Source: a virus
Virus record (IMG/VR): IMGVR_UViG_3300013126_000019
Location: 1 to 64,000 of that record
Direction: 5' to 3' (one strand)
Length of the DNA: 64,000 nt
Positions 1 to 64,000 of this stretch are shown here, piece after piece (position 1 is the stretch's first letter; every line of letters begins with the position of its first letter). The notes under the pieces are model-generated. The model was not told where the DNA came from. It made no database searches and worked only from the letters and a program-made list of their open reading frames with translations. A program made the translations under genes and the position numbers.

Positions 1-49
1 AGCTTTGGTCACCATCAGCACTTAATATGGATAATATCCACTTTTTCAT
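1..49 (-). CDS. Probable holin, N-terminal fragment (cut by window edge)
   Basis: Only the first 16 residues are visible (MKKWILSILSADGDQS). The ATG overlaps the TAA stop of the preceding endolysin-like gene by one base (TAATG), which supports a real, translationally coupled start. The short basic and hydrophobic start followed by an S-x-D/E-x-G patch resembles the beginning of small holin-like membrane proteins of Bacteroidota phages, and its place directly after a candidate endolysin fits a lysis cassette. No membrane segment lies inside the window, so holin is an inference from position and a very short N-terminus. It could be any small lysis-region protein. Confidence 0.45.
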   Translation of the reverse strand, partial: MKKWILSILSADGDQS

Positions 50-594
50 TAGAACTCTCTTAGTAGAGTATAGGTAAATTTCTTATATCCACTGCTCTTG
101 CATGCTACCATAAGTTTAGCAAAATCTAGTGGATTATTTAATACTTGGCATCCTGCAGACCATTTATCTATAAGTTTAGACATGAAAGAGGGGTTAGCTC
201 TATGAATATGAATACCAAACATTCCTGTATCTACAGTACCTTGTTCTTCAGCTACATCATCTTTATCAGCATCTCTGTATACCGGTAAAGGCTTAGTTTG
301 AACTAGAGCTTCATATTTACCCTGGTGTAATCCAAATCCAAATGAATCTTGATACTGCCCTGGTTTTAATACAGCCGTGCCTTTAGGGTTCATAAGGTTT
401 ACTAACCAGTATGTCCCCGGGTTAGTAGTACATGTGTATACTTCTAACTTTGTACCATTGATGACATATATATTATCATCAAACTTATTTTTTTCATTAG
501 CTTTAGATCTTACTCCAATGATGTGAAAGCTAGGCCAAATATATCCTTGTTTAGTAAACTCCGCTTTGAGTTCTTCATATGTGTAATTTTTCAT
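49..594 (-). CDS. L,D-transpeptidase-like peptidoglycan enzyme, candidate endolysin
   Basis: A 181-residue protein with a catalytic-looking C-terminal half. GIHIH (H129 and H131) is followed 15 residues after H131 by W-S-A-G-C-Q (S146, G148, C149). This matches the general layout of YkuD-type L,D-transpeptidases, where a His precedes a [S/T]xGC motif with the nucleophilic Cys. Preceding residues (PVYRDADKD, about 104-112) look like a surface loop. No signal peptide is visible, so export would depend on a holin, and the next gene starts like one. It follows the last giant cargo gene with a TAATG overlap. In a phage the most likely role is peptidoglycan cleavage at lysis. The fold assignment rests on motif spacing only; another Cys-His hydrolase family is possible. 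Confidence 0.6.
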   Translation of the reverse strand: MKNYTYEELKAEFTKQGYIWPSFHIIGVRSKANEKNKFDDNIYVINGTKLEVYTCTTNPGTYWLVNLMNPKGTAVLKPGQYQDSFGFGLHQGKYEALVQTKPLPVYRDADKDDVAEEQGTVDTGMFGIHIHRANPSFMSKLIDKWSAGCQVLNNPLDFAKLMVACKSSGYKKFTYTLLREF

Positions 595-3500
595 TAGTTT
601 TTACTTTTACCTGTTTCTGATTTGTATGTGCTTGTTCCAAATGCATCTGTGCCGGGAATATTGCTTAATAAACTATTTAAAATAGATGAGCTACCGCCTT
701 TTTTCTTCTCTATTTGTACAAAGTTTCTGATACCTAAGTTAGGATCTACGTTATTACCTGTAACACCTATTGTTTTAAAGAAGTAGTTTGCAAGTTTAGC
801 GCCGCCTTCTTTTTGAAAGCTATATGGACCAATATCTCTTTTATAATAAGCAGACGGGTCACCTGACAGTGTAGGAATTATAGAAGTTAATATTTTAACA
901 TATGCTTCAAAGGTAGTTCCATAAACCGCTGAGGTGACTGCAAGCTTTTGAGAGTAGTCATCAAGACCCAATCCTGGTAACGGAATCCATGACTCAGCAT
1001 TAGATCTTGTCTTTAATAATAGTAACAGAGCATGGTTTTCTAAAAAGCCATCAAAATGGAATGGCGGGTTATCCTCATCTACCATAAGACCTGGAAGAGG
1101 ACCACTTCTATCTCTAAGCTTTTCATATTTATCATCATCATCCATGTCAAATCCAAATAGTAATCTGATAAGGATACTGTTTAATAATATATGCGCTGCT
1201 TCTATAAGCATTTTATAAGTAGCTTGTTTTTCTTCATCTGTTAAATACAGGGCGCCGTTTCTTAGATTAAGCATATTACGCTTGAGTGCATTAAGCGCTC
1301 TAACATAATATCCCATATCTGTATCTCCAATACCAACATCATATCTCTCAGAAGCATCCCAGAATCTACCGCGGTGAGCAAACCTGTTCATCATACCTCT
1401 AGTAAAGTATTTCTGCAAGAAGTTTATGTACCTATATATAACATATCTGTTTGCTTCAGGTTGATCTAATGTAGCAAAAGCACCATTGACATTTGTAATT
1501 ACAGCCTGAACTCTGTTTCTGAAATTCTTAAACTCAGTACCCTTAGATATGATAAAATTTTCTTTTATTTTTTTATCTAAGTCTTCTAAGTTATCATCTT
1601 TAAGCCTATTATACTCACGCAGTCTATCGACAGGTACCTTAAATTTAGATGCTATACTATCTAGTGTCTCGTTAGGGCCAATTGTATAATTGATTGGTGC
1701 GCCGTACTCAAGATCAATACCCTCTTTTAAGACTGGTGTGCCGTCTTTTATTTCCCAAGCATCAGCATAGTTTATCATAACTTGTTGACCGTCAACCATT
1801 TGAGGAATTCTCTTATGGCTTAACATGCCCCATAGTACAGACATCTGTGCTTGTATATCTAACCACTGACGGGTACTTGTTAACCAAGTCATTTCAGCAG
1901 CATCACGTGCTAAATTTCTAGTAAGATCTCTACCCAAGTGTTTTTTAAACATACCTTGACCTGGATCAAACATCATTGATACTTGTAGATCTAATGGTCT
2001 GTCACCTTCATCGTGATAAAGAGACCAACTAAGACTACCCATAACCATACCTGCTCTAGCAAGACCTTTTTGGTAGCTTAACATATTCATGTGCTTACCT
2101 GCAGCGGCTTCAATGTTATTTTGTATGATGGCATCAAAATAGTTAACTAAAGCACTACTTGTGTTTAAACCAAAGAAACCTAAAGACGCCCTCTTAAATA
2201 ATTTATTAGTCAGATTAACAATCCACTTTTGGCTACCAAATCCGGTGCTAGTTTTACCAAGATATACCCATTCATAGAAGTTATCTATATTTTTAGCTCT
2301 TAGGTTTGCACCTTTTCTTGATCTCTTAGATGATACCTTATCATCTAACCAGTCATTAGCACCAACAGCATAGCGCTTATTCATTTTCTGAATAGGCTCA
2401 ACAGTTTTATAGTTGCCGGTTCTAGGATCTCTTAGTGAATCTTTAAGTGCTTTTGCTATAGGATTAATCTCTAGTAACTTTTTCTGCATCTCTAAAGAGT
2501 ACCCATATCTTAACATAGTATTAGTTACCTCAAGACTTACATTTTCATGTTCAATTTGCGATATACCATGAACAGGGATACCATCATTATCATCATCAAA
2601 CATATCACCCATCATAATACCTTTTTGTACTATTGGATTTAATCCTTGATCAGCATCATCTTTTGCTGTTTTAAAGAAATCTCTAACATTTTGCCACCAG
2701 CGGGTAGGTGCATTTTTAAGATCTGCATATTGTTCTACAGAACCACCAATAAGCCCACCTTCAATACGGAATCTAGGAGCATCAAGATAGATACGAGAAC
2801 CTCTAGGTTTTTTATCTTGTATGTGTAAGTGCTGTTTCTTTAGAGCTTGCAACAAATCAAAAAGTGCAGGTTGGGTATCTTTTATAGTGTAGTATTCTTC
2901 ATTTATAAAAGGGCTATCCGCAGGAGCATTGTCTTCTTTTGCTCTTGGCAACCAAGCTCTAGATCCTCGACCCGAGTTATCTACAGTTCTACCAACCTCA
3001 TATGGAGTTTTATATTTTGGATCTACGATACTTGACCAGTATGCATTGCTAGGAGCTCTATTAGGAATAGTTTGTTCTACGCCATTAAGATCAACATATG
3101 TAGTTTGCATATATGCTGTTTCATCTGTTGGCACATTATTTCTCCAAATATCTAATGGTTCATTTATAACAGTTTTATTTCTGTTAGCATCATATCTCAC
3201 ATTTTGCACGTGATTATTTTGTATAAACGCTTTTAGTTTTTGTGATGACTCATATTGTATTATTTCTTCTGGAGTACCGTCTTTTTTACCCTGGTTTGAA
3301 AGGTCTTGTAATAGTTGTAAATTCTCTAAAACAAGTTCTATATTATCTCTAGTTACAATTCTTGAGTTAAGGTATGAGTACATTTCATCAGTATCCAAGT
3401 CTTGAAGTAATGTATTCCAGATTTCAAGATATTGATCGGTAACAACTTTACCTTTAAGATTTCTAAGTTTAGCATATAAAGCATTAATAGCAATTTTATC

Positions 3501-6500
3501 AGCCTTTGTCATTGTTACCGGCTGAAGTATAGCTTTGATTCTGTTATACTCTTCTATTTCAGCTTCAGTAAATTTCAACTTTTTAGTTGGATTGCTTTTA
3601 TTATATGCCGCTTTACTATTAAAACTATTATAAAAGTTTTGTTCCTCCTCAGTTAAAACTTTTAATGCTTTATTAAGTCGTGATTGGTTTATATTAAGTT
3701 GTGCTTGTCTAACTTTTTCCACAATATCTTGAGGAACATCTTTACCGTGTAATTCACCAGTTTCAGGATCTGTATATTGTTTCTGAATATCTCTTATATA
3801 CTGTTGATCTTCAGTAAATGTGTCTCTTGCCTCTTGAGGATATTTACTTTTTATTTTAGCAATATCATCTAGAATTTCTTTTACCTGTTTATCAAACTCT
3901 TCTGTAAATTTTACTTGAGTATTTTCTCCTATAAATTCTTTAACAGCAGACTCAAATTCAGGAGAGTTTTGATCAACTCCTGAGTTAACAAGGTTCTGCA
4001 TAAAGTCTGTAATTGCTGTTTGGAATGCCCCTGCTCTTAAAACTCTACTTCTAAACTTACGCTTAGAGTTTAGATAATTACGTAGCAATTCCGCTTTTTT
4101 AGCATCTCTTTCGGCCTTTGGTGTATTATCAGCATATTTTGTAGAAAGCATTAAAGACAATTCTCTTTGCAATTCTTTTTTTCTATTAATAGCTTGCTGA
4201 TACTCATTTGGATCGCTATAAAAGGTCTTATCAATAGCATTAACTTCTTGCCATTTATCATTATATTCTTCACGTGCTTCGCGGCCCTCCTCAGTTGATT
4301 CTATCTCAAACTCGGGTTCATATACAGCAGGATCATATTCTTGCCAGAAGTACTTCACCTTATATTTTCTATAGTCAGCTTTTGCTTTTCGCCATGCATG
4401 TATCTGATCTTTATTACCAGACTTGTATGCAGCAGTACGCATGTCTTCTAACTCTTCTTCTTTTTTAGCTATAAATAACCTGTAATCCTTAATAGGAGAT
4501 ATAAAGGTATGTACATTAAACTCTTCTACACGACCATCTTCATTAATAGTATAACTCTTATCTAAAAAAGTTGTTGCTCTACCTACAGCTGCAGGATCTA
4601 ATGGATTATCTAATCCGGCAGCACGCATCTTAGGCCCGATATCTTTATTAAAACTCTTTTGAATTTTAGCAAAGTTTAAGTCTACATCAGACAAAGCATT
4701 TTTAGTAAACATTGCAAAAGAAGCTGTAACAGGATCTTGGTTATGTAAATAACCCTCTAATAAACTATTAACTTGACCGGCGTCACCTAGTTCACCTGAA
4801 AGAATCATTTTAAACTTTTCAGGAGTAAGTCTTATTGCTTCATACTTTTTTTGAAGCTTGGCTAAATCTTTTTGTAGACCGTCTTTTTTAGTACCTTCTG
4901 CAGCTGCAATTTTATCTTCTAAATACTTTTTATTTCTCTCGTATTTCTCATCTATAGCTTGACCCATAGGCTGTAATTGCTCATAAAGAATAGGTCCGAT
5001 TGCAGCATTATTTACCTTGTTAATCTCGGCATTTAGTTTTTCAATCTCAGATCTAATACTAGTAACTAGAGAATATAAAGGTGAGTCTGTTCCGATGTAC
5101 TCATTATTCTCAGGATTATCTATCTGATTAATTACAAACTTGATATAGTTATTCCAATAAGATGCAAGCTCTTTATAATTAGTAAGGGCATACATTGCAT
5201 CTACGGAAGTTTTAGGATCTGTTATAAGCTTTGTCTTTTGTCTTGCATCTTTTGCAATACGCTCCATAACATTTTTAAGTCTTCTTAAATTGGATACATA
5301 GACCTGGGCTCTTATAGAGACTTTTTTCATCATCTCAGCATCGGTAAGTGCTGTATCTACAATTTCTGAAGTATACTCAGCTAGATTTTTTCTAATTGTC
5401 TCAAGCTCATTTTTACTATATCTGTCTTTAATAGCATTAAGTAACTCAGATGCATTATACGAGGCCGCTAATCTTTCTAGTGTCTGAGCTGCAGCTAAGT
5501 ATGTTGCAGATATTTGTTTATTTAGCGCATCGGGACCAAGTTTTATTATGTCATCAATTGCGGCATCACGCTCTGATGTATAGTCAAACACATCTTGCTC
5601 AGTTATTGCTTCTGTATTTAAATCTATTTTATCCTCAAGGATCATTTTTAGCACATCCTCAAGTGAAGTACTCTCTGATAGTTTGTCCAGCTTGATGTTT
5701 TTACCAAAGATTTTTCTAAGCATCTTGCGGAGCCTATAGAAAATGTTTTTGATAGCATTCATAAAGCCGTTTGTTACAGGCTCAGCTTTAATAGAACTCA
5801 TATACATTTCTGTTAAAGCTCTTACCATAACCTCATCTTGAATATATGGTGAGTCTTCTGACAAACTAGGATTATCCAAAAGAGTTTCTTGTAAAATAAG
5901 ACTACCCTCTTCTGTACCTATGATATCTGAAATAAGTTTATCATAGACCTTTTTGTTATCTGCTCTTAAACTTTTAACAAAGGGATGTGAAAACTCATGA
6001 AATACATCTTTACGAGTAATGTTATTTGATACAAAATATACAGCGCCGTTATTAAAAAATGCTTTTTGCCCGCCATAGTTTTTCTTTTGTGCGGTATGCA
6101 TTTCTTTAGCCTGGTCAACTGTAATAAAGTTTACACCTACTTGATTACCATAATTATCACTAAGGGTACCGATAAGCTCATTAATACCATCAGTAACAAA
6201 ACTAGACTCGGACTCTTTACCAAATGTATTAAGTGCTGAAGTAGCCAGTGACGAATCTAGATTTGCTTTTATATATAAATCAATCTCGCTTCCTAAAGGA
6301 CCGTCGGTCCCTACTGTAAATTCTGATTTGTATTCTAAAAATTCTTCTGCAATTTCAGGGAAGCGATCTTTAAACTCTAATATTCTAGAAGGATTCTCTT
6401 TTATGATAGAGCGTACTACATCCTCTACAGGACGGACCATACCATTTGATCTAAATACTGCATCTTTTACAGCTTCAAATAATCCAACACCTTCTGTGTT

Positions 6501-6557
6501 AGAACTTAATTTTGCCCACTCTGGGCTACTAGTATCTACTCCGCAATACATGTTCAT
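594..6557 (-). CDS. Giant virion cargo protein with zincin protease motif and LysM-like domain (1987 aa)
   Basis: Last of the giant cargo genes, joined to the 3558-residue polymerase gene by a TAATG overlap. Residues 187-191 are HEFSH, a HExxH zinc-protease site inside a helix after a beta-strand (AVYFVSNN), with a conserved-looking DEVMVRALTEMY about 50 residues later that could supply a third ligand, as in gluzincins. The middle (about 300-1250) is charged, helical and coiled-coil-like. Residues around 1620-1672 (INYTIGPNETLDSIASKF onward) read as a LysM repeat, which would bind peptidoglycan glycan chains. A hydrophobic helix (HILLNSILIRLLFGF) lies at about 1830. Inference: it is packaged in the virion and ejected, with the LysM part meeting the wall and the protease maturing cargo or cutting a host or virion protein. 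The protease motif is clear; the function is unproven. Confidence 0.75.
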   Translation of the reverse strand: MNMYCGVDTSSPEWAKLSSNTEGVGLFEAVKDAVFRSNGMVRPVEDVVRSIIKENPSRILEFKDRFPEIAEEFLEYKSEFTVGTDGPLGSEIDLYIKANLDSSLATSALNTFGKESESSFVTDGINELIGTLSDNYGNQVGVNFITVDQAKEMHTAQKKNYGGQKAFFNNGAVYFVSNNITRKDVFHEFSHPFVKSLRADNKKVYDKLISDIIGTEEGSLILQETLLDNPSLSEDSPYIQDEVMVRALTEMYMSSIKAEPVTNGFMNAIKNIFYRLRKMLRKIFGKNIKLDKLSESTSLEDVLKMILEDKIDLNTEAITEQDVFDYTSERDAAIDDIIKLGPDALNKQISATYLAAAQTLERLAASYNASELLNAIKDRYSKNELETIRKNLAEYTSEIVDTALTDAEMMKKVSIRAQVYVSNLRRLKNVMERIAKDARQKTKLITDPKTSVDAMYALTNYKELASYWNNYIKFVINQIDNPENNEYIGTDSPLYSLVTSIRSEIEKLNAEINKVNNAAIGPILYEQLQPMGQAIDEKYERNKKYLEDKIAAAEGTKKDGLQKDLAKLQKKYEAIRLTPEKFKMILSGELGDAGQVNSLLEGYLHNQDPVTASFAMFTKNALSDVDLNFAKIQKSFNKDIGPKMRAAGLDNPLDPAAVGRATTFLDKSYTINEDGRVEEFNVHTFISPIKDYRLFIAKKEEELEDMRTAAYKSGNKDQIHAWRKAKADYRKYKVKYFWQEYDPAVYEPEFEIESTEEGREAREEYNDKWQEVNAIDKTFYSDPNEYQQAINRKKELQRELSLMLSTKYADNTPKAERDAKKAELLRNYLNSKRKFRSRVLRAGAFQTAITDFMQNLVNSGVDQNSPEFESAVKEFIGENTQVKFTEEFDKQVKEILDDIAKIKSKYPQEARDTFTEDQQYIRDIQKQYTDPETGELHGKDVPQDIVEKVRQAQLNINQSRLNKALKVLTEEEQNFYNSFNSKAAYNKSNPTKKLKFTEAEIEEYNRIKAILQPVTMTKADKIAINALYAKLRNLKGKVVTDQYLEIWNTLLQDLDTDEMYSYLNSRIVTRDNIELVLENLQLLQDLSNQGKKDGTPEEIIQYESSQKLKAFIQNNHVQNVRYDANRNKTVINEPLDIWRNNVPTDETAYMQTTYVDLNGVEQTIPNRAPSNAYWSSIVDPKYKTPYEVGRTVDNSGRGSRAWLPRAKEDNAPADSPFINEEYYTIKDTQPALFDLLQALKKQHLHIQDKKPRGSRIYLDAPRFRIEGGLIGGSVEQYADLKNAPTRWWQNVRDFFKTAKDDADQGLNPIVQKGIMMGDMFDDDNDGIPVHGISQIEHENVSLEVTNTMLRYGYSLEMQKKLLEINPIAKALKDSLRDPRTGNYKTVEPIQKMNKRYAVGANDWLDDKVSSKRSRKGANLRAKNIDNFYEWVYLGKTSTGFGSQKWIVNLTNKLFKRASLGFFGLNTSSALVNYFDAIIQNNIEAAAGKHMNMLSYQKGLARAGMVMGSLSWSLYHDEGDRPLDLQVSMMFDPGQGMFKKHLGRDLTRNLARDAAEMTWLTSTRQWLDIQAQMSVLWGMLSHKRIPQMVDGQQVMINYADAWEIKDGTPVLKEGIDLEYGAPINYTIGPNETLDSIASKFKVPVDRLREYNRLKDDNLEDLDKKIKENFIISKGTEFKNFRNRVQAVITNVNGAFATLDQPEANRYVIYRYINFLQKYFTRGMMNRFAHRGRFWDASERYDVGIGDTDMGYYVRALNALKRNMLNLRNGALYLTDEEKQATYKMLIEAAHILLNSILIRLLFGFDMDDDDKYEKLRDRSGPLPGLMVDEDNPPFHFDGFLENHALLLLLKTRSNAESWIPLPGLGLDDYSQKLAVTSAVYGTTFEAYVKILTSIIPTLSGDPSAYYKRDIGPYSFQKEGGAKLANYFFKTIGVTGNNVDPNLGIRNFVQIEKKKGGSSSILNSLLSNIPGTDAFGTSTYKSETGKSKN

Positions 6558-9500
6558 TATTGTTTAAAGCATAATCTTTGATTGATAACCTCCAATACCA
6601 TTGCATCTGTAACAAATGTTGCATCTGCCGGCCCGGCTTCTTGCGTAACTACTTCAGAATCTGAATTAATATTATCTATTCCAAAATGACCAAGCAACTG
6701 TTGAGACAAATATAAGAAAGTTTTAGGAGCTTTTGCCATAAGTGCATTAGGTGGTATTTTTCTAAAGTCACTTGCACCTAGCATACCTTGACCAAGTCCT
6801 AGTTCTGGCATAATAACACTTGTATTACCTGGTATAGTACGCAAGTATTCTTCAATTCGGGCAATGTCCTCATTTATCATTTGAACATTAGCCTCATATG
6901 TAGCATCACTCAAAGAATCAGCGGCGCTATACATATTACCAAATGTTCTAATAGGTAGTACATTAGGGTACTTTACGGCTAAATGATTCATTACACCAAC
7001 AGTATTACCAATATTAGCAAGTTTATAATCTGGGTTTGTTGTACCGTTAAATAAAAAGACAGTTCCCGGTTGAATTTTTACAAGCTTTTCTATATCAGCA
7101 GGTTTAGTATTTTTAATTGTGTATACTCTATTACCAGATGAATTAGTTGAAAACGTTATAGCTCCTCCAGATGATACGGCTGACTCATCGTCTAAAAGTC
7201 CTGTAGGTTTTTCAAGTCCCATTTTAGTAAATACATCGGGAGCAATATAATTTTTATATCTATTTCTAAGAGTAAAGTTTGATATAGCATTTTGTGAAGC
7301 AAATCCTATAAGATATGCTGAGAGTACATTATTAGGTATCTTACCTTCTTTAGTTGCTGTTTTAACAGCTTCTTTTTTAAGAGCTAGTATACTATTATCA
7401 GGAACCACTTTCCATAATGCATGCTCACCTTTTGCAGATATACCCGTAGATAAACTAATTACCATAGGCAACATACTCATAAGTTTAGCAATTTCTTCTT
7501 TATCACTATAAGAAATGTTAAACATGTTTTTTGCAGGATTAGACAAAGCTTCATAGTCTTCACGCAATCTCTCTATGTAATTTGATGATGGTCTTTTAGT
7601 AGCAAGCTTTAAAGTTTTTATACCTGTCTTGTTACCTTTTTGATATGCAATACGCAATCCAGAAGTACCTAACAAAGGGTACGCTTCATCAATACCCGGG
7701 TATTTATTTTTTAGATCGTATACTCTTTCTGCATATGAAGGTCCATTTTCAGGGGACCCTCTAAATATTTTATAACTATTATAAACTGCATCTAAAGCTT
7801 TATCTCTAAGAACCATTTCATAGGCCTGTCTTAGTACTGTACCTCCCGCACTATCTTTAATAGGTTTTAACGCAATGCTTAAAATTTGCTTATAGATTTC
7901 TTTGTTCTTCTCACTTATAGTAGCAACATTGTTTGATATATTGAGATTTCTGATGTTGTTTTCCGATAAGAATTTTCTAAGTGCAAAAGCGCTCGGATTA
8001 ACTATAAAAGGAATGTTTCTACGTTTAGCAACATCCTCTAATATCTTAACACTAGTGCTATTAGCATTACCGATTACTACTGTACCATCTGAACTTTCTA
8101 AATTTAAAATTTCTGAGTACATTGCTTTTTCACTAGAGGCTTCTAATACACCATACTTATCTCTAATAATTTGTTGGTACTCCTTATTAATCGTATCTTG
8201 TGTTACAACTTTTTTAGTATAACCTTTAGTTTCTAAACCTAAATCTTGTGCAATATCTAAAACAAGTTGATCAAACTCAGTATCAATTCCTGAAGTTATA
8301 GTTTTTACAGCAATAGGTAATGATGCCAAGGTACCTTGCTTAGATCGCATATCAATAATAATCTTCTTAGAGTCAGCAAATTCAGGGCTAGCCATTACTG
8401 TCTCTATATCAAGAGTATCTCTCAATACCTCTCTAGTAAGAACAAAATTTGCATATTCTTTTAATGAGCTAAACATAAACGGGGTCACGGGAGCTGTACC
8501 CACTGTTTGATTACTTAAATCACCAGTTAAAAGATTTGTATAATTTTTCTTAATTGCATCTCTATTTACATATAGAATTCCATTTTGAACAAATGCTCCA
8601 AAAGATCTAAGTGCAGGTGCATCTTCAACTGGTATTTCATCTTTTACAATAAGACCGCTAAAAGACTTAAGCTTATCAATGTTAACTTCATTAATATAGT
8701 TTTGTAATAAGAATTGTACAAAACCATTCTTAAACTCTTTAATAGTACCTGATAAATCACCGGCAAAAGATTTATTACTAATTGCAGCAATATTCTGAAT
8801 ATTTTGTTTGATAAAGTCATTTACTTCTTCTTTTTCTCTTAAAGCAAATAGATTATCGCCAAGAAGATCCTTAGCAACATCAGCAACATTGAACATAGAT
8901 ATTACAGAGTCACTAAATAGTTTTTCAACTGATGGTCCATAAAATCTTGGATCGGATATTAAAAGCTTTGAAGCAGCATCTTTTTGAACCATATCAAATA
9001 TGGTAGTTTCTTTTTTAGTGTCAAAGTTTATATTTTGCTTAATATCCTTAGGTGCTTTTGATAAATCCTCAGCTTTAAAATACTCAAATAGTACAGCAAT
9101 ATCTAGATCTGAATAGTTACCTGCAGGCTTACCAACATTTGGATTAAGTATTCCCGCATTAAACAAATTAAATTGTGTTAGTTCATAACCATTTGCTTCT
9201 TCAAACTCATTGTAAAATTTCTGTATTGCGGCCTCAAGATTCTGGTTAAATTGGAACTTAGCAGTCCTAGTCTCATTTTCATCTAATAATTTTAGACCTA
9301 CAGATTTAGCTAAACCTTCTGAAAACCATTTACTTGTTTCATAATAATGGGTGCCATCTTCATCAGTTACATTACCTAAAGCTTTCACAATATCGGCTCG
9401 AGCTTTTCCTTGAGCGTAATTAGGATTTTCAGGTGCTATATTTAAGATTTTTGCAAAAGGACTAGCTAATAATGCTTGTCTTCTAACGTAATCTCTTACA

Positions 9501-12500
9501 ATTGGTTGGTTTACAAAAGCTGCAATATCTTCTTGTGATACACCGGCCTCTAATAATGTTGTCATTACAGGAGCTACTATCTTAACACCGTTAAGGTAGA
9601 ATATCCATGCATCTTTCTCCACGTCTACCCAACCATTAAGTAACTCTTCAAGCTGGTTAGCAATTTTCTTATAGCTGTTTGCTGAATAGTTTGATGCTAG
9701 TGATATGTAAGGCACCTCATTAATGAATATAGTATTATGAGCAAACTTAATACTAACATCTTTAGTATATTTATTTCTGCCGGTTTGGTATGTCATCTTT
9801 AATGCAAGGTTTGCTGCATTAAACAACGGGTTATACTTAATACCAACAGCACCAATACCTAGGGATTTAAAACCTACACTATTTTCACTAAGTTTCTTAA
9901 TGTTATATAAAGGCTCAAAAATAGCAGTAGGATTAATACTGCTACCCAAGCTACCGTCTTGATTTCTTTTAGGACTATACGGTGTTTCTGATTCTAATTG
10001 TTTTGCAGCTTTATCAGCCAGGGATTTAGCATTTACAATAGTTACAGGTCTTACAAAATCTGATAGAGTCATATTATACTTTATCATATTTTTCATACTA
10101 CTAAGCACCTTATTTTGAGACCCTCTGGTTCCTAAAGTTGATAACTTAACCTTATTATCTAATGCTTTGGAACCAATATCATAGATGTTTCTATCTTCTT
10201 CTGATAAAGAATCTACACCATCTTCTTCTGCTAAATCAAAAATTCTATTAAGATTTTTAACAGATAAGTTAAGTTCTGAATAAATATCAGCTATGGGTTT
10301 AAGAAATTCATTAGTAAAATTTCTTTTAAATGATAAATTTGGAAAGTAACTAACCTGTTTATCATTGTCAAAGTCAGTACCTGACTTACCAACAAGCTCC
10401 ATTGGTCCAACAAAAATTGGCCCTGCACTCTCTTCTAGAAATTCATATACCTGGCTATACTCAATAAAGTTTTCTTTAGCTGTAGGGATACGCACAGAAA
10501 CAAAGCTTATAAGATCTTTATTTTTAACTGTATCATCCATACGCTGATTAAGCCATTCTTCATTGCGGATTAATCTGTTTAATGCCTGAAGCGGTGTAAT
10601 ATTTTCTTGTAATGCAAGATCTTGAACTGCTGTAGTTTTTAATAAAGGTTTAAACTCTTTACGCATTGCAATCTTTACACCCTGAGGTACAATGTATCCA
10701 TCAGAGTCTGTGGTATATGATGGCAAATCCCCAGAGCCTAGTTCTTTCATTACACGGGCCATGTCTAACTTACCATCAGCATCTTTGTACTTATCAAGAA
10801 TTTCCTGATATTCTTTAGACATAAAACCAGAATTACTTACTTGAACAAGTTGGTCACCTGTAATCTTAGGTTTCACAATTGTCTTGTTTATAATACTAGT
10901 TAATAGTTTCTCAATTTCATCAGCACCAAAAGTTAAACTAAGATCCGTAGATATCTTTCCGGTAGCAGGATCAAATGATATATTATCAATTACGTGAGAC
11001 GGCATGTTGAGAACAGCAAGCTGCTCCTTAAGGTATCTAACAAGTTCTTCTATATTCTTAGCTCTATTACCTTTTTTATCAGATTGACCAAATTTCTTAT
11101 AGGTCTTTTCTGTATTAGCTAATGTAAGATCTAATAAAGCCTGTTTGTATTCTTGATATGCTTTATATTTAGGGTAGTATAGTTTGTCTGAATCAGACAA
11201 TTTTTCCCAAGCTTTAATACGCTCACCTGCTGGTAAGTCAGATTCATAGTCTGCGGGTACGCCGAACTCATTAAAGTTATTAGTAATAATAGATCTAAGC
11301 TGCGTAGCTAAGTTTGTAGATTCTTTATACTCATCTTTGTTTTCAGCTTGTTTTTTAAAGTACCCAAGATGAATAACATTCATATCAAACTTATATCCGG
11401 GGTCATTTAAAACTGTAGTTCTATCTTGCACACTTTTCCATAATGGGGAACTTACACCTGCTAATTTACTACCACTCTCATATGTAGCAAAGTCACCACC
11501 TTTCTCAACTAATTTGTTATGGATATCTTCTAAAAAGGTATTCTGAACAACATTAGGTATAAGTGGAAATAATGAGAACTTAATAAGTCCTACAACAGGT
11601 AAGCCCTCATTCATATAAGGGCCTGTATATTGCATTTTTAATACAGGAAATATCTTAGTAAGATTTGAGTTAGAAAGCGTTATGTTTTCCTTTTTTAAAA
11701 TCTTTTGGTATAGCTCTTCTTGCTGTGGGTTCCAAGCCCCCATCGCATCTGATAAAAATCTATAAAAGTCAAACGCTCCCCATCCTTGACCATCACCCTC
11801 TTTCATGGCTTCATATGCTTCATTCATCATCTCAGAAACATCATCAGCTACTTTCTTTTCTAGTGATGACTGCATTTCAGGAGACGCCTCTTTGTACATT
11901 TCTGTTCTTTTAAGTGCTTCTAAATCAGCATCTTGCACAGCCTTTGTCCAAGTATCTAAGTAAACAGATTTTCTAACAGCCTCCTTAAATATAACAACGT
12001 TTGCTGTTTCACCAAAAGCTTTTTTCATATCAGGTTTGACTCCTGTAAACCAAGGTGAGTCTACATAAGGACTACCTAATATCTCATTAGCATAATTTAA
12101 TCTAGGTTTTGACAATATAGGAAATACTCCTGGTGATTGAAATGGTGCAATACGTTTTGAAAAGTCTTCTTTTTTATGATCATACTGCGCAGGATCACCA
12201 AATAGTAATACTGTCAACTCTAAATTATGGATCCATGCATTAACTACGTAAGATTGTATAATTGCTGCTGTTGCAACATTATCGGGAATAGCAAGTGTAA
12301 TTCCTTTCTTACTTGCTCTAGACCTTACAGTGTTAAATACATTCGCGTCAATATAAACATTTGCTTCTGGATAAAGTTTTTGTACAGAAGTAAGTGCGCC
12401 AATTGTATCATTTGCAATTTTACCAAAATACTCTAGGATATCTTTTGCAATTGCAGATCTTAAGTTTTGAATATTCTCTTCAGGTGTAAGTAAAATATCT

Positions 12501-15500
12501 TTTAATTTCTCATCCTGTGATTTATCTATTATACTACGTATAGCATCTTTTGTAGCATTAGATAATATTTTTGAGAATACCGAAAAGTCTTGCCCTATCT
12601 CTCCATATTTAACTTTACCTACAGGAGCATTTGCTGCAAAACTATCAGGGTTAGCCTTTAGCCATTTCATGCGCTCTACCTCGGCACTCAAATACTTAAT
12701 CATTTGATTAACAATCATTTGAGGAGCTGTAGCTTGAATTGCCCCAGGCATACTGATAAAGTCTTCAGGAGCTACATAGAAGTCACGAGCATTACTGTTT
12801 ACTAATAATGTAAATGGCTTACCTGCAGCGCGTGGTCCTTCAGTAGAACCGTTAAGCATAACTACATGTATATCTTGTACTAACTTTGAGTAATCATCTA
12901 AGTCAATATTAGCAAGACCATCACCAAGATCATTTACTAAAAAGCTAGTACCTGATAAGTTACCTAAATCTATTTGTGCGTTTTTGTATCCAAATGCATC
13001 TTTTTTTCTAGAGCCGTCACCCTTAAGGTCATACATGTCATTCATCAAGTAGCTATCCTCAATCCAAGGATTAACTTTCATGTCATAATGTTTAAACCTT
13101 GCATCAGCAATCATTTCTGCATATGTAGCATATTGATTTAAACCTCTAAGCTGCACAGTTACAGTACTATTTCTTGTAAACTCATACTGAGCATTTCCAT
13201 CTGGACGTAAAGCCATGAAGTCAGATCTGTCATCCGCATACTTAAGATGTAAACTCTGTAATGTTTTATATATAGTAGCAAGGTTAGGAAACTTAAGTGT
13301 CTCTCCGTCCTTCTCAAGGTCTTTTCTATCAATGACAATATCTCTAATAGATCTTACTTCATATCCTGCAGCATCAATAGCTATTAGTTTTTTAATCCAG
13401 TCTTGTACACGGCCTGATCCTTTCTTGGTCGGCCCTGTTAAAATTGCTTTAAGTACCTCAGGTTTATTAACTAATTTAATACCTATAGCTTTAAAGAAGT
13501 CTAATTCTCTACCTGCATAGTTTACTCGGAATGCATCAAGAACTTTTTTTACATCCAGCTTGTTACCAGTCTCATCATAAATCATGTAAGGGTTTAGAGT
13601 ATTTAACTGGAAGTCTTCTTCCCACTCAACTGCTGCTGATTTTGAACTACTTGATGTAACACCAAATGTAGCAGATGCAGACTTGGTACCATCTGATGCT
13701 CTTGTCTCTTCAACAAGTAACTGCTTTAAACTAATTCTAGTAAAGTTAAAGTCTTTAACAAAGTTACCCCATACACCAGATGTCCACGCATCCATTGTAT
13801 TCTCATTACCAAGTTTCTCTAACAACTGATAAATCCAAGGATAATCCTTTGCCTCAGCTGCTAGCTTTGCTTTAAATACCTGCTCATCAGGATCCGTGTT
13901 ATCTAATAATTGTGATAGACGGTTCCATACTACATCAAAGTCTACAAGTTTCTTAAAACCAAATACATCTTTCTCAAAATCATATTTAAGCTCACCTGTT
14001 TTGGTATCAAGTATAGGTTCTGCATAACCGCCTTTTGGATTCAGCTTAGGTAAATGAAGACTCTCAACAAGAGCAAGTGTTTGCTTACTTGCCATTTCTG
14101 TCATAGCATTCTCATTACCGGTAAGATCATAACCTTTTGATTGCTCAGCTACATATACAGTCTCATCAAAGTCCTCATCAAGCTCAAGCTTCTTAAGGTG
14201 TAATATAGGATATCCATTATCCTCAAAGAATTTAACAAACCCAAATGTATTTTTAGGAGTACCAGGATCCCCAAAGTTATCAAGTGTTGTTTTTAAAACA
14301 CGAATTTGGTACTCAAGTGTTGCCTTATTGCTAATATACTCATTGTACTGAGGTGTGTCTTCAGCAGGTTGCGTTTGAACTAATGATTTATAATCCTGAA
14401 CAATAGCAGCTAATCTATTAGCAAAAGATCTTTGGATGTACTGATAAGCTAAAGTTCTATTACTAGGCTTTACTAATAACTGAGTTGTATATTCAGCAGT
14501 ACCTTGACTTGCGTTTAATCTATCAGCAAGCTCGGATATAATTGAACTAGCTGCAGAATTTATTTGCTCAGACTCAGTTTTGGATAATGCGTCCATACCA
14601 TCTTTTGAAACAATGGTTTTTTCCAAGTACTGGTCTATAATATTATCATCGCTTGGTATATACTCATCTATATTACCAAGTGCAAGTTTTTGGAAGATCT
14701 CATTAATAAGAGGTAATGACGTATTATATGTTGTTGCTGCACGTAATGTGCTGTCTTTACCTGCAGATTTTCCAAACAAATTTTTAAGGAAGTTATATAT
14801 CTTCTTAAAGATATTATCAGCTTTACGACGACCTACCTCAACTTTTGCATTTTTAATCATGTAGTCGCGGAATTCCTCAGCTAGATACTCATCTAATTCT
14901 CTATTTGTTGCATCTTTAAATGCTTTGGTTTGACCTTTAAATGTTGTAAAGGTTTTGTCTCCATTTATATTACGGAGCTCATCCCAAAGATCTTCTTTTT
15001 GTTTTTTAGTAAGGAACTTCTGGGTAAACCCGTGGTATGCCTCGTGGAATAAATCTGTGTAGTCAGATCCGGCGTATAAGTTTATAGCGTCCTTAACCCA
15101 TGTAGCAACAGCATTACTGTTAACCACATTAAATAATACATTAAGTGAGAATGACTGATCTAACTTAGTGGTTTTATACCACTCTTGTGTAAGATCGAGA
15201 ACTTCTCTAAGCTCTTCATCTGAAGCAAACTCATTTTTATTTAATGACTTCTGTGCTAGTGTTTTAGATAATCCTTTGTTATTCTTGATCTTATTAAAGA
15301 TGTCATCAAGATCGTTTATAGGAATATCTGCCGGACTAGAAAAATCAGGTAGTGTATTTAAATCAATTGTAGGAGTTACCGGCACCTCTTTAGGAGGAGA
15401 TATTTTATCCCTACTTTCTTGAATATTCTTAAGACTAAATGTTAGATAAGGGTTTTCACCTCTAAGTCTACCATTAGCATCTAAGTCTGCTTCAATTGTA

Positions 15501-17233
15501 AAGTTATCAAAGATAAAATCCATGTAAGTTTTACCAGTTGGTACCATCTTAAACATACCATTTTCTGCTGGCTCTAATGTAAAGTCATTAAATGCCTGAG
15601 AATCATTTAAGTACTTCTTACTAATATTAAGAATTTTATTACCTTGTTTTACTCCTGACTTAGTTTCACGGTCTTGTTTTTCCGTAAGATACTTTCTAAT
15701 CATATCTTTAGCCGTAGCTTTATCTACTTGCTGACCTGATATGTTTGTACCTAAACTTACAAGAAACTTGTCATCATCAACTTTAGATATTGCAAAATCT
15801 GATTTACTCTTATATAAATACTGATCAATAATGTTTGACTTATTGAAGTTACTCATAACCTTTTTACCAGGATCTTCAGAGTCATAGACATCCTCAGTAA
15901 GAAAATCTGTTATAAGATCTACGTATTTGTCAGGAACTCCGTAACTATATATGCCTACAGGTGGTTGACTACCTATCTTTAATACGGCATGTGATTTCTG
16001 ATACTGCCCTAAAGCTTCGGTTAACTCAACTCTTACATTTTGTCCTGAAGTATTTATTGCTCTTAACGGTGTAGCCTTAAAGAATTTTGAGTCAATAAAC
16101 CCATTTGAAAAACCATTAATCTCACTTACTACAAAACCTTCACTATTTTTCTTAAGGTATTCTACAGTTTTGTTTTTTACATCAAGTTGAGCAGCATATC
16201 TTTTTCTAAATAATGCCTCTTCAACAGCAAGGTCCTGATCTGTAACTTGTTGACCTTGAGACTCTTTGGTAAATATATAATTTTTAAGGTAGCTTTTTAC
16301 AGCATCATTAATTGTTTGAATACTAGCATCTTCTTTTCTAAATCTAAAGTATATCATCTTACCATCTTTTTCAGATGTGATATTATAGTTTTGATCAAAG
16401 TATATAGGGTTACCATTTCTGTCAGTAATTACCTGCACAAGATCATATATGTCCTTCATCATTTTAGTAGTGAAGCTCTCATATACTTGATTTTTAGGAA
16501 TAGAATCTAGTGTTTTTGCAGTTATATAAATAGGGATACCTGTTCCAGGTAATAACACACGTCCTCCGGTTGCAGATGCTGTATCAATAGCACCGCTAAT
16601 GTGTCTGATAAATTCAGCATAATATTGGGTCTCCGGCCTTAGTTCTTTCTTAGGTGTAATACCACGTTCTTTAGCTTGTTTTTGTGAAACTACATTACCA
16701 TCATTATCAACTAGCTGGTATGTAACCATTGTTGTAGAAGATATGCTATACGGTTTTGCCTCAAACTCTTCACTTTTAAGTTTTTGAACTCTTGGGTTTT
16801 CTAGCTGAGATCCCCCATAAAGAACTTTGTCTTTAAGGTCTTGAGCAATTTCTGCTTGTTTTTTTCCTAGGCCTAATAAGTCTGAGACGGCTTGCTCAAC
16901 AGCTTCCATATCTGTTTGACCATCAATAGGAGTAATGTTCTCAAATTGATTTGCCAATCTAACAAGATCTAATACATTAAGACCATTATTAGAAAGGTAC
17001 ATTAATAGCGGTACATCAGCACCTGTAGCAATGATTGTTCTAGGTAGATTTTTTATTACATCTACGGCAAGCCCTTGGCGGCTGGTGTCATCACCAACCT
17101 CTTCTTGGACTTTGTCATACATCATTTTAATAAAATCATTGAGGTTAAACTTTTGGCTGTTCCTCATAATCTTATGAAGTTCTGCTAATACTCCCTCAAA
17201 AAATTCTTGACCGCTATTTATAGGACAACTCAT
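6557..17233 (-). CDS. Giant virion RNA polymerase with zincin, SLOG-like and DUF7831-like regions (3558 aa)
   Basis: The central region carries the signature of a two-barrel RNA polymerase. D2287-F-D2289-N-D2291 fits the metal-binding DxDxD motif, and 39 residues before it is R2248-I-P-T, matching the RxPT of the beta-prime-type double-psi barrel. A conserved-looking GDPAQYDHKKEDFSKR stretch near 1680 may lie in the partner catalytic half. Crass-like phage polymerases of this type (phi14:2 gp66) are single-chain enzymes of roughly 2,200 residues carried in the virion to transcribe early genes. This one is much longer. Residues 730-734 are HEAYH, with ELDEYLAEEF downstream, a zincin-like domain. 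About 2965-3085 looks like a SLOG fold of the molybdenum-carrier type (SDGTVVIGNANSTS, FIVNPS). About 3385-3530 resembles DUF7831 (IMPELGLGQG). The polymerase call is strong; the flanking domains are read by eye. Confidence 0.88.
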   Translation of the reverse strand: MSCPINSGQEFFEGVLAELHKIMRNSQKFNLNDFIKMMYDKVQEEVGDDTSRQGLAVDVIKNLPRTIIATGADVPLLMYLSNNGLNVLDLVRLANQFENITPIDGQTDMEAVEQAVSDLLGLGKKQAEIAQDLKDKVLYGGSQLENPRVQKLKSEEFEAKPYSISSTTMVTYQLVDNDGNVVSQKQAKERGITPKKELRPETQYYAEFIRHISGAIDTASATGGRVLLPGTGIPIYITAKTLDSIPKNQVYESFTTKMMKDIYDLVQVITDRNGNPIYFDQNYNITSEKDGKMIYFRFRKEDASIQTINDAVKSYLKNYIFTKESQGQQVTDQDLAVEEALFRKRYAAQLDVKNKTVEYLKKNSEGFVVSEINGFSNGFIDSKFFKATPLRAINTSGQNVRVELTEALGQYQKSHAVLKIGSQPPVGIYSYGVPDKYVDLITDFLTEDVYDSEDPGKKVMSNFNKSNIIDQYLYKSKSDFAISKVDDDKFLVSLGTNISGQQVDKATAKDMIRKYLTEKQDRETKSGVKQGNKILNISKKYLNDSQAFNDFTLEPAENGMFKMVPTGKTYMDFIFDNFTIEADLDANGRLRGENPYLTFSLKNIQESRDKISPPKEVPVTPTIDLNTLPDFSSPADIPINDLDDIFNKIKNNKGLSKTLAQKSLNKNEFASDEELREVLDLTQEWYKTTKLDQSFSLNVLFNVVNSNAVATWVKDAINLYAGSDYTDLFHEAYHGFTQKFLTKKQKEDLWDELRNINGDKTFTTFKGQTKAFKDATNRELDEYLAEEFRDYMIKNAKVEVGRRKADNIFKKIYNFLKNLFGKSAGKDSTLRAATTYNTSLPLINEIFQKLALGNIDEYIPSDDNIIDQYLEKTIVSKDGMDALSKTESEQINSAASSIISELADRLNASQGTAEYTTQLLVKPSNRTLAYQYIQRSFANRLAAIVQDYKSLVQTQPAEDTPQYNEYISNKATLEYQIRVLKTTLDNFGDPGTPKNTFGFVKFFEDNGYPILHLKKLELDEDFDETVYVAEQSKGYDLTGNENAMTEMASKQTLALVESLHLPKLNPKGGYAEPILDTKTGELKYDFEKDVFGFKKLVDFDVVWNRLSQLLDNTDPDEQVFKAKLAAEAKDYPWIYQLLEKLGNENTMDAWTSGVWGNFVKDFNFTRISLKQLLVEETRASDGTKSASATFGVTSSSSKSAAVEWEEDFQLNTLNPYMIYDETGNKLDVKKVLDAFRVNYAGRELDFFKAIGIKLVNKPEVLKAILTGPTKKGSGRVQDWIKKLIAIDAAGYEVRSIRDIVIDRKDLEKDGETLKFPNLATIYKTLQSLHLKYADDRSDFMALRPDGNAQYEFTRNSTVTVQLRGLNQYATYAEMIADARFKHYDMKVNPWIEDSYLMNDMYDLKGDGSRKKDAFGYKNAQIDLGNLSGTSFLVNDLGDGLANIDLDDYSKLVQDIHVVMLNGSTEGPRAAGKPFTLLVNSNARDFYVAPEDFISMPGAIQATAPQMIVNQMIKYLSAEVERMKWLKANPDSFAANAPVGKVKYGEIGQDFSVFSKILSNATKDAIRSIIDKSQDEKLKDILLTPEENIQNLRSAIAKDILEYFGKIANDTIGALTSVQKLYPEANVYIDANVFNTVRSRASKKGITLAIPDNVATAAIIQSYVVNAWIHNLELTVLLFGDPAQYDHKKEDFSKRIAPFQSPGVFPILSKPRLNYANEILGSPYVDSPWFTGVKPDMKKAFGETANVVIFKEAVRKSVYLDTWTKAVQDADLEALKRTEMYKEASPEMQSSLEKKVADDVSEMMNEAYEAMKEGDGQGWGAFDFYRFLSDAMGAWNPQQEELYQKILKKENITLSNSNLTKIFPVLKMQYTGPYMNEGLPVVGLIKFSLFPLIPNVVQNTFLEDIHNKLVEKGGDFATYESGSKLAGVSSPLWKSVQDRTTVLNDPGYKFDMNVIHLGYFKKQAENKDEYKESTNLATQLRSIITNNFNEFGVPADYESDLPAGERIKAWEKLSDSDKLYYPKYKAYQEYKQALLDLTLANTEKTYKKFGQSDKKGNRAKNIEELVRYLKEQLAVLNMPSHVIDNISFDPATGKISTDLSLTFGADEIEKLLTSIINKTIVKPKITGDQLVQVSNSGFMSKEYQEILDKYKDADGKLDMARVMKELGSGDLPSYTTDSDGYIVPQGVKIAMRKEFKPLLKTTAVQDLALQENITPLQALNRLIRNEEWLNQRMDDTVKNKDLISFVSVRIPTAKENFIEYSQVYEFLEESAGPIFVGPMELVGKSGTDFDNDKQVSYFPNLSFKRNFTNEFLKPIADIYSELNLSVKNLNRIFDLAEEDGVDSLSEEDRNIYDIGSKALDNKVKLSTLGTRGSQNKVLSSMKNMIKYNMTLSDFVRPVTIVNAKSLADKAAKQLESETPYSPKRNQDGSLGSSINPTAIFEPLYNIKKLSENSVGFKSLGIGAVGIKYNPLFNAANLALKMTYQTGRNKYTKDVSIKFAHNTIFINEVPYISLASNYSANSYKKIANQLEELLNGWVDVEKDAWIFYLNGVKIVAPVMTTLLEAGVSQEDIAAFVNQPIVRDYVRRQALLASPFAKILNIAPENPNYAQGKARADIVKALGNVTDEDGTHYYETSKWFSEGLAKSVGLKLLDENETRTAKFQFNQNLEAAIQKFYNEFEEANGYELTQFNLFNAGILNPNVGKPAGNYSDLDIAVLFEYFKAEDLSKAPKDIKQNINFDTKKETTIFDMVQKDAASKLLISDPRFYGPSVEKLFSDSVISMFNVADVAKDLLGDNLFALREKEEVNDFIKQNIQNIAAISNKSFAGDLSGTIKEFKNGFVQFLLQNYINEVNIDKLKSFSGLIVKDEIPVEDAPALRSFGAFVQNGILYVNRDAIKKNYTNLLTGDLSNQTVGTAPVTPFMFSSLKEYANFVLTREVLRDTLDIETVMASPEFADSKKIIIDMRSKQGTLASLPIAVKTITSGIDTEFDQLVLDIAQDLGLETKGYTKKVVTQDTINKEYQQIIRDKYGVLEASSEKAMYSEILNLESSDGTVVIGNANSTSVKILEDVAKRRNIPFIVNPSAFALRKFLSENNIRNLNISNNVATISEKNKEIYKQILSIALKPIKDSAGGTVLRQAYEMVLRDKALDAVYNSYKIFRGSPENGPSYAERVYDLKNKYPGIDEAYPLLGTSGLRIAYQKGNKTGIKTLKLATKRPSSNYIERLREDYEALSNPAKNMFNISYSDKEEIAKLMSMLPMVISLSTGISAKGEHALWKVVPDNSILALKKEAVKTATKEGKIPNNVLSAYLIGFASQNAISNFTLRNRYKNYIAPDVFTKMGLEKPTGLLDDESAVSSGGAITFSTNSSGNRVYTIKNTKPADIEKLVKIQPGTVFLFNGTTNPDYKLANIGNTVGVMNHLAVKYPNVLPIRTFGNMYSAADSLSDATYEANVQMINEDIARIEEYLRTIPGNTSVIMPELGLGQGMLGASDFRKIPPNALMAKAPKTFLYLSQQLLGHFGIDNINSDSEVVTQEAGPADATFVTDAMVLEVINQRLCFKQ

Positions 17234-18738
17234 TACTTACACTTTAAGGCGTTTAAAAAATTCTGATCAAATTTAACAAAATTACCGTCACTATCCCTAA
17301 CATTACTTATTGATTCTGCTACTTTTTGTGGATCTTCAATATAACGCTCAATAACACTTTTGCTTATGTTAAAGCTTTCTTTAAAGTCAGCATCTAGCTT
17401 AAGAGAAACAGGCACATCATCTATCATGAGACCTTTAACATCATCTTTACTAATTTCAATAAGTTCTCCTTCTTTATTTAAGATAGTGAATTTATCAGTA
17501 TCCACCTTTCTTAAGTAGCCAATTTGTCCATCATTTGTAACAATAATATCATTTTTCTTAAACTGGATACGGCTTGTCTTACCTTCTAAAAGTTTATCCT
17601 GGGCTTCACTATAAGCATTACTTATAGATTCAATTGTAACACCTTTTGCATTAAAACCTGAAATATCTCTAATATAAGAGTCTACTACGGATTCAAAAGC
17701 TTGATTTAACTCCTCTACTTGAGTATACTCTAAAAACTTATCTTTAATTTTTTGGTTAATACCTTCCTTAATTGCAGATAGATTAAGGGATTCTTCTGGA
17801 CTTAAAGTTAGCTTAAGTGGTGTTTTTGAAACAGCTAGTTTATAATCTCCTGAAGATAATTGTCTTATTTCAATTTTACCAAAGCCCAGACCAGCCGTTG
17901 TATTAAACTGTCTTACCTCATTAGCAAGAGCTGTGTATTTATCAGAACCAATAAATTCTTGATCCGGTGTGGTAGTCTTACCAAAACTTTTATTAATGGC
18001 TTTAATAGCAGACTGAGCAGTCATGCCTACATAAATATTTGGCCTGTTAACAAGAAATCTTGCTCTGGCTTCTGCAGAGTTACGAATTTCATCTGTAGTA
18101 AGTTTAGGCAATTGTAATGGATTGAATTTGAATCCGTTAGCAGTCCCAAATAATATAGGTTCCCCGTTAGCATCTAAGGAATTAGAAAATTTATTATATC
18201 CAGATATAGCCGTATTGTCTAATACTACCAATACATTAGAGTCTATAGTGGGACCTGCATAAAAACCGCGGACTTTAGCCACTGCTGCAAAATCAAAGAA
18301 CTTTTTTGCTGTTACAGCTAAATTTGGATCATTGTAATCCAGTTTAAAGTTTTCTCCTCTATTTGCATTATTATAAAGTTTGACTAAGTTGGCAACACGT
18401 GAATCTGCAAAATCTAAAAAACCAATTCTTGTATCTACAAATCTAATGTTATCTAGAGTCTCTAGTCTAACGTCACTAGTCGGTTGCTGACTATACACTA
18501 TAGCTGTATCAGAAGAACTAATTGAGGGGTTATCATAAACTCTTTTTATAGCTTCCCAATTACCAAATTCTTTTATAAAAGTTTTAGTATAAGTCGCCGC
18601 CCATTTGCCTAATGCTTGTTTAGAATCATTATCAGAAATCTGCAATAACTTTTCATATAATGAAGAGTTTAAGCCATTAGGTGCTAGAACTTCACTAACA
18701 TTGCCAGCATCGTCATATATAATTGAACATTGAATCAT
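17233..18738 (-). CDS. Conserved cargo-block protein, function unknown (501 aa)
   Basis: Lies between two giant genes and shares TAATG overlaps with both, so it is almost certainly co-translated and probably packaged with them. No catalytic motif is evident. The N-terminal third starts MIQCSIIYDDAGN and is mixed alpha/beta. Residues about 390-440 (FKKNDIIVTNDGQIGYLRKV, then TILNKEGELIEISKDDV) look like a small SH3/KOW-like beta barrel of the kind found in polymerase-associated proteins. Being immediately upstream of the polymerase gene, it may be an accessory or chaperone of the giant polymerase. That is inference from position only. Confidence 0.6.
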   Translation of the reverse strand: MIQCSIIYDDAGNVSEVLAPNGLNSSLYEKLLQISDNDSKQALGKWAATYTKTFIKEFGNWEAIKRVYDNPSISSSDTAIVYSQQPTSDVRLETLDNIRFVDTRIGFLDFADSRVANLVKLYNNANRGENFKLDYNDPNLAVTAKKFFDFAAVAKVRGFYAGPTIDSNVLVVLDNTAISGYNKFSNSLDANGEPILFGTANGFKFNPLQLPKLTTDEIRNSAEARARFLVNRPNIYVGMTAQSAIKAINKSFGKTTTPDQEFIGSDKYTALANEVRQFNTTAGLGFGKIEIRQLSSGDYKLAVSKTPLKLTLSPEESLNLSAIKEGINQKIKDKFLEYTQVEELNQAFESVVDSYIRDISGFNAKGVTIESISNAYSEAQDKLLEGKTSRIQFKKNDIIVTNDGQIGYLRKVDTDKFTILNKEGELIEISKDDVKGLMIDDVPVSLKLDADFKESFNISKSVIERYIEDPQKVAESISNVRDSDGNFVKFDQNFLNALKCK

Positions 18739-21700
18739 TACTTACAGGCTTTAGTTTTTTGGTTAATAATAGTATTTATTTCTGATTGAGAAGGATTGAT
18801 ATCAGATAAGCTGATAGTTCTTTTTGTACTACTTACCGGTATTACCAGAGAGCTCCCAGCATTAGGATGTATCTTATTAAAGCCATCCCATTGATTAGTA
18901 TCGAGAGCGCCATTTTTAGCTTTTGGCTTAGCACTAAAAGATCCCGCATCAAAAGCTCCTAATGTAAGATCTTCTGGTTCAACACTGAAATCTTTCATAA
19001 TAGACTCAGCTTCTTTTTTTATACCATTAATACTACCAGTAAACTCTCTTACAATAGTATTACCTTTTTGGTCTTTGAATATAAAAACAATACTTGATCC
19101 AGAAAATCTACTATACTTGCTTTTGCCATCAGCACCTTTACTAAAAGTAAAACTTTGTGCTTTGACACCTGCTTTAGTTGTTAAGCAATAAGAAGCTTTG
19201 TACAAAGATTCTTGGGAATCCCAATTAATATCTGCAAATTTCCATTGTAAAAGTTTAGTGACAGCAATGTCATCATTACTAAGCTCTGATGCAATTTTGT
19301 ACTTAAGCTTTACAGTATTTTCACCTTGAGCATTTTGCGGCATGAATTGGAATACAGGTACATAATCTGTTGGTTTAATGTCATAGGTACCTATTCTCTT
19401 TTTAAATACTTCTCTTGCTTCATTTAACTTTTCAGTAGTAGTATATCTACTAAGGTCACCACCTACATCATCCATGATATAGAAATGTGCAACACCAACT
19501 GTATTATCAAAAGTCATTTGACCCACGCGATCTCTAGTTGAGTTACTTGGTCCGGCAAGGTATTCAAATCCTACATCATTAAACCATTGATTACGGTACA
19601 TTAATAAACTATCAGTACCAGAACCTTGACCATCTTTAACAGCACCTAAACTTTGAAAATAAGTATTTTCTTGTATATATGCTAGGCGGTCTTCATTATC
19701 CTTAATTGCTTGAGCGTTTGCAACATCTTCAACAGTCTCTTCTTTAACATTTGATATATCATAAAGACCGTATTTAATAAACCCTCGCATTATTGTTTGC
19801 TTATAAGCATCAGATACGGGTAACCAGTACATAGTATTATCAATAGCATTGCCAACACTCCATGTTGGTTTTGCCATATCTTCTTCCACTGTTGAATTAA
19901 CACCCATATCAAAACCTGCAACACCTGTATAAAGACCAGAGGCCATACTCATTGCAATAAGAACATTTCTAAGTCTTTTGATAATTCTTCTTATGATACC
20001 ATCTTTCTTAGTTTTGGGTGCTTGATCTAAATTTGTTTTAGCTCTTCCAAGAGTAGTACTACTAAAATATCTAGTGACTGCATTTTTAATATCTGTAATG
20101 ATTTCAGTCACAGATTTCTTTTCTTTATCAGCTATCTCTTGAAGTTCTTCAGCTGTAGCCTCTTCTTTTACAAGTTCCTCTATAGGTGCAGCTAATTGAT
20201 TTGCTAGATTACCCACAGCATCCTTACCATCAGTATTATTAATAGATTCAGATAATACAGTCATTGGGCTTTTAGAACTGTTAGCCTCAAATTTATTATA
20301 CTCATCATCAGCCATACCAAGACCTTCTTGCAGGTCAACAAGTTTTCTAACTTTAGCATCTGTAAAGCCAGTCATATCTTTAGCAAGAATCTCAAGATAT
20401 CTATATGAATCTTCAGATAGCTTGCTCATTAATACTCTAAACTCACGGTTAGTTAAGAAGTAAGCTGCAACTTGGTGTGCAGGATTCTTATCTAATATAT
20501 AGTTGAGTTTATCTAAAGTATCTTGGTATGGGTAGCCTTCTGCAATCTTTTGTCCTAGTATAGTTTTGATAGCCTCAATTCTAACTTTAGCTTTATTATC
20601 AAAACGCTCCATTGCAATACCCTTAACTTTGCTATCAATATATTGATGTATAAGTTTATGTAGGGTAATTTCCATAGGACTAGAGTAACCAAGTAATACA
20701 GAGTCACCAAACTTAGTACCAGCGGTATCTAGGTTTCTAATAGTTTCCGGGCTAATAGCAAAACCGTTAGCAGAGAAAAATTGGGAAAATCCATAAGTGT
20801 TTAAAAGATCTGTTATAAAATCTGATAACTGATTCAAGCTGTTATCTTCTCTTTCTAGACCTGTTACTGTTATGGATGGTAAAGTATCAATAGGAGTTAT
20901 AGCAGACTTTTCTCTTCTCTTTGCTACATTCTGATATGTATTTTTTACAATAGTCCCTAGCTTACGCATAAACTTAAGTACTCTATCTAATAAAGTCTTA
21001 AGCTTTTCACGTACTTTACCTGTTGTATTTTTATGTGCTCGGCGAAGTTTCTCATATGCATTATTCATAGCCGGTACCATTCTACCATAGCTTGTTTGCA
21101 TAGATTCTCTAAGCTTAGTAGAGGCTTCTCTAATATCATTAAGAGTTTGCTTAGCTCTTTCTGTTAGAGGTGCGACCTTACCTTCAGTAGCTTTACGCTC
21201 AATTTCATTAAGCTCATTCTCTACTTCTGTTGTAGCATTATCAACCCCAGACATACCCTCATTAACATCATCTCTAGTTTCAGGATTTTTATTGATGTCG
21301 TCATTTACTTCTTGCTCCTCAGTCTTTTCTGGTTCTGTTTGAGTAGTTGTAGTCGTTGTAGTTGTTGACCCCGCTTTTTTCTTAAGTACTGGAAGTTGTA
21401 TGTTAACTGTATTATTTGCCTGATTCCACATCACACGTGCAGTAGGCATAAGAGCTAATACCTTTTCTTTTATCTTATCAAATTCTTCTCTAGTTGCAAC
21501 ATTTATTTCAGTATACAAAGCTTCTTTCTCTTCTTGAGTCTTTGCATTTTGAAGACCTTCTTTTGAAGCCTGATTTAAAGTAATACTATTTGTAACAGGA
21601 TTGTCACTTGCATCTGTAAGAATTTCATAACCTCTATCAAGTTGTTGTGAGTAAACGCGAAGACCCTCTAAAGATATATTAGTTGTTTCAGTATACTCAT

Positions 21701-24700
21701 GATCAGCAGGAAGTCTAGACTGAACTTCAGACAGCATAGTTTTAAATGCCTCTTTATTAGCGGACTCATTAGACATTTTAGAAGTCCATCTGTTTGTTGG
21801 CTTTCCGTTTTCATATATCCGCACATACCCTACATAATCATTATTACTTGTTCCTGACATAAGTACATCAACAAGACCTGATGCATCACCAGTATACTCA
21901 GCTATACCTATACCATTTACTTCTGAGTAGTTAGAAATAGTAGAACCTGCAATACCACCTCCAATAGCTTGTGCAAACTCTGTTGTCTCAGGGAATAAAT
22001 CTGTGTTTCTAGTAGCTTGTGTGTCTATAGAAGTACTATCTTGAGTTTCTACAGGCTTGTTATACTTTGCTTCAATCTCATCAATCCTATCTTGTACAGG
22101 TTGTAAAGCATCTCTTAATGGTTGTAGGTTAGGTGTTGTATCATTTAAGATAGCTGTGATCCAAAAAGGTTTTGGTGATCCGCCTTTAGCAACGTCCTCT
22201 GCTGTAACATTTTGAAATAACACAGCTGTAAGTTTACCACTTGGATCCCTTGCCACATTAAGCTTACCACCATATGTTAAGTTAAAAGTTTTATTAGCAC
22301 CAAATGGATAATCTTCTTTAGGACCAAATATTTCTGGCATTGTTAGCTTTTCAGCCTCAGCAATGATTATTGCATCCTGCATTTCAGTTTGAACAATACT
22401 TTCTTTTTGAAGGGTTATAGCTGTATTGACAATATCACCATAAACTTGCATAATCTCATGCTGTCTAGGTGTAAGATCTTGACCGTTTTCCTTTCTAGTT
22501 TTAATATCTGTGAGGATATCATCTGAAACATTATTAGTTTCTCTAAATGTTCTTAGGTCATCATCTGAAATAACCTCTACACCAGCTTGTACATTTGTAC
22601 CATTTGCTGCAGTAGAACCAGGTTGTTGAGATTGAGCGTTAGGATTTACTCTTCCTGTTTGACTATTTATATTATTTATAAGGATATTAGCAACGGGATC
22701 TGTTGTAACAAACTTTTTAAAGTCATCTTCAGTTGGAGCAAATGATGGATCTTGCGCTGTCTTTTGTTTAACAATGTCATCATAATACATTTTTAAAGCT
22801 TGGGCATATTCGGGGATACCGACTATTTCCTCAAAAGGCATGTCTTGTGTAACCGGTACGCCTGTAGGAGTAGGGTTAGTTGAAGAACCTCCAGTAGCTG
22901 GAGTACTTCCAGCCATATTTGCATTAGGATCAATATTAAATGCTGTAAGGTCTACAGCTTCATCAAGTAATGTTTGTTTTGTGCTAGGAGCTAATTTAAA
23001 AATCTTGGTAAAAAAATCACTTAAAGCTTTTTTAAATTCTTGCCATAAAGACTTTGGTGCCGCTCTTTCACCAGTATACTCAATTGTTCTAAGAGTCATC
23101 TGAAAATTCAGATTAGTCAAAGCTTCACTAATGAAGTTTTCCACTGAGTCTAAACCCAAAGGCATTTGAGAAAAGTTATTATCTTTATCTAATATGTTTT
23201 GCTTAGCTATGTTTAATAGGTTTTGAGCTTTTGCTTTAAAAGTATCATTCTTTTCAAACTCTGTACTAACAATACCTTTTAAGATACCACTAAGTATAAT
23301 AGGCTCAGCTTTGAGAATACCACCAGAGTAGTCTATAGATACGTATCTTAAATCTATCAATACACCTGTTGCTTCAGAATAGCTAACAGGCTGTGAAAGG
23401 TTTCTAACAAAGGTTACTCTTGCAGCACTACTTACTAAACTTTTAAGTCTTTTAGCAAGCAGCTTTTCAGCAGGCGTAGCCTGTGGACTTCTTGACAAAG
23501 CTTCTAATACATCTTCTGTAGATGAATAAGATTCAGTAGTATCCTCAGAAGCACCGTATTGCTTAGATAATGTAGACATGTTTCTGATATCATCTTTTGA
23601 CCGTTTGACTCTTGTCATAGTATCAAAAGGTTGAAACTCTGGAATTAGTTTACCACTTAGAGTTTTACCAGTTGTCCTTTCAAATTTATCTATTTCAGCT
23701 AATAGATCTTTATACTTAGGGCTTGTGTGATCAAGCTCTTCCATAGTAGTAGAATCAATAAAAGCTTCTGGTAATACCGAATCATCTTCAAAAGCCTGAG
23801 CATACTTAGGGTCATAGAAAATCCCCTTATGCATTAAATTATTTAAAAATGCATTTAAATCTTTTTTATGCTGTAGTTCATCAAATATCTTGGTGTTATT
23901 TTCCTTGTGCATTTTATGCACATTCTCTAAGGCTTGTTTAATCCTACCATGATGTGCTTCAAATCCTGCAGGATCATAAAGCATATTTAATGAATCAATG
24001 CTATTAGAAAAATCTGCACCATGATCTATCATCTCTCTTAGTGAATCAAACACATCATCAATATTTTCTGATAATGGTGTTTCACTAACTTCAGAAGCCA
24101 TACTTTTTATAACATCAAAGAAAGCATCTCTTAGATCTGTAGCATGACTTTCAATTTTATCTGTAACAGGGTCTATAGTTTGATCTGTTTCCCCATCTTT
24201 TTTCTTTTGGTACCTATTTCTTACATAATCAGCAGGAGCGTTTTTCTTAGCATCCTCATACAATTCATAAGCTGATAAGTATTTATTTAACAGCTCTAGT
24301 CTATTATCAATCTGTGCAAGTCTAGCTGCAGCCTTATCCGAAGTAGTAGCAGTTTGTTCATAAGCAATACGCTCTTTATTAAGCATATCAATCTCAGTCT
24401 TGATTCCATTATTAGTTAAAATGCTAGTGAACTGGGTACCTGAAATATTAGAAATAGGTTTTATCTTACCAGCTTTATCAAGTAAATCTGCAATATACTG
24501 TTGAGCAAGTACTGTATTTGTTTTTAAGAAAGCTAAATCAAATTTAACTTCCTCTACTGCTAAATACTTATATGCTTCCTCATTATATTTTTCCGGCTCT
24601 TTGGTTCTATCAAAGTTAAATGGATTGTAACGGTTTTCTATTTTCTCAGCTTCTTTAAAGCTTTTCTCCATTACATCTACCTTACTAAGAATATTTTCAA

Positions 24701-26783
24701 CTCTATCTCTTAGTGGTTTGTTATTAGCGTCACCCTCAAGTTTGTATCCAGCAAACGCTGCTTGAAGATCTTCATCAGACATTTTGAGATACTCTTTAAA
24801 GGTATCTCTTAGTAAGTCTACCTGACCAGCTTTAAATAAGGTTTGTATACGTTTTAGTAATTGGGCGTCTTGACTAACCTTAGCTTGTTTATTGTCTCCA
24901 GCATTTTGAGAAGCAAACACATGCTCATAAAAATTAACTTGGTGAGCCAAGTCATTTTCCATAGCATTAAAGTATGACATTGGATCGGTGTCTAGATCAG
25001 TAACTATATCAGTCATCTGTTTTCTAAACTCTGCTCTTTTTTCTTTTGCAGTACTATAATCTTTACTAATACCGGTTTTATCTGCAATAATCATTGGAGC
25101 TTTATACATTGACCAGTTAAGTGCCTTACTGTATGTACCTAATCCTCCACCAATAGCAAATCCGCTTAAGAATGTTTGTAAACCTTGAGTTGTAAATTGT
25201 TCTTGAATACCCTTAGACATAGAAGCTCTTAGACCCTTGGCCTGAGCAATATCAGGTGTGTTATATAGTGTTGTGTAATAATCTGTGTAGGCAATATTTA
25301 GCATCTCCTGAGCATTTTCTTGGAGACCCTCCATACTACTACCTAAAGCAAAATTTGAAAATCTGCTAGGCGCTGTTTGTAGATAGTGTTTATAAAAAAG
25401 CTTACCCTCTTTAGAAAACGGTAATACAGCTCTTCTTAAATTTTTACCAACACCATTCTCAAGAAAAACTCTCTTACCATTATCCATAACATACTTACCA
25501 CCAAGAGATTCACTTAGCTGTAAAAGTCTTGATGACTTAGGCAGCATTCTTCCTAACAAACTGTCAAATACAAATTTGTTAGTCATATAGATTACCATTG
25601 AATTCCAAGCTGTAGTTTCACCACCACCCTTTAATGCTAATTCATAGGCACGTTGAGCATCTTCTTGAGAAAGATTTGGATTTGCTTTTAAAATACCATC
25701 ATATATGTCATTCTGTGCAGTACCTCCTTCAACCCGCGCTTCCGATAAAGCCATGTTTATTTCAGAAGCATCTCTGAAAAAATCACCAAAGTAAGCTTTA
25801 TTTTTAGACAACTCCTCCATAGTTCTACCAGCTCTGACACCTTTATAGGTATCATATACATTACTTGTTGTTCTATAGAAAGGATTTATTAATGCGTTGG
25901 CTGTTTTTCCTGCACCAACTCCTGCAAACTTTGCAGCTTGCCAAAAGTCTTTAGCTCTATCTACAGTTTTTATTGTATTTAATAGTTCAGCACCAACTCT
26001 GATACTTCTACCTAAAGCACCTACATTACGTACAGTTCTTAAAAAGCTAACACCACCCGCTGATCCTTCTGATAAAGCTGTAATACCTACAAGAGCTGCT
26101 TCTTCTAAAGCAAATTCAGTAACAGCTCCCATGGAATATTGTAAAGAAGACATGGTATTAGCAGCACCACCCCAAAAACCACCTCTGTTAGTTTGATACA
26201 ACTCCATTGTATCTGTCATTAATCTTGCCGCAGCGGGATCTGTGGGTTTATTCCATTCAAACCAGTTAGTTGCTTGATCAACCATACCTGCTTTAAATAG
26301 TCTATTGGGGGCAACGGCTGTTTTAAAGTCTTCCCAGCCACTTGCATATCCTAAGTATCTATCTGTATTGTCTAAGTATGGTGAAAATCCAAGTCTATCA
26401 AATGCGGAATGATTATAAGCTTTTGCAAAATTTAAACCATTATTAGCAGCTCCGTATATACTTATTGCACCTGCTGATTTAGGATCATAAGAAAAGTTTC
26501 CATTATTTAAATAATCAGCTATGGATGATCCTGTAACATTATTATTTGGTCCGGTTAAACCGTTACCTCCAATATTCCTATAAGCCTGTGAAAGAGGTGT
26601 TGGAGTAAATTTACTAGTGTATAAATCAGGTAAGTTATTTGAGCTAAATGCTGGCACGTTAGCATCCGGTAATTGTGTACCTGAATTACTTTGAAAAACT
26701 GGCGGTGTCGCAAGTGATTGTGATAAATCCTCAGAAGTAAACAAAGGATTAGTAGCTTGAGTAGTTTCAGTATTTTCTTCCAT
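18738..26783 (-). CDS. Giant virion cargo protein with degenerate zincin-like site and hydrophobic segment (2681 aa)
   Basis: Second largest gene, flanked by TAATG overlaps on both sides. The N-terminal 110 residues are Asn/Pro/Ser-rich and probably disordered. About 195-330 is rich in Ala and Gly with hydrophobic helices. Much of 640-1150 and 1600-2000 is charged and helical, interrupted by an eight-Thr run near residue 1810. H2042-K-L-I-H2046 sits where polyvalent-type metallopeptidases have HExxH, but Lys replaces the catalytic Glu. About 2260-2285 (RNVLIAMSMASGLYTGVAGF) could cross or enter a membrane. The last 380 residues look like a compact domain I do not recognise. Size and place suit an internal virion protein ejected with DNA that helps cross the envelope; this is inference. 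Confidence 0.7.
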   Translation of the reverse strand: MEENTETTQATNPLFTSEDLSQSLATPPVFQSNSGTQLPDANVPAFSSNNLPDLYTSKFTPTPLSQAYRNIGGNGLTGPNNNVTGSSIADYLNNGNFSYDPKSAGAISIYGAANNGLNFAKAYNHSAFDRLGFSPYLDNTDRYLGYASGWEDFKTAVAPNRLFKAGMVDQATNWFEWNKPTDPAAARLMTDTMELYQTNRGGFWGGAANTMSSLQYSMGAVTEFALEEAALVGITALSEGSAGGVSFLRTVRNVGALGRSIRVGAELLNTIKTVDRAKDFWQAAKFAGVGAGKTANALINPFYRTTSNVYDTYKGVRAGRTMEELSKNKAYFGDFFRDASEINMALSEARVEGGTAQNDIYDGILKANPNLSQEDAQRAYELALKGGGETTAWNSMVIYMTNKFVFDSLLGRMLPKSSRLLQLSESLGGKYVMDNGKRVFLENGVGKNLRRAVLPFSKEGKLFYKHYLQTAPSRFSNFALGSSMEGLQENAQEMLNIAYTDYYTTLYNTPDIAQAKGLRASMSKGIQEQFTTQGLQTFLSGFAIGGGLGTYSKALNWSMYKAPMIIADKTGISKDYSTAKEKRAEFRKQMTDIVTDLDTDPMSYFNAMENDLAHQVNFYEHVFASQNAGDNKQAKVSQDAQLLKRIQTLFKAGQVDLLRDTFKEYLKMSDEDLQAAFAGYKLEGDANNKPLRDRVENILSKVDVMEKSFKEAEKIENRYNPFNFDRTKEPEKYNEEAYKYLAVEEVKFDLAFLKTNTVLAQQYIADLLDKAGKIKPISNISGTQFTSILTNNGIKTEIDMLNKERIAYEQTATTSDKAAARLAQIDNRLELLNKYLSAYELYEDAKKNAPADYVRNRYQKKKDGETDQTIDPVTDKIESHATDLRDAFFDVIKSMASEVSETPLSENIDDVFDSLREMIDHGADFSNSIDSLNMLYDPAGFEAHHGRIKQALENVHKMHKENNTKIFDELQHKKDLNAFLNNLMHKGIFYDPKYAQAFEDDSVLPEAFIDSTTMEELDHTSPKYKDLLAEIDKFERTTGKTLSGKLIPEFQPFDTMTRVKRSKDDIRNMSTLSKQYGASEDTTESYSSTEDVLEALSRSPQATPAEKLLAKRLKSLVSSAARVTFVRNLSQPVSYSEATGVLIDLRYVSIDYSGGILKAEPIILSGILKGIVSTEFEKNDTFKAKAQNLLNIAKQNILDKDNNFSQMPLGLDSVENFISEALTNLNFQMTLRTIEYTGERAAPKSLWQEFKKALSDFFTKIFKLAPSTKQTLLDEAVDLTAFNIDPNANMAGSTPATGGSSTNPTPTGVPVTQDMPFEEIVGIPEYAQALKMYYDDIVKQKTAQDPSFAPTEDDFKKFVTTDPVANILINNINSQTGRVNPNAQSQQPGSTAANGTNVQAGVEVISDDDLRTFRETNNVSDDILTDIKTRKENGQDLTPRQHEIMQVYGDIVNTAITLQKESIVQTEMQDAIIIAEAEKLTMPEIFGPKEDYPFGANKTFNLTYGGKLNVARDPSGKLTAVLFQNVTAEDVAKGGSPKPFWITAILNDTTPNLQPLRDALQPVQDRIDEIEAKYNKPVETQDSTSIDTQATRNTDLFPETTEFAQAIGGGIAGSTISNYSEVNGIGIAEYTGDASGLVDVLMSGTSNNDYVGYVRIYENGKPTNRWTSKMSNESANKEAFKTMLSEVQSRLPADHEYTETTNISLEGLRVYSQQLDRGYEILTDASDNPVTNSITLNQASKEGLQNAKTQEEKEALYTEINVATREEFDKIKEKVLALMPTARVMWNQANNTVNIQLPVLKKKAGSTTTTTTTTQTEPEKTEEQEVNDDINKNPETRDDVNEGMSGVDNATTEVENELNEIERKATEGKVAPLTERAKQTLNDIREASTKLRESMQTSYGRMVPAMNNAYEKLRRAHKNTTGKVREKLKTLLDRVLKFMRKLGTIVKNTYQNVAKRREKSAITPIDTLPSITVTGLEREDNSLNQLSDFITDLLNTYGFSQFFSANGFAISPETIRNLDTAGTKFGDSVLLGYSSPMEITLHKLIHQYIDSKVKGIAMERFDNKAKVRIEAIKTILGQKIAEGYPYQDTLDKLNYILDKNPAHQVAAYFLTNREFRVLMSKLSEDSYRYLEILAKDMTGFTDAKVRKLVDLQEGLGMADDEYNKFEANSSKSPMTVLSESINNTDGKDAVGNLANQLAAPIEELVKEEATAEELQEIADKEKKSVTEIITDIKNAVTRYFSSTTLGRAKTNLDQAPKTKKDGIIRRIIKRLRNVLIAMSMASGLYTGVAGFDMGVNSTVEEDMAKPTWSVGNAIDNTMYWLPVSDAYKQTIMRGFIKYGLYDISNVKEETVEDVANAQAIKDNEDRLAYIQENTYFQSLGAVKDGQGSGTDSLLMYRNQWFNDVGFEYLAGPSNSTRDRVGQMTFDNTVGVAHFYIMDDVGGDLSRYTTTEKLNEAREVFKKRIGTYDIKPTDYVPVFQFMPQNAQGENTVKLKYKIASELSNDDIAVTKLLQWKFADINWDSQESLYKASYCLTTKAGVKAQSFTFSKGADGKSKYSRFSGSSIVFIFKDQKGNTIVREFTGSINGIKKEAESIMKDFSVEPEDLTLGAFDAGSFSAKPKAKNGALDTNQWDGFNKIHPNAGSSLVIPVSSTKRTISLSDINPSQSEINTIINQKTKACK

Positions 26784-29700
26784 TATTTACTTTTCTTATA
26801 ATATTGATTCCATGTGCGGAAATCATTAATTAGTTGTTGGTTCCTAACTTCTAATAACTGTTCAGTTGTTTTTTTCCAAATTCCAAGATTGTCATTTTCT
26901 CCTAATACTGTATTTATAATTCCATTAGGATCTTGTATAACACTTCCTGTGTTAGGATCAATCATGTTTATCTGACCTGCTGCAATATACGATTGTGTAG
27001 GTTGATCAAATCTTATAGTTGCATTACCTGAAAATCTTTGACGACCAACATCATTATAGTTAATATTAATAGGTCCTACATTTCTAACGTAATCTTTATA
27101 AACGTCACCTTTTTTAAGCTGTGTCATAAACTCGTTATTAAAACTTCCAGAAGGTACCATTAAGGTATATTCTCTTGCATCAGATAAACTAGATGAAGAT
27201 ACTTCTGAAGCTTGTTCTTCTTGAGTTAATTCTTTAGACGCACTTTCTTTAAGACCTTTAATATATCCACCATCAACTCTAAAAGTAAGTGCATCAAAAC
27301 CTGAGCCTGCAACATTAAATCTTACATCCATTAAAGCACGAGGTCTTGTAGCTTGATTACTTTTCCAAGAACCGGCGTTACTCATATCTGTGCGTAATTG
27401 CTGTAATACTTGATAGGCTTCATCATTAAAGTCTTTTCCTAACACATCATTAATATCAAAATCATCACCACCACTAAGCTTACCAGAAAATAATGTAAAT
27501 GACCCATCATTTTTTTTATGAGTTTGCATATAGTTTTCTAAATCTGTAAAGACTTGTCTATAATCAGAGTTCCCTGGATTTTTAGCATAAGCACCATCAA
27601 TATCTGACCTATATACTTTTCCCACCAAGCCTCCTCCTGCATTACTGCCGTATAAAGTACTCGTAAGAGTTTTTAATTTTTCTATATTATTAGGATCTTC
27701 TCCTCTTGCCAATGCTGCAGCTTGATCAACAGCACCACCAATTGTGTTCCATGTTTTATTATATGTCTTTGATATTACGTCAAATCTATTATTAAGAGTT
27801 TCTTCAAGATTTTTTGTTTTATAACCTCTTTCCGCATCATTTGCACTAACACGCTCACCATTCCATTTATATAATATAGGTGCTCCACCACTAGTAGTCA
27901 TACTACCAAAAGGTCCATTATCTGACATAGATGAATAGCTTGCCATACCCGGTCCTTGAAAGTAAGCTTTCATTTTTTTAGTATAGTACTCTTTTCCATA
28001 CTCTTGAGCATCATCCCATAAATCACCACTTTCTTTTTTAGGATTCTCTTTTTTTAATGTGTTGTATCTTTCATTAATAGCTTGGTTAGTTTCAACTAAA
28101 ATATTTTTTTCTATTGTAGGATCAACATCAGAATACTTTACATGAAATTGGTCACCTCTTTTTTCAACATCAATTCTTGCAGGTAATACTGATGTAATAG
28201 GACCTACCGCTTGTAATGTTCTTTTTGATACAAGCTCATTGTTATACGCCTGGTTTTCACGGGCTACTCTTAATAAAGCTAAATTCAGTTCTGATTGATC
28301 TAAACTTGAATATATCTGATTCATATTAAGTTTAGACTTTAATATTGAAAGTACTGCAGAATCACCAAGTGCAGATTTTAAATTAGCCACATTCTTTTCC
28401 AAAAAAGATGGTTGATAATCACCTTTATCATTTTTAGATGGGTCAGAAAAAGATACTCCAGAAAGATCAACTTGATTTTTATATAAATTAAACCAATTAG
28501 CGTATTCTTGATTGCTTGCTTTAAGTGCGGCTTGTCCCTGTCCAGGTTTTAAATAAGCACTAAATGCTTTAAGAATTGCTTCTCTTGCAACAAGAGCTTC
28601 ATCTGGATTAGATCCTACAGCAGTTTCATAAAGTTTATCAAGTGTTGTAGCAAAACTTTGTAATATAGGTGCAGTAATATTTTCGTATGCAGCTACCTCA
28701 CCTTCTACAATACTTTTAATAGAATTTCCTGTTAACTGTTCACCATCTGTACCAGAACCTCCTGGTGTAACAGTAAGCTCATCACCTAATAACCAACCAT
28801 CTTGAGAATATGGATTCCTTTGATCAATACCGTTATTACCTTTTCCACTGCCACTGCCGCTACCTTTTCCCTGACTGTCACCATAGTAATCTTTAAGGTA
28901 CATCTCATATTCCATTTCAGAAACATTAAGCTGAGATTGTAATTGCATTTTAGCCTGATCAATTTGAGCTTGAAGCAACATGTTAGATCTGTCTAATGCA
29001 TTGTCAAATGCAGCCTTAGCATATGGATCAGCATCAATTTTTATTTCTTTATTTAACTCAGCATAGTTCATAGCTGTGTTATAAAGCTTTTCAGATAATA
29101 AATCACGTGCTACAGCTACATCTGCACGATTTCTTAATGAACCAAAATCACTAGCTTTTAAAACTTCAGGATTAGTTATTTGTAATGTTTCATTATGAAA
29201 CTGTGCTGCACCTTCTTCTACTTGTGCTTGCTCTTCATTATTTCCTAAAATATTATTAAGAGTTTTATCAGGATCATAAATGTCACCATTAGCAATTGCA
29301 TTACTAATAACTTTAGTTTTAGCTTTTGCTACTTTAGCATTTGTTGTGGCTTGCTCTTGAAATCTTTGAGCTTGAACATTAACCTGATTTAAAATGTTGT
29401 TAAGGTACTGGGTTTCAGCATTTTGCTCTCCACCCATTGCTTGAGCATTTTGAGAAACAAAATCCTTTCTTTTTAAATAAGCTTCTGTTTGAGCTACTTT
29501 AATAACTCTAGGATCATTACCATACATATTAAGAAGGTAATTATAAAGAGGAGCCATTGTCATAGGTCCTCCCTTACCTTGAATAATATACTTACCATCG
29601 GGCGTCCATGTAGGATTAATTCCCATTGGAAAGTCCATTTTATCCAACTGATCAGAAGCAAGCTTTGTAATATTTAGATAGGGTGTGTACTCAGGCTTAG

Positions 29701-30196
29701 GCATTTTGTACATGTCCTCAGCACTAGATTTTGCAAAGTCTTGGGCCCAATAGTTTAAAGCTCTATCACCACCTTCCCACCACATACCATTCTCAAGAAC
29801 TTTAGGGTCCATTGTATTCTTAAGTTTTTGACCTCTTTGCATTTCTCTTTGCCATATACGAGTCATACCCATATCAAAATTGATATCTTTATCCTCAATA
29901 AGCGGTTGAAAAATTTTAGCAGCAGCATTAACATTTTGCTCTAAAGACAAATCCATTGTAGAGATCTTTTGGATCTTTTGCTCAATGTCTCTAAAGAATT
30001 GGTCTCTACGCTCAGAGCTTTCTTGTCTAAGTACTGGTGAATTAAGTAAGCCCGAGTATATACTGTTAATACGGTTATATCCCTGGTCGTATTGGTATTG
30101 CTTGGTAGCAAGCATATTACCAAAGAAATTAAGGTCCGGCTGATATGGCTGGATCTCAGGAACAAATTGGGATATACCTTGTAAAAAAGCTGTCAT
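26783..30196 (-). CDS. Virion cargo / internal protein, crAss-like (1137 aa)
   Basis: Helical, Gln- and Asn-rich protein. Its start (PDLNFFGNMLATKQYQYDQG, then NSPVLR and RRDQFFRDIEQK) resembles the N-termini of cargo-type structural proteins found after the muzzle gene in crAss-like phages. Residues about 250-450 are coiled-coil-like. A Gly-Ser-Lys linker (GSGSGSGKG) near residue 448 separates this from a more globular C-terminal half. It overlaps the 2681-residue gene by TAATG, and a 53-base spacer separates it from the gene upstream. No enzyme motif is seen. Probable role: fill the tail lumen or portal vestibule and be ejected first. Confident as a virion protein of this group, not confident on the precise role. 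Confidence 0.65.
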   Translation of the reverse strand: MTAFLQGISQFVPEIQPYQPDLNFFGNMLATKQYQYDQGYNRINSIYSGLLNSPVLRQESSERRDQFFRDIEQKIQKISTMDLSLEQNVNAAAKIFQPLIEDKDINFDMGMTRIWQREMQRGQKLKNTMDPKVLENGMWWEGGDRALNYWAQDFAKSSAEDMYKMPKPEYTPYLNITKLASDQLDKMDFPMGINPTWTPDGKYIIQGKGGPMTMAPLYNYLLNMYGNDPRVIKVAQTEAYLKRKDFVSQNAQAMGGEQNAETQYLNNILNQVNVQAQRFQEQATTNAKVAKAKTKVISNAIANGDIYDPDKTLNNILGNNEEQAQVEEGAAQFHNETLQITNPEVLKASDFGSLRNRADVAVARDLLSEKLYNTAMNYAELNKEIKIDADPYAKAAFDNALDRSNMLLQAQIDQAKMQLQSQLNVSEMEYEMYLKDYYGDSQGKGSGSGSGKGNNGIDQRNPYSQDGWLLGDELTVTPGGSGTDGEQLTGNSIKSIVEGEVAAYENITAPILQSFATTLDKLYETAVGSNPDEALVAREAILKAFSAYLKPGQGQAALKASNQEYANWFNLYKNQVDLSGVSFSDPSKNDKGDYQPSFLEKNVANLKSALGDSAVLSILKSKLNMNQIYSSLDQSELNLALLRVARENQAYNNELVSKRTLQAVGPITSVLPARIDVEKRGDQFHVKYSDVDPTIEKNILVETNQAINERYNTLKKENPKKESGDLWDDAQEYGKEYYTKKMKAYFQGPGMASYSSMSDNGPFGSMTTSGGAPILYKWNGERVSANDAERGYKTKNLEETLNNRFDVISKTYNKTWNTIGGAVDQAAALARGEDPNNIEKLKTLTSTLYGSNAGGGLVGKVYRSDIDGAYAKNPGNSDYRQVFTDLENYMQTHKKNDGSFTLFSGKLSGGDDFDINDVLGKDFNDEAYQVLQQLRTDMSNAGSWKSNQATRPRALMDVRFNVAGSGFDALTFRVDGGYIKGLKESASKELTQEEQASEVSSSSLSDAREYTLMVPSGSFNNEFMTQLKKGDVYKDYVRNVGPININYNDVGRQRFSGNATIRFDQPTQSYIAAGQINMIDPNTGSVIQDPNGIINTVLGENDNLGIWKKTTEQLLEVRNQQLINDFRTWNQYYKKSK

Positions 30197-30249
30197 AATT
30201 ATGCTATAAAATTATTACAAATCATTTAGATTTACTAAACTTCAAAAAT

Positions 30250-33108
30250 TTAAATACCGTATCCTGAGCCATTTTGCTCAGCACCCTGAGCATAAGGGTT
30301 CATACCGGCTGTATATGCTGACAAAGATCCCATCATTGGAGATGTATAAGCATTCATAATTGATCCTGCCATTGTTTTCTTTCTCCTTTCTCCTGCATCA
30401 CCATATTTACTCATATTATACTGAGCAATAACAAGATCTTTTAAATCTTCAGGATCCATATCTGCATATTCAGGATTATTCTTAGCAGCTTTATAAGCAT
30501 TAAGAATAGTGCTTGACTCATTAGAATCCAATTGACCATTTGGTGACTTACCACTAGTTTGAACAATGAGTCCTCCAGAACTAGGATCTATCATAAACTG
30601 ATCACCATAGATATAATTAACAGCGTCTGTCTTGGCCATATTATCTATAGTAGCAATTGTATTATGTAATATGTTCAGATTTTTAAGCTGCTTATTTTTA
30701 TCAGAAATAGCTTTAGATCCTACTACATTAGTATAGTATTCAGCATCTGCTGCAGATTGCGCTTGTGCACCCTGCATACGAGCTTGGGCATTAAACTGAT
30801 TAGATTTATCTTCTGACTGTGCATTATACTCTTCAACTTGTGCAGCAGCTTGTGCAGCTTTATCAGCAACATCACCAAATAATAATGACTGTCTTGAGCT
30901 TGCTTGTTGAGTTCCCATATAAGGACTCATACCTTCTGTCATACCGCGAGCTATAGATGCCGCTTGTTGTGATCTATAGATAGGTGAGATAAACTGAGGA
31001 TCAACTTGAGCAACATATGGTACTTGGGTTCTTACTGGCATGTAACGATTTACATCCTGTAACAACGCTGCACCGGTACCTAAAAGGTTTTGAAGCCAAG
31101 GTTGTGCTGGTGGTCTTTGACCAGGTGTACCAAAATCTCCTGCAGGAATTTTCTCAGCTTCTTTAATTTGCTTAGCCTCTTCATCAAATAATTCTGTATC
31201 AGGATTAATTTTTGCATATTGCCCAGCGGTGGTATTTGTATAAATCCAGTCTGCATTACTTACCTGACCTTGCGGCTCATCTGCTTTACCAAATTGACCT
31301 ATATCAAATGGATTAAGCTTTGTCTTTGTTTCGGTATCGGTAATACTACCTTTATTTTTAATAAGGTCTCTATAACCTAAGTAGGCAATCTGCTCTAGAG
31401 GTACTTGATCTTTATCAATAGATAAACCATACTGATCACTAAATTCTTTTAACTTTTGATTTGTGTAGCCTAATGAATTATCTGTATTGTCTGTAGCAGA
31501 TACATCAATTTTATGTGCAGCAAATGCAAGATTGCGCTTATTATGCTTTAAGAAGGCATTTACAATTTCATCATCTTTAATAGTACCGTTTGCAACTTTT
31601 TGTCTATAATCAGCGCTGACCTTTTTTCCCCAGTTTTTATCATTTTTAGCAGCTTCTCTTACAGCTTTAACATACTCAGCTTTAACTTTAGGATCTTTAA
31701 AGGACTCTTCAATTTTCTGGTACATAGCTGCAAGGTCTTTGTTACCATTAAAGATTGTTTTAAGATCCTGCTCACTACCTTTATATTCACCATAGCCTTT
31801 AGTTCGGCTACCGGTTTTATAATACTTGTCTTCAATTTTTACATAGACATTAGCTTTGTTACCAGCTTTATCATACTCTTCTTGTTTACGCTTAGCCCAA
31901 GCCTCATCTGACTCACCTTTTTTACGCTCAATAACTGTAGCATCTTTTGGTACATCGTATTTAGGTTGTGCAGTTTGTGTAGCGTCTGGCTGACTTTGTT
32001 GTACAGAGCCTGGAGCTGATGCAGGAAATTGCATATCACTAACTGCTAAATCCGGTTCAGTGCTTTCATACTGGTTACCATTTGCATCTACATAAATATA
32101 TACGCCTTTTCTTTTATTGTAGTTTCTTTGAATAATATTATCAAAGTCAAACTCAGATGGACCTTGTTGTGCCTTATACACAAAACGTCCTAGACCTGCT
32201 TCACCGCCATCTCTAAATACTTGATAGCCAATCATAGCTTCAGGCATTTCCTCTGGTACTCTACCAGGATAATACGGATTAGGGAAACTTGAACCTCCCA
32301 TTCTTTGCATATACTGACCCATGTCTTGTGCGTATTGCTGATCCATTTCATCTGCAGATTGCTGAGCACTTTCTTGTTCTTGAGCTGCTCTTGCTTGATC
32401 CATTTGTTGGGCAGAATTAAGAAAGTTTTGATAAAAAGGCATTTGGTCAATTGGTATCTTAGGGATATCAAAATCTTCAGCCTCCATATTCATTGCTATA
32501 ACAAAAGGCATTGCCATCTTAGGTGCAGACTCACCTTTCTTAGATTCCTGTGCAATAGCTAAAGCACCAAGTTTTTTAGTCTTGTTTTTAATATTAGCCA
32601 ATAAGGTATCAACAGTCATTTTATCATTAACTTCAGTAGGATCTAATAGTTTTGCTATATCCGTATTAAGATCATACTTTTTAGAAATGTCGGCAAATGT
32701 ATAACCACCTTTCTTTTCAGGAAGCCCGAAGTAATCTAAGATACCCTTATCTGTAATTTTAGTTTTTGAATTACCACCAAGTTTAAAATCTTTACCATGA
32801 AAGTCACTAAATATAAAAGCACCAACCGGTAAATTTAAAGGTGTACCCCCTTGTGGATGACGGTTACCACCAATACCATATTTGGTAAGCATCCCACCAG
32901 GACCAGGCATCATTACTTCTTCACCTTTCTCAGCTTCAACATTAGCTGAATCTCTATCTACAGGTCCTAAGTTTTTTACATAGTCTAGTTCAGGATCAGA
33001 AAGATCTTTACTTGTAAAAGACGGTGCCATTTGATAATAGTTCAAATAGTTACCACCATGTCTTGCCTGTGGAAGATTAGGCATTTTTTTAATCTTTACT
33101 TGATACAT
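30250..33108 (-). CDS. Virion cargo protein, crAss-like (952 aa)
   Basis: The N-terminal 150 residues hold a conserved-looking module, GIGGNRHPQGGTPLNLP followed by GAFIFSDFHGKDF, a type I associate with internal proteins of crAss-like and other Bacteroidota phages. About 220-270 is a Gln/Ala/Asp-rich helix (QQMDQARAAQEQESAQQ). The middle is charged, and the C-terminal 300 residues are rich in Gln, Ala and Tyr with likely coiled coil (AQAAAQVEEYNAQSEDKSNQ). Its N-terminal NLPQARHGG echoes the LPKAQ motif of the next two genes upstream, 1040 and 982 residues. No catalytic motif was found. Probably packaged; function unknown. Confidence 0.6.
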   Translation of the reverse strand: MYQVKIKKMPNLPQARHGGNYLNYYQMAPSFTSKDLSDPELDYVKNLGPVDRDSANVEAEKGEEVMMPGPGGMLTKYGIGGNRHPQGGTPLNLPVGAFIFSDFHGKDFKLGGNSKTKITDKGILDYFGLPEKKGGYTFADISKKYDLNTDIAKLLDPTEVNDKMTVDTLLANIKNKTKKLGALAIAQESKKGESAPKMAMPFVIAMNMEAEDFDIPKIPIDQMPFYQNFLNSAQQMDQARAAQEQESAQQSADEMDQQYAQDMGQYMQRMGGSSFPNPYYPGRVPEEMPEAMIGYQVFRDGGEAGLGRFVYKAQQGPSEFDFDNIIQRNYNKRKGVYIYVDANGNQYESTEPDLAVSDMQFPASAPGSVQQSQPDATQTAQPKYDVPKDATVIERKKGESDEAWAKRKQEEYDKAGNKANVYVKIEDKYYKTGSRTKGYGEYKGSEQDLKTIFNGNKDLAAMYQKIEESFKDPKVKAEYVKAVREAAKNDKNWGKKVSADYRQKVANGTIKDDEIVNAFLKHNKRNLAFAAHKIDVSATDNTDNSLGYTNQKLKEFSDQYGLSIDKDQVPLEQIAYLGYRDLIKNKGSITDTETKTKLNPFDIGQFGKADEPQGQVSNADWIYTNTTAGQYAKINPDTELFDEEAKQIKEAEKIPAGDFGTPGQRPPAQPWLQNLLGTGAALLQDVNRYMPVRTQVPYVAQVDPQFISPIYRSQQAASIARGMTEGMSPYMGTQQASSRQSLLFGDVADKAAQAAAQVEEYNAQSEDKSNQFNAQARMQGAQAQSAADAEYYTNVVGSKAISDKNKQLKNLNILHNTIATIDNMAKTDAVNYIYGDQFMIDPSSGGLIVQTSGKSPNGQLDSNESSTILNAYKAAKNNPEYADMDPEDLKDLVIAQYNMSKYGDAGERRKKTMAGSIMNAYTSPMMGSLSAYTAGMNPYAQGAEQNGSGYGI

Positions 33109-33111
33109 GTC

Positions 33112-36100
33112 TTATTGATTATAAGGATTGTCAAAGTTATAATTATTATCTACATATTCAACCTCTCCTCCATTTTCAATGATTTGTTTAATCATTTCTG
33201 GAGTTAAGGTATACACACCACCCTGCTGCATAGTCATAAATAATTCAGCACCTTTTTGTGCATACTGAGGAATTAAGGGTTGACCATACTGAACATTTGC
33301 ACCAGCAAAAGGAGCTCCTGCAAAGGCATCTGTTGTTCTATCAAAACCTCTTAGTCTTGGACTAAACTGTGTATCTGGTGATGTAAGTGCTAAGTTATTC
33401 TCTAAGAATCTGCTAGCTTTAAATTGTTTATATGCATTATTTCTTTCATCGCTAGAAAACACACCATCTGCTAAATATTTACCGGTTGCATTAGCAATGT
33501 TTAAATATCCTGCTGGAGAAATAGAACTTCTAATTTTACCTTTACCTGACGCTGTTGCTTCTTGCTGAGGTTCTTTACCGGTGTATTTTGGAACATACTG
33601 ATCCAGTTGTTTTCCAAATGCATCAGCTGTTAATGGAGCATTACCGTTATCAAAGAAAGTTTGCATCCTATTAGCATCAGGAAACACATTAACATCAGGT
33701 AATCCTAAGCCTTGCGTTTTCTTATTAGGATTCATATTAATAGGGTTTATTTTCCTATTAAGAGGATTTTGTGTATTCCAGTTAATGCCTGGATAAGTTT
33801 TATTAGGATCTGCACTTGGTAGTGCATATACGCCTACACCAAAATTAGGATCATAGATATCCTTTAATACACCATATCCAGGATACTCACCATCTACTTG
33901 AAACATTGGTAGCATTGTACCACCATCTTGTTTACGATACTGTTGTATACGCGGTTCCCAAGTATAGCCATAAGCATCTGCTTTTTCTAAACTATCTAGG
34001 TAAGCATCTTTTTCAGCTTGCGACATTGCATTAAACTTTGTTTGATCAAAACCTTTTTTATTAGTTCTACCATAAGCTTTAAGACGCTCATCTAAATACT
34101 TATTAATAAAAGCTTTATTATCTTTACCGTAAGCTTCTGAAAATGCTTTTTGTGTATTAGGATCATTAAACAATGCTGTTAACTGATCAGCATTATAATT
34201 ATACCTATCAGCATCGTTAATAATACCTTGAGATAGCATTAAGGTTAATCTTGGATCTATACTTTGATTAAATAGCTGGTCCATTACAGCAGGTCGAATA
34301 TCTGCAGGTAAAGCATTAACATCAAATCCTTTAATTTTTGCTCTATTCTGATCTCTACCGGAATAATCAATATTTTTCCAATTGTAAAATTGCTCTGGGT
34401 GTTGAGTTAAGGGTGTATACTCTAATAACCCTGAACCTAATGGACTACCCTTTGTAATTTCATATTGAGCTATCTGATTAATAAATGGTAAATTTTCTTT
34501 TTCTACAGTATTCCAGTCATAATTAGTATTATAAAAAGGCTGGCTTGCTGATGCCGTATTTACAGGAGGTGGTGCAGTGTTTGTACTTTGTGTTACTGTA
34601 GGATTTGCGCCTGTTGCTGGTGCTGTTACTGGAGTACTTGTTTGTACACCAGTACCCATTAAGTCATAAGGGTTTCTAGGTCTTGTACCTATCATACCTG
34701 CACTTGCAATTTTTTTAGTATTTGCTTCTTCTTCAGCAATTTGATTATCATATGATGCTCTTGCAGCTTCTGTTTCTTCTCTTACTCTTTGTTTATCTAA
34801 ATTCTCAAAATAATCTTTACCAAGACGTCTTAAGTTTTTACGGTTAGGATCTATACCTGCAGACTCAAGAACATCTCTTCTATCTCTCCTAGAGCGGTTC
34901 TCCCAGATATAAGGATTCATCTCATCAGTTTGGAATAAACCTCCGCCGGGCATATCTGCATTTTGAGCTCTGATTGCTCTATTTCTATTTGCTTCCATAC
35001 GGTCAGCATCAAAAATACTTTGACCTTCTGGTAATATAGTTTGATTTATATTATAGTTCCTCGTGTCAAACATTTTACCTATACCAATTTTGTCAAGGAA
35101 TCTACCGGCTGCTGTAGGGTCAGCTTCAAACTCAGTTAAGAATCTATCATATTGACCTTTACTTGTTGCATCCTTATACATCTCCTTATAGTTTTGAGAA
35201 TATTCCATATCAGGAATAGTCATATATCTATAAGGACTTAATCCCATATAAGCGCCAGGACTTGGTCTATCAATTCCAAGATTTGTATATGTTTGTGGGG
35301 CAGCGGTCCCAGTAAGTAATTCTGGAGCAAAACCTGGACCAGACACACTTACGTTAGGTAGATTTAAGCCATCTCGGCTTGGGTAATTATTTAGGTAAGA
35401 GAAATCGGCAGATGGACCAAAAGATGGTGTAGGATTATCGTTATATGCTTTAGCAACAGATTGATAATAAGTATTGTACGCATCTTCCGTAGCTTGTTGT
35501 AATTGCTCTTTAGTCAACAAATTTCCTTGTGCATCATAAACAGGTTGATCTGAATTATAATTACCCAAGGTATTTTGAAGATTAGTTTCTGCTTCCACAA
35601 CTTCTCTAGGTTTGTATGCTGATGATGAAGTAGTGTTTGCTGTAGTTCCAAAAGTACTACCTGTAGTACCCATCATCTGAGCTTTAGGTAAACTGTTAGC
35701 AGAACCACCTTTCTTTTGTGTTTGGGGTGTTTGTTGCGTTTGAGTATTATTACCCACACCATATCTGCTAGCATAAACTTGTTTGTTATATGCGCTAATA
35801 GCAGGATTTAATATTGTGTTAGCCGTTGTATTAAAAAGACCTTTAAGTGAATTTAAACCTACACCCTCGTATTTGTCTGACTCCTTTTTAAAAACTTCAC
35901 TATTAGCTGGTGTTAGATCCATTTGTGATGGATACATAAAAGGCCCGGGTAAACTTTCCATACGCGCACCTAACTCCATACCATAGGCGGCTTTAGGTAC
36001 ACCGCCCATTAGTTGTTGAGCATGCAGTTGTTGTAAATCTTCAAATGGTGGAAGTTGTAAAGCTCTACCCAACATATCCTGAGCAGCTAATATTGTATGT

Positions 36101-36234
36101 TCTTGTAAAGCTTCATCTAATGCTTTTCTCTGAACATCCTCCTTATTTGTTTTTACAGATCTAACAAAAGCATCTAAGCGCTGCTTGTGAAAACCCATAG
36201 GCTTTTTTATAAACTGTTGATCCATCATGGCCAT
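33112..36234 (-). CDS. Virion cargo protein with LPKAQ motif (1040 aa)
   Basis: Low-complexity, Asn/Tyr/Pro/Gln-rich protein. Residues 176-190 contain GGSANSLPKAQMMGT, nearly repeated in the preceding 982-residue protein. Tyr-rich repeats such as NPYIWENRSR and several short GG-hydrophobic patches (DGGTMLPMF, QQGGVYTLTPEM) recur. It ends with LTPEMIKQIIENGGEVEYV, a short helix plus strand I recognise as a common tail of Bacteroidota phage virion proteins. The gene starts 24 bases after the 982-residue gene and is followed at a 3-base gap by the 952-residue gene. No enzyme signature was found. Composition suggests an extended, partly disordered internal protein. Confidence 0.58.
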   Translation of the reverse strand: MAMMDQQFIKKPMGFHKQRLDAFVRSVKTNKEDVQRKALDEALQEHTILAAQDMLGRALQLPPFEDLQQLHAQQLMGGVPKAAYGMELGARMESLPGPFMYPSQMDLTPANSEVFKKESDKYEGVGLNSLKGLFNTTANTILNPAISAYNKQVYASRYGVGNNTQTQQTPQTQKKGGSANSLPKAQMMGTTGSTFGTTANTTSSSAYKPREVVEAETNLQNTLGNYNSDQPVYDAQGNLLTKEQLQQATEDAYNTYYQSVAKAYNDNPTPSFGPSADFSYLNNYPSRDGLNLPNVSVSGPGFAPELLTGTAAPQTYTNLGIDRPSPGAYMGLSPYRYMTIPDMEYSQNYKEMYKDATSKGQYDRFLTEFEADPTAAGRFLDKIGIGKMFDTRNYNINQTILPEGQSIFDADRMEANRNRAIRAQNADMPGGGLFQTDEMNPYIWENRSRRDRRDVLESAGIDPNRKNLRRLGKDYFENLDKQRVREETEAARASYDNQIAEEEANTKKIASAGMIGTRPRNPYDLMGTGVQTSTPVTAPATGANPTVTQSTNTAPPPVNTASASQPFYNTNYDWNTVEKENLPFINQIAQYEITKGSPLGSGLLEYTPLTQHPEQFYNWKNIDYSGRDQNRAKIKGFDVNALPADIRPAVMDQLFNQSIDPRLTLMLSQGIINDADRYNYNADQLTALFNDPNTQKAFSEAYGKDNKAFINKYLDERLKAYGRTNKKGFDQTKFNAMSQAEKDAYLDSLEKADAYGYTWEPRIQQYRKQDGGTMLPMFQVDGEYPGYGVLKDIYDPNFGVGVYALPSADPNKTYPGINWNTQNPLNRKINPINMNPNKKTQGLGLPDVNVFPDANRMQTFFDNGNAPLTADAFGKQLDQYVPKYTGKEPQQEATASGKGKIRSSISPAGYLNIANATGKYLADGVFSSDERNNAYKQFKASRFLENNLALTSPDTQFSPRLRGFDRTTDAFAGAPFAGANVQYGQPLIPQYAQKGAELFMTMQQGGVYTLTPEMIKQIIENGGEVEYVDNNYNFDNPYNQ

Positions 36235-36258
36235 TATATATTCTTAAGATACTCAAAA

Positions 36259-39207
36259 TTACGAACTTTTCCTAGAAGTTGCCCAGGCATCAGTAAAATA
36301 ATCATCAAGAGATTTACTGTTATATTTAGTTACTTTACCACCCTTTTTCTGTTGGGCTACAGCACCTGCTCCTAATAGAAGTGCTGGCGGTAACAAGCCT
36401 TTATATATATTAGGATTGCTCATATCAAAAAACCCTACATTACCTACTGCTGATTTAAGTTGTTTGTTTGTAGGAAAAACTACTTCCCATGCATCATCTA
36501 AATTTCTTACTCTTTCTATTCCTCTATGTTGATTATGAATAGCTACATCATAATCTAACAACTGTTCATTTAATGGTGCAGTTTTTCTGTGAAAATTAAA
36601 TAAATCCATTTCTTTTCCAGCTGGAGAATTTGTACCCATTTTTATTAACTCTTCAGAGGTTATAGGATTTTTTCCTAAACCGTATAATTTATATAAAGTG
36701 GGTTCAATATCTCCTGTATGCATCCATGCACCAGAAGTTGTATAGCTACTTGCTGAACCTTTAGGGGGAACTGTATAAACACCACTGCCTGAATATCCAG
36801 AATCTCCTAATTGAAACTTAGATTCATCAAAAACATCAAATTTTTTAGGGGAACCATGTTCTAATATCCAAGGACTACCATCAGGATTTACTAATTTAGA
36901 ATCTCCAAAAGCTTTTTTAAACCAACTACTTTGTTGTTGTACAAATTGCTCAGGAGTTCCTTTAAATGTAGAACCATCTGGATTCTTCATCCATGTTCCA
37001 TTAGCTTTAGTAGATTCTTCTATTGTATTGTATTCATTAATAAGCTCTGGATATTTAGGTGTATCAGGATTCCATTTAGCCCAATCTATTTCTGATTTGA
37101 ATTTACCAGTATTACTAGAACTAGGTAGTGGCTTAACAATATAGTCAAACCCACCAATATCATTTTTAACTTTACCTACTTGTTTAAAATTTAAACCTGT
37201 ACCAATCAATTCTCTTTCTTCACTTAACGGAATATTTTGACCAATACCGCGCGCAAAGTCTCTAGTGTTTTCTTTATTTATCAATTGCAATTCATCTTCT
37301 GCCAGTGGTGTATATTCATTAGCAATGAAGTTGTTTTTCATTTTTGATAAATGTCTGCTTGGTATAACAATCCTATCTGGAGCACCACTGTATCCTACTC
37401 TGCCTACGCCTACACTAAATGATGTAGGCCTGTCACCAAAATTTATTGATCCATTTTCTTCAGTAGCACCTAAAGTGCTTTGTCCTGCTTTGTTACTGTT
37501 AAAACGTCTTGTGGCAATTACATTTGAGTTTTCAGGAATTTCAAGCTGATATTTATTAATGATATTGTTTAGCTGTTGTCTTTTAGCGGCATCGACTGGT
37601 CCAAATCTACCTGTAAAAGGAGAACTGTCATGCTGGTATTCAATTATAAGACGTCTTTCTGCTGGAGTCAATTTACCACTATTTATTAGTGAATTAAACA
37701 TGTCTGCACTGGCTTCCTGAGAAAGACCTATTGCCGGACTTTTCCATGCGTAAGGTATCATTGAGTTACCAGTTGCAACATTCTTGTATGCATTAACAAA
37801 TGCTTTAATATCTTGAGGTAAAGATCCTGCTCCTAAAAAGTTTAAAGCATTTAAACTACCTTCAAAAGCTACATCAGTTAAATTACCAGTGCCTTTGTTA
37901 TACTCAGTCAATGCTTGTCTAAAATCAGAATCGGGATTAAGAAAGTTATATGCACCGTGTGCTGCAAATCCTGTATTAGCTATATTACCCAATGTTAAGC
38001 CTGTACCTAGTAGCTCCGTGCCTAATAAACCACTAGCTGCTGTTAGTGTTGCTGGTGCCATAAGAGCAGCTTCAAAAATGGGCACACTTGGTAGTCCAGC
38101 TGGATCTGTGTTATAAGGATTTTTTTTCCACTCGTATTCTGCTTGCCGTCTAGCCTTTTCTTGAGAATCTAAAATTTTATTTTCAGCATCTAACTCAGCA
38201 TTAAATTTAGTTGGTCCGGGATGTTGGGCTGCATAAATATTCTTTAGTGCATTTTGTAAAGCCGGTGCCTCTAAATTTGTACCGGCAAATCTTTGTCCCC
38301 ATCCAGAAGCTTCATAGTCTTTTACTGAATTCCAACCCATTGCCTGAGCTCTTCTGTTAAGCTCCATGTTTTCATTATAGGATTTACTATAATCATAACT
38401 AGGAGAAAAAGTTCCCATAGTTTGCGCTTTAGGCAAATGTCCCCCCTCTTGAAATGAAGCTGCTCTATTTTGTATTTCTTCATTTATCTTACGCTGTCTT
38501 AACCTTAAATTTGGCGTTTCTTCTACAGGTGTATTTGTTTTATACCCAGGATTTCTTAAACCAGGGGATAAATTTGAAAATGGAATTTCATTTGGAGCTA
38601 ATGAAAAGTAATTACGCAAAATCATATAATATGCATCAACGGGTCTTGTGCGCCCATTTCTCAAAGATTGTTGATAGTCTATATTAGATTTTGGTTGAGC
38701 TACTAAAGGTACCACATCTTCTTTCCAACACTCGTCACCGGGGTGACATTGTCTTTTCATGCTGATCATTTTTGCAGCTATCTCTGGACCATACTTATTA
38801 AGACTTTGTTGGTAGTACTCAAATAAAGAACTATTTGAAGTTGGTGGTATAGCTAAATTATCTACACAGTTTCCATTTCCATCTGGCACTTTTCCCTCAG
38901 GGCAATTTGTTAAACCCATCATCATATATGAATCTCCAGTAAAACCACCGGCAGCAAATTTTAACAAGTTCTCATTTTGCCGTAATGGTACCTTTTGTTC
39001 TATTACACCCATAGCTCCTGGAAAGTTATATGATGGTACTCCAGGTTTCATCATAACACTACCACCAAAATTTCCATCTGGATATACAGGTGTAGCCTGT
39101 ACATAATCCTCTACACCTAACATAGTTAATGCATCACCCGGTATAAATAACTCTTTATGTTTTTTGTCTTTACTGTTTTTCTTGTAACCTGTAGTACTAA
39201 CTTTCAT
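36259..39207 (-). CDS. Virion cargo protein with ADP-ribosyltransferase-like domain (982 aa)
   Basis: First gene after the muzzle, joined by a TAATG overlap. The N-terminal 270 residues are a structural or targeting region with GG-hydrophobic patches and LPKAQTMGT (258-266). An Ala/Gly-rich segment lies at about 370-430. From residue about 770 the sequence reads like an ART-PolyVal/H-Y-E ADP-ribosyltransferase: ILEHGSPKKFDVFD with H784-G-S, then SGSGVYTV with Y811, then a strand LYKLYGLGKNPI and a C-terminal VVFPTNKQLKSA. A second ART-like pattern may lie at about 567-690 (TRRF, GDRPTSFSVG, EERELIGTG). Such domains modify host proteins with NAD when delivered with phage DNA. The H-Y pair is visible; activity, target and the second domain are inference. 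Confidence 0.68.
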   Translation of the reverse strand: MKVSTTGYKKNSKDKKHKELFIPGDALTMLGVEDYVQATPVYPDGNFGGSVMMKPGVPSYNFPGAMGVIEQKVPLRQNENLLKFAAGGFTGDSYMMMGLTNCPEGKVPDGNGNCVDNLAIPPTSNSSLFEYYQQSLNKYGPEIAAKMISMKRQCHPGDECWKEDVVPLVAQPKSNIDYQQSLRNGRTRPVDAYYMILRNYFSLAPNEIPFSNLSPGLRNPGYKTNTPVEETPNLRLRQRKINEEIQNRAASFQEGGHLPKAQTMGTFSPSYDYSKSYNENMELNRRAQAMGWNSVKDYEASGWGQRFAGTNLEAPALQNALKNIYAAQHPGPTKFNAELDAENKILDSQEKARRQAEYEWKKNPYNTDPAGLPSVPIFEAALMAPATLTAASGLLGTELLGTGLTLGNIANTGFAAHGAYNFLNPDSDFRQALTEYNKGTGNLTDVAFEGSLNALNFLGAGSLPQDIKAFVNAYKNVATGNSMIPYAWKSPAIGLSQEASADMFNSLINSGKLTPAERRLIIEYQHDSSPFTGRFGPVDAAKRQQLNNIINKYQLEIPENSNVIATRRFNSNKAGQSTLGATEENGSINFGDRPTSFSVGVGRVGYSGAPDRIVIPSRHLSKMKNNFIANEYTPLAEDELQLINKENTRDFARGIGQNIPLSEERELIGTGLNFKQVGKVKNDIGGFDYIVKPLPSSSNTGKFKSEIDWAKWNPDTPKYPELINEYNTIEESTKANGTWMKNPDGSTFKGTPEQFVQQQSSWFKKAFGDSKLVNPDGSPWILEHGSPKKFDVFDESKFQLGDSGYSGSGVYTVPPKGSASSYTTSGAWMHTGDIEPTLYKLYGLGKNPITSEELIKMGTNSPAGKEMDLFNFHRKTAPLNEQLLDYDVAIHNQHRGIERVRNLDDAWEVVFPTNKQLKSAVGNVGFFDMSNPNIYKGLLPPALLLGAGAVAQQKKGGKVTKYNSKSLDDYFTDAWATSRKSS

Positions 39208-42200
39208 TATCTAGGAGAATTAAGAAGTTTATTATTTGCAATTTTTAATGACATAAGTTTATCACGACTCTCTGTCTTAATGAGAACAACGTGGTTATAG
39301 TAATGTCTGAATTTTTTTCTTTGGGTAGCTACTTTTGCATAATCCAAGTTATTTGGATTAAGGTTTCTAATGTAACCATTTTCTTCAGTTTCCCAAATAG
39401 GTTGCTGAACTATAACCCCACCATTAACATATTCTCCACGATCTCTAGTAATATCCCAAAACTGATTAAATCTATACTTCTGCTCTTCCTTAGAAAACAG
39501 TATATCAATACTTGCTTGATTAATAATAGGATAGTTAAGCATTGCAAATGGGTCTTCTTTAGGCTTAAGGTTTAAATTAAGCATACCAGAAACCTGCTCT
39601 GAGTTATATATGATGGCATGATCAAAATTCTCATCTAGTACATGGAAAGAGTCAATTCCGTTTGGTGCAAACTTATAGGCTTCCATTATATACTCGATGT
39701 TTCTTGTAGTGTTTACAAGCTGACCGGTTTGAGCTATATAGTCAATCTCAAATGGATAATAGGTTCCATAGTAGTTACAGTAGTCATCAGATCTTAAATT
39801 GTGTCTCCAAATACCGTTGTCTTTAGTTGTGTAAAAATCTATAGGTGCAGAGATAACTAAATCAGGATGCCAGTCATGAAAGGATATCCAATATTTTTGT
39901 TTAGGGTCATAACTTACTGTCCACGATGTATCATTAAAGTATCGGGGATCACCCAAATAAATAATAACTGAACTGGGTTTACCATCTATAACAGGATGAA
40001 ATATATTGCCTGAATCATATACAAGTTGCGTAGGTGCATCAGGTCTTAGCATATAGTCCTTTTTACAGAAGTATACTATTTGATCATCATTATCATAAAT
40101 ACTTTGACAACCAATACCTATTACAGGATTATCAGTAAGTTGAAAATCTGGAAAATCCCATAATAACCTAAATGGTAAATACCAACTAAACCACCACTTC
40201 ATACCATTATTAGAAATCTCATCAAGACCTTGACCAATTGTAAAGACTTTACCTTGACTCTGACTCATCCAGAATAATCCAAATGGTGTATTAGTAGCTG
40301 CAAATTTATTTTGACAGGCCCCATACTGATTTGCAATTTCTGTATTAGTAACACTTTGCGGAGGTGTTGCAAACAAACCACCATCACCTAAAATAACTTT
40401 TGTGTTTAACTCAGTCTGAAGTGTATCTTGACCGGCATATAATAGCGGACTACCATCTTTAAACAATATTGCAAAACCTGTTTTATTAATTGATTTTATA
40501 GTTATAGGTTTTGTATTATAGTCTTGATAGTCGTTAGTTAGGAATACATCCCAGGTATCTTTTGGAGAATCTGAAGATGGTAAAGAGTAAATAATTCTAT
40601 AGGGTAGAGATACGTAACATGTTGCAGAAACGTAAGGGTCATAATATGTCTCTTGCATTTTACCCCATGAAATAAAGTTGCTAAACAAAGACGTATTACT
40701 TAAAGAGTAATCATACTTGTAGTAATTACCAACTTTAATTATCTGGGTATCAAACATCTCAGGAAGATCTGTATACGAATATGCATCATAATGTCTTCTT
40801 GATGGTTCATTATCCCAATCTCTATATGCAAGGTTAATTTCAGACTCAACATAGAAATCTCTAATACTTGAATTAAACAAGTAGAAGTATGCATTTTTAA
40901 GTGCAAATCTAAATTTAGAAGCACTTATATTAGCACTAGAGCTATCATTATCTCCTAAATTTCCATAATCACTATAATCAGAATTATAAGCAGTAGAAGA
41001 AACCGTCATTACTGGACAGTTAGATCCGCCTATAGGTAATTGATAAGTTGGGGAATTGGGGTCTGTATCAGTAATACAGTCATTAGGTATAGTATAATCC
41101 CAGTTTGGATTAGATACAACTGAATAAGTTGTCTGTTGGGTTACTCCCCCACTTACTCCAGGATTAACACCATTACCACCCTGTACATCTGTAATACCTT
41201 CAAATTCCTCTGGCGCAGCTCCTCTATCAAGGTGAGCAAGATTGCTTGGTATATTCCAATAATTAGTGTCAGTAAGATTCTGCAATACACTGGCTATAAA
41301 GCCTTGAGGTTCAAACTCTGTAAAGTCTGCCCAATATCTTGGATAACCAACCATATAATAATCCCGATAGTTAAATTCAGTGCCATCAGGAACATTATAC
41401 AACCAGTCATAAAAATAAAAGAAGGTATTTTTTTCAGTATATCTCCCTACATAGGTATCTCCACCAAATAATAAAGAAGAACTGTAAATACGTTTTTGTG
41501 TAATAGGTTTATTGTTATTTACAATTTCTCTACACGGTATAGGTATCTGTCTTACACTTTGTACTTGACCATATTGATTATCCATACGGACTTTTAACCC
41601 ACTATAATAACAAGAAGGTACAGTGCGTATTTCAGCTCTAGGATCTTTGTCGTGATCCCAAGGTTTATTTGGACCATGATAGTCTGGATTTGTTAAAGCA
41701 TCTCCATAATAGCTACCAATAGTCTGAGCAGTATTATCTGCTACAAATGGATTTTGTAATGTAGTAGGTGTACCATTACCATTACCAATATGTAAAGCCA
41801 CAGTTCTATGACGATACATATTATTAATTTTAAATTGCACTGTACTATTAGGTACAAAAAAGTTTTGAAAAGTTGGGTCTAAATATAAAGACTTATCAAT
41901 TCTTCTTCTTGTATTTCCCCAAACTGCATTACCTTTCCAATAAGTGTGAAGATTTGCATGGGCTAAATATCTCCATGCATAGTGTCTATATTTAACTAAA
42001 GATTTTATAATATCCATAGCCACACCCATACCTTGTGAAAAGTATTGACCTGTTAAAATAATACCCGATGCAACTCTTAATACTTTAGGTAAAGCTTGTA
42101 TATCAGGCTGCTCAATTTGTTTTTTGTAACGACCACCACTATAACCTGCTAGTAATGCTGATTCAGCAGCGTAACTCGCTTGTGTAGAAAGAGCAGCTGA

Positions 42201-44588
42201 ATCCAATCCCCCAAAGCCTGCAGCAATTCCTAACATATTAGCAAAGGATGAACCTGCAATATTTAAAGGTATATACCCGGTATTTGCAAGAGCTATGTTA
42301 GCAGCACTTGCTGTAGTATTTAATCCAGCAAGTGACTCAAAACCTTCTGTCTTTTTACCAGCTAATTTGAATATTAAAGCTTCAGCAATACCTGTTAAAG
42401 CACCTACAATAAAAGCTAGATCTGTTAGTAGTTTTTCTTTAGGATGTCCTGGTACAGGCTCCCAAGAACCTTTTGCTATATTTTTATTACCGAATATATG
42501 GGATGTTTCAGCATAGACTTTTAACTCTATTGGTGCAAGATATGGGTTTCTAAAGTTAGTTTCTGGTGAGTGAAACGTAAACATATCCTGTCTGTAGAAT
42601 CCGATATTGTCAGGATTTACAGAAGGGCCTTGTGCAGGATTATTTACAGTTCCTGAATAAGCCTCATACTCTGGGGGCGAATCACCAGGACCACCTTCAA
42701 GTTCTCTAGCTGATAATGCAGGATCTGCATATAAAGGATTATAGGGATAGTTTTGAAATAAACCAATTTCGGTACCATCCGTTTCACCACCAGTTACACT
42801 TTGTAATCTGTAGGTGCGCATATTGTTTAATAATCCTTTTGCAATAACTGTCTTATTACCAACACGGGTACCTCTTAATATTTCATAACCTACAACACCA
42901 GGGATGATATTACCATCATTATCTAGGGGTGTTTTTATATTTGAAAATTCTACACCTAGTAATCTTATAGCAATAGCATCACCTTGAGCATTAGTTCTAG
43001 TATGTGTTAAAGCATCATATATTGTTGATGTCTGACTACCATTAAATAAATAAATTAAATCAGCCGGCATCTTATGGTGCCTAATAGGCTTACCACATAA
43101 ATCATAGTCAATGTTAGATGTACCTGACCATAAACTGTTATAGGTAGCATTCCAAACTTGGGGCATATCATCAACGTATTTTTCAGATGATTCCCAGTAG
43201 CCCATTTTACCACGAGCAACTACAACACCTCCATCAGCTAATGTTTGTTGTGTTATACTTGTATGATATGCAGTATTATATACCTGCCATCTTTTTGGTA
43301 CATATGGGTCAACATCCTCTAGTTGTTCATATGCGTCAGAATTTGTTGTAACGTAATCATTTACACCATCCCATTCTCTATTTAACTCTTTTGCTCTACC
43401 CGGTATATGGTATGATGAACTTGTAGAGCCATCTTTATATACCCATCTAATCCAAAAAGCATACTGCTCATCACGCATATATCCTACATTAGTACCACCT
43501 TTTTCATAGTAGTCATTAGGATATTCTACCATAACCCAGTTAGTACTAATCTGATTAGCAAAAGGTTGGTAGTTAAAATCAAATTTAGCAGTAGGGCCTA
43601 TTCTAAATAAGTTGTCACCAATAGAAACCATTGATTCAGACTTATCATAGTTAATTCCTTTAAACGGAATAATCTTAATAGGAATATTTGGTAAAGACTC
43701 TTCTAAATTATCAATACCAATATGTTTTGTTCTAGTGCTGTATACACCAACTCTTTGAGCTGCTGTATTACTACCTACCATTTTTACTATAACTAATTCA
43801 AATTCATCATAGTTATCTACATCAAGATTGCTAAATTCAATATCTAGTGAGCCTTGAAGATTTGCATGATTAAATACACCGGCAATATTACTAGGAGGGA
43901 AATAATCTGTAGCTTTAACACTATTAACTGCATACGCTATAACTGCAAAATAAGAACCATTTGCAAGTGTACCGCCTGTTGTTCCTGTAGTAATATTAAT
44001 ACACGGACTATTAGAATTTCTATTAAGTAGGATAGCATCACAATCAAGGTGCGGAGTATCAACACATATTACGCATCCTGCTGCATCTGTAATACAGTTT
44101 TGCTGATAAGGAACTTTATCAACATTGATAGATCTATCAGGGTTATTATTATCAGCAAAGTATACTTGATAAGTGCAATCAAAATTCATTTTTGCTGCAC
44201 CGGTAACCAAAAAATCAGTACTAAAATTTAAACACTTGTCATTAACTACTTTTTTATATGCATCTGCATCACCACATTTAGCGGTGTCAAATAAACCAAT
44301 TTCCGAATCTGTATTATTAGTTGAAAAAATAGCCCATGTTGTTTCATACATATAGACAGCTCCTATAATGGTATATGGGGCTGATCCGCAGCTAAGATTA
44401 GAGCGCTCATTACTTAATGATCCAAGTTCACCTTCATTAGTATTATTAACCGCATTACGTGCATGAAACCACGCACCTTCTGGAAAATAAACTTCATCAT
44501 AATCTTTATAAAGCCCTTTATTAAAGGTCATTGTTCTAACTTCTGAACCAGAAGCCATAGAACCAGCAGATCTTTCTTTTTTAGCCAT
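39207..44588 (-). CDS. Tail muzzle/nozzle-like (stabilization) protein (1793 aa)
   Basis: Large beta-rich protein with many Tyr, Asn and Asp residues. Its start (VRTMTFNKGLYKDYDEVYFPEG, then ARNAVNNTNEGELGSLSNE) resembles the beta-propeller nozzle family (T7 gp12/P22 gp10 type), which in crAss-like phages forms the distal 'muzzle' of the short tail and is often labelled stabilization protein. Residues about 718-742 (LLTDLAFIVGALTGIAEAL) and the following 90 residues form a hydrophobic, Ala-rich insertion, unusual in a propeller, which might plug the tail lumen or touch the membrane. It sits directly after the ring-protein genes and before the cargo genes, as expected. Confidence 0.75.
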   Translation of the reverse strand: MAKKERSAGSMASGSEVRTMTFNKGLYKDYDEVYFPEGAWFHARNAVNNTNEGELGSLSNERSNLSCGSAPYTIIGAVYMYETTWAIFSTNNTDSEIGLFDTAKCGDADAYKKVVNDKCLNFSTDFLVTGAAKMNFDCTYQVYFADNNNPDRSINVDKVPYQQNCITDAAGCVICVDTPHLDCDAILLNRNSNSPCINITTGTTGGTLANGSYFAVIAYAVNSVKATDYFPPSNIAGVFNHANLQGSLDIEFSNLDVDNYDEFELVIVKMVGSNTAAQRVGVYSTRTKHIGIDNLEESLPNIPIKIIPFKGINYDKSESMVSIGDNLFRIGPTAKFDFNYQPFANQISTNWVMVEYPNDYYEKGGTNVGYMRDEQYAFWIRWVYKDGSTSSSYHIPGRAKELNREWDGVNDYVTTNSDAYEQLEDVDPYVPKRWQVYNTAYHTSITQQTLADGGVVVARGKMGYWESSEKYVDDMPQVWNATYNSLWSGTSNIDYDLCGKPIRHHKMPADLIYLFNGSQTSTIYDALTHTRTNAQGDAIAIRLLGVEFSNIKTPLDNDGNIIPGVVGYEILRGTRVGNKTVIAKGLLNNMRTYRLQSVTGGETDGTEIGLFQNYPYNPLYADPALSARELEGGPGDSPPEYEAYSGTVNNPAQGPSVNPDNIGFYRQDMFTFHSPETNFRNPYLAPIELKVYAETSHIFGNKNIAKGSWEPVPGHPKEKLLTDLAFIVGALTGIAEALIFKLAGKKTEGFESLAGLNTTASAANIALANTGYIPLNIAGSSFANMLGIAAGFGGLDSAALSTQASYAAESALLAGYSGGRYKKQIEQPDIQALPKVLRVASGIILTGQYFSQGMGVAMDIIKSLVKYRHYAWRYLAHANLHTYWKGNAVWGNTRRRIDKSLYLDPTFQNFFVPNSTVQFKINNMYRHRTVALHIGNGNGTPTTLQNPFVADNTAQTIGSYYGDALTNPDYHGPNKPWDHDKDPRAEIRTVPSCYYSGLKVRMDNQYGQVQSVRQIPIPCREIVNNNKPITQKRIYSSSLLFGGDTYVGRYTEKNTFFYFYDWLYNVPDGTEFNYRDYYMVGYPRYWADFTEFEPQGFIASVLQNLTDTNYWNIPSNLAHLDRGAAPEEFEGITDVQGGNGVNPGVSGGVTQQTTYSVVSNPNWDYTIPNDCITDTDPNSPTYQLPIGGSNCPVMTVSSTAYNSDYSDYGNLGDNDSSSANISASKFRFALKNAYFYLFNSSIRDFYVESEINLAYRDWDNEPSRRHYDAYSYTDLPEMFDTQIIKVGNYYKYDYSLSNTSLFSNFISWGKMQETYYDPYVSATCYVSLPYRIIYSLPSSDSPKDTWDVFLTNDYQDYNTKPITIKSINKTGFAILFKDGSPLLYAGQDTLQTELNTKVILGDGGLFATPPQSVTNTEIANQYGACQNKFAATNTPFGLFWMSQSQGKVFTIGQGLDEISNNGMKWWFSWYLPFRLLWDFPDFQLTDNPVIGIGCQSIYDNDDQIVYFCKKDYMLRPDAPTQLVYDSGNIFHPVIDGKPSSVIIYLGDPRYFNDTSWTVSYDPKQKYWISFHDWHPDLVISAPIDFYTTKDNGIWRHNLRSDDYCNYYGTYYPFEIDYIAQTGQLVNTTRNIEYIMEAYKFAPNGIDSFHVLDENFDHAIIYNSEQVSGMLNLNLKPKEDPFAMLNYPIINQASIDILFSKEEQKYRFNQFWDITRDRGEYVNGGVIVQQPIWETEENGYIRNLNPNNLDYAKVATQRKKFRHYYNHVVLIKTESRDKLMSLKIANNKLLNSPR

Positions 44589-44590
44589 TA

Positions 44591-45493
44591 TTAAACTGCA
44601 TTATTGATGTTATAATCTATAGGTCTATAGTAAGACTTGAACATATCATAGTACTTAGAGTACATTGCTTTACGATTCATAGCCCATACTTTTTGCATTT
44701 CAGAGAAGTTAGGAGTATTTACAATACTTAAAGCGTTATTTCTGGCAGCTCTAAATTCTGCAGCAACAAGTTGATATTGACCTGATACATTTTCACCAGA
44801 CATAACAAGAGTTTCTAAAATTTTTTTCTTAAGCGCATACTCATAGTATTCATTAAGCATAGGATGATCTGGGACCATTAATTCACCATCTTCATTTTCT
44901 AGTGTACCTTGATAATTTATATAGATCTTACCGTCTTGAAAAGTGGTCCAAATAAAATTATCTTTGATGTATGCTTCATCTAATCCCTTATAAGATAAGT
45001 TAGGACACTCGCAATCAATGAATTGTGAATTCTTAAATCTAATAGGAAACATGCGGTTATAGGTTCTTGTTTCAGTGTTTACTACTTGGATTAGCTGATA
45101 GGCATCTCCACATTGAGTTAAACATACTGGAGTATTAGGCGTATTAACATTAGAACAATTGTTACCATCTACCCAACCTCTATAACTAGGTACAACTTGT
45201 TGAATATTAGTACCTTGAGGTGGAACAAATGATACTGTATAATCACCGCACAGTAATGCAAAATTCATCACATAAAAGTCATCCGGTAATCTTACACGCC
45301 CTTTCTCTACTTCAAGAACACGCTCTTTGGTCATATAGATTCTAAGACCTAAATCGTAGTTTGTCTTAATTGCAATTTTAATTAACGTTGCAGGATCAAC
45401 CTTACCTTCCAAAGACAAGCCTGGAAGATCTACTTTAACATCTTCTAAAAGTTGTTCAAAGGTTCTGTATTTAAGAGTGTAGTTGTAATTCAT
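44591..45493 (-). CDS. Ring / tail tubular-like protein (300 aa)
   Basis: Helix-rich N-terminus (FEQLLEDVKVDL, VDPATLIKIAIKTNYDLGLRI) followed by a beta domain (RVRLPDDFYVMNFALLCG) and a C-terminal helix pair ending MFKSYYRPIDYN. This arrangement, a helical bundle plus an inserted beta domain just before the nozzle gene, fits the ring/tail-tubular proteins that stack below the portal in podoviruses and crAss-like phages. A Cys cluster (NNCSNVNTPNTPVCLTQCGD, about 116-135) may bind metal or form disulfides. It overlaps the upstream gene by TAATG and is 2 bases from the muzzle gene. The exact ring number cannot be assigned here. Confidence 0.65.
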   Translation of the reverse strand: MNYNYTLKYRTFEQLLEDVKVDLPGLSLEGKVDPATLIKIAIKTNYDLGLRIYMTKERVLEVEKGRVRLPDDFYVMNFALLCGDYTVSFVPPQGTNIQQVVPSYRGWVDGNNCSNVNTPNTPVCLTQCGDAYQLIQVVNTETRTYNRMFPIRFKNSQFIDCECPNLSYKGLDEAYIKDNFIWTTFQDGKIYINYQGTLENEDGELMVPDHPMLNEYYEYALKKKILETLVMSGENVSGQYQLVAAEFRAARNNALSIVNTPNFSEMQKVWAMNRKAMYSKYYDMFKSYYRPIDYNINNAV

Positions 45494-46164
45494 TATCTAG
45501 CAATGTTTTGTTTATCTGATATGGCCATATCTGATGGCACCTGCATACTAACCAGTATTGACTGAATTACTTGTTGCTCTATTTCTGAAAATAAATACTC
45601 AGGAATAGATAGTTGCTGTTCTTGTCTTAGTGTACAATCTGTTTTAGAGTCACAGGTAAAATTAGAAACATCATCTTCAAAAATACCTTCAACTTTTATA
45701 GAATCCCAGTCAATGTTTGGAAAATATAAATAACCATTAAGGTACCAATAATACTTTTGCTTATTATACTTAAACTTTGTAGTTTTAGTCATTGATACAT
45801 ATTGTGCAGGATCTGTTTTATAGACAGTGTAATAGCCGTCAATTGAGGTAACAGTTCTAAACAGGGGACCGTATGTACCTTCCATGATATTGGGAAGTTT
45901 ATCCTTAGTTCTTTTAATAGTTACCCCAGATTTGATATCACAACACGCCTCTACCTTATCTACCTCAATAAGATCAACGCAAGGTAAAGTTCTAAATAAG
46001 CTATTGTACTTAATAAGTTGATTAAGAGAGTCTTGTCTGCGTAAAAAGAATTTAGCAGACTTAATGATAAAGCTAAATATCAAACGGTCAGTAATAAAAG
46101 CATCTTGTGTCAAACCTTTTATTATAGAACGGACTCTTGAAACACTTTCACCAATTGTAGTCAT
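45493..46164 (-). CDS. Ring / head-tail connector protein (223 aa)
   Basis: N-terminal helices (GESVSRVRSIIKGLTQDAFITDRLIFSFIIKSAKFFLRRQDS) are followed by a beta-rich middle with Cys residues (VEACCD, FTCDSKTDC) and a helical C-terminus (EIEQQVIQSILVSMQVPSD). The same helix-beta-helix plan is seen in the following 300-residue and the distant 234-residue gene products, supporting a family of related ring subunits. Translational coupling with the 300-residue gene by TAATG implies they are made in matched amounts. Assignment rests on gene order and fold pattern. Confidence 0.6.
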   Translation of the reverse strand: MTTIGESVSRVRSIIKGLTQDAFITDRLIFSFIIKSAKFFLRRQDSLNQLIKYNSLFRTLPCVDLIEVDKVEACCDIKSGVTIKRTKDKLPNIMEGTYGPLFRTVTSIDGYYTVYKTDPAQYVSMTKTTKFKYNKQKYYWYLNGYLYFPNIDWDSIKVEGIFEDDVSNFTCDSKTDCTLRQEQQLSIPEYLFSEIEQQVIQSILVSMQVPSDMAISDKQNIAR

Positions 46165-46166
46165 AA

Positions 46167-46751
46167 TTAAAATTCAAATTCATTATATGTATCATAATCA
46201 AAGACTTCTTCAACAATAGGCATTTTGTCATACTCATATCTAAATACCTTTGCAAAAAGCTTTGATATATTATCTGCTGGGGTTAGCATTAAGTACTTTG
46301 CCCAGTTATTTTTATAATTAGCAGAGAATGATCTTTTAAACTGTCTTATAGGGACAAACCCCCATAAAGTTCTATCTTTTAAAATACCCTTCTCTGTATA
46401 GTTAGTATAAAATATTTTACCTAGATACCCATCAGTATTTAGGTTTACTTCTTTCTTTTCTCCACCTGCAGTACTATAACTTTTATAGATACCGGCATTT
46501 CTTTTTTTACAGGAGGCCCCTACTAAAATACCTAAATTTTCAGGTAACTTAACACCATCCCTTGTATTTATAACAGTTTGCCATATTTGTTCAGAATGAT
46601 GATTAATCACACTTTTAAAATCAGCATAGTCTAAATCTTTATACTTAGGATACTTTTCTTTAAACTCTTTAAACATCTCACCGTTAATTGTTGTAAGAAC
46701 TGTTTTCCTACAACGCGGTCCTTTTACATCTGGTTTTTTATTAGTACTCAT
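46167..46751 (-). CDS. Conserved tail/connector-module protein (194 aa)
   Basis: Basic, aromatic-rich protein starting MSTNKKPDVKGPRCRKTVL. It contains an IWQTVINTRDGVKLPENLGILVGASCKK stretch, read here in two parts, that recalls small DNA-binding or connector proteins, and an Asp/Glu-rich C-terminal tail (EEVFDYDTYNEFEF). It is the first gene after the terminator at 46831-46854, so it heads the ring-muzzle-cargo operon, and it is 2 bases upstream of the 223-residue ring gene. I recognise it only as typical of this position in crAss-like genomes. It may be another ring or adaptor subunit or a DNA-contacting protein. Confidence 0.55.
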   Translation of the reverse strand: MSTNKKPDVKGPRCRKTVLTTINGEMFKEFKEKYPKYKDLDYADFKSVINHHSEQIWQTVINTRDGVKLPENLGILVGASCKKRNAGIYKSYSTAGGEKKEVNLNTDGYLGKIFYTNYTEKGILKDRTLWGFVPIRQFKRSFSANYKNNWAKYLMLTPADNISKLFAKVFRYEYDKMPIVEEVFDYDTYNEFEF

Positions 46752-46786
46752 ACCCTTATAACAATTTACAAAATTTCTTTCAGCTT

Positions 46787-46818
46787 TAAAAGTAATACTT
46801 AATTACTTCGTATACAAA
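46787..46818 (-). promoter_or_regulatory. Candidate Bacteroidota-type promoter for the ring-muzzle-cargo operon
   Basis: On the coding strand TTTG (46818-46815) is followed after 20 bases by TACTTTTA (46794-46787), a 7 of 8 match to the -7 consensus TAnnTTTG, with a TTTG-like -33 box. It lies just downstream of a terminator and about 35 bases before the ATG at 46751. It is a short motif in AT-rich DNA, so chance is possible. Confidence 0.35.
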
Positions 46819-46825
46819 TATTAGT

Positions 46826-46854
46826 GAAAAACCCCCAAGCCTTTGCCTGAGGGT
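46826..46854 (-). terminator. Rho-independent terminator after the fibre cassette
   Basis: In minus-strand RNA, ACCCUCAGGC and GCUUGGGGGU pair over 10 bases with a 4-base loop, followed by a U-tract. Two of the pairs are G-U and would be A-C mismatches on the plus strand, so the hairpin is tuned to the minus-strand transcript, consistent with the gene direction. Confidence 0.85.
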
Positions 46855-46893
46855 CTTTCTGTTTAGTCACGCTAAACCAACAAACGTGGACTA

Positions 46894-47427
46894 TTATAAT
46901 GTCCGTATAATAATTATTGCACTTTCTGAGGTAGCTGTACCGCAGTCAGTTGTAACTTTAAAAAAGTATTGAGTACTAGAATTTAGGTTGGTTAACGTAT
47001 AACTAGTTACATTTAATCCTGAAATAGCGGTAGTTGTAGAAGGAGTTGTTCCATAAGATAGTGTATATGACTCAGCTCCGGTATCTTCCCAATTAATGAC
47101 AATTGCTGTAGTTCCTACATATGATGGATGTAAGTTTACCACAGCTGTACAATCGGGATCATAGCTATTAAAAGATAATGCCTGAAATGCATTTTCTAGT
47201 GTAGCTCCTGCAGGCAAACTATAGCCTGTAGTACCGGCAAAAGAACCAAAATTATAAATTTGGTAATCTAGATTATGTTTTACACAAGTATCCTGGATAG
47301 TTTCATAACACGGTGTTGGATCCGGGCAAACTGTATCAGGAGGGCAGGTGTATGTAGGCATGGTTGTAAGAGGTAAATCCTTACAACCACACTTATTATT
47401 TGTACAATTACATGTTTTACAAGCCAT
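46894..47427 (-). CDS. Cys-rich virion surface protein with FN3 domain (177 aa)
   Basis: The N-terminal 45 residues are crowded with Cys (CKTCNCTNNKCGCKD, then CPPDTVCPDPTPC), followed by a short region and a fibronectin type III-like domain at about 100-177 (TAIVINWEDTGAESYTLSYG, with LTNLNSSTQYFFKV). FN3 and similar Ig-like domains on phages usually decorate fibres or capsids and bind sugars. It is last in the cassette before a strong terminator and follows the 488-residue fibre gene by 5 bases. The Cys pairs may bind zinc during assembly. Likely an accessory fibre or decoration protein. Confidence 0.6.
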   Translation of the reverse strand: MACKTCNCTNNKCGCKDLPLTTMPTYTCPPDTVCPDPTPCYETIQDTCVKHNLDYQIYNFGSFAGTTGYSLPAGATLENAFQALSFNSYDPDCTAVVNLHPSYVGTTAIVINWEDTGAESYTLSYGTTPSTTTAISGLNVTSYTLTNLNSSTQYFFKVTTDCGTATSESAIIIIRTL

Positions 47428-47432
47428 TTTTA

Positions 47433-48899
47433 TTAAGGTTTAGTAGTTACTGATGAATAAGGGCAATCTTTAATTACAGAGCCAATAATAACTCTCACTC
47501 TAACCTGATATGTAACAGCTGCTGTAAGTCCTGTTAGGGTTCCAATTACGGCTCCTGCTGCAGGATTTATAATTGTTTGACCGGTAACTATTGTTGTTAA
47601 AGCATTATTCCAACACTCAATAACATATGTTACAGGACTACTTATAAGATTAGTAAGTGAAAAATCAATTTCAGTTACATCGGCAGCATATACAATTGCT
47701 GGACAATATGCAGAATTTGTAACACTTGTTGTAAGTACTTGATTACATTTTAATTTGTTAGTAGGATCATCAGTACAAACATTAAGTGATACAGTGTAGT
47801 CCGTGTAAGGGTTTAAGGATGTAGCACCAATATTTATTGATACAGCTGCTCCGCCAACATTTGATACTACAGGAACTGAAGTTACATATGTATTACCGTA
47901 TGTATCTGTAATTGTAACAGCAGATCCACCTGAATAGCAATCTGTAAAAGTTCCACCAATTGTTCCTCCAATTGTAAGTAAAATATTTGGTGATGAATAT
48001 GTTGCCGTAATAAATAAGTTTACATCATCGCATGATGGAGCGCAGCAGGTAGTTACTACATTATAAAGCGCCGAGCGCATGTCACAAATTGTAATCCACA
48101 TATTATTAAGTGAATCTGCAACAGTATTGTAATTACCTGCAGTAATCCATCCGGGTAAACTACCCATATTAACTGAAGTATTAGTTAAGGATGGAGATGT
48201 ATCTAAATTTACACACTCTTGCGCAATAGCTGAATATAATTCTGTGGTAGTTCCTGTTGCTGTTTGTAATTCACAAAAAGCTGTTTCAAGATCTTCTACA
48301 AATGTTGCAATAGGAATATCTGTACTAGCCGATAAGCAACTAGTAGGAACTGTAATTGGTGGGATAACTGGATTACAGGCATCACAGTCTTCAAATACTT
48401 GAATACGTGCATCTAAGTCATCTAACCTTGCATTAACTACAACCAATTCTGCAACAATCTCACAAACTTTAGTAGCAATTGCCGTTGCATAATCTTCAAT
48501 AGATAATTGGGTTATAAGGTCACCGTATTGATTAGTTTTTTGAAAACAAGGCACAATAGATACCATGCAGTTTAAACTGTCTGTACAGTTAAATGTAGAA
48601 CTTTTTCCGCCTGTACCCTGAGACTGTTGACACAGCTGATCTATAATAAACTGAATAAGATCGTGAATGTTTTCAGGCTTAGGACAAATAGGAGGAAAGC
48701 ATGATACATCAAATCCAGTAATATCTAACTGATCTACTAATGTACAAAGCTCTGTTGCTACTTTATAAGTAACATCAGAAATGCTGTCCCCTTTGCATAA
48801 TGTAATGCATGGAATATCTGGCCCCTGCCAGATTACGCAGTTACTTGAAACAGGATTACATCCTGCTTGTGTATCTGAGGGTTGAATAGGAAGTGCCAT
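47433..48899 (-). CDS. Cys-rich fibre-like protein with Ig/FN3-like C-terminal repeats (488 aa)
   Basis: The N-terminus (GCNPVSSNCVIWQGPDIPCITLCKGDS) has paired Cys residues and is likely the virion-docking module. A helical and coiled part follows (IVAELVVVNARLDDLDARIQVFED, about 150-175), suggesting trimerisation. Two beta-rich Ig/FN3-like repeats form the C-terminus (TYSSPNILLTIGGTIGGTF; LNPYTDYTVSLNV; LTAAVTYQVRVRV). This looks like a slender fibre ending in adhesive domains. No catalytic residues are seen. It shares the Cys-rich N-terminal style and the FN3 theme with the 177-residue neighbour. Confidence 0.6.
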   Translation of the reverse strand: MALPIQPSDTQAGCNPVSSNCVIWQGPDIPCITLCKGDSISDVTYKVATELCTLVDQLDITGFDVSCFPPICPKPENIHDLIQFIIDQLCQQSQGTGGKSSTFNCTDSLNCMVSIVPCFQKTNQYGDLITQLSIEDYATAIATKVCEIVAELVVVNARLDDLDARIQVFEDCDACNPVIPPITVPTSCLSASTDIPIATFVEDLETAFCELQTATGTTTELYSAIAQECVNLDTSPSLTNTSVNMGSLPGWITAGNYNTVADSLNNMWITICDMRSALYNVVTTCCAPSCDDVNLFITATYSSPNILLTIGGTIGGTFTDCYSGGSAVTITDTYGNTYVTSVPVVSNVGGAAVSINIGATSLNPYTDYTVSLNVCTDDPTNKLKCNQVLTTSVTNSAYCPAIVYAADVTEIDFSLTNLISSPVTYVIECWNNALTTIVTGQTIINPAAGAVIGTLTGLTAAVTYQVRVRVIIGSVIKDCPYSSVTTKP

Positions 48900-48927
48900 A
48901 TCTTTAATTTACAAAAATTTATTCTAT

Positions 48928-50436
48928 TTAACTAGGTTCTGGACAAATAACTGGTGGTGTCGGTGTAACAATTGTGCATGCCGTAGGATCATTTATAACA
49001 GCTAAATCAGATAGTTGTTTCTTAATCCAAATACTATCTAAGTTTACAGTATTACACTCTGAGTTAATACCATATTTAAGATTCTTAAACAGTCTATAAT
49101 AAGCTTCAGCAAACTTTATGTTTGATGAAATATCACACTGACTTTGTGTAACTTGATAAAAGTGTCTATCCGGTTTAGGTATTACTCTAGTATATTTAGC
49201 TGGTGCAGGAGGTGCAGGAGGTAAGCAGCATGTACAGTCATCAAAAATTAATGGGTAACCTCCTGTGTTATTTGCAATTTCAACGTCTACAAGAGTTTGG
49301 TCATCAAAGGCAATAATGTTAACACTCCAACATAAAGGTGATCCTACAATATTTATAACTCTACTTACACCTGAACTTAAGATTGGACTAGTAGAATATA
49401 TTGGATTTGCTTGACCTGTGCAGTCATATAATGCATATATATCAGAATCTTTAACCAAAGTCCATACTGCCGTAGCAATATTTCCTGATGCATAGTAGTC
49501 ATTACTTACAGTTGCTGTAATTGTTGTACTAGCATTTTCTGCTTTAAATACAGCACCTATTGCATTACCTCCATCATCAATAGCAAAAAAGCCATCTGTT
49601 GGTGTATAAAAGTGGGCTGCCCAAATACTTCTAATATCTGATCCCGGATCTAGCGGTGGGTATACTTCTGACCAAGTTGCACCTGCATCAGAAGAGTATA
49701 GTATTGGTCCATTAGATCCAGACACCCACATTGTATTATCGTCATACCATGTTAGGTGCGTGTACTTTAGTGGTGTACCAGCATAGTCACCGTCTGCAGC
49801 AATAATATCATAAACACTTGTAAATGTTGTGCCACTATCAGTACTTCTAAATATATCATTACTAGTTACAGCAACAATTACGGATTCATCAGCTGAGATG
49901 TGTACACCTGATACATAGTCAGCGCTAATCTCTAATCCTCCGTTCAGGTATGTCCAGTTTGCTCCACCATCAATAGTTTTTGCAATAGCTTTGCTGTGAC
50001 CAATAACACCTATAAGATTATCTTTAAAATGAACTGAGAAAGCAGTATTCCCATATTGTACTCCATCTAGACCATTGATGCACAATGTATATGTAATTCC
50101 GCCATCAGTAGATTTAAGCACAGCCACTTGTTTACCAGAACCTGTCCCGCATATGTATATAGTTTGGGATACAGTTGTTGGTATAGATATCTGAAGGGCT
50201 CTTGTAACCTGAGTAGGGTTTACAGCAATTGATTGTACTGTTGCGCCAGCATCCGTTGTATAACCAATGTAATTGCTGCCACATACAATAGCATAATTAG
50301 GATTACTATGATCTGTTTTTACATCATATAAATCCTGGGTAGTAAAACCAGTATAGTCAGTCCAAACAGTTGTTGTATGATCATAGACCTTAAAAAGACC
50401 GTTCTTACCTGATAAGTATGTTTTACCGATTGCCAT
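48928..50436 (-). CDS. Asp-box beta-propeller protein, probable host-recognition fibre (502 aa)
   Basis: At least five Asp-box (BNR-like) repeats are visible at the turns of a predicted propeller: TTDAGATV, STDGGITY, TIDGGANW, STDSGTTF and SSDAGATW, each after a GN/GS-type strand. Asp-box propellers occur in sialidases and in carbohydrate-binding proteins, but no catalytic Arg triad can be assigned by eye, so binding rather than cleavage is the safer reading. After about residue 330 there is a second beta domain, a Pro-rich linker (CCLPPAPPAPAKY), and a helical tail (AEAYYRLFKNLKYGINS) that may dock to the virion. It may be a receptor-binding or head-fibre protein. Confidence 0.65.
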   Translation of the reverse strand: MAIGKTYLSGKNGLFKVYDHTTTVWTDYTGFTTQDLYDVKTDHSNPNYAIVCGSNYIGYTTDAGATVQSIAVNPTQVTRALQISIPTTVSQTIYICGTGSGKQVAVLKSTDGGITYTLCINGLDGVQYGNTAFSVHFKDNLIGVIGHSKAIAKTIDGGANWTYLNGGLEISADYVSGVHISADESVIVAVTSNDIFRSTDSGTTFTSVYDIIAADGDYAGTPLKYTHLTWYDDNTMWVSGSNGPILYSSDAGATWSEVYPPLDPGSDIRSIWAAHFYTPTDGFFAIDDGGNAIGAVFKAENASTTITATVSNDYYASGNIATAVWTLVKDSDIYALYDCTGQANPIYSTSPILSSGVSRVINIVGSPLCWSVNIIAFDDQTLVDVEIANNTGGYPLIFDDCTCCLPPAPPAPAKYTRVIPKPDRHFYQVTQSQCDISSNIKFAEAYYRLFKNLKYGINSECNTVNLDSIWIKKQLSDLAVINDPTACTIVTPTPPVICPEPS

Positions 50437-50445
50437 TACTAATTT

Positions 50446-50580
50446 TTATTTTTTAGGTTCAGCTTGTTGCTGTTGTTTTAATGTATTAATGCATTTACTA
50501 CATGCTTGTTTACCATTTGGTGTTACTCTTTTTTGGCAACCACATGTTAGTGTTGCTCCACAGTTTGCACATTTACTCAT
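50446..50580 (-). CDS. 44-residue zinc-ribbon protein
   Basis: A short gene between the propeller and the 184-residue gene. It encodes MSKCANCGATLTCGCQKRV then GKQACSKCINTLKQ and a Gln-rich basic tail. Cys residues at 4, 7, 13, 15, 27 and 30 give C-x2-C, CGC and C-x2-C knuckles, enough to bind one or two zinc ions. It is preceded by the leader AAAACCAACAA two bases before the ATG, the same leader seen before two structural genes, and ends 9 bases before the next start, so it is a real gene. Function unknown; likely a small assembly or regulatory factor, or a virion protein. Confidence 0.75.
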   Translation of the reverse strand: MSKCANCGATLTCGCQKRVTPNGKQACSKCINTLKQQQQAEPKK

Positions 50581-50582
50581 AA

Positions 50583-50593
50583 TTGTTGGTTTT
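50583..50593 (-). promoter_or_regulatory. Leader element AAAACCAACAA before the zinc-ribbon gene
   Basis: Third copy of the 11-mer, two bases before the ATG at 50580. It supports the reality of this 44-residue gene. Confidence 0.45.
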
Positions 50594-50602
50594 TATTACT
50601 AT

Positions 50603-51157
50603 TTAACATGATTCACATCCACAGCCACATGCTAATTTTGTAAGCTTAGCTGTAACGTAGTTATATATATCCATGCCGTGTTGTGGTGTGTGACAATATT
50701 CTACTTTAGCTTTAGCAGCTTGAAGCATTGTTGATAATAGTTGTAACTCTTTAAGCTTATCTTTCATAGGAGGAAGAGGCTCACAGTTAGGCACATCTAA
50801 ACAACAAAGGATATTATTAATTTTATTTAGCGCTTGAGTAATACGTAAATGGTTATATTCTACGTATACAGTATCATTAGGGGCAACACTATACCTAACT
50901 ACATATATTCCATCAGGTAATGCATTTCGAGTAGTACTACAGTTAGTTAACTGTAAATCTAAATCGCATGCAGTATAATTAGCAGAAAAATCTGTACCTG
51001 GTTGTAACTCTACAGAAGTAGTAAAACCGGGAGCCGTTATCTGTAATTTTGGACAGTCCAAAGGTACTGCATCATTGTAAGTACTAGTATCAATAATTCT
51101 AAAGATACATGTTGTAAGTACATCTGGAATTTCTATTGAAAGTGCGTGTTGTGCCAT
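50603..51157 (-). CDS. Conserved Cys-rich structural-module protein (184 aa)
   Basis: Beta-rich N-terminal 110 residues (SIEIPDVLTTCIFRIIDTSTYN; LQITAPGFTTSVEL; DGIYVVRYSVAPNDTVYVEY) look like a single Ig-like or jelly-roll domain. A helical C-terminus (MKDKLKELQLLSTMLQAAKAKVE) ends in LACGCGCESC, a possible metal-binding tail. It lies just after the terminator that follows the 492-residue gene and has its own TATCTTTG promoter-like element. It may be a minor capsid, adaptor or fibre-attachment protein. I do not recognise a precise family. Confidence 0.55.
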   Translation of the reverse strand: MAQHALSIEIPDVLTTCIFRIIDTSTYNDAVPLDCPKLQITAPGFTTSVELQPGTDFSANYTACDLDLQLTNCSTTRNALPDGIYVVRYSVAPNDTVYVEYNHLRITQALNKINNILCCLDVPNCEPLPPMKDKLKELQLLSTMLQAAKAKVEYCHTPQHGMDIYNYVTAKLTKLACGCGCESC

Positions 51158-51173
51158 ATATAATACTAAGTTA

Positions 51174-51181
51174 CAAAGATA
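51174..51181 (-). promoter_or_regulatory. Candidate -7 promoter element TATCTTTG
   Basis: Exact match to the Bacteroidota -7 consensus TAnnTTTG on the coding strand, placed between the terminator at 51195-51230 and the ATG at 51157. A clear TTTG -33 box is not visible, because the upstream region is the terminator stem. Confidence 0.4.
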
Positions 51182-51193
51182 TAGTGTAAAAAT

Positions 51194-51230
51194 AAAAAAG
51201 GGAAGGAGTTTTTTTGCTCCCTCCCTTTTT
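51194..51230 (-). terminator. Rho-independent terminator after the 492-residue capsid-type gene
   Basis: On the minus-strand RNA, AGGGAGGGAG pairs with CUCCUUCCCU through a short A-rich loop, and flanking A and U runs extend the stem and give a U-tract. One G-U pair would be an A-C mismatch on the plus strand, showing minus-strand polarity. It would insulate an abundant transcript. Confidence 0.85.
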
Positions 51231-51247
51231 ATAAGTTTTAGTTAAGG

Positions 51248-52726
51248 TTAACCTACTGAAACAATAGGATCCACTTGAACACATACTCTTGGACAAGTGT
51301 AAGCTTTGAAGATATCACAACTTTGGCAGTCATTAACCCAGGTTGTAACTGTAGTTTCAAAATTAGCAAGTGACTCCTCAATGAAGAATAAAGATTGACC
51401 ATCTGTTACAGATACGGTACCGGTCATTGTTACTTCTTTGTCTATTGCATTTACGCTTAACACAGTTGCTGTGCTATATGCACCACCTGCAACAGATACA
51501 ACCATACCTGCAACAATTCCACTAACATCAGCTACAGTGATAACAGCAGCAACATTAGCTCCTACAGCTACAGTGTTAACAGTAGCAAGACCTACAATCT
51601 CTAACAAGTACTGATCATTATCAAATGTTCCAGTTGGGTTATTAAAGCGTGGCACACTGTGTTGCAAGTAATAACGTGTATAGCTAGAAAAACGGTCAAT
51701 TGCATCATATACATCTGTACCGTTAGTAATCTCACGGATACGTAGGTCTTGACCAGTATAGAATGGTTGTTGCATGTAACCTTCAGTTAAAATAAGATCA
51801 CGGATAACATTCTCACCAGTACCTTTTAATTGTACAGGTTCACAAACATCATTACTACAAAGACCTTGGAAAGCACATGGATCACCATTAAGATCTACTT
51901 CAGAAGCATAAAGCTTCACAGGCTCTAAGAAAGCAATAACAGAATCATTTGGATAGAATGTACAGTTTTGGAAACGAGTGTCTGCATAAGCACCTGTAAT
52001 GATCAAACCAGCAAGAGTATTTTCATCTCCAGGGAATGTAGCACCTTCCAAAGTATAAGGTAAAAGATTGGCTACACTAGTTGTAGGATCAGAAATACTA
52101 TTTGGAGCAAAAGCTAACCAGTTAGCACCGCCATCAGTTGAGTAGGTAATAGCAATTTGGATAAATGGGTTAATCAAAGGACTGTTTAAGAAGTCATAAG
52201 CCCATTTAGAATAAACAATTAAAGGGTTAACTGCTACTGGAGCAATAGCATCTTCTGCACAACATCCAGTATACGCACCAGAAGTGTAGTAAGAGTTACG
52301 AGTTAAGTAACGCAATGCTGGTGATCCTTTAATGTCTAAACGCAAAGAATAAGTTTCTCCGCACAAAAATTGCTTTACACAAGCACCGGCATGGTTATCT
52401 ACTGTTGCACCCACTACAATTTGAGCTTGTTGTGCTGGGCATGGATCTACGCGATAAAATGCAGATACATACTTAGGATTAATAGTTTTAGATTTTACAG
52501 ATTCACTGTATCCACCGTGATAAGGACCAATTTTGTCATTAGAGTGAATAGAACCTGATACTAACACTACAGGGCAGCAGTTGGCAGGTTCACCAACTTG
52601 AGTCCAAGTTTTTGGATCATAAAATGAGAATTGACCAAGAGCAAGTCCTGTAGTCGCTGCGCCATTAGTTACAAAACCTTGAGTTCCCACAAAGGTTTTT
52701 TGAAAGGCATGATTGAAATAAGCCAT
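51248..52726 (-). CDS. Probable auxiliary capsid / abundant structural protein (492 aa)
   Basis: Starts MAYFNHAFQKTFVGTQGFV, a form I associate with a conserved structural protein of crAss-like phages located downstream of the capsid gene, plausibly the auxiliary capsid protein. It is beta-rich, with many paired Cys (CC, CQSCD, CPRVC) and a Val/Ala-rich Ig-like insert near 385-440 (VAVGANVAAVITVADVSG). Signs of strong expression: its own leader with TTAAGGGTTA, shared only with the major capsid gene here; a dedicated terminator; and Arg codons mainly of the CGT type, as in the capsid gene. Role is inference from position and expression signals. Confidence 0.62.
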   Translation of the reverse strand: MAYFNHAFQKTFVGTQGFVTNGAATTGLALGQFSFYDPKTWTQVGEPANCCPVVLVSGSIHSNDKIGPYHGGYSESVKSKTINPKYVSAFYRVDPCPAQQAQIVVGATVDNHAGACVKQFLCGETYSLRLDIKGSPALRYLTRNSYYTSGAYTGCCAEDAIAPVAVNPLIVYSKWAYDFLNSPLINPFIQIAITYSTDGGANWLAFAPNSISDPTTSVANLLPYTLEGATFPGDENTLAGLIITGAYADTRFQNCTFYPNDSVIAFLEPVKLYASEVDLNGDPCAFQGLCSNDVCEPVQLKGTGENVIRDLILTEGYMQQPFYTGQDLRIREITNGTDVYDAIDRFSSYTRYYLQHSVPRFNNPTGTFDNDQYLLEIVGLATVNTVAVGANVAAVITVADVSGIVAGMVVSVAGGAYSTATVLSVNAIDKEVTMTGTVSVTDGQSLFFIEESLANFETTVTTWVNDCQSCDIFKAYTCPRVCVQVDPIVSVG

Positions 52727-52737
52727 TGTTTTTGTTT

Positions 52738-52747
52738 TTAAGGGTTA
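52738..52747 (-). promoter_or_regulatory. Leader element TTAAGGGTTA (coding TAACCCTTAA)
   Basis: Identical 10-mer to that before the major capsid gene, 11 bases upstream of the ATG here and 13 bases upstream there. Both leaders then run A-rich into the start codon with no Shine-Dalgarno. It may be a translation or transcript-stability element of highly expressed capsid genes. Confidence 0.45.
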
Positions 52748-52758
52748 TAAATATATAT

Positions 52759-52790
52759 TTAATATAAGAAAAGTATTTCTACTTTCCAAA
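52759..52790 (-). promoter_or_regulatory. Weak candidate promoter before the 492-residue gene
   Basis: Coding-strand TTTG (52790-52787) is followed after 20 bases by TATATTAA (52766-52759), a 6 of 8 match to TAnnTTTG. The spacing equals that at 46787-46818. The gap is extremely AT-rich, so this is weak. Confidence 0.25.
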
Positions 52791-53252
52791 TTATTTTAAG
52801 AAAAGTAACTTATACTTAGCTGAATTAAGAGTAGACTTAACAGTATCTAACTCATTTACAATCTCAGAGTAAGGCATTTTATCCTGTAAACTTGATACCA
52901 TTTCTACCAACATTTTTAAATACTTAATACCTTCATCTACAGTATTTAAGGTTTTAGGTGCCTCGTCATTATACTTTAATAATGTTTCAGCAGCTCCTTG
53001 AAAACCTTCTGCAAGGTCATCTGCGTGTCCAGGTAGGGCATCATAAAGATCATTTAAAGCTTTATGCGCAGCATATGAACCCACACCTGTTACCTTAAGG
53101 TGTAATTTATGAAAAGTTGTTGCAGCATTCATTAATTCTGATACACATGCTGCAGTAATTTCTTCAATAGATCCACCAACATAACCTTTTGCAGATGATG
53201 ATGTGGTATTTGTTTTCAGTGTTCTTTTTAGAACATTATTTATTTCAGCCAT
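52791..53252 (-). CDS. Dps/ferritin-like four-helix protein, DUF5856-type (153 aa)
   Basis: Almost entirely helical. FHKLHLKVTGVGSYAAHKALNDLYDAL followed by DDLAEGF, split here at the loop, matches the core of Dps proteins. H51, H63, D78 and E82 fall at the same spacing (12, 15, 4) as the ferroxidase ligands of Listeria Dps (H31, H43, D58, E62). The fifth ligand, Asp, is Asn67 here with Asp68 next to it. I associate the family with DUF5856 of crAss-like phages, placed between connector and capsid-type genes, where a structural (for example tail-hub) role is possible. Whether it binds iron is open. Confidence 0.68.
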   Translation of the reverse strand: MAEINNVLKRTLKTNTTSSSAKGYVGGSIEEITAACVSELMNAATTFHKLHLKVTGVGSYAAHKALNDLYDALPGHADDLAEGFQGAAETLLKYNDEAPKTLNTVDEGIKYLKMLVEMVSSLQDKMPYSEIVNELDTVKSTLNSAKYKLLFLK

Positions 53253-53264
53253 TATTTTTAGTTA

Positions 53265-53969
53265 TTACGAGTTTTGTTCACTGGACGCTTGTGAAATTTG
53301 GTATTCAGTAATAGATTCAATATCACCTGCAAGTATTTGTACGGCATTATCAATGATTGTTTCTGTTACATCTTCTTTAAATTCACACTCTACATTTGTT
53401 GTAGATACAGCACCTGTATAAGGGTTTACACAACCTTGTATTTCAATTTTAATAGGCTCTCTATAGTACATAAGCTTAGCACTAGTAACTGTAAAGTCAT
53501 CATTTGTGTAGATCTTTACTTTATTACTTGCCAATGTACAAAAGGTTTCTGCCCAATCAAAACTAGGCTTTTTGTTTTCATCACGCAGCAAAATTGCTGC
53601 ATTAGCTTCTTCAGCTAAATAAACAACAAATCTTCTAGGATCTGGACAACAGTCACTAGATCCATAAGCATCAACTCGCTTAAACTCCATATAGTCCTCA
53701 GGTAATGTTTCTGAAATAACATAACCTGGCATATTAGAGTAAGCCATATCCGCTACATTAAGTAAGGGTTGTAAATCATCAATTTTACGCTTAGACTGCT
53801 CATCACCTTGGTTAAGTATATTTATACCTGCAAGCTGACGCCTAACCCATTGAACCTGAGCCTTATTAAAAGCTTCAACAATTTGCCAGCATTCTATGTT
53901 GTCATAGTCATTACTTGCAAGCTTGTTAAGCCTTTGCATTATTTTTAATCTAAGTGTAGAATTATTCAT
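53265..53969 (-). CDS. Head-tail connector / ring-type protein (234 aa)
   Basis: Helical N-terminus (LRLKIMQRLNKLASNDYDNIECWQIVEAFNKAQVQWVRRQL, two helices) is followed by a beta domain (GYVISETLPEDYMEFKRVDAYG; KVKIYTNDDFTVTSAKLMYYREP) and a C-terminal helix (ETIIDNAVQILAGDIESITEYQ). This is the same plan as the 223- and 300-residue ring candidates and similar to gp4/gp6-type connector proteins. It overlaps the small basic gene upstream by TAATG and precedes the Dps-like gene by 12 bases. Likely the first ring under the portal; not proven by sequence alone. Confidence 0.62.
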   Translation of the reverse strand: MNNSTLRLKIMQRLNKLASNDYDNIECWQIVEAFNKAQVQWVRRQLAGINILNQGDEQSKRKIDDLQPLLNVADMAYSNMPGYVISETLPEDYMEFKRVDAYGSSDCCPDPRRFVVYLAEEANAAILLRDENKKPSFDWAETFCTLASNKVKIYTNDDFTVTSAKLMYYREPIKIEIQGCVNPYTGAVSTTNVECEFKEDVTETIIDNAVQILAGDIESITEYQISQASSEQNS

Positions 53970-54163
53970 TATCCTTTAACTTTCTTTAGTTTTGGATTAG
54001 CAGCTTTAGCTTTAGCAGAAGCCTTACGTGTACTAGCAGCTAAGATAGCACCGGCAGCTTGTTTAGACACACCCTGCTTGGAAGCAATTTTTGCTTGTAC
54101 AGCTTTAAATCCAGGATGTGAACCACCCTTTTTCATTTGACCACATGTTTTACAGTTTTTCAT
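53969..54163 (-). CDS. Small basic protein, possible DNA-condensing or head protein (64 aa)
   Basis: Lys/Ala-rich: MKNCKTCGQMKKGG, then FKAVQAKIASKQGVSKQAAGAILAAST and a basic tail ending KLKKVKG. A C-x2-C pair at the start may bind metal. The central AVQ-KIA-KQG-AGAILA pattern is one I have seen in small proteins of Bacteroidota phages. With a net charge strongly positive, DNA binding in the head is plausible. It overlaps the 234-residue gene by TAATG, which supports a true gene. Confidence 0.62.
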   Translation of the reverse strand: MKNCKTCGQMKKGGSHPGFKAVQAKIASKQGVSKQAAGAILAASTRKASAKAKAANPKLKKVKG

Positions 54164-54167
54164 AAAT

Positions 54168-54302
54168 TTACTTTTTGCAGCTAGGGTCTGATTTTTTAGT
54201 TGGATACGCAGAACCCAAAGCTCCTCCTTTTTTAAAGGAAGGCTTTGAGTTAGGATATCCTATTAGGTTTTTCTTTTCAGAATTGCTTATGATTTTACTC
54301 AT
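54168..54302 (-). CDS. 44-residue basic protein
   Basis: Short gene encoding MSKIISNSEKKNLIGYPNS followed by KPSFKKGGALGSAYPTKKS and a Cys-Lys-Lys end. Its ATG overlaps the TGA stop of the 62-residue gene by four bases (ATGA), the classic coupled arrangement, and it ends 4 bases before the next small basic gene. Gly-Lys-rich and probably unstructured. Likely part of a three-gene set of tiny basic virion or assembly proteins; function unknown. Confidence 0.68.
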   Translation of the reverse strand: MSKIISNSEKKNLIGYPNSKPSFKKGGALGSAYPTKKSDPSCKK

Positions 54303-54487
54303 TTTGAGCTTTTCTTAGGTGTAGGCACTGGCTTATTAACTCCACCAGAAGACTTACCTTTAGATACTTTTTGAGCTGCAGCATTTGCTTTAGAGTTTAC
54401 TCCTCCTGAAGATTTACCAGAAGATACTTTTGTAGCTACAGCTTTTGCATTGGGGTTAATCATGCCACCGGTTTTCATTTTTTTCAT
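54299..54487 (-). CDS. Small Lys/Ser/Gly-rich basic protein with internal repeats (62 aa)
   Basis: Contains repeated units: NPNAKAVATKVSSGKSSGG and then NSKANAAAQKVSKGKSSGG, so VSxGKSSGGVN occurs twice. It is highly basic, lacks acidic residues and is probably disordered. It is the only gene in the window ending in TGA rather than TAA. It is coupled to the following 44-residue gene by ATGA. It may bind DNA or act as a flexible head component; no family recognised. Confidence 0.65.
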   Translation of the reverse strand: MKKMKTGGMINPNAKAVATKVSSGKSSGGVNSKANAAAQKVSKGKSSGGVNKPVPTPKKSSK

Positions 54488-54511
54488 AGTTGTGTGTTTA
54501 TATAAAGATAG

Positions 54512-55534
54512 TTATTGATTCCAATACTTTTCTACTCTTGCTTGTAAATCTATTAAAATTTCCTCATTTAGTGGATTTTTTAAATACTCTACAATCTCAG
54601 CTTGGTTTCTACCTAAAAGAGCACCTTTGTCTTTATGATATATAAAGCCATCGGCTCTATTAATCACAATTTTAAAGTATGAAGCATCTTTAACAATAGC
54701 TCTAAGCTTTAACATTTCCATATCTTGGTCACAAGCATCTAAAAACATTTGAGCAGCACGTGCAGCATTTTTCTCAGAACCCTCACCCATAATGAATCTA
54801 TCCATGTTATCATAGATTAAATCATTAGGTGTTGATTTTCTATATTGAGAACCTGACACCTCTACTAACTTAGCCACATAGAATAACTTGTTAGTGTTTT
54901 TATCAAATAATTTTTGTAACTCAGAAAGTGCTTTGTTACGAATTTTCTTGGTTTCAGTTTTAGTAGAAACAGTTTCTTCCATTTTGTCTAAGTAAAACTT
55001 AGGTATTTTATTAAAAGGTCGACTTCTCGCATCTTCTAAACTTTTTGCTACAATACTAAATCCACCAGCATTAATTGCATATAACTTAATTAAGTCATAT
55101 GGATCACGAGTAGGATCTAAATACAAAGGCTCATTTCCGCACTTTAATTCAATCTTACTCCAAAACTCATCATTATCAGGACGTAGTAATTTTACTTTAA
55201 CCCAAAAATCTTTATCTTCTGGATCAATAACATTTGCAGCTAATTCCTTCTCTAACTCACAAATCACATTTCTAATTTCTTTAATCTTAGCTTCTCGATC
55301 TTCAAGATTAGGAATATTTTTAACATCCGGTGCAAACTCATTTAATCCAGTAATATATCTTTTAACACCGTTGTGCTCAAGACATGCTAACTGTTCTTGG
55401 TGATATACTCTATCGTATAATACCATTCCGTATTTTTCTAGACCTAAGTTATTAACTTGTCTGTCAAAATAAGGTTTAATCATAATAGGACTACGCTTAG
55501 TTGTGTAGCCTTGTTCAATAAGTGTAAAGCTCAT
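54512..55534 (-). CDS. Conserved structural-module protein following the capsid gene (340 aa)
   Basis: Mixed alpha/beta protein with a YTTKRSPIMIKPYFDRQVNN start, a charged helix (DREAKIKEIRNVICELEKELAANV, about 80-103) and a C-terminal helical region (GRNQAEIVEYLKNPLNEEILIDLQARVEKYW, two helices). No catalytic motif. Its leader AAAACCAACAA lies three bases before the ATG. Placed right after the terminator of the major capsid gene, it may be a head-completion or minor capsid protein. I recognise it only as a gene often found here in crAss-like phages. Confidence 0.58.
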   Translation of the reverse strand: MSFTLIEQGYTTKRSPIMIKPYFDRQVNNLGLEKYGMVLYDRVYHQEQLACLEHNGVKRYITGLNEFAPDVKNIPNLEDREAKIKEIRNVICELEKELAANVIDPEDKDFWVKVKLLRPDNDEFWSKIELKCGNEPLYLDPTRDPYDLIKLYAINAGGFSIVAKSLEDARSRPFNKIPKFYLDKMEETVSTKTETKKIRNKALSELQKLFDKNTNKLFYVAKLVEVSGSQYRKSTPNDLIYDNMDRFIMGEGSEKNAARAAQMFLDACDQDMEMLKLRAIVKDASYFKIVINRADGFIYHKDKGALLGRNQAEIVEYLKNPLNEEILIDLQARVEKYWNQ

Positions 55535-55537
55535 AAT

Positions 55538-55548
55538 TTGTTGGTTTT
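55538..55548 (-). promoter_or_regulatory. Leader element AAAACCAACAA (coding strand)
   Basis: The 11-mer TTGTTGGTTTT on the plus strand lies 3 bases before the ATG at 55534. The same 11-mer stands 3 bases before 58502 and 2 bases before 50580. It takes the place of a Shine-Dalgarno site and may be a translation-start element. Confidence 0.45.
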
Positions 55549-55563
55549 GTTTATTGGTTTTTG

Positions 55564-55571
55564 TAAAGGTA
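55564..55571 (-). promoter_or_regulatory. Candidate -7 element TACCTTTA
   Basis: Matches TAnnTTTG at 7 of 8 positions on the coding strand. It lies directly beneath the capsid-gene terminator and about 30 bases before the ATG at 55534. Chance match possible. Confidence 0.3.
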
Positions 55572-55573
55572 GT

Positions 55574-55602
55574 AAAAAGGGGGAGGCTTTCAACTCTCCC
55601 CC
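55574..55602 (-). terminator. Rho-independent terminator after the major capsid gene
   Basis: Minus-strand RNA forms GGGGGAG paired with CUCCCCC around a 10-base loop, then UUUUU. It begins about 20 bases past the capsid stop codon. The strong GC stem in AT-rich DNA makes it clear. Confidence 0.87.
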
Positions 55603-55621
55603 AATTTACAGGTTATTAAAA

Positions 55622-57256
55622 TTAGAATGATCCGCCAGTGATTGGGTTACGCATAACAATCTTCAACACTTTGGTTGGGTCTTTAACCCAGATTGCCGGC
55701 ATGTTTTGAGTCATGTATACGCGATATCCATTAAATTGTCCAGAGCTTTGGAATCCTTGGGTACGACCCATATAGTCCATAGTTCCGTTTTGGTACCACC
55801 ATTTCAATTGATTATCCCAAGATAACTTCAACAAGAAGATGTTGTCATTAGTGTTATCTGTAATATCAAAGATGATGAAGCTATAAGAAGACAATGGGAA
55901 ACCATCAATGATTGGGTTTTCAATGTCATTGGTGTGTAGGTTATCAAACGCTGGGTTTAATACAAATTTCACGTTAGCCAAGAATGGGATAACATAAGAA
56001 GTGTAAGCAAATCCAAAGTTTAAGTCCATACCTTTACCAGTGATTGCTCCAATGTCAGCAGCTTGGATTAACAATCCAGAAGACATTGCTTCACGCTTGA
56101 TTGCTTCATTAACCATGCGCATACCACCCATACCAGTTTGTACAATCAACTGACGCTTAGGATCTGGACCTTGGAAGTCAACCTTACCAGCATAAAAGTT
56201 ATATAACTCAGAGCGGAATAAGTCAAGGCTGAAGCCTGATTTGTTATATACACGCTTAAATGAGTTATCCAACTGCTTCCAAAGACCGACAGACAAGCGG
56301 ATATCATCTGGACCATCTTGACGCACGCGTCCACCTTGTCCCCACATTAAGTAGGTTTCAATGTCATTAGCTACTTTACTCAAGTGAGCTGCTTCCATTG
56401 TAGTCAAGAAAGTACGTGATAATGAACCATTAGACATAGCACGCTTAACATAGTCCTTACCCATACGAGATACCATTGTATCAAGATTAGCAACTGAAGG
56501 ATCTAAGTTTTTGTCAAAGTTACGCCAGATTTCAGTTACTGGAACAGTACCGTCTGCATTCATACCACCCTTAGACATAAGGTCAGCGCGGCTTGATACA
56601 GAATAGTGTACGTGTGCTTCAGCTCCTCCTACAAAGTTGTAGAATTCACGGAAACCTGTAGAAGTAACGATATCAGAAAAACGTTCTCCATACTCACCAC
56701 GTGCAGAACCTTTACGGAAGACTTTAGTTCCTGGTGCTACATAGTCAGCAGTTAAACCATATGATGAATCATTGTTTACTAACTGCACAGTGTAGATAAA
56801 ACCATCTCCTACTGGTACAATGTCTTCTGTTGGGACAATGTACATTTCAGCTCCATTGTATTTGTCATAAGTGATGATATCACCATGTCCAAATTCACGA
56901 CGAGAAATTTTAAGTTTGAAGGTAGTACCGTCAACACCTAGATTTTCTACAGCGCCGGTTTCTACTAAATCAACAATGTAAGGAAGATCTTGAACAACTG
57001 GGGTTTCCCATTTGTACTCTCCGCGAGCATTGTTAACATTAATTACATTTTTTCCACCAAAACTTGACATTTGGTAAAGTGGCATTTCGACCTTTTGTGC
57101 CATAGCCCAAAGATCTACTGGTCCTAAATCCATAGGTTCAGCATTCTTAAGCATGTTCACTAAATGGTACGAATCCACGTGTGAGCTCGCAGCATACTGC
57201 GTGTCACGTAGAAATATCCCATTATTTAAAACAGGAGTCGTGTTGTTTAAAGCCAT
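55622..57256 (-). CDS. Major capsid protein (544 aa)
   Basis: Size and sequence style fit the HK97-fold capsid protein of crAss-like phages: an N-terminal arm (VDSYHLVNMLKNAEPMDLGPV), beta-strands (GEYKWETPVVQDLPYIVDLV), a long helix region (FLTTMEAAHLSKVANDIETYL) and a C-terminal domain (WWYQNGTMDYMGRTQGFQSSG). It sits after portal and scaffold-like genes and has its own strong terminator and the TTAAGGGTTA leader. Arg is mostly encoded by CGT/CGC, whereas many cargo genes use AGA, and the gene is visibly more GC-rich than its neighbours, both suggesting selection for high expression. No sign of a cleaved N-terminal delta domain. Confidence 0.87.
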   Translation of the reverse strand: MALNNTTPVLNNGIFLRDTQYAASSHVDSYHLVNMLKNAEPMDLGPVDLWAMAQKVEMPLYQMSSFGGKNVINVNNARGEYKWETPVVQDLPYIVDLVETGAVENLGVDGTTFKLKISRREFGHGDIITYDKYNGAEMYIVPTEDIVPVGDGFIYTVQLVNNDSSYGLTADYVAPGTKVFRKGSARGEYGERFSDIVTSTGFREFYNFVGGAEAHVHYSVSSRADLMSKGGMNADGTVPVTEIWRNFDKNLDPSVANLDTMVSRMGKDYVKRAMSNGSLSRTFLTTMEAAHLSKVANDIETYLMWGQGGRVRQDGPDDIRLSVGLWKQLDNSFKRVYNKSGFSLDLFRSELYNFYAGKVDFQGPDPKRQLIVQTGMGGMRMVNEAIKREAMSSGLLIQAADIGAITGKGMDLNFGFAYTSYVIPFLANVKFVLNPAFDNLHTNDIENPIIDGFPLSSYSFIIFDITDNTNDNIFLLKLSWDNQLKWWYQNGTMDYMGRTQGFQSSGQFNGYRVYMTQNMPAIWVKDPTKVLKIVMRNPITGGSF

Positions 57257-57269
57257 TTTTGTTTATTTA

Positions 57270-57279
57270 TTAAGGGTTA
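57270..57279 (-). promoter_or_regulatory. Leader element TTAAGGGTTA of the capsid gene
   Basis: Same 10-mer as before the 492-residue capsid-type gene, here 13 bases upstream of the ATG. It lies in the 31-base gap after the scaffold-like gene. Possible expression enhancer. Confidence 0.45.
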
Positions 57280-57287
57280 AAAGTTAA

Positions 57288-58502
57288 TTATCCGCGTTTA
57301 AAAAAGTTATCATTTCTGGCAATCTTACGCTGTACTTTTTCTTCTTTCTCCACCACTGGTGTGCTAGAAGTTCTGCGTGCCTCTTCAGTTTTTAATTGGC
57401 GTACAGTTTTTTCTACAGCTTCGGTCTTGCCGGTATCTTTAATTTTGTTTCTATATCCTTCAGGATCTTGCAGTAACCATAAAGCTTCTGCAATCAAGTC
57501 ATGTCTGGGTTCAACATATTGGTACTTCTCAAGCAGATGCCCTAATAAATTAGTTGGGCGACCTGACATTGATGGGTAGTTAGGTTGAACAAGACCAGAG
57601 TATAACATAGCCTGAGTCTTTTTATCTAACTTAACACCATTCAACTCTCCTGGCTGCAATACAGTATATACATTATGCATATACATTTTAGCAGCCTCTT
57701 GTTGCTGGTTCTTAAGTTTTTCTTGTTCCGCAAGTCTTTGAGCTACAACTTGTTCTTGCATTTTGTCCAACTTTGGTTTGAACTTTAATGCTTTAGCTTC
57801 AAGATCTCCGCGATCTCTCCAGTCCTCAATTTCTTCTTCAATCTCTTCAGATGTTCCAAAATTAGTTGCTCTTAGATACTCACGTACAATTTGTTCCTGA
57901 TCATTAGAACTTTTAGGGTTTAATTCACGTACTTCCTCAACTTGAGAAAGAATTCTAAATAATCCTTTTAAGTCATCACCACCATCTGCAACATACTTAG
58001 CAGCTGCTTGTAATTCCTGAGGTAAAGCTTGAAAAAATTCAATAGGTGTTTGCTCACGAATTTCCTTTTCTCTCTCCATGAAGTTTGCTTCTAGAAGTTC
58101 TTCATAGTCTTTCATAGAATACTCCTCAAGAGGTTTGTCATCATCAAAAGGTACAATTTGCCCTTTTTCAATAAGCTTATTTACAAGCTCAGCCATACCA
58201 CTTTTATCAATCTTTTGACGACCAGCAACTTTTGGTTTATCATCATCAGCAGAAGTATCAATAGGATCTACCTCACTAATTACATCATCAATAGATGGTG
58301 TATTTTCAGGTTTATCATTTTCTGACCCTTCATCATCAGAATTGTCAAGGAAGGAGAAGTCATTAGTTTCCTTAGTAAACATACTAGGTTTTTTTTCTGC
58401 TTCTGGGAGCACAACGTTTTCTGCTCCTGGGGTTCCTAGAATTTCATCTAGGTTTAATTCTACCTGACTAACTTGCGTTACGTCATTTGTATCAGTACTC
58501 AT
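57288..58502 (-). CDS. Scaffold-like acidic protein (404 aa)
   Basis: Very acidic N-terminus (DNSDDEGSENDKPENTPSIDD) followed by predicted helices and coiled coil (EQVVAQRLAEQEKLKNQQQEA, about 250-275) and a short basic C-terminus (KVQRKIARNDNFFKRG). Scaffolding proteins commonly have this layout, with a basic C-terminal tip that touches the capsid protein. Its position directly before the capsid gene supports this. The family is not recognised by name; a head-vertex or capsid-assembly protein is the alternative. Confidence 0.65.
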   Translation of the reverse strand: MSTDTNDVTQVSQVELNLDEILGTPGAENVVLPEAEKKPSMFTKETNDFSFLDNSDDEGSENDKPENTPSIDDVISEVDPIDTSADDDKPKVAGRQKIDKSGMAELVNKLIEKGQIVPFDDDKPLEEYSMKDYEELLEANFMEREKEIREQTPIEFFQALPQELQAAAKYVADGGDDLKGLFRILSQVEEVRELNPKSSNDQEQIVREYLRATNFGTSEEIEEEIEDWRDRGDLEAKALKFKPKLDKMQEQVVAQRLAEQEKLKNQQQEAAKMYMHNVYTVLQPGELNGVKLDKKTQAMLYSGLVQPNYPSMSGRPTNLLGHLLEKYQYVEPRHDLIAEALWLLQDPEGYRNKIKDTGKTEAVEKTVRQLKTEEARRTSSTPVVEKEEKVQRKIARNDNFFKRG

Positions 58503-58505
58503 AGT

Positions 58506-58516
58506 TTGTTGGTTTT
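58506..58516 (-). promoter_or_regulatory. Leader element AAAACCAACAA before the scaffold-like gene
   Basis: Same 11-mer as before the 340- and 44-residue genes, at 3 bases from the ATG at 58502. The near constant spacing supports a role in translation start. Confidence 0.45.
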
Positions 58517-58532
58517 ACAATATCAATATAGG

Positions 58533-58540
58533 CAAATATA
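58533..58540 (-). promoter_or_regulatory. Candidate promoter -7 element TATATTTG
   Basis: Exact match to TAnnTTTG on the coding strand, about 30 bases before the ATG at 58502. No clean TTTG -33 box is seen; TTG stands 14 bases upstream. Confidence 0.42.
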
Positions 58541-58555
58541 TTTAAATAAACTTAC

Positions 58556-58571
58556 AAGATTTTAAAATCTT
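58556..58571. repeat. 16-base perfect palindrome AAGATTTTAAAATCTT
   Basis: Upstream of the -7-like element, about where a regulator could bind. It is also a possible weak AT-rich hairpin after the portal gene. The sequence is simple and AT-rich, so function is uncertain. Confidence 0.5.
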
Positions 58572-58601
58572 AAAAATTAAAGCTGATTATATAGCTAACC
58601 G

Positions 58602-61337
58602 TTACTCCTCAGCTTCTAGGTCATAGCGATTTTTATTCTCCCTAGCTATTTGAAGTTTTGTCATTGCAATATCTTTTTGTGTTTGCAGCTTTTCTTTTTC
58701 TAAAGATAACTTGTTATTTGCGTTTGCTTGTTGGTTATTGTCCCGAGCCTCCTGCAAATCTGTGTTTCTTTTATATAGCTCAGTGTTTTCTATTTTATCC
58801 ATAGCATCCACATAATCACTTTGCATATTCTGATTAATATCTTGAGTAGATGCGTAACCGGCAGATTTAATCTGAGCTTGAAGAATAGCAGCTTGTCTAT
58901 CTTTATCATTTTCACTTGCTTCAAACTCCATTTTCATCTTAGCTTCTTGTTGTTTAGCCTGAATCTGCTGGTCTTGCATTTGCTGCATTTGCTGCATTTC
59001 TGCTTGTTTTTGAGCTTGTTGTTTAGCTTCAGCCTTTTTAAGAATACTTGTTACTTCAACAATAGACTCAGATTTAATAATATTACCCAGGTCAAAAATT
59101 GTAGCATTTGTTGTATTATTTTGAACAGCTAAAGCTTTTATTTGCTCAAGAATTGCTCTATGATTTGCTTTAGTAGTACAATATACATTAAGATCTCTCA
59201 GTAATAAATCGGTGCCACTAACTTCAAATGTAGCTTTTTCTTCATTTGATGTAATGTATTGCAATCTAACCGACGGTTTAGTAGAGTGATAATACTGAGA
59301 AAGGTCTGTGCGCATTCTATGCACTCTAGGCATTAAGTAGTCACAGTGCTGTATAAAGTACATTTCTGTTTGAGCATAGCTAGCATTTACAGATTGTTCT
59401 ACTCCAGTTGCTGTTTCTTGACTTATTTGTTGACCTAAGCGTTGTGGTGTAATACCAACAACCTCAAATGCTTGCATTTTAAAGTAATTAGCCAGTTGAA
59501 TCCGTGACATCAAACGGTTAGTTTGTTCAAGATCTAATTTCTGGTAATGTTGGAAAGCCAGAGCATTCTCTGTATTGGTAATAGAAGTATCCAATGGTAA
59601 CATCTGGAAGTTCTTCATTGCCACATAAGCTTTGGCAAGATTATTTTTTCCCCAGTCTTCCCCTAGTGAGTGCTTAGGTAAAGCATTCTGATCCAATAAG
59701 ATAACAGTACCAAGCTCATCCACAAGGATATCAGCAATCTGGTTATTTACAATATTATAACCAATCTGGAACGGTTTCATTAAATCTACAAGAGATGTGG
59801 ATCTTGTGTTACGATCAGAAAATACTGAGCCTTCTACTGGTAACTTACATCCATATATAGAGTTGTCCCCTTTAAACTGAAACTTAACAGGCTTAATATT
59901 ATTTTGATTTATCCCAAGATAAATAGGGTTAATGCCACCTGGAGATTTAGTTCCCCAAAAAGAAGGTTGATGAGGGCCAATTTTAACGCCACCCCATACT
60001 TCATTAATCCAAATCCAATCAATATGCTCACCAAAAAGAAGATTATCCTTAGACTTATTTTTAATAAGGTTTGTATCATAAACAGGTTTATCTACTACAT
60101 CATAATCTTCTGTAACAACATCAATACTAGTATTACCTAAATCATCTATTTTAGTAAGATGTCCTACGCGTCTTTGAGATTTCCAATAGCAAGTTGTTAC
60201 ACGAAGTAAGTTTGTCATTCCCATATCAAAGTAATCCTCTGACTCACTCATAATCCATTTAACAATATCTCCACCACTACTGGTGTTTTCCCACATAGAT
60301 GTAAACTGACGATAGCCTAAAGATGGTAATTCTGTATTCCACTCATAGGATTTTGTACCGTCATAATATGTACCATCATTTTGATACCCTTGGATTGGAT
60401 AACCCGCTGATCTTACAGGGTAAATAAGTTCTAAAGACTTTAACTGCTCCTCATTCATTAACCAGCCATAGCGGTCAATAACATCGGCAACAGTCATCAT
60501 ATCAAATTTACCAACCCAGCTTGCATCTGATATATAACGGATATCCGGGGATTTATGATAAAAAGTAAGAACCGGGTTCCATAACTCTACATCATAATCA
60601 TCGTCCATCATGCGAAAATGCCAAAACTCACGGTCTGTAATCAGCATATCTCTGAAAGCTCTCTCTTCAAGTTCTTCCATTTTAAATCTCTCAACATCAT
60701 TTAAATGCTGATGAGTAGCCCATTGTTCTACCATTGACTTATAGTCTTTAGTAAAGAAATTCTCAATTTCAGGCAAACTCTTTAAGTTTTCAGGACTTAA
60801 AAGTTGATCATACTCGGGATTATCAAACTCAAATCCCATATTTTCAAGATTAGTCCTAACTTTAAGCTCTGCATTTCTAAGAAGTAGTTGTTCTACTTCA
60901 GTACGCTTTGCTGCCATTTGTTCATTATAGGACTCATCATCAACACCTTTATAAACAACTTTAGTTGATCTTTTAGCAAATTCCGCTACAAGTGTGTTAA
61001 CTACATTAGGGATAACTGGATAAAATTTTAATTCTAGAGCAGTACTATCTTCTTTAGTAAGTGTCTCAATTAAATCAGCATACTCATTATCTGTCTCAAC
61101 AATATAGTCCGTTTTATCTATAATACCTTTTGCCAACTTATAGTTCTTCATAAGTCTGCGGGCATTGCGTCTTACTTGTTTAAGACCTTCCCATTCTAAC
61201 CAATCTAAATTCCATGCAGTCCAGTCTTCATCTTTCTTTTTTCTTGGTAAAAATTGGATAGGCTGGTTAAGAGTACCCATTTTGTTGTACTCAACTTTGG
61301 CACCAGCCTTTACTTGCATCGCATTATATATTTGCAT
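58602..61337 (-). CDS. Portal protein (911 aa)
   Basis: Follows the large terminase by 3 bases. N-terminal and central regions are alpha/beta with many Trp/Tyr (WTAWNLDWLEWEGLKQVRRN; EFWHFRMMDDDYDVELWNP), and the central-to-C-terminal part contains the long helices typical of portals (QISQETATGVEQSVNASYAQTEMY, about 645-668). The C-terminal 150 residues are a Gln/Lys/Glu-rich coiled coil (MQQMQQMQDQQIQAKQQEAK), a common extension in crAss-like portals. The portal ring threads DNA during packaging and ejection. Recognition is by position and overall pattern. Confidence 0.82.
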   Translation of the reverse strand: MQIYNAMQVKAGAKVEYNKMGTLNQPIQFLPRKKKDEDWTAWNLDWLEWEGLKQVRRNARRLMKNYKLAKGIIDKTDYIVETDNEYADLIETLTKEDSTALELKFYPVIPNVVNTLVAEFAKRSTKVVYKGVDDESYNEQMAAKRTEVEQLLLRNAELKVRTNLENMGFEFDNPEYDQLLSPENLKSLPEIENFFTKDYKSMVEQWATHQHLNDVERFKMEELEERAFRDMLITDREFWHFRMMDDDYDVELWNPVLTFYHKSPDIRYISDASWVGKFDMMTVADVIDRYGWLMNEEQLKSLELIYPVRSAGYPIQGYQNDGTYYDGTKSYEWNTELPSLGYRQFTSMWENTSSGGDIVKWIMSESEDYFDMGMTNLLRVTTCYWKSQRRVGHLTKIDDLGNTSIDVVTEDYDVVDKPVYDTNLIKNKSKDNLLFGEHIDWIWINEVWGGVKIGPHQPSFWGTKSPGGINPIYLGINQNNIKPVKFQFKGDNSIYGCKLPVEGSVFSDRNTRSTSLVDLMKPFQIGYNIVNNQIADILVDELGTVILLDQNALPKHSLGEDWGKNNLAKAYVAMKNFQMLPLDTSITNTENALAFQHYQKLDLEQTNRLMSRIQLANYFKMQAFEVVGITPQRLGQQISQETATGVEQSVNASYAQTEMYFIQHCDYLMPRVHRMRTDLSQYYHSTKPSVRLQYITSNEEKATFEVSGTDLLLRDLNVYCTTKANHRAILEQIKALAVQNNTTNATIFDLGNIIKSESIVEVTSILKKAEAKQQAQKQAEMQQMQQMQDQQIQAKQQEAKMKMEFEASENDKDRQAAILQAQIKSAGYASTQDINQNMQSDYVDAMDKIENTELYKRNTDLQEARDNNQQANANNKLSLEKEKLQTQKDIAMTKLQIARENKNRYDLEAEE

Positions 61338-61340
61338 AGC

Positions 61341-63548
61341 TTATCTAAAGTTTTTAAAAGGTGATCTTGGTAACTTCATATTACCAAAAGTATGACCTCC
61401 TCCGCCTATGTGGCGAAAAGGGCTCATATTTAATTTACTGAATTTATCAGAGTTATCCAAGATTTTTGCTCTTCCTGTTTCCTCAAAACGTTTTTTATAA
61501 CCTCTATTTGCTTGTTGGACTTTAGCAAATGCTACTAAAGCAGCAAATGCTACAAGCCTATCCACGTTAACTCCCTCACGATAAGACATCATTTCTTTAA
61601 GCAACATTGGGTCTGGTATACGCTCTACACCATATATAGTTTTAACTACCTTACCATCTTCAAGAACTTCTTGATCAAGTTCTTCTTTTAGGAACTCAAT
61701 AGCATAACTTACCATGTGACTCTTAAATAAAGTGCCTGTATTACGCCAGCCATATTCTTGGAAGACATTGGCATTTGCACCAATGTCTTTTAACCAAAGT
61801 ATTTGATTTCTAGGCACAAGATATCTTTGTCTTTTTCTATTAATCATGTGAGTAATAAATTGAGGAATATTGTTTTCTACAATAGTCCAGGCATTATACC
61901 ACTCAATTATTAGCTCTAATCGCTCATGAGTTTTATTGATATCATCAAATCTACCACACCAGGCAGCTACTATACCATCTCTTTCTATATATGTTTGAGT
62001 CTCATCTAAGTCGCGCTTAGTTACCTCAACAGCTGTTTTATATATATAAATTGAGCATAGAGACTCTGACGTCGTAGTTTTTCCTTCTCCGACAGGGTCA
62101 ATACTTGCGTAGTACATCCCAAACTCAGGATCTTTACAGGGTCTTTCCCACACTACTAAACAACCTGTTTTATCTTCAGTATTTTTAGTAATAGGAAATT
62201 CAGATATAGGTTGTTTATTGGATGCTGTTGTAGCAGGCTTACCGTCAGCATCCCTATATATGTCTAAAAATTCATATGGATAAATTTTGTCGTCAATTCT
62301 TCTTGCTTGCGCATTTATAAGATGACTAGGAAATACTGATACAGATCTAAAGTCAAAAGCCTCTTTAATGTTTCTAGGATGCTGAGAAATACGAAGTTGA
62401 TACTCTTGAGGATCTAAATCTTTTTTCCATTCAGCAAACTGCTCATCTAGTGCTGTTAATGCTTCTTCTACTTTGGAGTTACCATATTGATCAATAAATG
62501 GTGGCATTGACCATTGCTCGGGAATAAATAATCCTGTTTTTCCAACTACACCGGTTTCATCTATAAGATTAGAAGTTACACTATAAATATCATTACCATC
62601 AGGTCTAGTAATCATTTTCTTAAGTGGCTCACACTGAGATAAATCCCCTACTGATCCAGCAGCAATAAACATCCCTGTAGTCATGAAACCTGATTTCATA
62701 GCAGGGCGAATATACTCAAAGGTTGTATCCATCTTAGGGGCAATACCAGCTTCCTCATGAAAAAAGTATTTACATGGTCCCCCTACACCATTAGTAGGAT
62801 CTTTTTCAAAAGACATTCCCTGCATAACACCTTTAAGACCTACTTCCGATTTACGCTTACTTAAGGGCTCTACAGTTTCAATCTTCTGTTGCCACATCAT
62901 TACCTTATTAGGATTCATTGGGCGGTACCAGGCAGTGTGTTTATTTAAGAATGCCTCATACTCATTTAAGAATTTCCAAGTACCTTTCTCATTAATATAG
63001 TCTTTAAGGCTAGCGCCCATTTTGAGCGTTATACCCTCTTCAAACCAGATTTGATTAATAAGTTTACCAGCATGAAAATAACTAGATGCAATCTGACGTT
63101 TCTTTAAGATAGCTGCATGCTTATAGTTTAATTCTGCTAGTGCTTCATAAAGAGCCATGTGATACTGAGCATCACGGATATCAGCAAAACCAAACTTCTG
63201 AGTTTCTTTATTAAATATAGGTAGGAAGTTTAACCACATGTAGTAATCACGTGGAATATACCAGGTGTTACCATTGCTTTTATAGATTGCACCAGACCTG
63301 CATTTAGTCTTTTGATCATTCCAATAAGTAATAAAGTCTTTAGTACCTTGAGGAGCTTTACAGTAAAAACCTTGTTGATTAAATATTCTAGCTTGTTCAT
63401 TAAAGATTAAACTAGTTTCATCAAACTGATATTGACCGGGCTCTTTAAAAATGTTAAATACAAAATCCTTAAACTCATCGCGTGAGTTAAAAGATGTTGT
63501 ACTCCACTCTCCATTTTCCCAAGTAGGTATTTCTATATTAGTACTCAT
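61341..63548 (-). CDS. terL: Large terminase subunit, ATPase and nuclease (735 aa)
   Basis: Packaging motor. An adenine/Walker-like segment, ILKKRQIASSYFHAGK near residue 150, is unusual in lacking a canonical GK[ST]. The Walker B is YFFHEEAG with E265-E266 after a hydrophobic strand. The C-terminal RNase H-like nuclease shows D484 in YYASIDPVGEG and D663 in VNVDRLVAFAALVAF. Length suits crAss-like TerL. It begins inside the end of the PhoH-like gene (11-base overlap) and precedes the portal by 3 bases. No small terminase subunit is in the window. The call is firm from nuclease and Walker B motifs plus neighbours. Confidence 0.88.
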   Translation of the reverse strand: MSTNIEIPTWENGEWSTTSFNSRDEFKDFVFNIFKEPGQYQFDETSLIFNEQARIFNQQGFYCKAPQGTKDFITYWNDQKTKCRSGAIYKSNGNTWYIPRDYYMWLNFLPIFNKETQKFGFADIRDAQYHMALYEALAELNYKHAAILKKRQIASSYFHAGKLINQIWFEEGITLKMGASLKDYINEKGTWKFLNEYEAFLNKHTAWYRPMNPNKVMMWQQKIETVEPLSKRKSEVGLKGVMQGMSFEKDPTNGVGGPCKYFFHEEAGIAPKMDTTFEYIRPAMKSGFMTTGMFIAAGSVGDLSQCEPLKKMITRPDGNDIYSVTSNLIDETGVVGKTGLFIPEQWSMPPFIDQYGNSKVEEALTALDEQFAEWKKDLDPQEYQLRISQHPRNIKEAFDFRSVSVFPSHLINAQARRIDDKIYPYEFLDIYRDADGKPATTASNKQPISEFPITKNTEDKTGCLVVWERPCKDPEFGMYYASIDPVGEGKTTTSESLCSIYIYKTAVEVTKRDLDETQTYIERDGIVAAWCGRFDDINKTHERLELIIEWYNAWTIVENNIPQFITHMINRKRQRYLVPRNQILWLKDIGANANVFQEYGWRNTGTLFKSHMVSYAIEFLKEELDQEVLEDGKVVKTIYGVERIPDPMLLKEMMSYREGVNVDRLVAFAALVAFAKVQQANRGYKKRFEETGRAKILDNSDKFSKLNMSPFRHIGGGGHTFGNMKLPRSPFKNFR

Positions 63549-64000
63549 TAAGAAGTCTTAAAATTTCTGTAAGTGCCTCGTGACGATGATTATCAAGTAA
63601 AATAATTTTATTAACCCACTCTGACTTTTCTAACTTTGGTACCTCATGAATAGCTGAATCATTCTTAAACTTTAAGTCAATCTGGTGAGGATCACCGGTA
63701 AAGATCATAGTTGAGTTCTTACCAAGACGTCCCACACACATTTGCAACTGAGCTTTAGTTAAGTTTTGAAACTCATCAATAATACAAATACAATCATCAA
63801 AGGTTCTGCCTCTAAAGTGGGTAAGAGATACTAGTTCAATATTTTCTTCCTCTTCAAGCTTTGCTAGAATCTCAGGCTTATCATAGACCTTTCTCATGTT
63901 AGATTTGATAGGTACTAGCCAAGGTTCCATTTTTTCTTTTTCAGATCCTGGTAAAAACCCATTATCTTCTGTAGACACTGTAGGTCTTGTGATAACAATT
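63538..64000 (-). CDS. phoH: PhoH-like ATPase, partial (N-terminus outside window)
   Basis: The reading frame is open to the window edge and encodes IVITRPTVSTEDNGFLPGS before the first GTG, so the gene surely starts further upstream. PhoH hallmarks are visible: TRP-V...GFLPG, LTHFRGRTFDDCICIIDEFQN (read as RGRTF plus Walker B IIDEFQN), and TGDPHQID, ending in LDNHRHEALTEILRLLNEY. The Walker A must lie outside. PhoH proteins are RNA/DNA-linked P-loop ATPases common in phages, with poorly known function. It overlaps the start of the terminase gene by 11 bases. Confidence 0.85.
   Translation of the reverse strand, partial: IVITRPTVSTEDNGFLPGSEKEKMEPWLVPIKSNMRKVYDKPEILAKLEEEENIELVSLTHFRGRTFDDCICIIDEFQNLTKAQLQMCVGRLGKNSTMIFTGDPHQIDLKFKNDSAIHEVPKLEKSEWVNKIILLDNHRHEALTEILRLLNEY

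Follow-up and report, generated by a model that had tools for sequence, protein, structure and literature searches.

Terminal cysteines in the giant cargo proteins of an environmental crAss-like phage suggest a disulfide-joined ejection chain

Introduction

Short-tailed phages have the problem of getting several giant proteins out through a narrow tail, in a set order and before the DNA. For crAss001, the authors of a cryo-EM study that resolves little of the cargo infer that the cargo must be partly unfolded to get past constrictions narrower than 50 Å, and that packing and mutual interactions control the order in which it leaves (PMC10172136). The same problem is posed by a block of eight minus-strand ORFs that fills positions 594-39207 of the window, by which we mean the whole 64,000-nt stretch analyzed here, itself part of a linear virus record of 80,688 bp. 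What are these proteins, and what could hold them in order on their way out of the virion?

Results

The proteins encoded by the block sum to 12,838 aa, in agreement with the total of about 12,800 residues given in the original prediction. Of the nine block borders, six are stop-start overlaps of one nucleotide: 39207, shared with the muzzle gene; 26783; 18738; 17233; 6557; and 594, shared with the following, endolysin-like gene. The remaining three, all internal, are gaps of 24, 3, and 53 nt. The stop-start coupling that had been claimed for the eight cargo genes is genuine, yet it does not extend to all borders. Genes neighboring the block encode TerL, portal, major capsid protein (MCP), ring proteins, and a crassvirus muzzle, and for this reason we assign the window to a crAss-like phage. 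The block lies directly downstream of the crass-fold muzzle gene, in the order TerL-portal-MCP-rings-muzzle-cargo, and we refer to its products as slots A to D, E, the link, F, and G.

39207..44588, minus strand: muzzle protein, 1793 aa, gene upstream of the cargo (crAss_MUZ PF25731, 6e-16; muzzle tree)
36259..39207, minus strand: slot A, 982 aa, variable effector slot with an ART-PolyVal match; other enzymes in relatives
33112..36234, minus strand: slot B, 1040 aa, no cysteine
30250..33108, minus strand: slot C, 952 aa, no cysteine; HMM matches (4e-15 and 1e-6) to the csAssE-Sib 951-aa and phi17:2 gp041 proteins
26783..30196, minus strand: slot D, 1137 aa, no cysteine; N-terminal ~400 aa conserved across the clade
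18738..26783, minus strand: protein E of the proposed chain, 2681 aa, homologue of phi14:2 gp067 and crAss001 gp47
17233..18738, minus strand: inserted link protein, 501 aa, also present in the nearest relative and related to the csAssE-Sib link
6557..17233, minus strand: protein F of the proposed chain, 3558 aa, predicted virion RNA polymerase with an N-terminal HExxH region and a C-terminal SLOG-like region
594..6557, minus strand: protein G of the proposed chain, 1987 aa, homologue of crAss001 gp49 and phi14:2 gp065

From homology and synteny we identify the block as a crAss-like phage operon for virion cargo. F aligns over residues 1656-2585 to phi14:2 gp066, the catalytic RNA polymerase subunit, with DFDND falling on DFDID, and the D/F/D/D columns of this motif are invariant across the clade alignment. 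The clade HMM of F matches phi14:2 gp066 (7e-71), the best match to F among described polymerases, and crAss001 gp50 (4e-41). F is thus predicted to be a two-barrel-type RNA polymerase with a DxDxD motif, and not a single-subunit T7-like enzyme of the N4 type (Schitoviridae), for which Pfam scans of the block gave no match. The clade HMM of G matches crAss001 gp49 (4e-61) and phi14:2 gp065 (3e-45), that of E matches proteins of Lbo-JY46 (6e-31) and csAssE-Sib (3e-13), and profile-profile comparison connects E with the gp067/gp47-type proteins of gut phages (97.6% over 297 columns). In crAss001, gp47, gp49, and gp50 have been detected in virions by mass spectrometry (Bayfield et al. 2023, PMC10172136), and the phi14:2 record annotates gp065-gp070 from MS/MS of virions. 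Homology to these proteins, at the same position after the muzzle, lends good support to the earlier proposal that the cargo is carried in the virion. Its predicted contents are an RNA polymerase, one partner resembling gp067/gp47 and one resembling gp065/gp49, proteins of the ejection type, and the variable slot with ART-PolyVal.

Single-protein searches with F against viral contigs and with G against phage records returned no relatives, the sequences being too divergent, and a sequence search of solved structures gave nothing useful. Relatives were recovered through alignments and profiles of the portal, muzzle, and polymerase, which gave many IMG/VR matches. Sixteen IMG/VR relatives carry slots A (variable), B, C, and D, followed by E, F (the polymerase, 2,391-5,259 aa), and G, after the muzzle as in the window, a separate slot B being unassigned in four of them. 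Cargo in this clade adds up to 11.5-14.3 thousand aa, encoded in 34.5-43 kb, with some totals slightly underestimated because three G proteins are cut by the fetched stretch; the exception is G024, in which the contig ends at the E/F border and which was left out for that junction. The described crAss-like blocks that we measured amount to 6.8-9.1 thousand aa. The window block does exceed every one of these, as had been supposed, but its size is typical of its clade, all of which is similarly large. The muzzle tree places the clade as the sister group of phi17:2, csAssE-Sib, and Lbo-JY46, that is, to the epsilon group plus a cyanophage. The clade polymerase profile found no match in these three phages, and a chain without RNA polymerase in the epsilon group agrees with Yutin et al. 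2021 (PMC7886860).

The polymerase, zincin, ART, LysM, and SLOG-like modules named in the original prediction are right in outline. In Pfam scans, ART-PolyVal (PF18760) in slot A scores 32.0 bits, above its cut-off of 31.2 (E 2.5e-7; 36427-36882), and LysM in G (1587-1688) lies above its cut-off at 6.6e-8. The block contains two HExxH motifs, one in G (5985-5999) and one in F, which combines it with the polymerase and with a SLOG-like region that is sub-threshold in the window and strong in a relative.

15032..15046, minus strand: HEAYH zincin-like motif, F residues 730-734, nearly invariant in the clade
10361..10375, minus strand: DFDND catalytic motif of RNA polymerase, F residues 2287-2291, aligned to phi14:2 gp066
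7928..8299, minus strand: cpYpsA SLOG-like region of F (5e-4, below cut-off; 1.4e-21 in a relative)

The enzyme in slot A differs among relatives (ART, the tail lysozyme Phage_lysozyme2, Glucosaminidase, or YkuD), and accessory domains on F and G vary as well (PIF1-like helicase, histidine phosphatase, and HSP90-type ATPase). The variable slot and these accessory domains are the part of the block that resembles polyvalent proteins (Iyer et al. 2017, PMC5512222), with which it shares ART-PolyVal and zincin-like motifs on giant multidomain proteins. The idea of a polyvalent payload holds to that extent, given one domain specific to such proteins (ART) that passes its cut-off and a polymerase gene that is probably multidomain, but the block consists mostly of core transcription and ejection machinery, and Pfam scans of it gave no match to the SWI2/SNF2 ATPase-DNA methylase core that is common, though not universal, in polyvalent proteins.

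The most striking property of the block, absent from the earlier description, is the placement of its cysteines. E has a cysteine at its C-terminal end, F at both ends, G at its N-terminal end, and inserted links at both ends.

18744..18746, minus strand: Cys2680 codon of E (2681 aa; second residue from the C-terminus)
18727..18729, minus strand: Cys4 codon of the link protein
17239..17241, minus strand: Cys500 codon of the link protein (501 aa)
17225..17227, minus strand: Cys3 codon of F
6569..6571, minus strand: Cys3555 codon of F (3558 aa; fourth residue from the C-terminus)
6543..6545, minus strand: Cys5 codon of G, its sole cysteine; the column is invariant in a 14-member alignment

The two listed cysteines are the only ones in F, and E has in addition an internal Cys2533 without a partner. 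Elsewhere in the window, cysteine makes up 1.1% of the muzzle protein and as much as 6.5% of the products of tail/appendage genes.

The rule recurs among 72 distinct relatives, in which a cysteine occupies the N-terminal end of F in 61 of 62 cases and its C-terminal end in 68 of 68, the C-terminal end of the upstream protein in 61 of 62, and the N-terminal end of the downstream protein in 68 of 68; the sequences share ancestry, so these counts are not independent trials. The single miss enters two of these counts and comes from one gene with a frameshift, the short N-terminal fragment of which has Cys4. Each of the remaining exceptions in the profile-defined set comes down to an intron in the polymerase gene, a wrongly placed start, or a frameshift. 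Internal cysteines are rare: F of the relatives has 12 in 242,811 residues, and when all loci are pooled the rate per 1000 aa is 0.05-0.12 for E, F, and G and 9.4 for the 613 other large ORFs of these loci. The depletion is not equally strict everywhere, some gut lineages being richer in internal cysteines (15 in cr271_1 gp48 and 13 in cr7_1). crAss001 obeys the rule, with cysteines at -3 in gp47, at 5 and -9 in gp50, and at 5 in gp49, although gp47, which is of the E type, sits on the opposite strand to gp49 and gp50. The rule is also kept in phi14:2, phi17:2, Lbo-JY46, cr128_1, Dulem 41, and bajarodcaudo 1; phi17:2 gp037, a small block ORF not annotated as a virion protein, breaks it.

Fusions, fissions, and insertions bear on how the ends relate to each other. 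In E+F fusions (cr1_1, FpV4, and cr108_1) there is no cysteine near the estimated junction. Conversely, where E is split, in G017, the N-terminal half (1116 aa) has a single cysteine, one residue before its end, and the protein that follows it (1364 aa, matching the C-terminal half of E of other phages) has only Cys4 and Cys1364. Inserted links with a cysteine at both ends (501 aa in the window, 165 aa in G018, and 574-754 aa between F and G) make up at least four groups, between which no similarity could be detected; an AlphaFold model of the 501-aa link, made without an alignment, has a pLDDT of 37, too low to be informative. In a 17-genome set, all 27 cysteine-containing proteins of slots A-D have even cysteine counts, which fits paired cysteines, the slot D pairs being homologous and the independent cases therefore fewer than 27.

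We rejected chance, and a nucleotide or translational-coupling cause, for the terminal cysteines. TGT and TGC are both used, residue positions (3-11 and -1 to -10) and gene spacing (-4 to +18) are variable, and such cysteines are all but absent from control ORFs lying upstream at these loci (N-terminal end in 0 of 30, C-terminal end in 1 of 30). A search of the open literature for cysteines or disulfides in crassvirus cargo yielded no prior report of the pattern.

Discussion

Our comparisons establish the gene content and homology of the block, the cysteine rule, and the behavior of that rule when genes fuse or split. What could such a rule be for? We propose that E, the link, F, and G probably form a chain that is joined head to tail by disulfides, ordered, and released by reduction, a bond that we infer from the cysteine pattern. 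The placement of the cysteines would let each C-terminal end pair with the next N-terminal end (E-C, C-link-C, C-F-C, C-G), and the simplest chemistry for paired end cysteines that bond to each other would be a disulfide. Such disulfides would form once the virion meets an oxidizing environment, turning several giant proteins into one covalent thread that would be extruded through the tail in gene order, with the bonds ordering ejection. Reduction in the cytoplasm of the new host would then free the separate proteins, and the polymerase would start early transcription. Slots A-D are probably ejection or effector proteins. With a little less assurance, we are inclined to think that gene fusion replaces a disulfide with a peptide bond and gene fission a peptide bond with a disulfide, and that Crassvirales cargo is a redox-cleavable, gene-ordered covalent chain. 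Crassvirus virions do contain disulfides, in tail and vertex proteins; in crAss001 they have been seen in the tail and in gp57. What counts against the chain is that assembly takes place in a reducing cytoplasm, so that the disulfides would have to form late. The higher internal cysteine numbers of some gut lineages and the unpartnered Cys2533 of E also speak against it.

That same reducing environment speaks for a different use of the cysteines, in which they gather the cargo during procapsid assembly, non-covalently or through a metal ion such as zinc, with no covalent chain passing through the tail. The cysteine pattern could serve metal-bridged or non-covalent docking, and the pairing of C- and N-terminal ends and the behavior on fusion and fission fit it equally well. 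We nevertheless regard docking of this kind as unlikely, since the even cysteine counts in slots A-D and the known virion disulfides favor disulfides. The zinc-site reading in particular is disfavored: each partner offers one cysteine, and the terminal segments listed show neither a conserved histidine nor another cysteine, so that a site would need several chains.

The varying accessory enzymes and the ART-PolyVal, zincin-like, and SLOG-like domains would be expected of an ordinary polyvalent takeover payload, made up of independent, co-packaged, and unlinked effectors whose terminal cysteines have an unrelated cause. Such a payload offers no reason for the cysteine rule, a nucleotide or coupling cause does not fit, and we consider it very improbable. 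Slightly less probable again is that the cysteines link copies of the same protein, several cargo copies being present per virion (PMC10172136), or bind portal or tail proteins instead of the next cargo protein, which predicts neither the C-terminal-only cysteine of E, the N-terminal-only cysteine of G, and the two-ended F and links, nor the absence of cysteines at the joint in E+F fusions and their presence after fission of E.

The cargo block as such is of a known kind, of which the window holds a larger variant. The disulfide-joined chain, if confirmed biochemically, would be a new principle of protein delivery. It would give a simple, testable answer to the problem of ordered ejection for a group that is among the most abundant human-gut phages, and its rule, which can be read from sequence alone, predicts the member proteins, their order, and their release.

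The closest known systems differ from the window in several respects. The crAss001 genes gp45-gp50 (Bayfield et al. 2023, PMC10172136) share the post-muzzle place, the homologous polymerase and partners, and the end cysteines on gp47, gp50, and gp49, a pattern that the paper does not mention; their cargo amounts to ~7,500 aa against 12,838 in the window, and their polymerase, unlike F, has no HExxH motif. The phi14:2 block gp065-gp070 is syntenic, with Cys1797 in gp067, Cys3 and Cys2179 in gp066, and Cys3 in gp065, but its polymerase is 2180 aa long, against 3558 for F, and there is no inserted link. The epsilon phages phi17:2 and csAssE-Sib and the cyanophage Lbo-JY46, the nearest described relatives by the muzzle tree, keep the chain rule as E, link, and G, or as E directly to G, whereas the window chain includes a polymerase.

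Outside the crAss-like phages, the virion RNA polymerase and ejection proteins of coliphage N4 (gp50, gp51, and gp52) and gp15 and gp16 of T7 are likewise large and ejected, and contain no cysteine at all, but lack the capped ends of the window chain. Depletion may therefore be general to large ejected proteins, and the caps specific to the crAss-like chain. The N4 polymerase, which is of the single-subunit type, has an HExxH motif, as does F of the window.

Cysteines of the cargo proteins

In slot D, whose 1137-residue product in the window contains no cysteine, the proteins of related phages (for example those of G001, G009, G010 and G016) carry a conserved C-x4-5-C pair at residues 128 and 133/134. 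The pair, which is not present in the window's slot D protein, provides the only cysteines of the slot D protein in 10 of the 17 genomes, and it probably forms an internal disulfide. For the G gene of csAssE-Sib, a capped N-terminus (MTSTC) was found in a short ORF upstream of the annotated 1885-residue protein; the gene (L005:38086-44488) is apparently split by a frameshift or misannotated.

Single cysteines without an obvious partner were seen in two cargo proteins encoded close to the muzzle gene, both at position 5 (MKKKC):
L346:9854-11650, FpV4 gp30
L001:19334-21358, Lbo-JY46 cargo protein

T7 gp14 (L354:729-1319) has a single cysteine, at residue 2, and gp15 and gp16 have none. In strong contrast to the cargo of the same phage, three tail or appendage proteins of the window are unusually cysteine-rich (5.5–6.5%):
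46894-47427
47433-48899
50603-51157

Relatives and neighboring genes

No match to the RNA polymerase was detectable in seven related crAss-like records (G020–G023, G027, G028 and G030), most of which form one supported branch of the muzzle tree:
L134, L136, L147, L155, L114, L109, L107, loci of these records

The polymerase may have been lost, been replaced or diverged too far in these phages. Unlike crAss-like phages in general, which are usually linked to Bacteroidetes, Lbo-JY46 (L001, PP438436.1) is a phage of the cyanobacterium Leptolyngbya; its portal, muzzle and cargo genes identify it as crAss-like.

By eye and annotation, a 474-residue Ro60-like ORF lies outside the window, downstream of the structural genes (L009:12918-14342, in the same virus record), and a Ro-sixty-related protein, recognized in the same way, is also encoded adjacent to the cargo region of csAssE-Sib.
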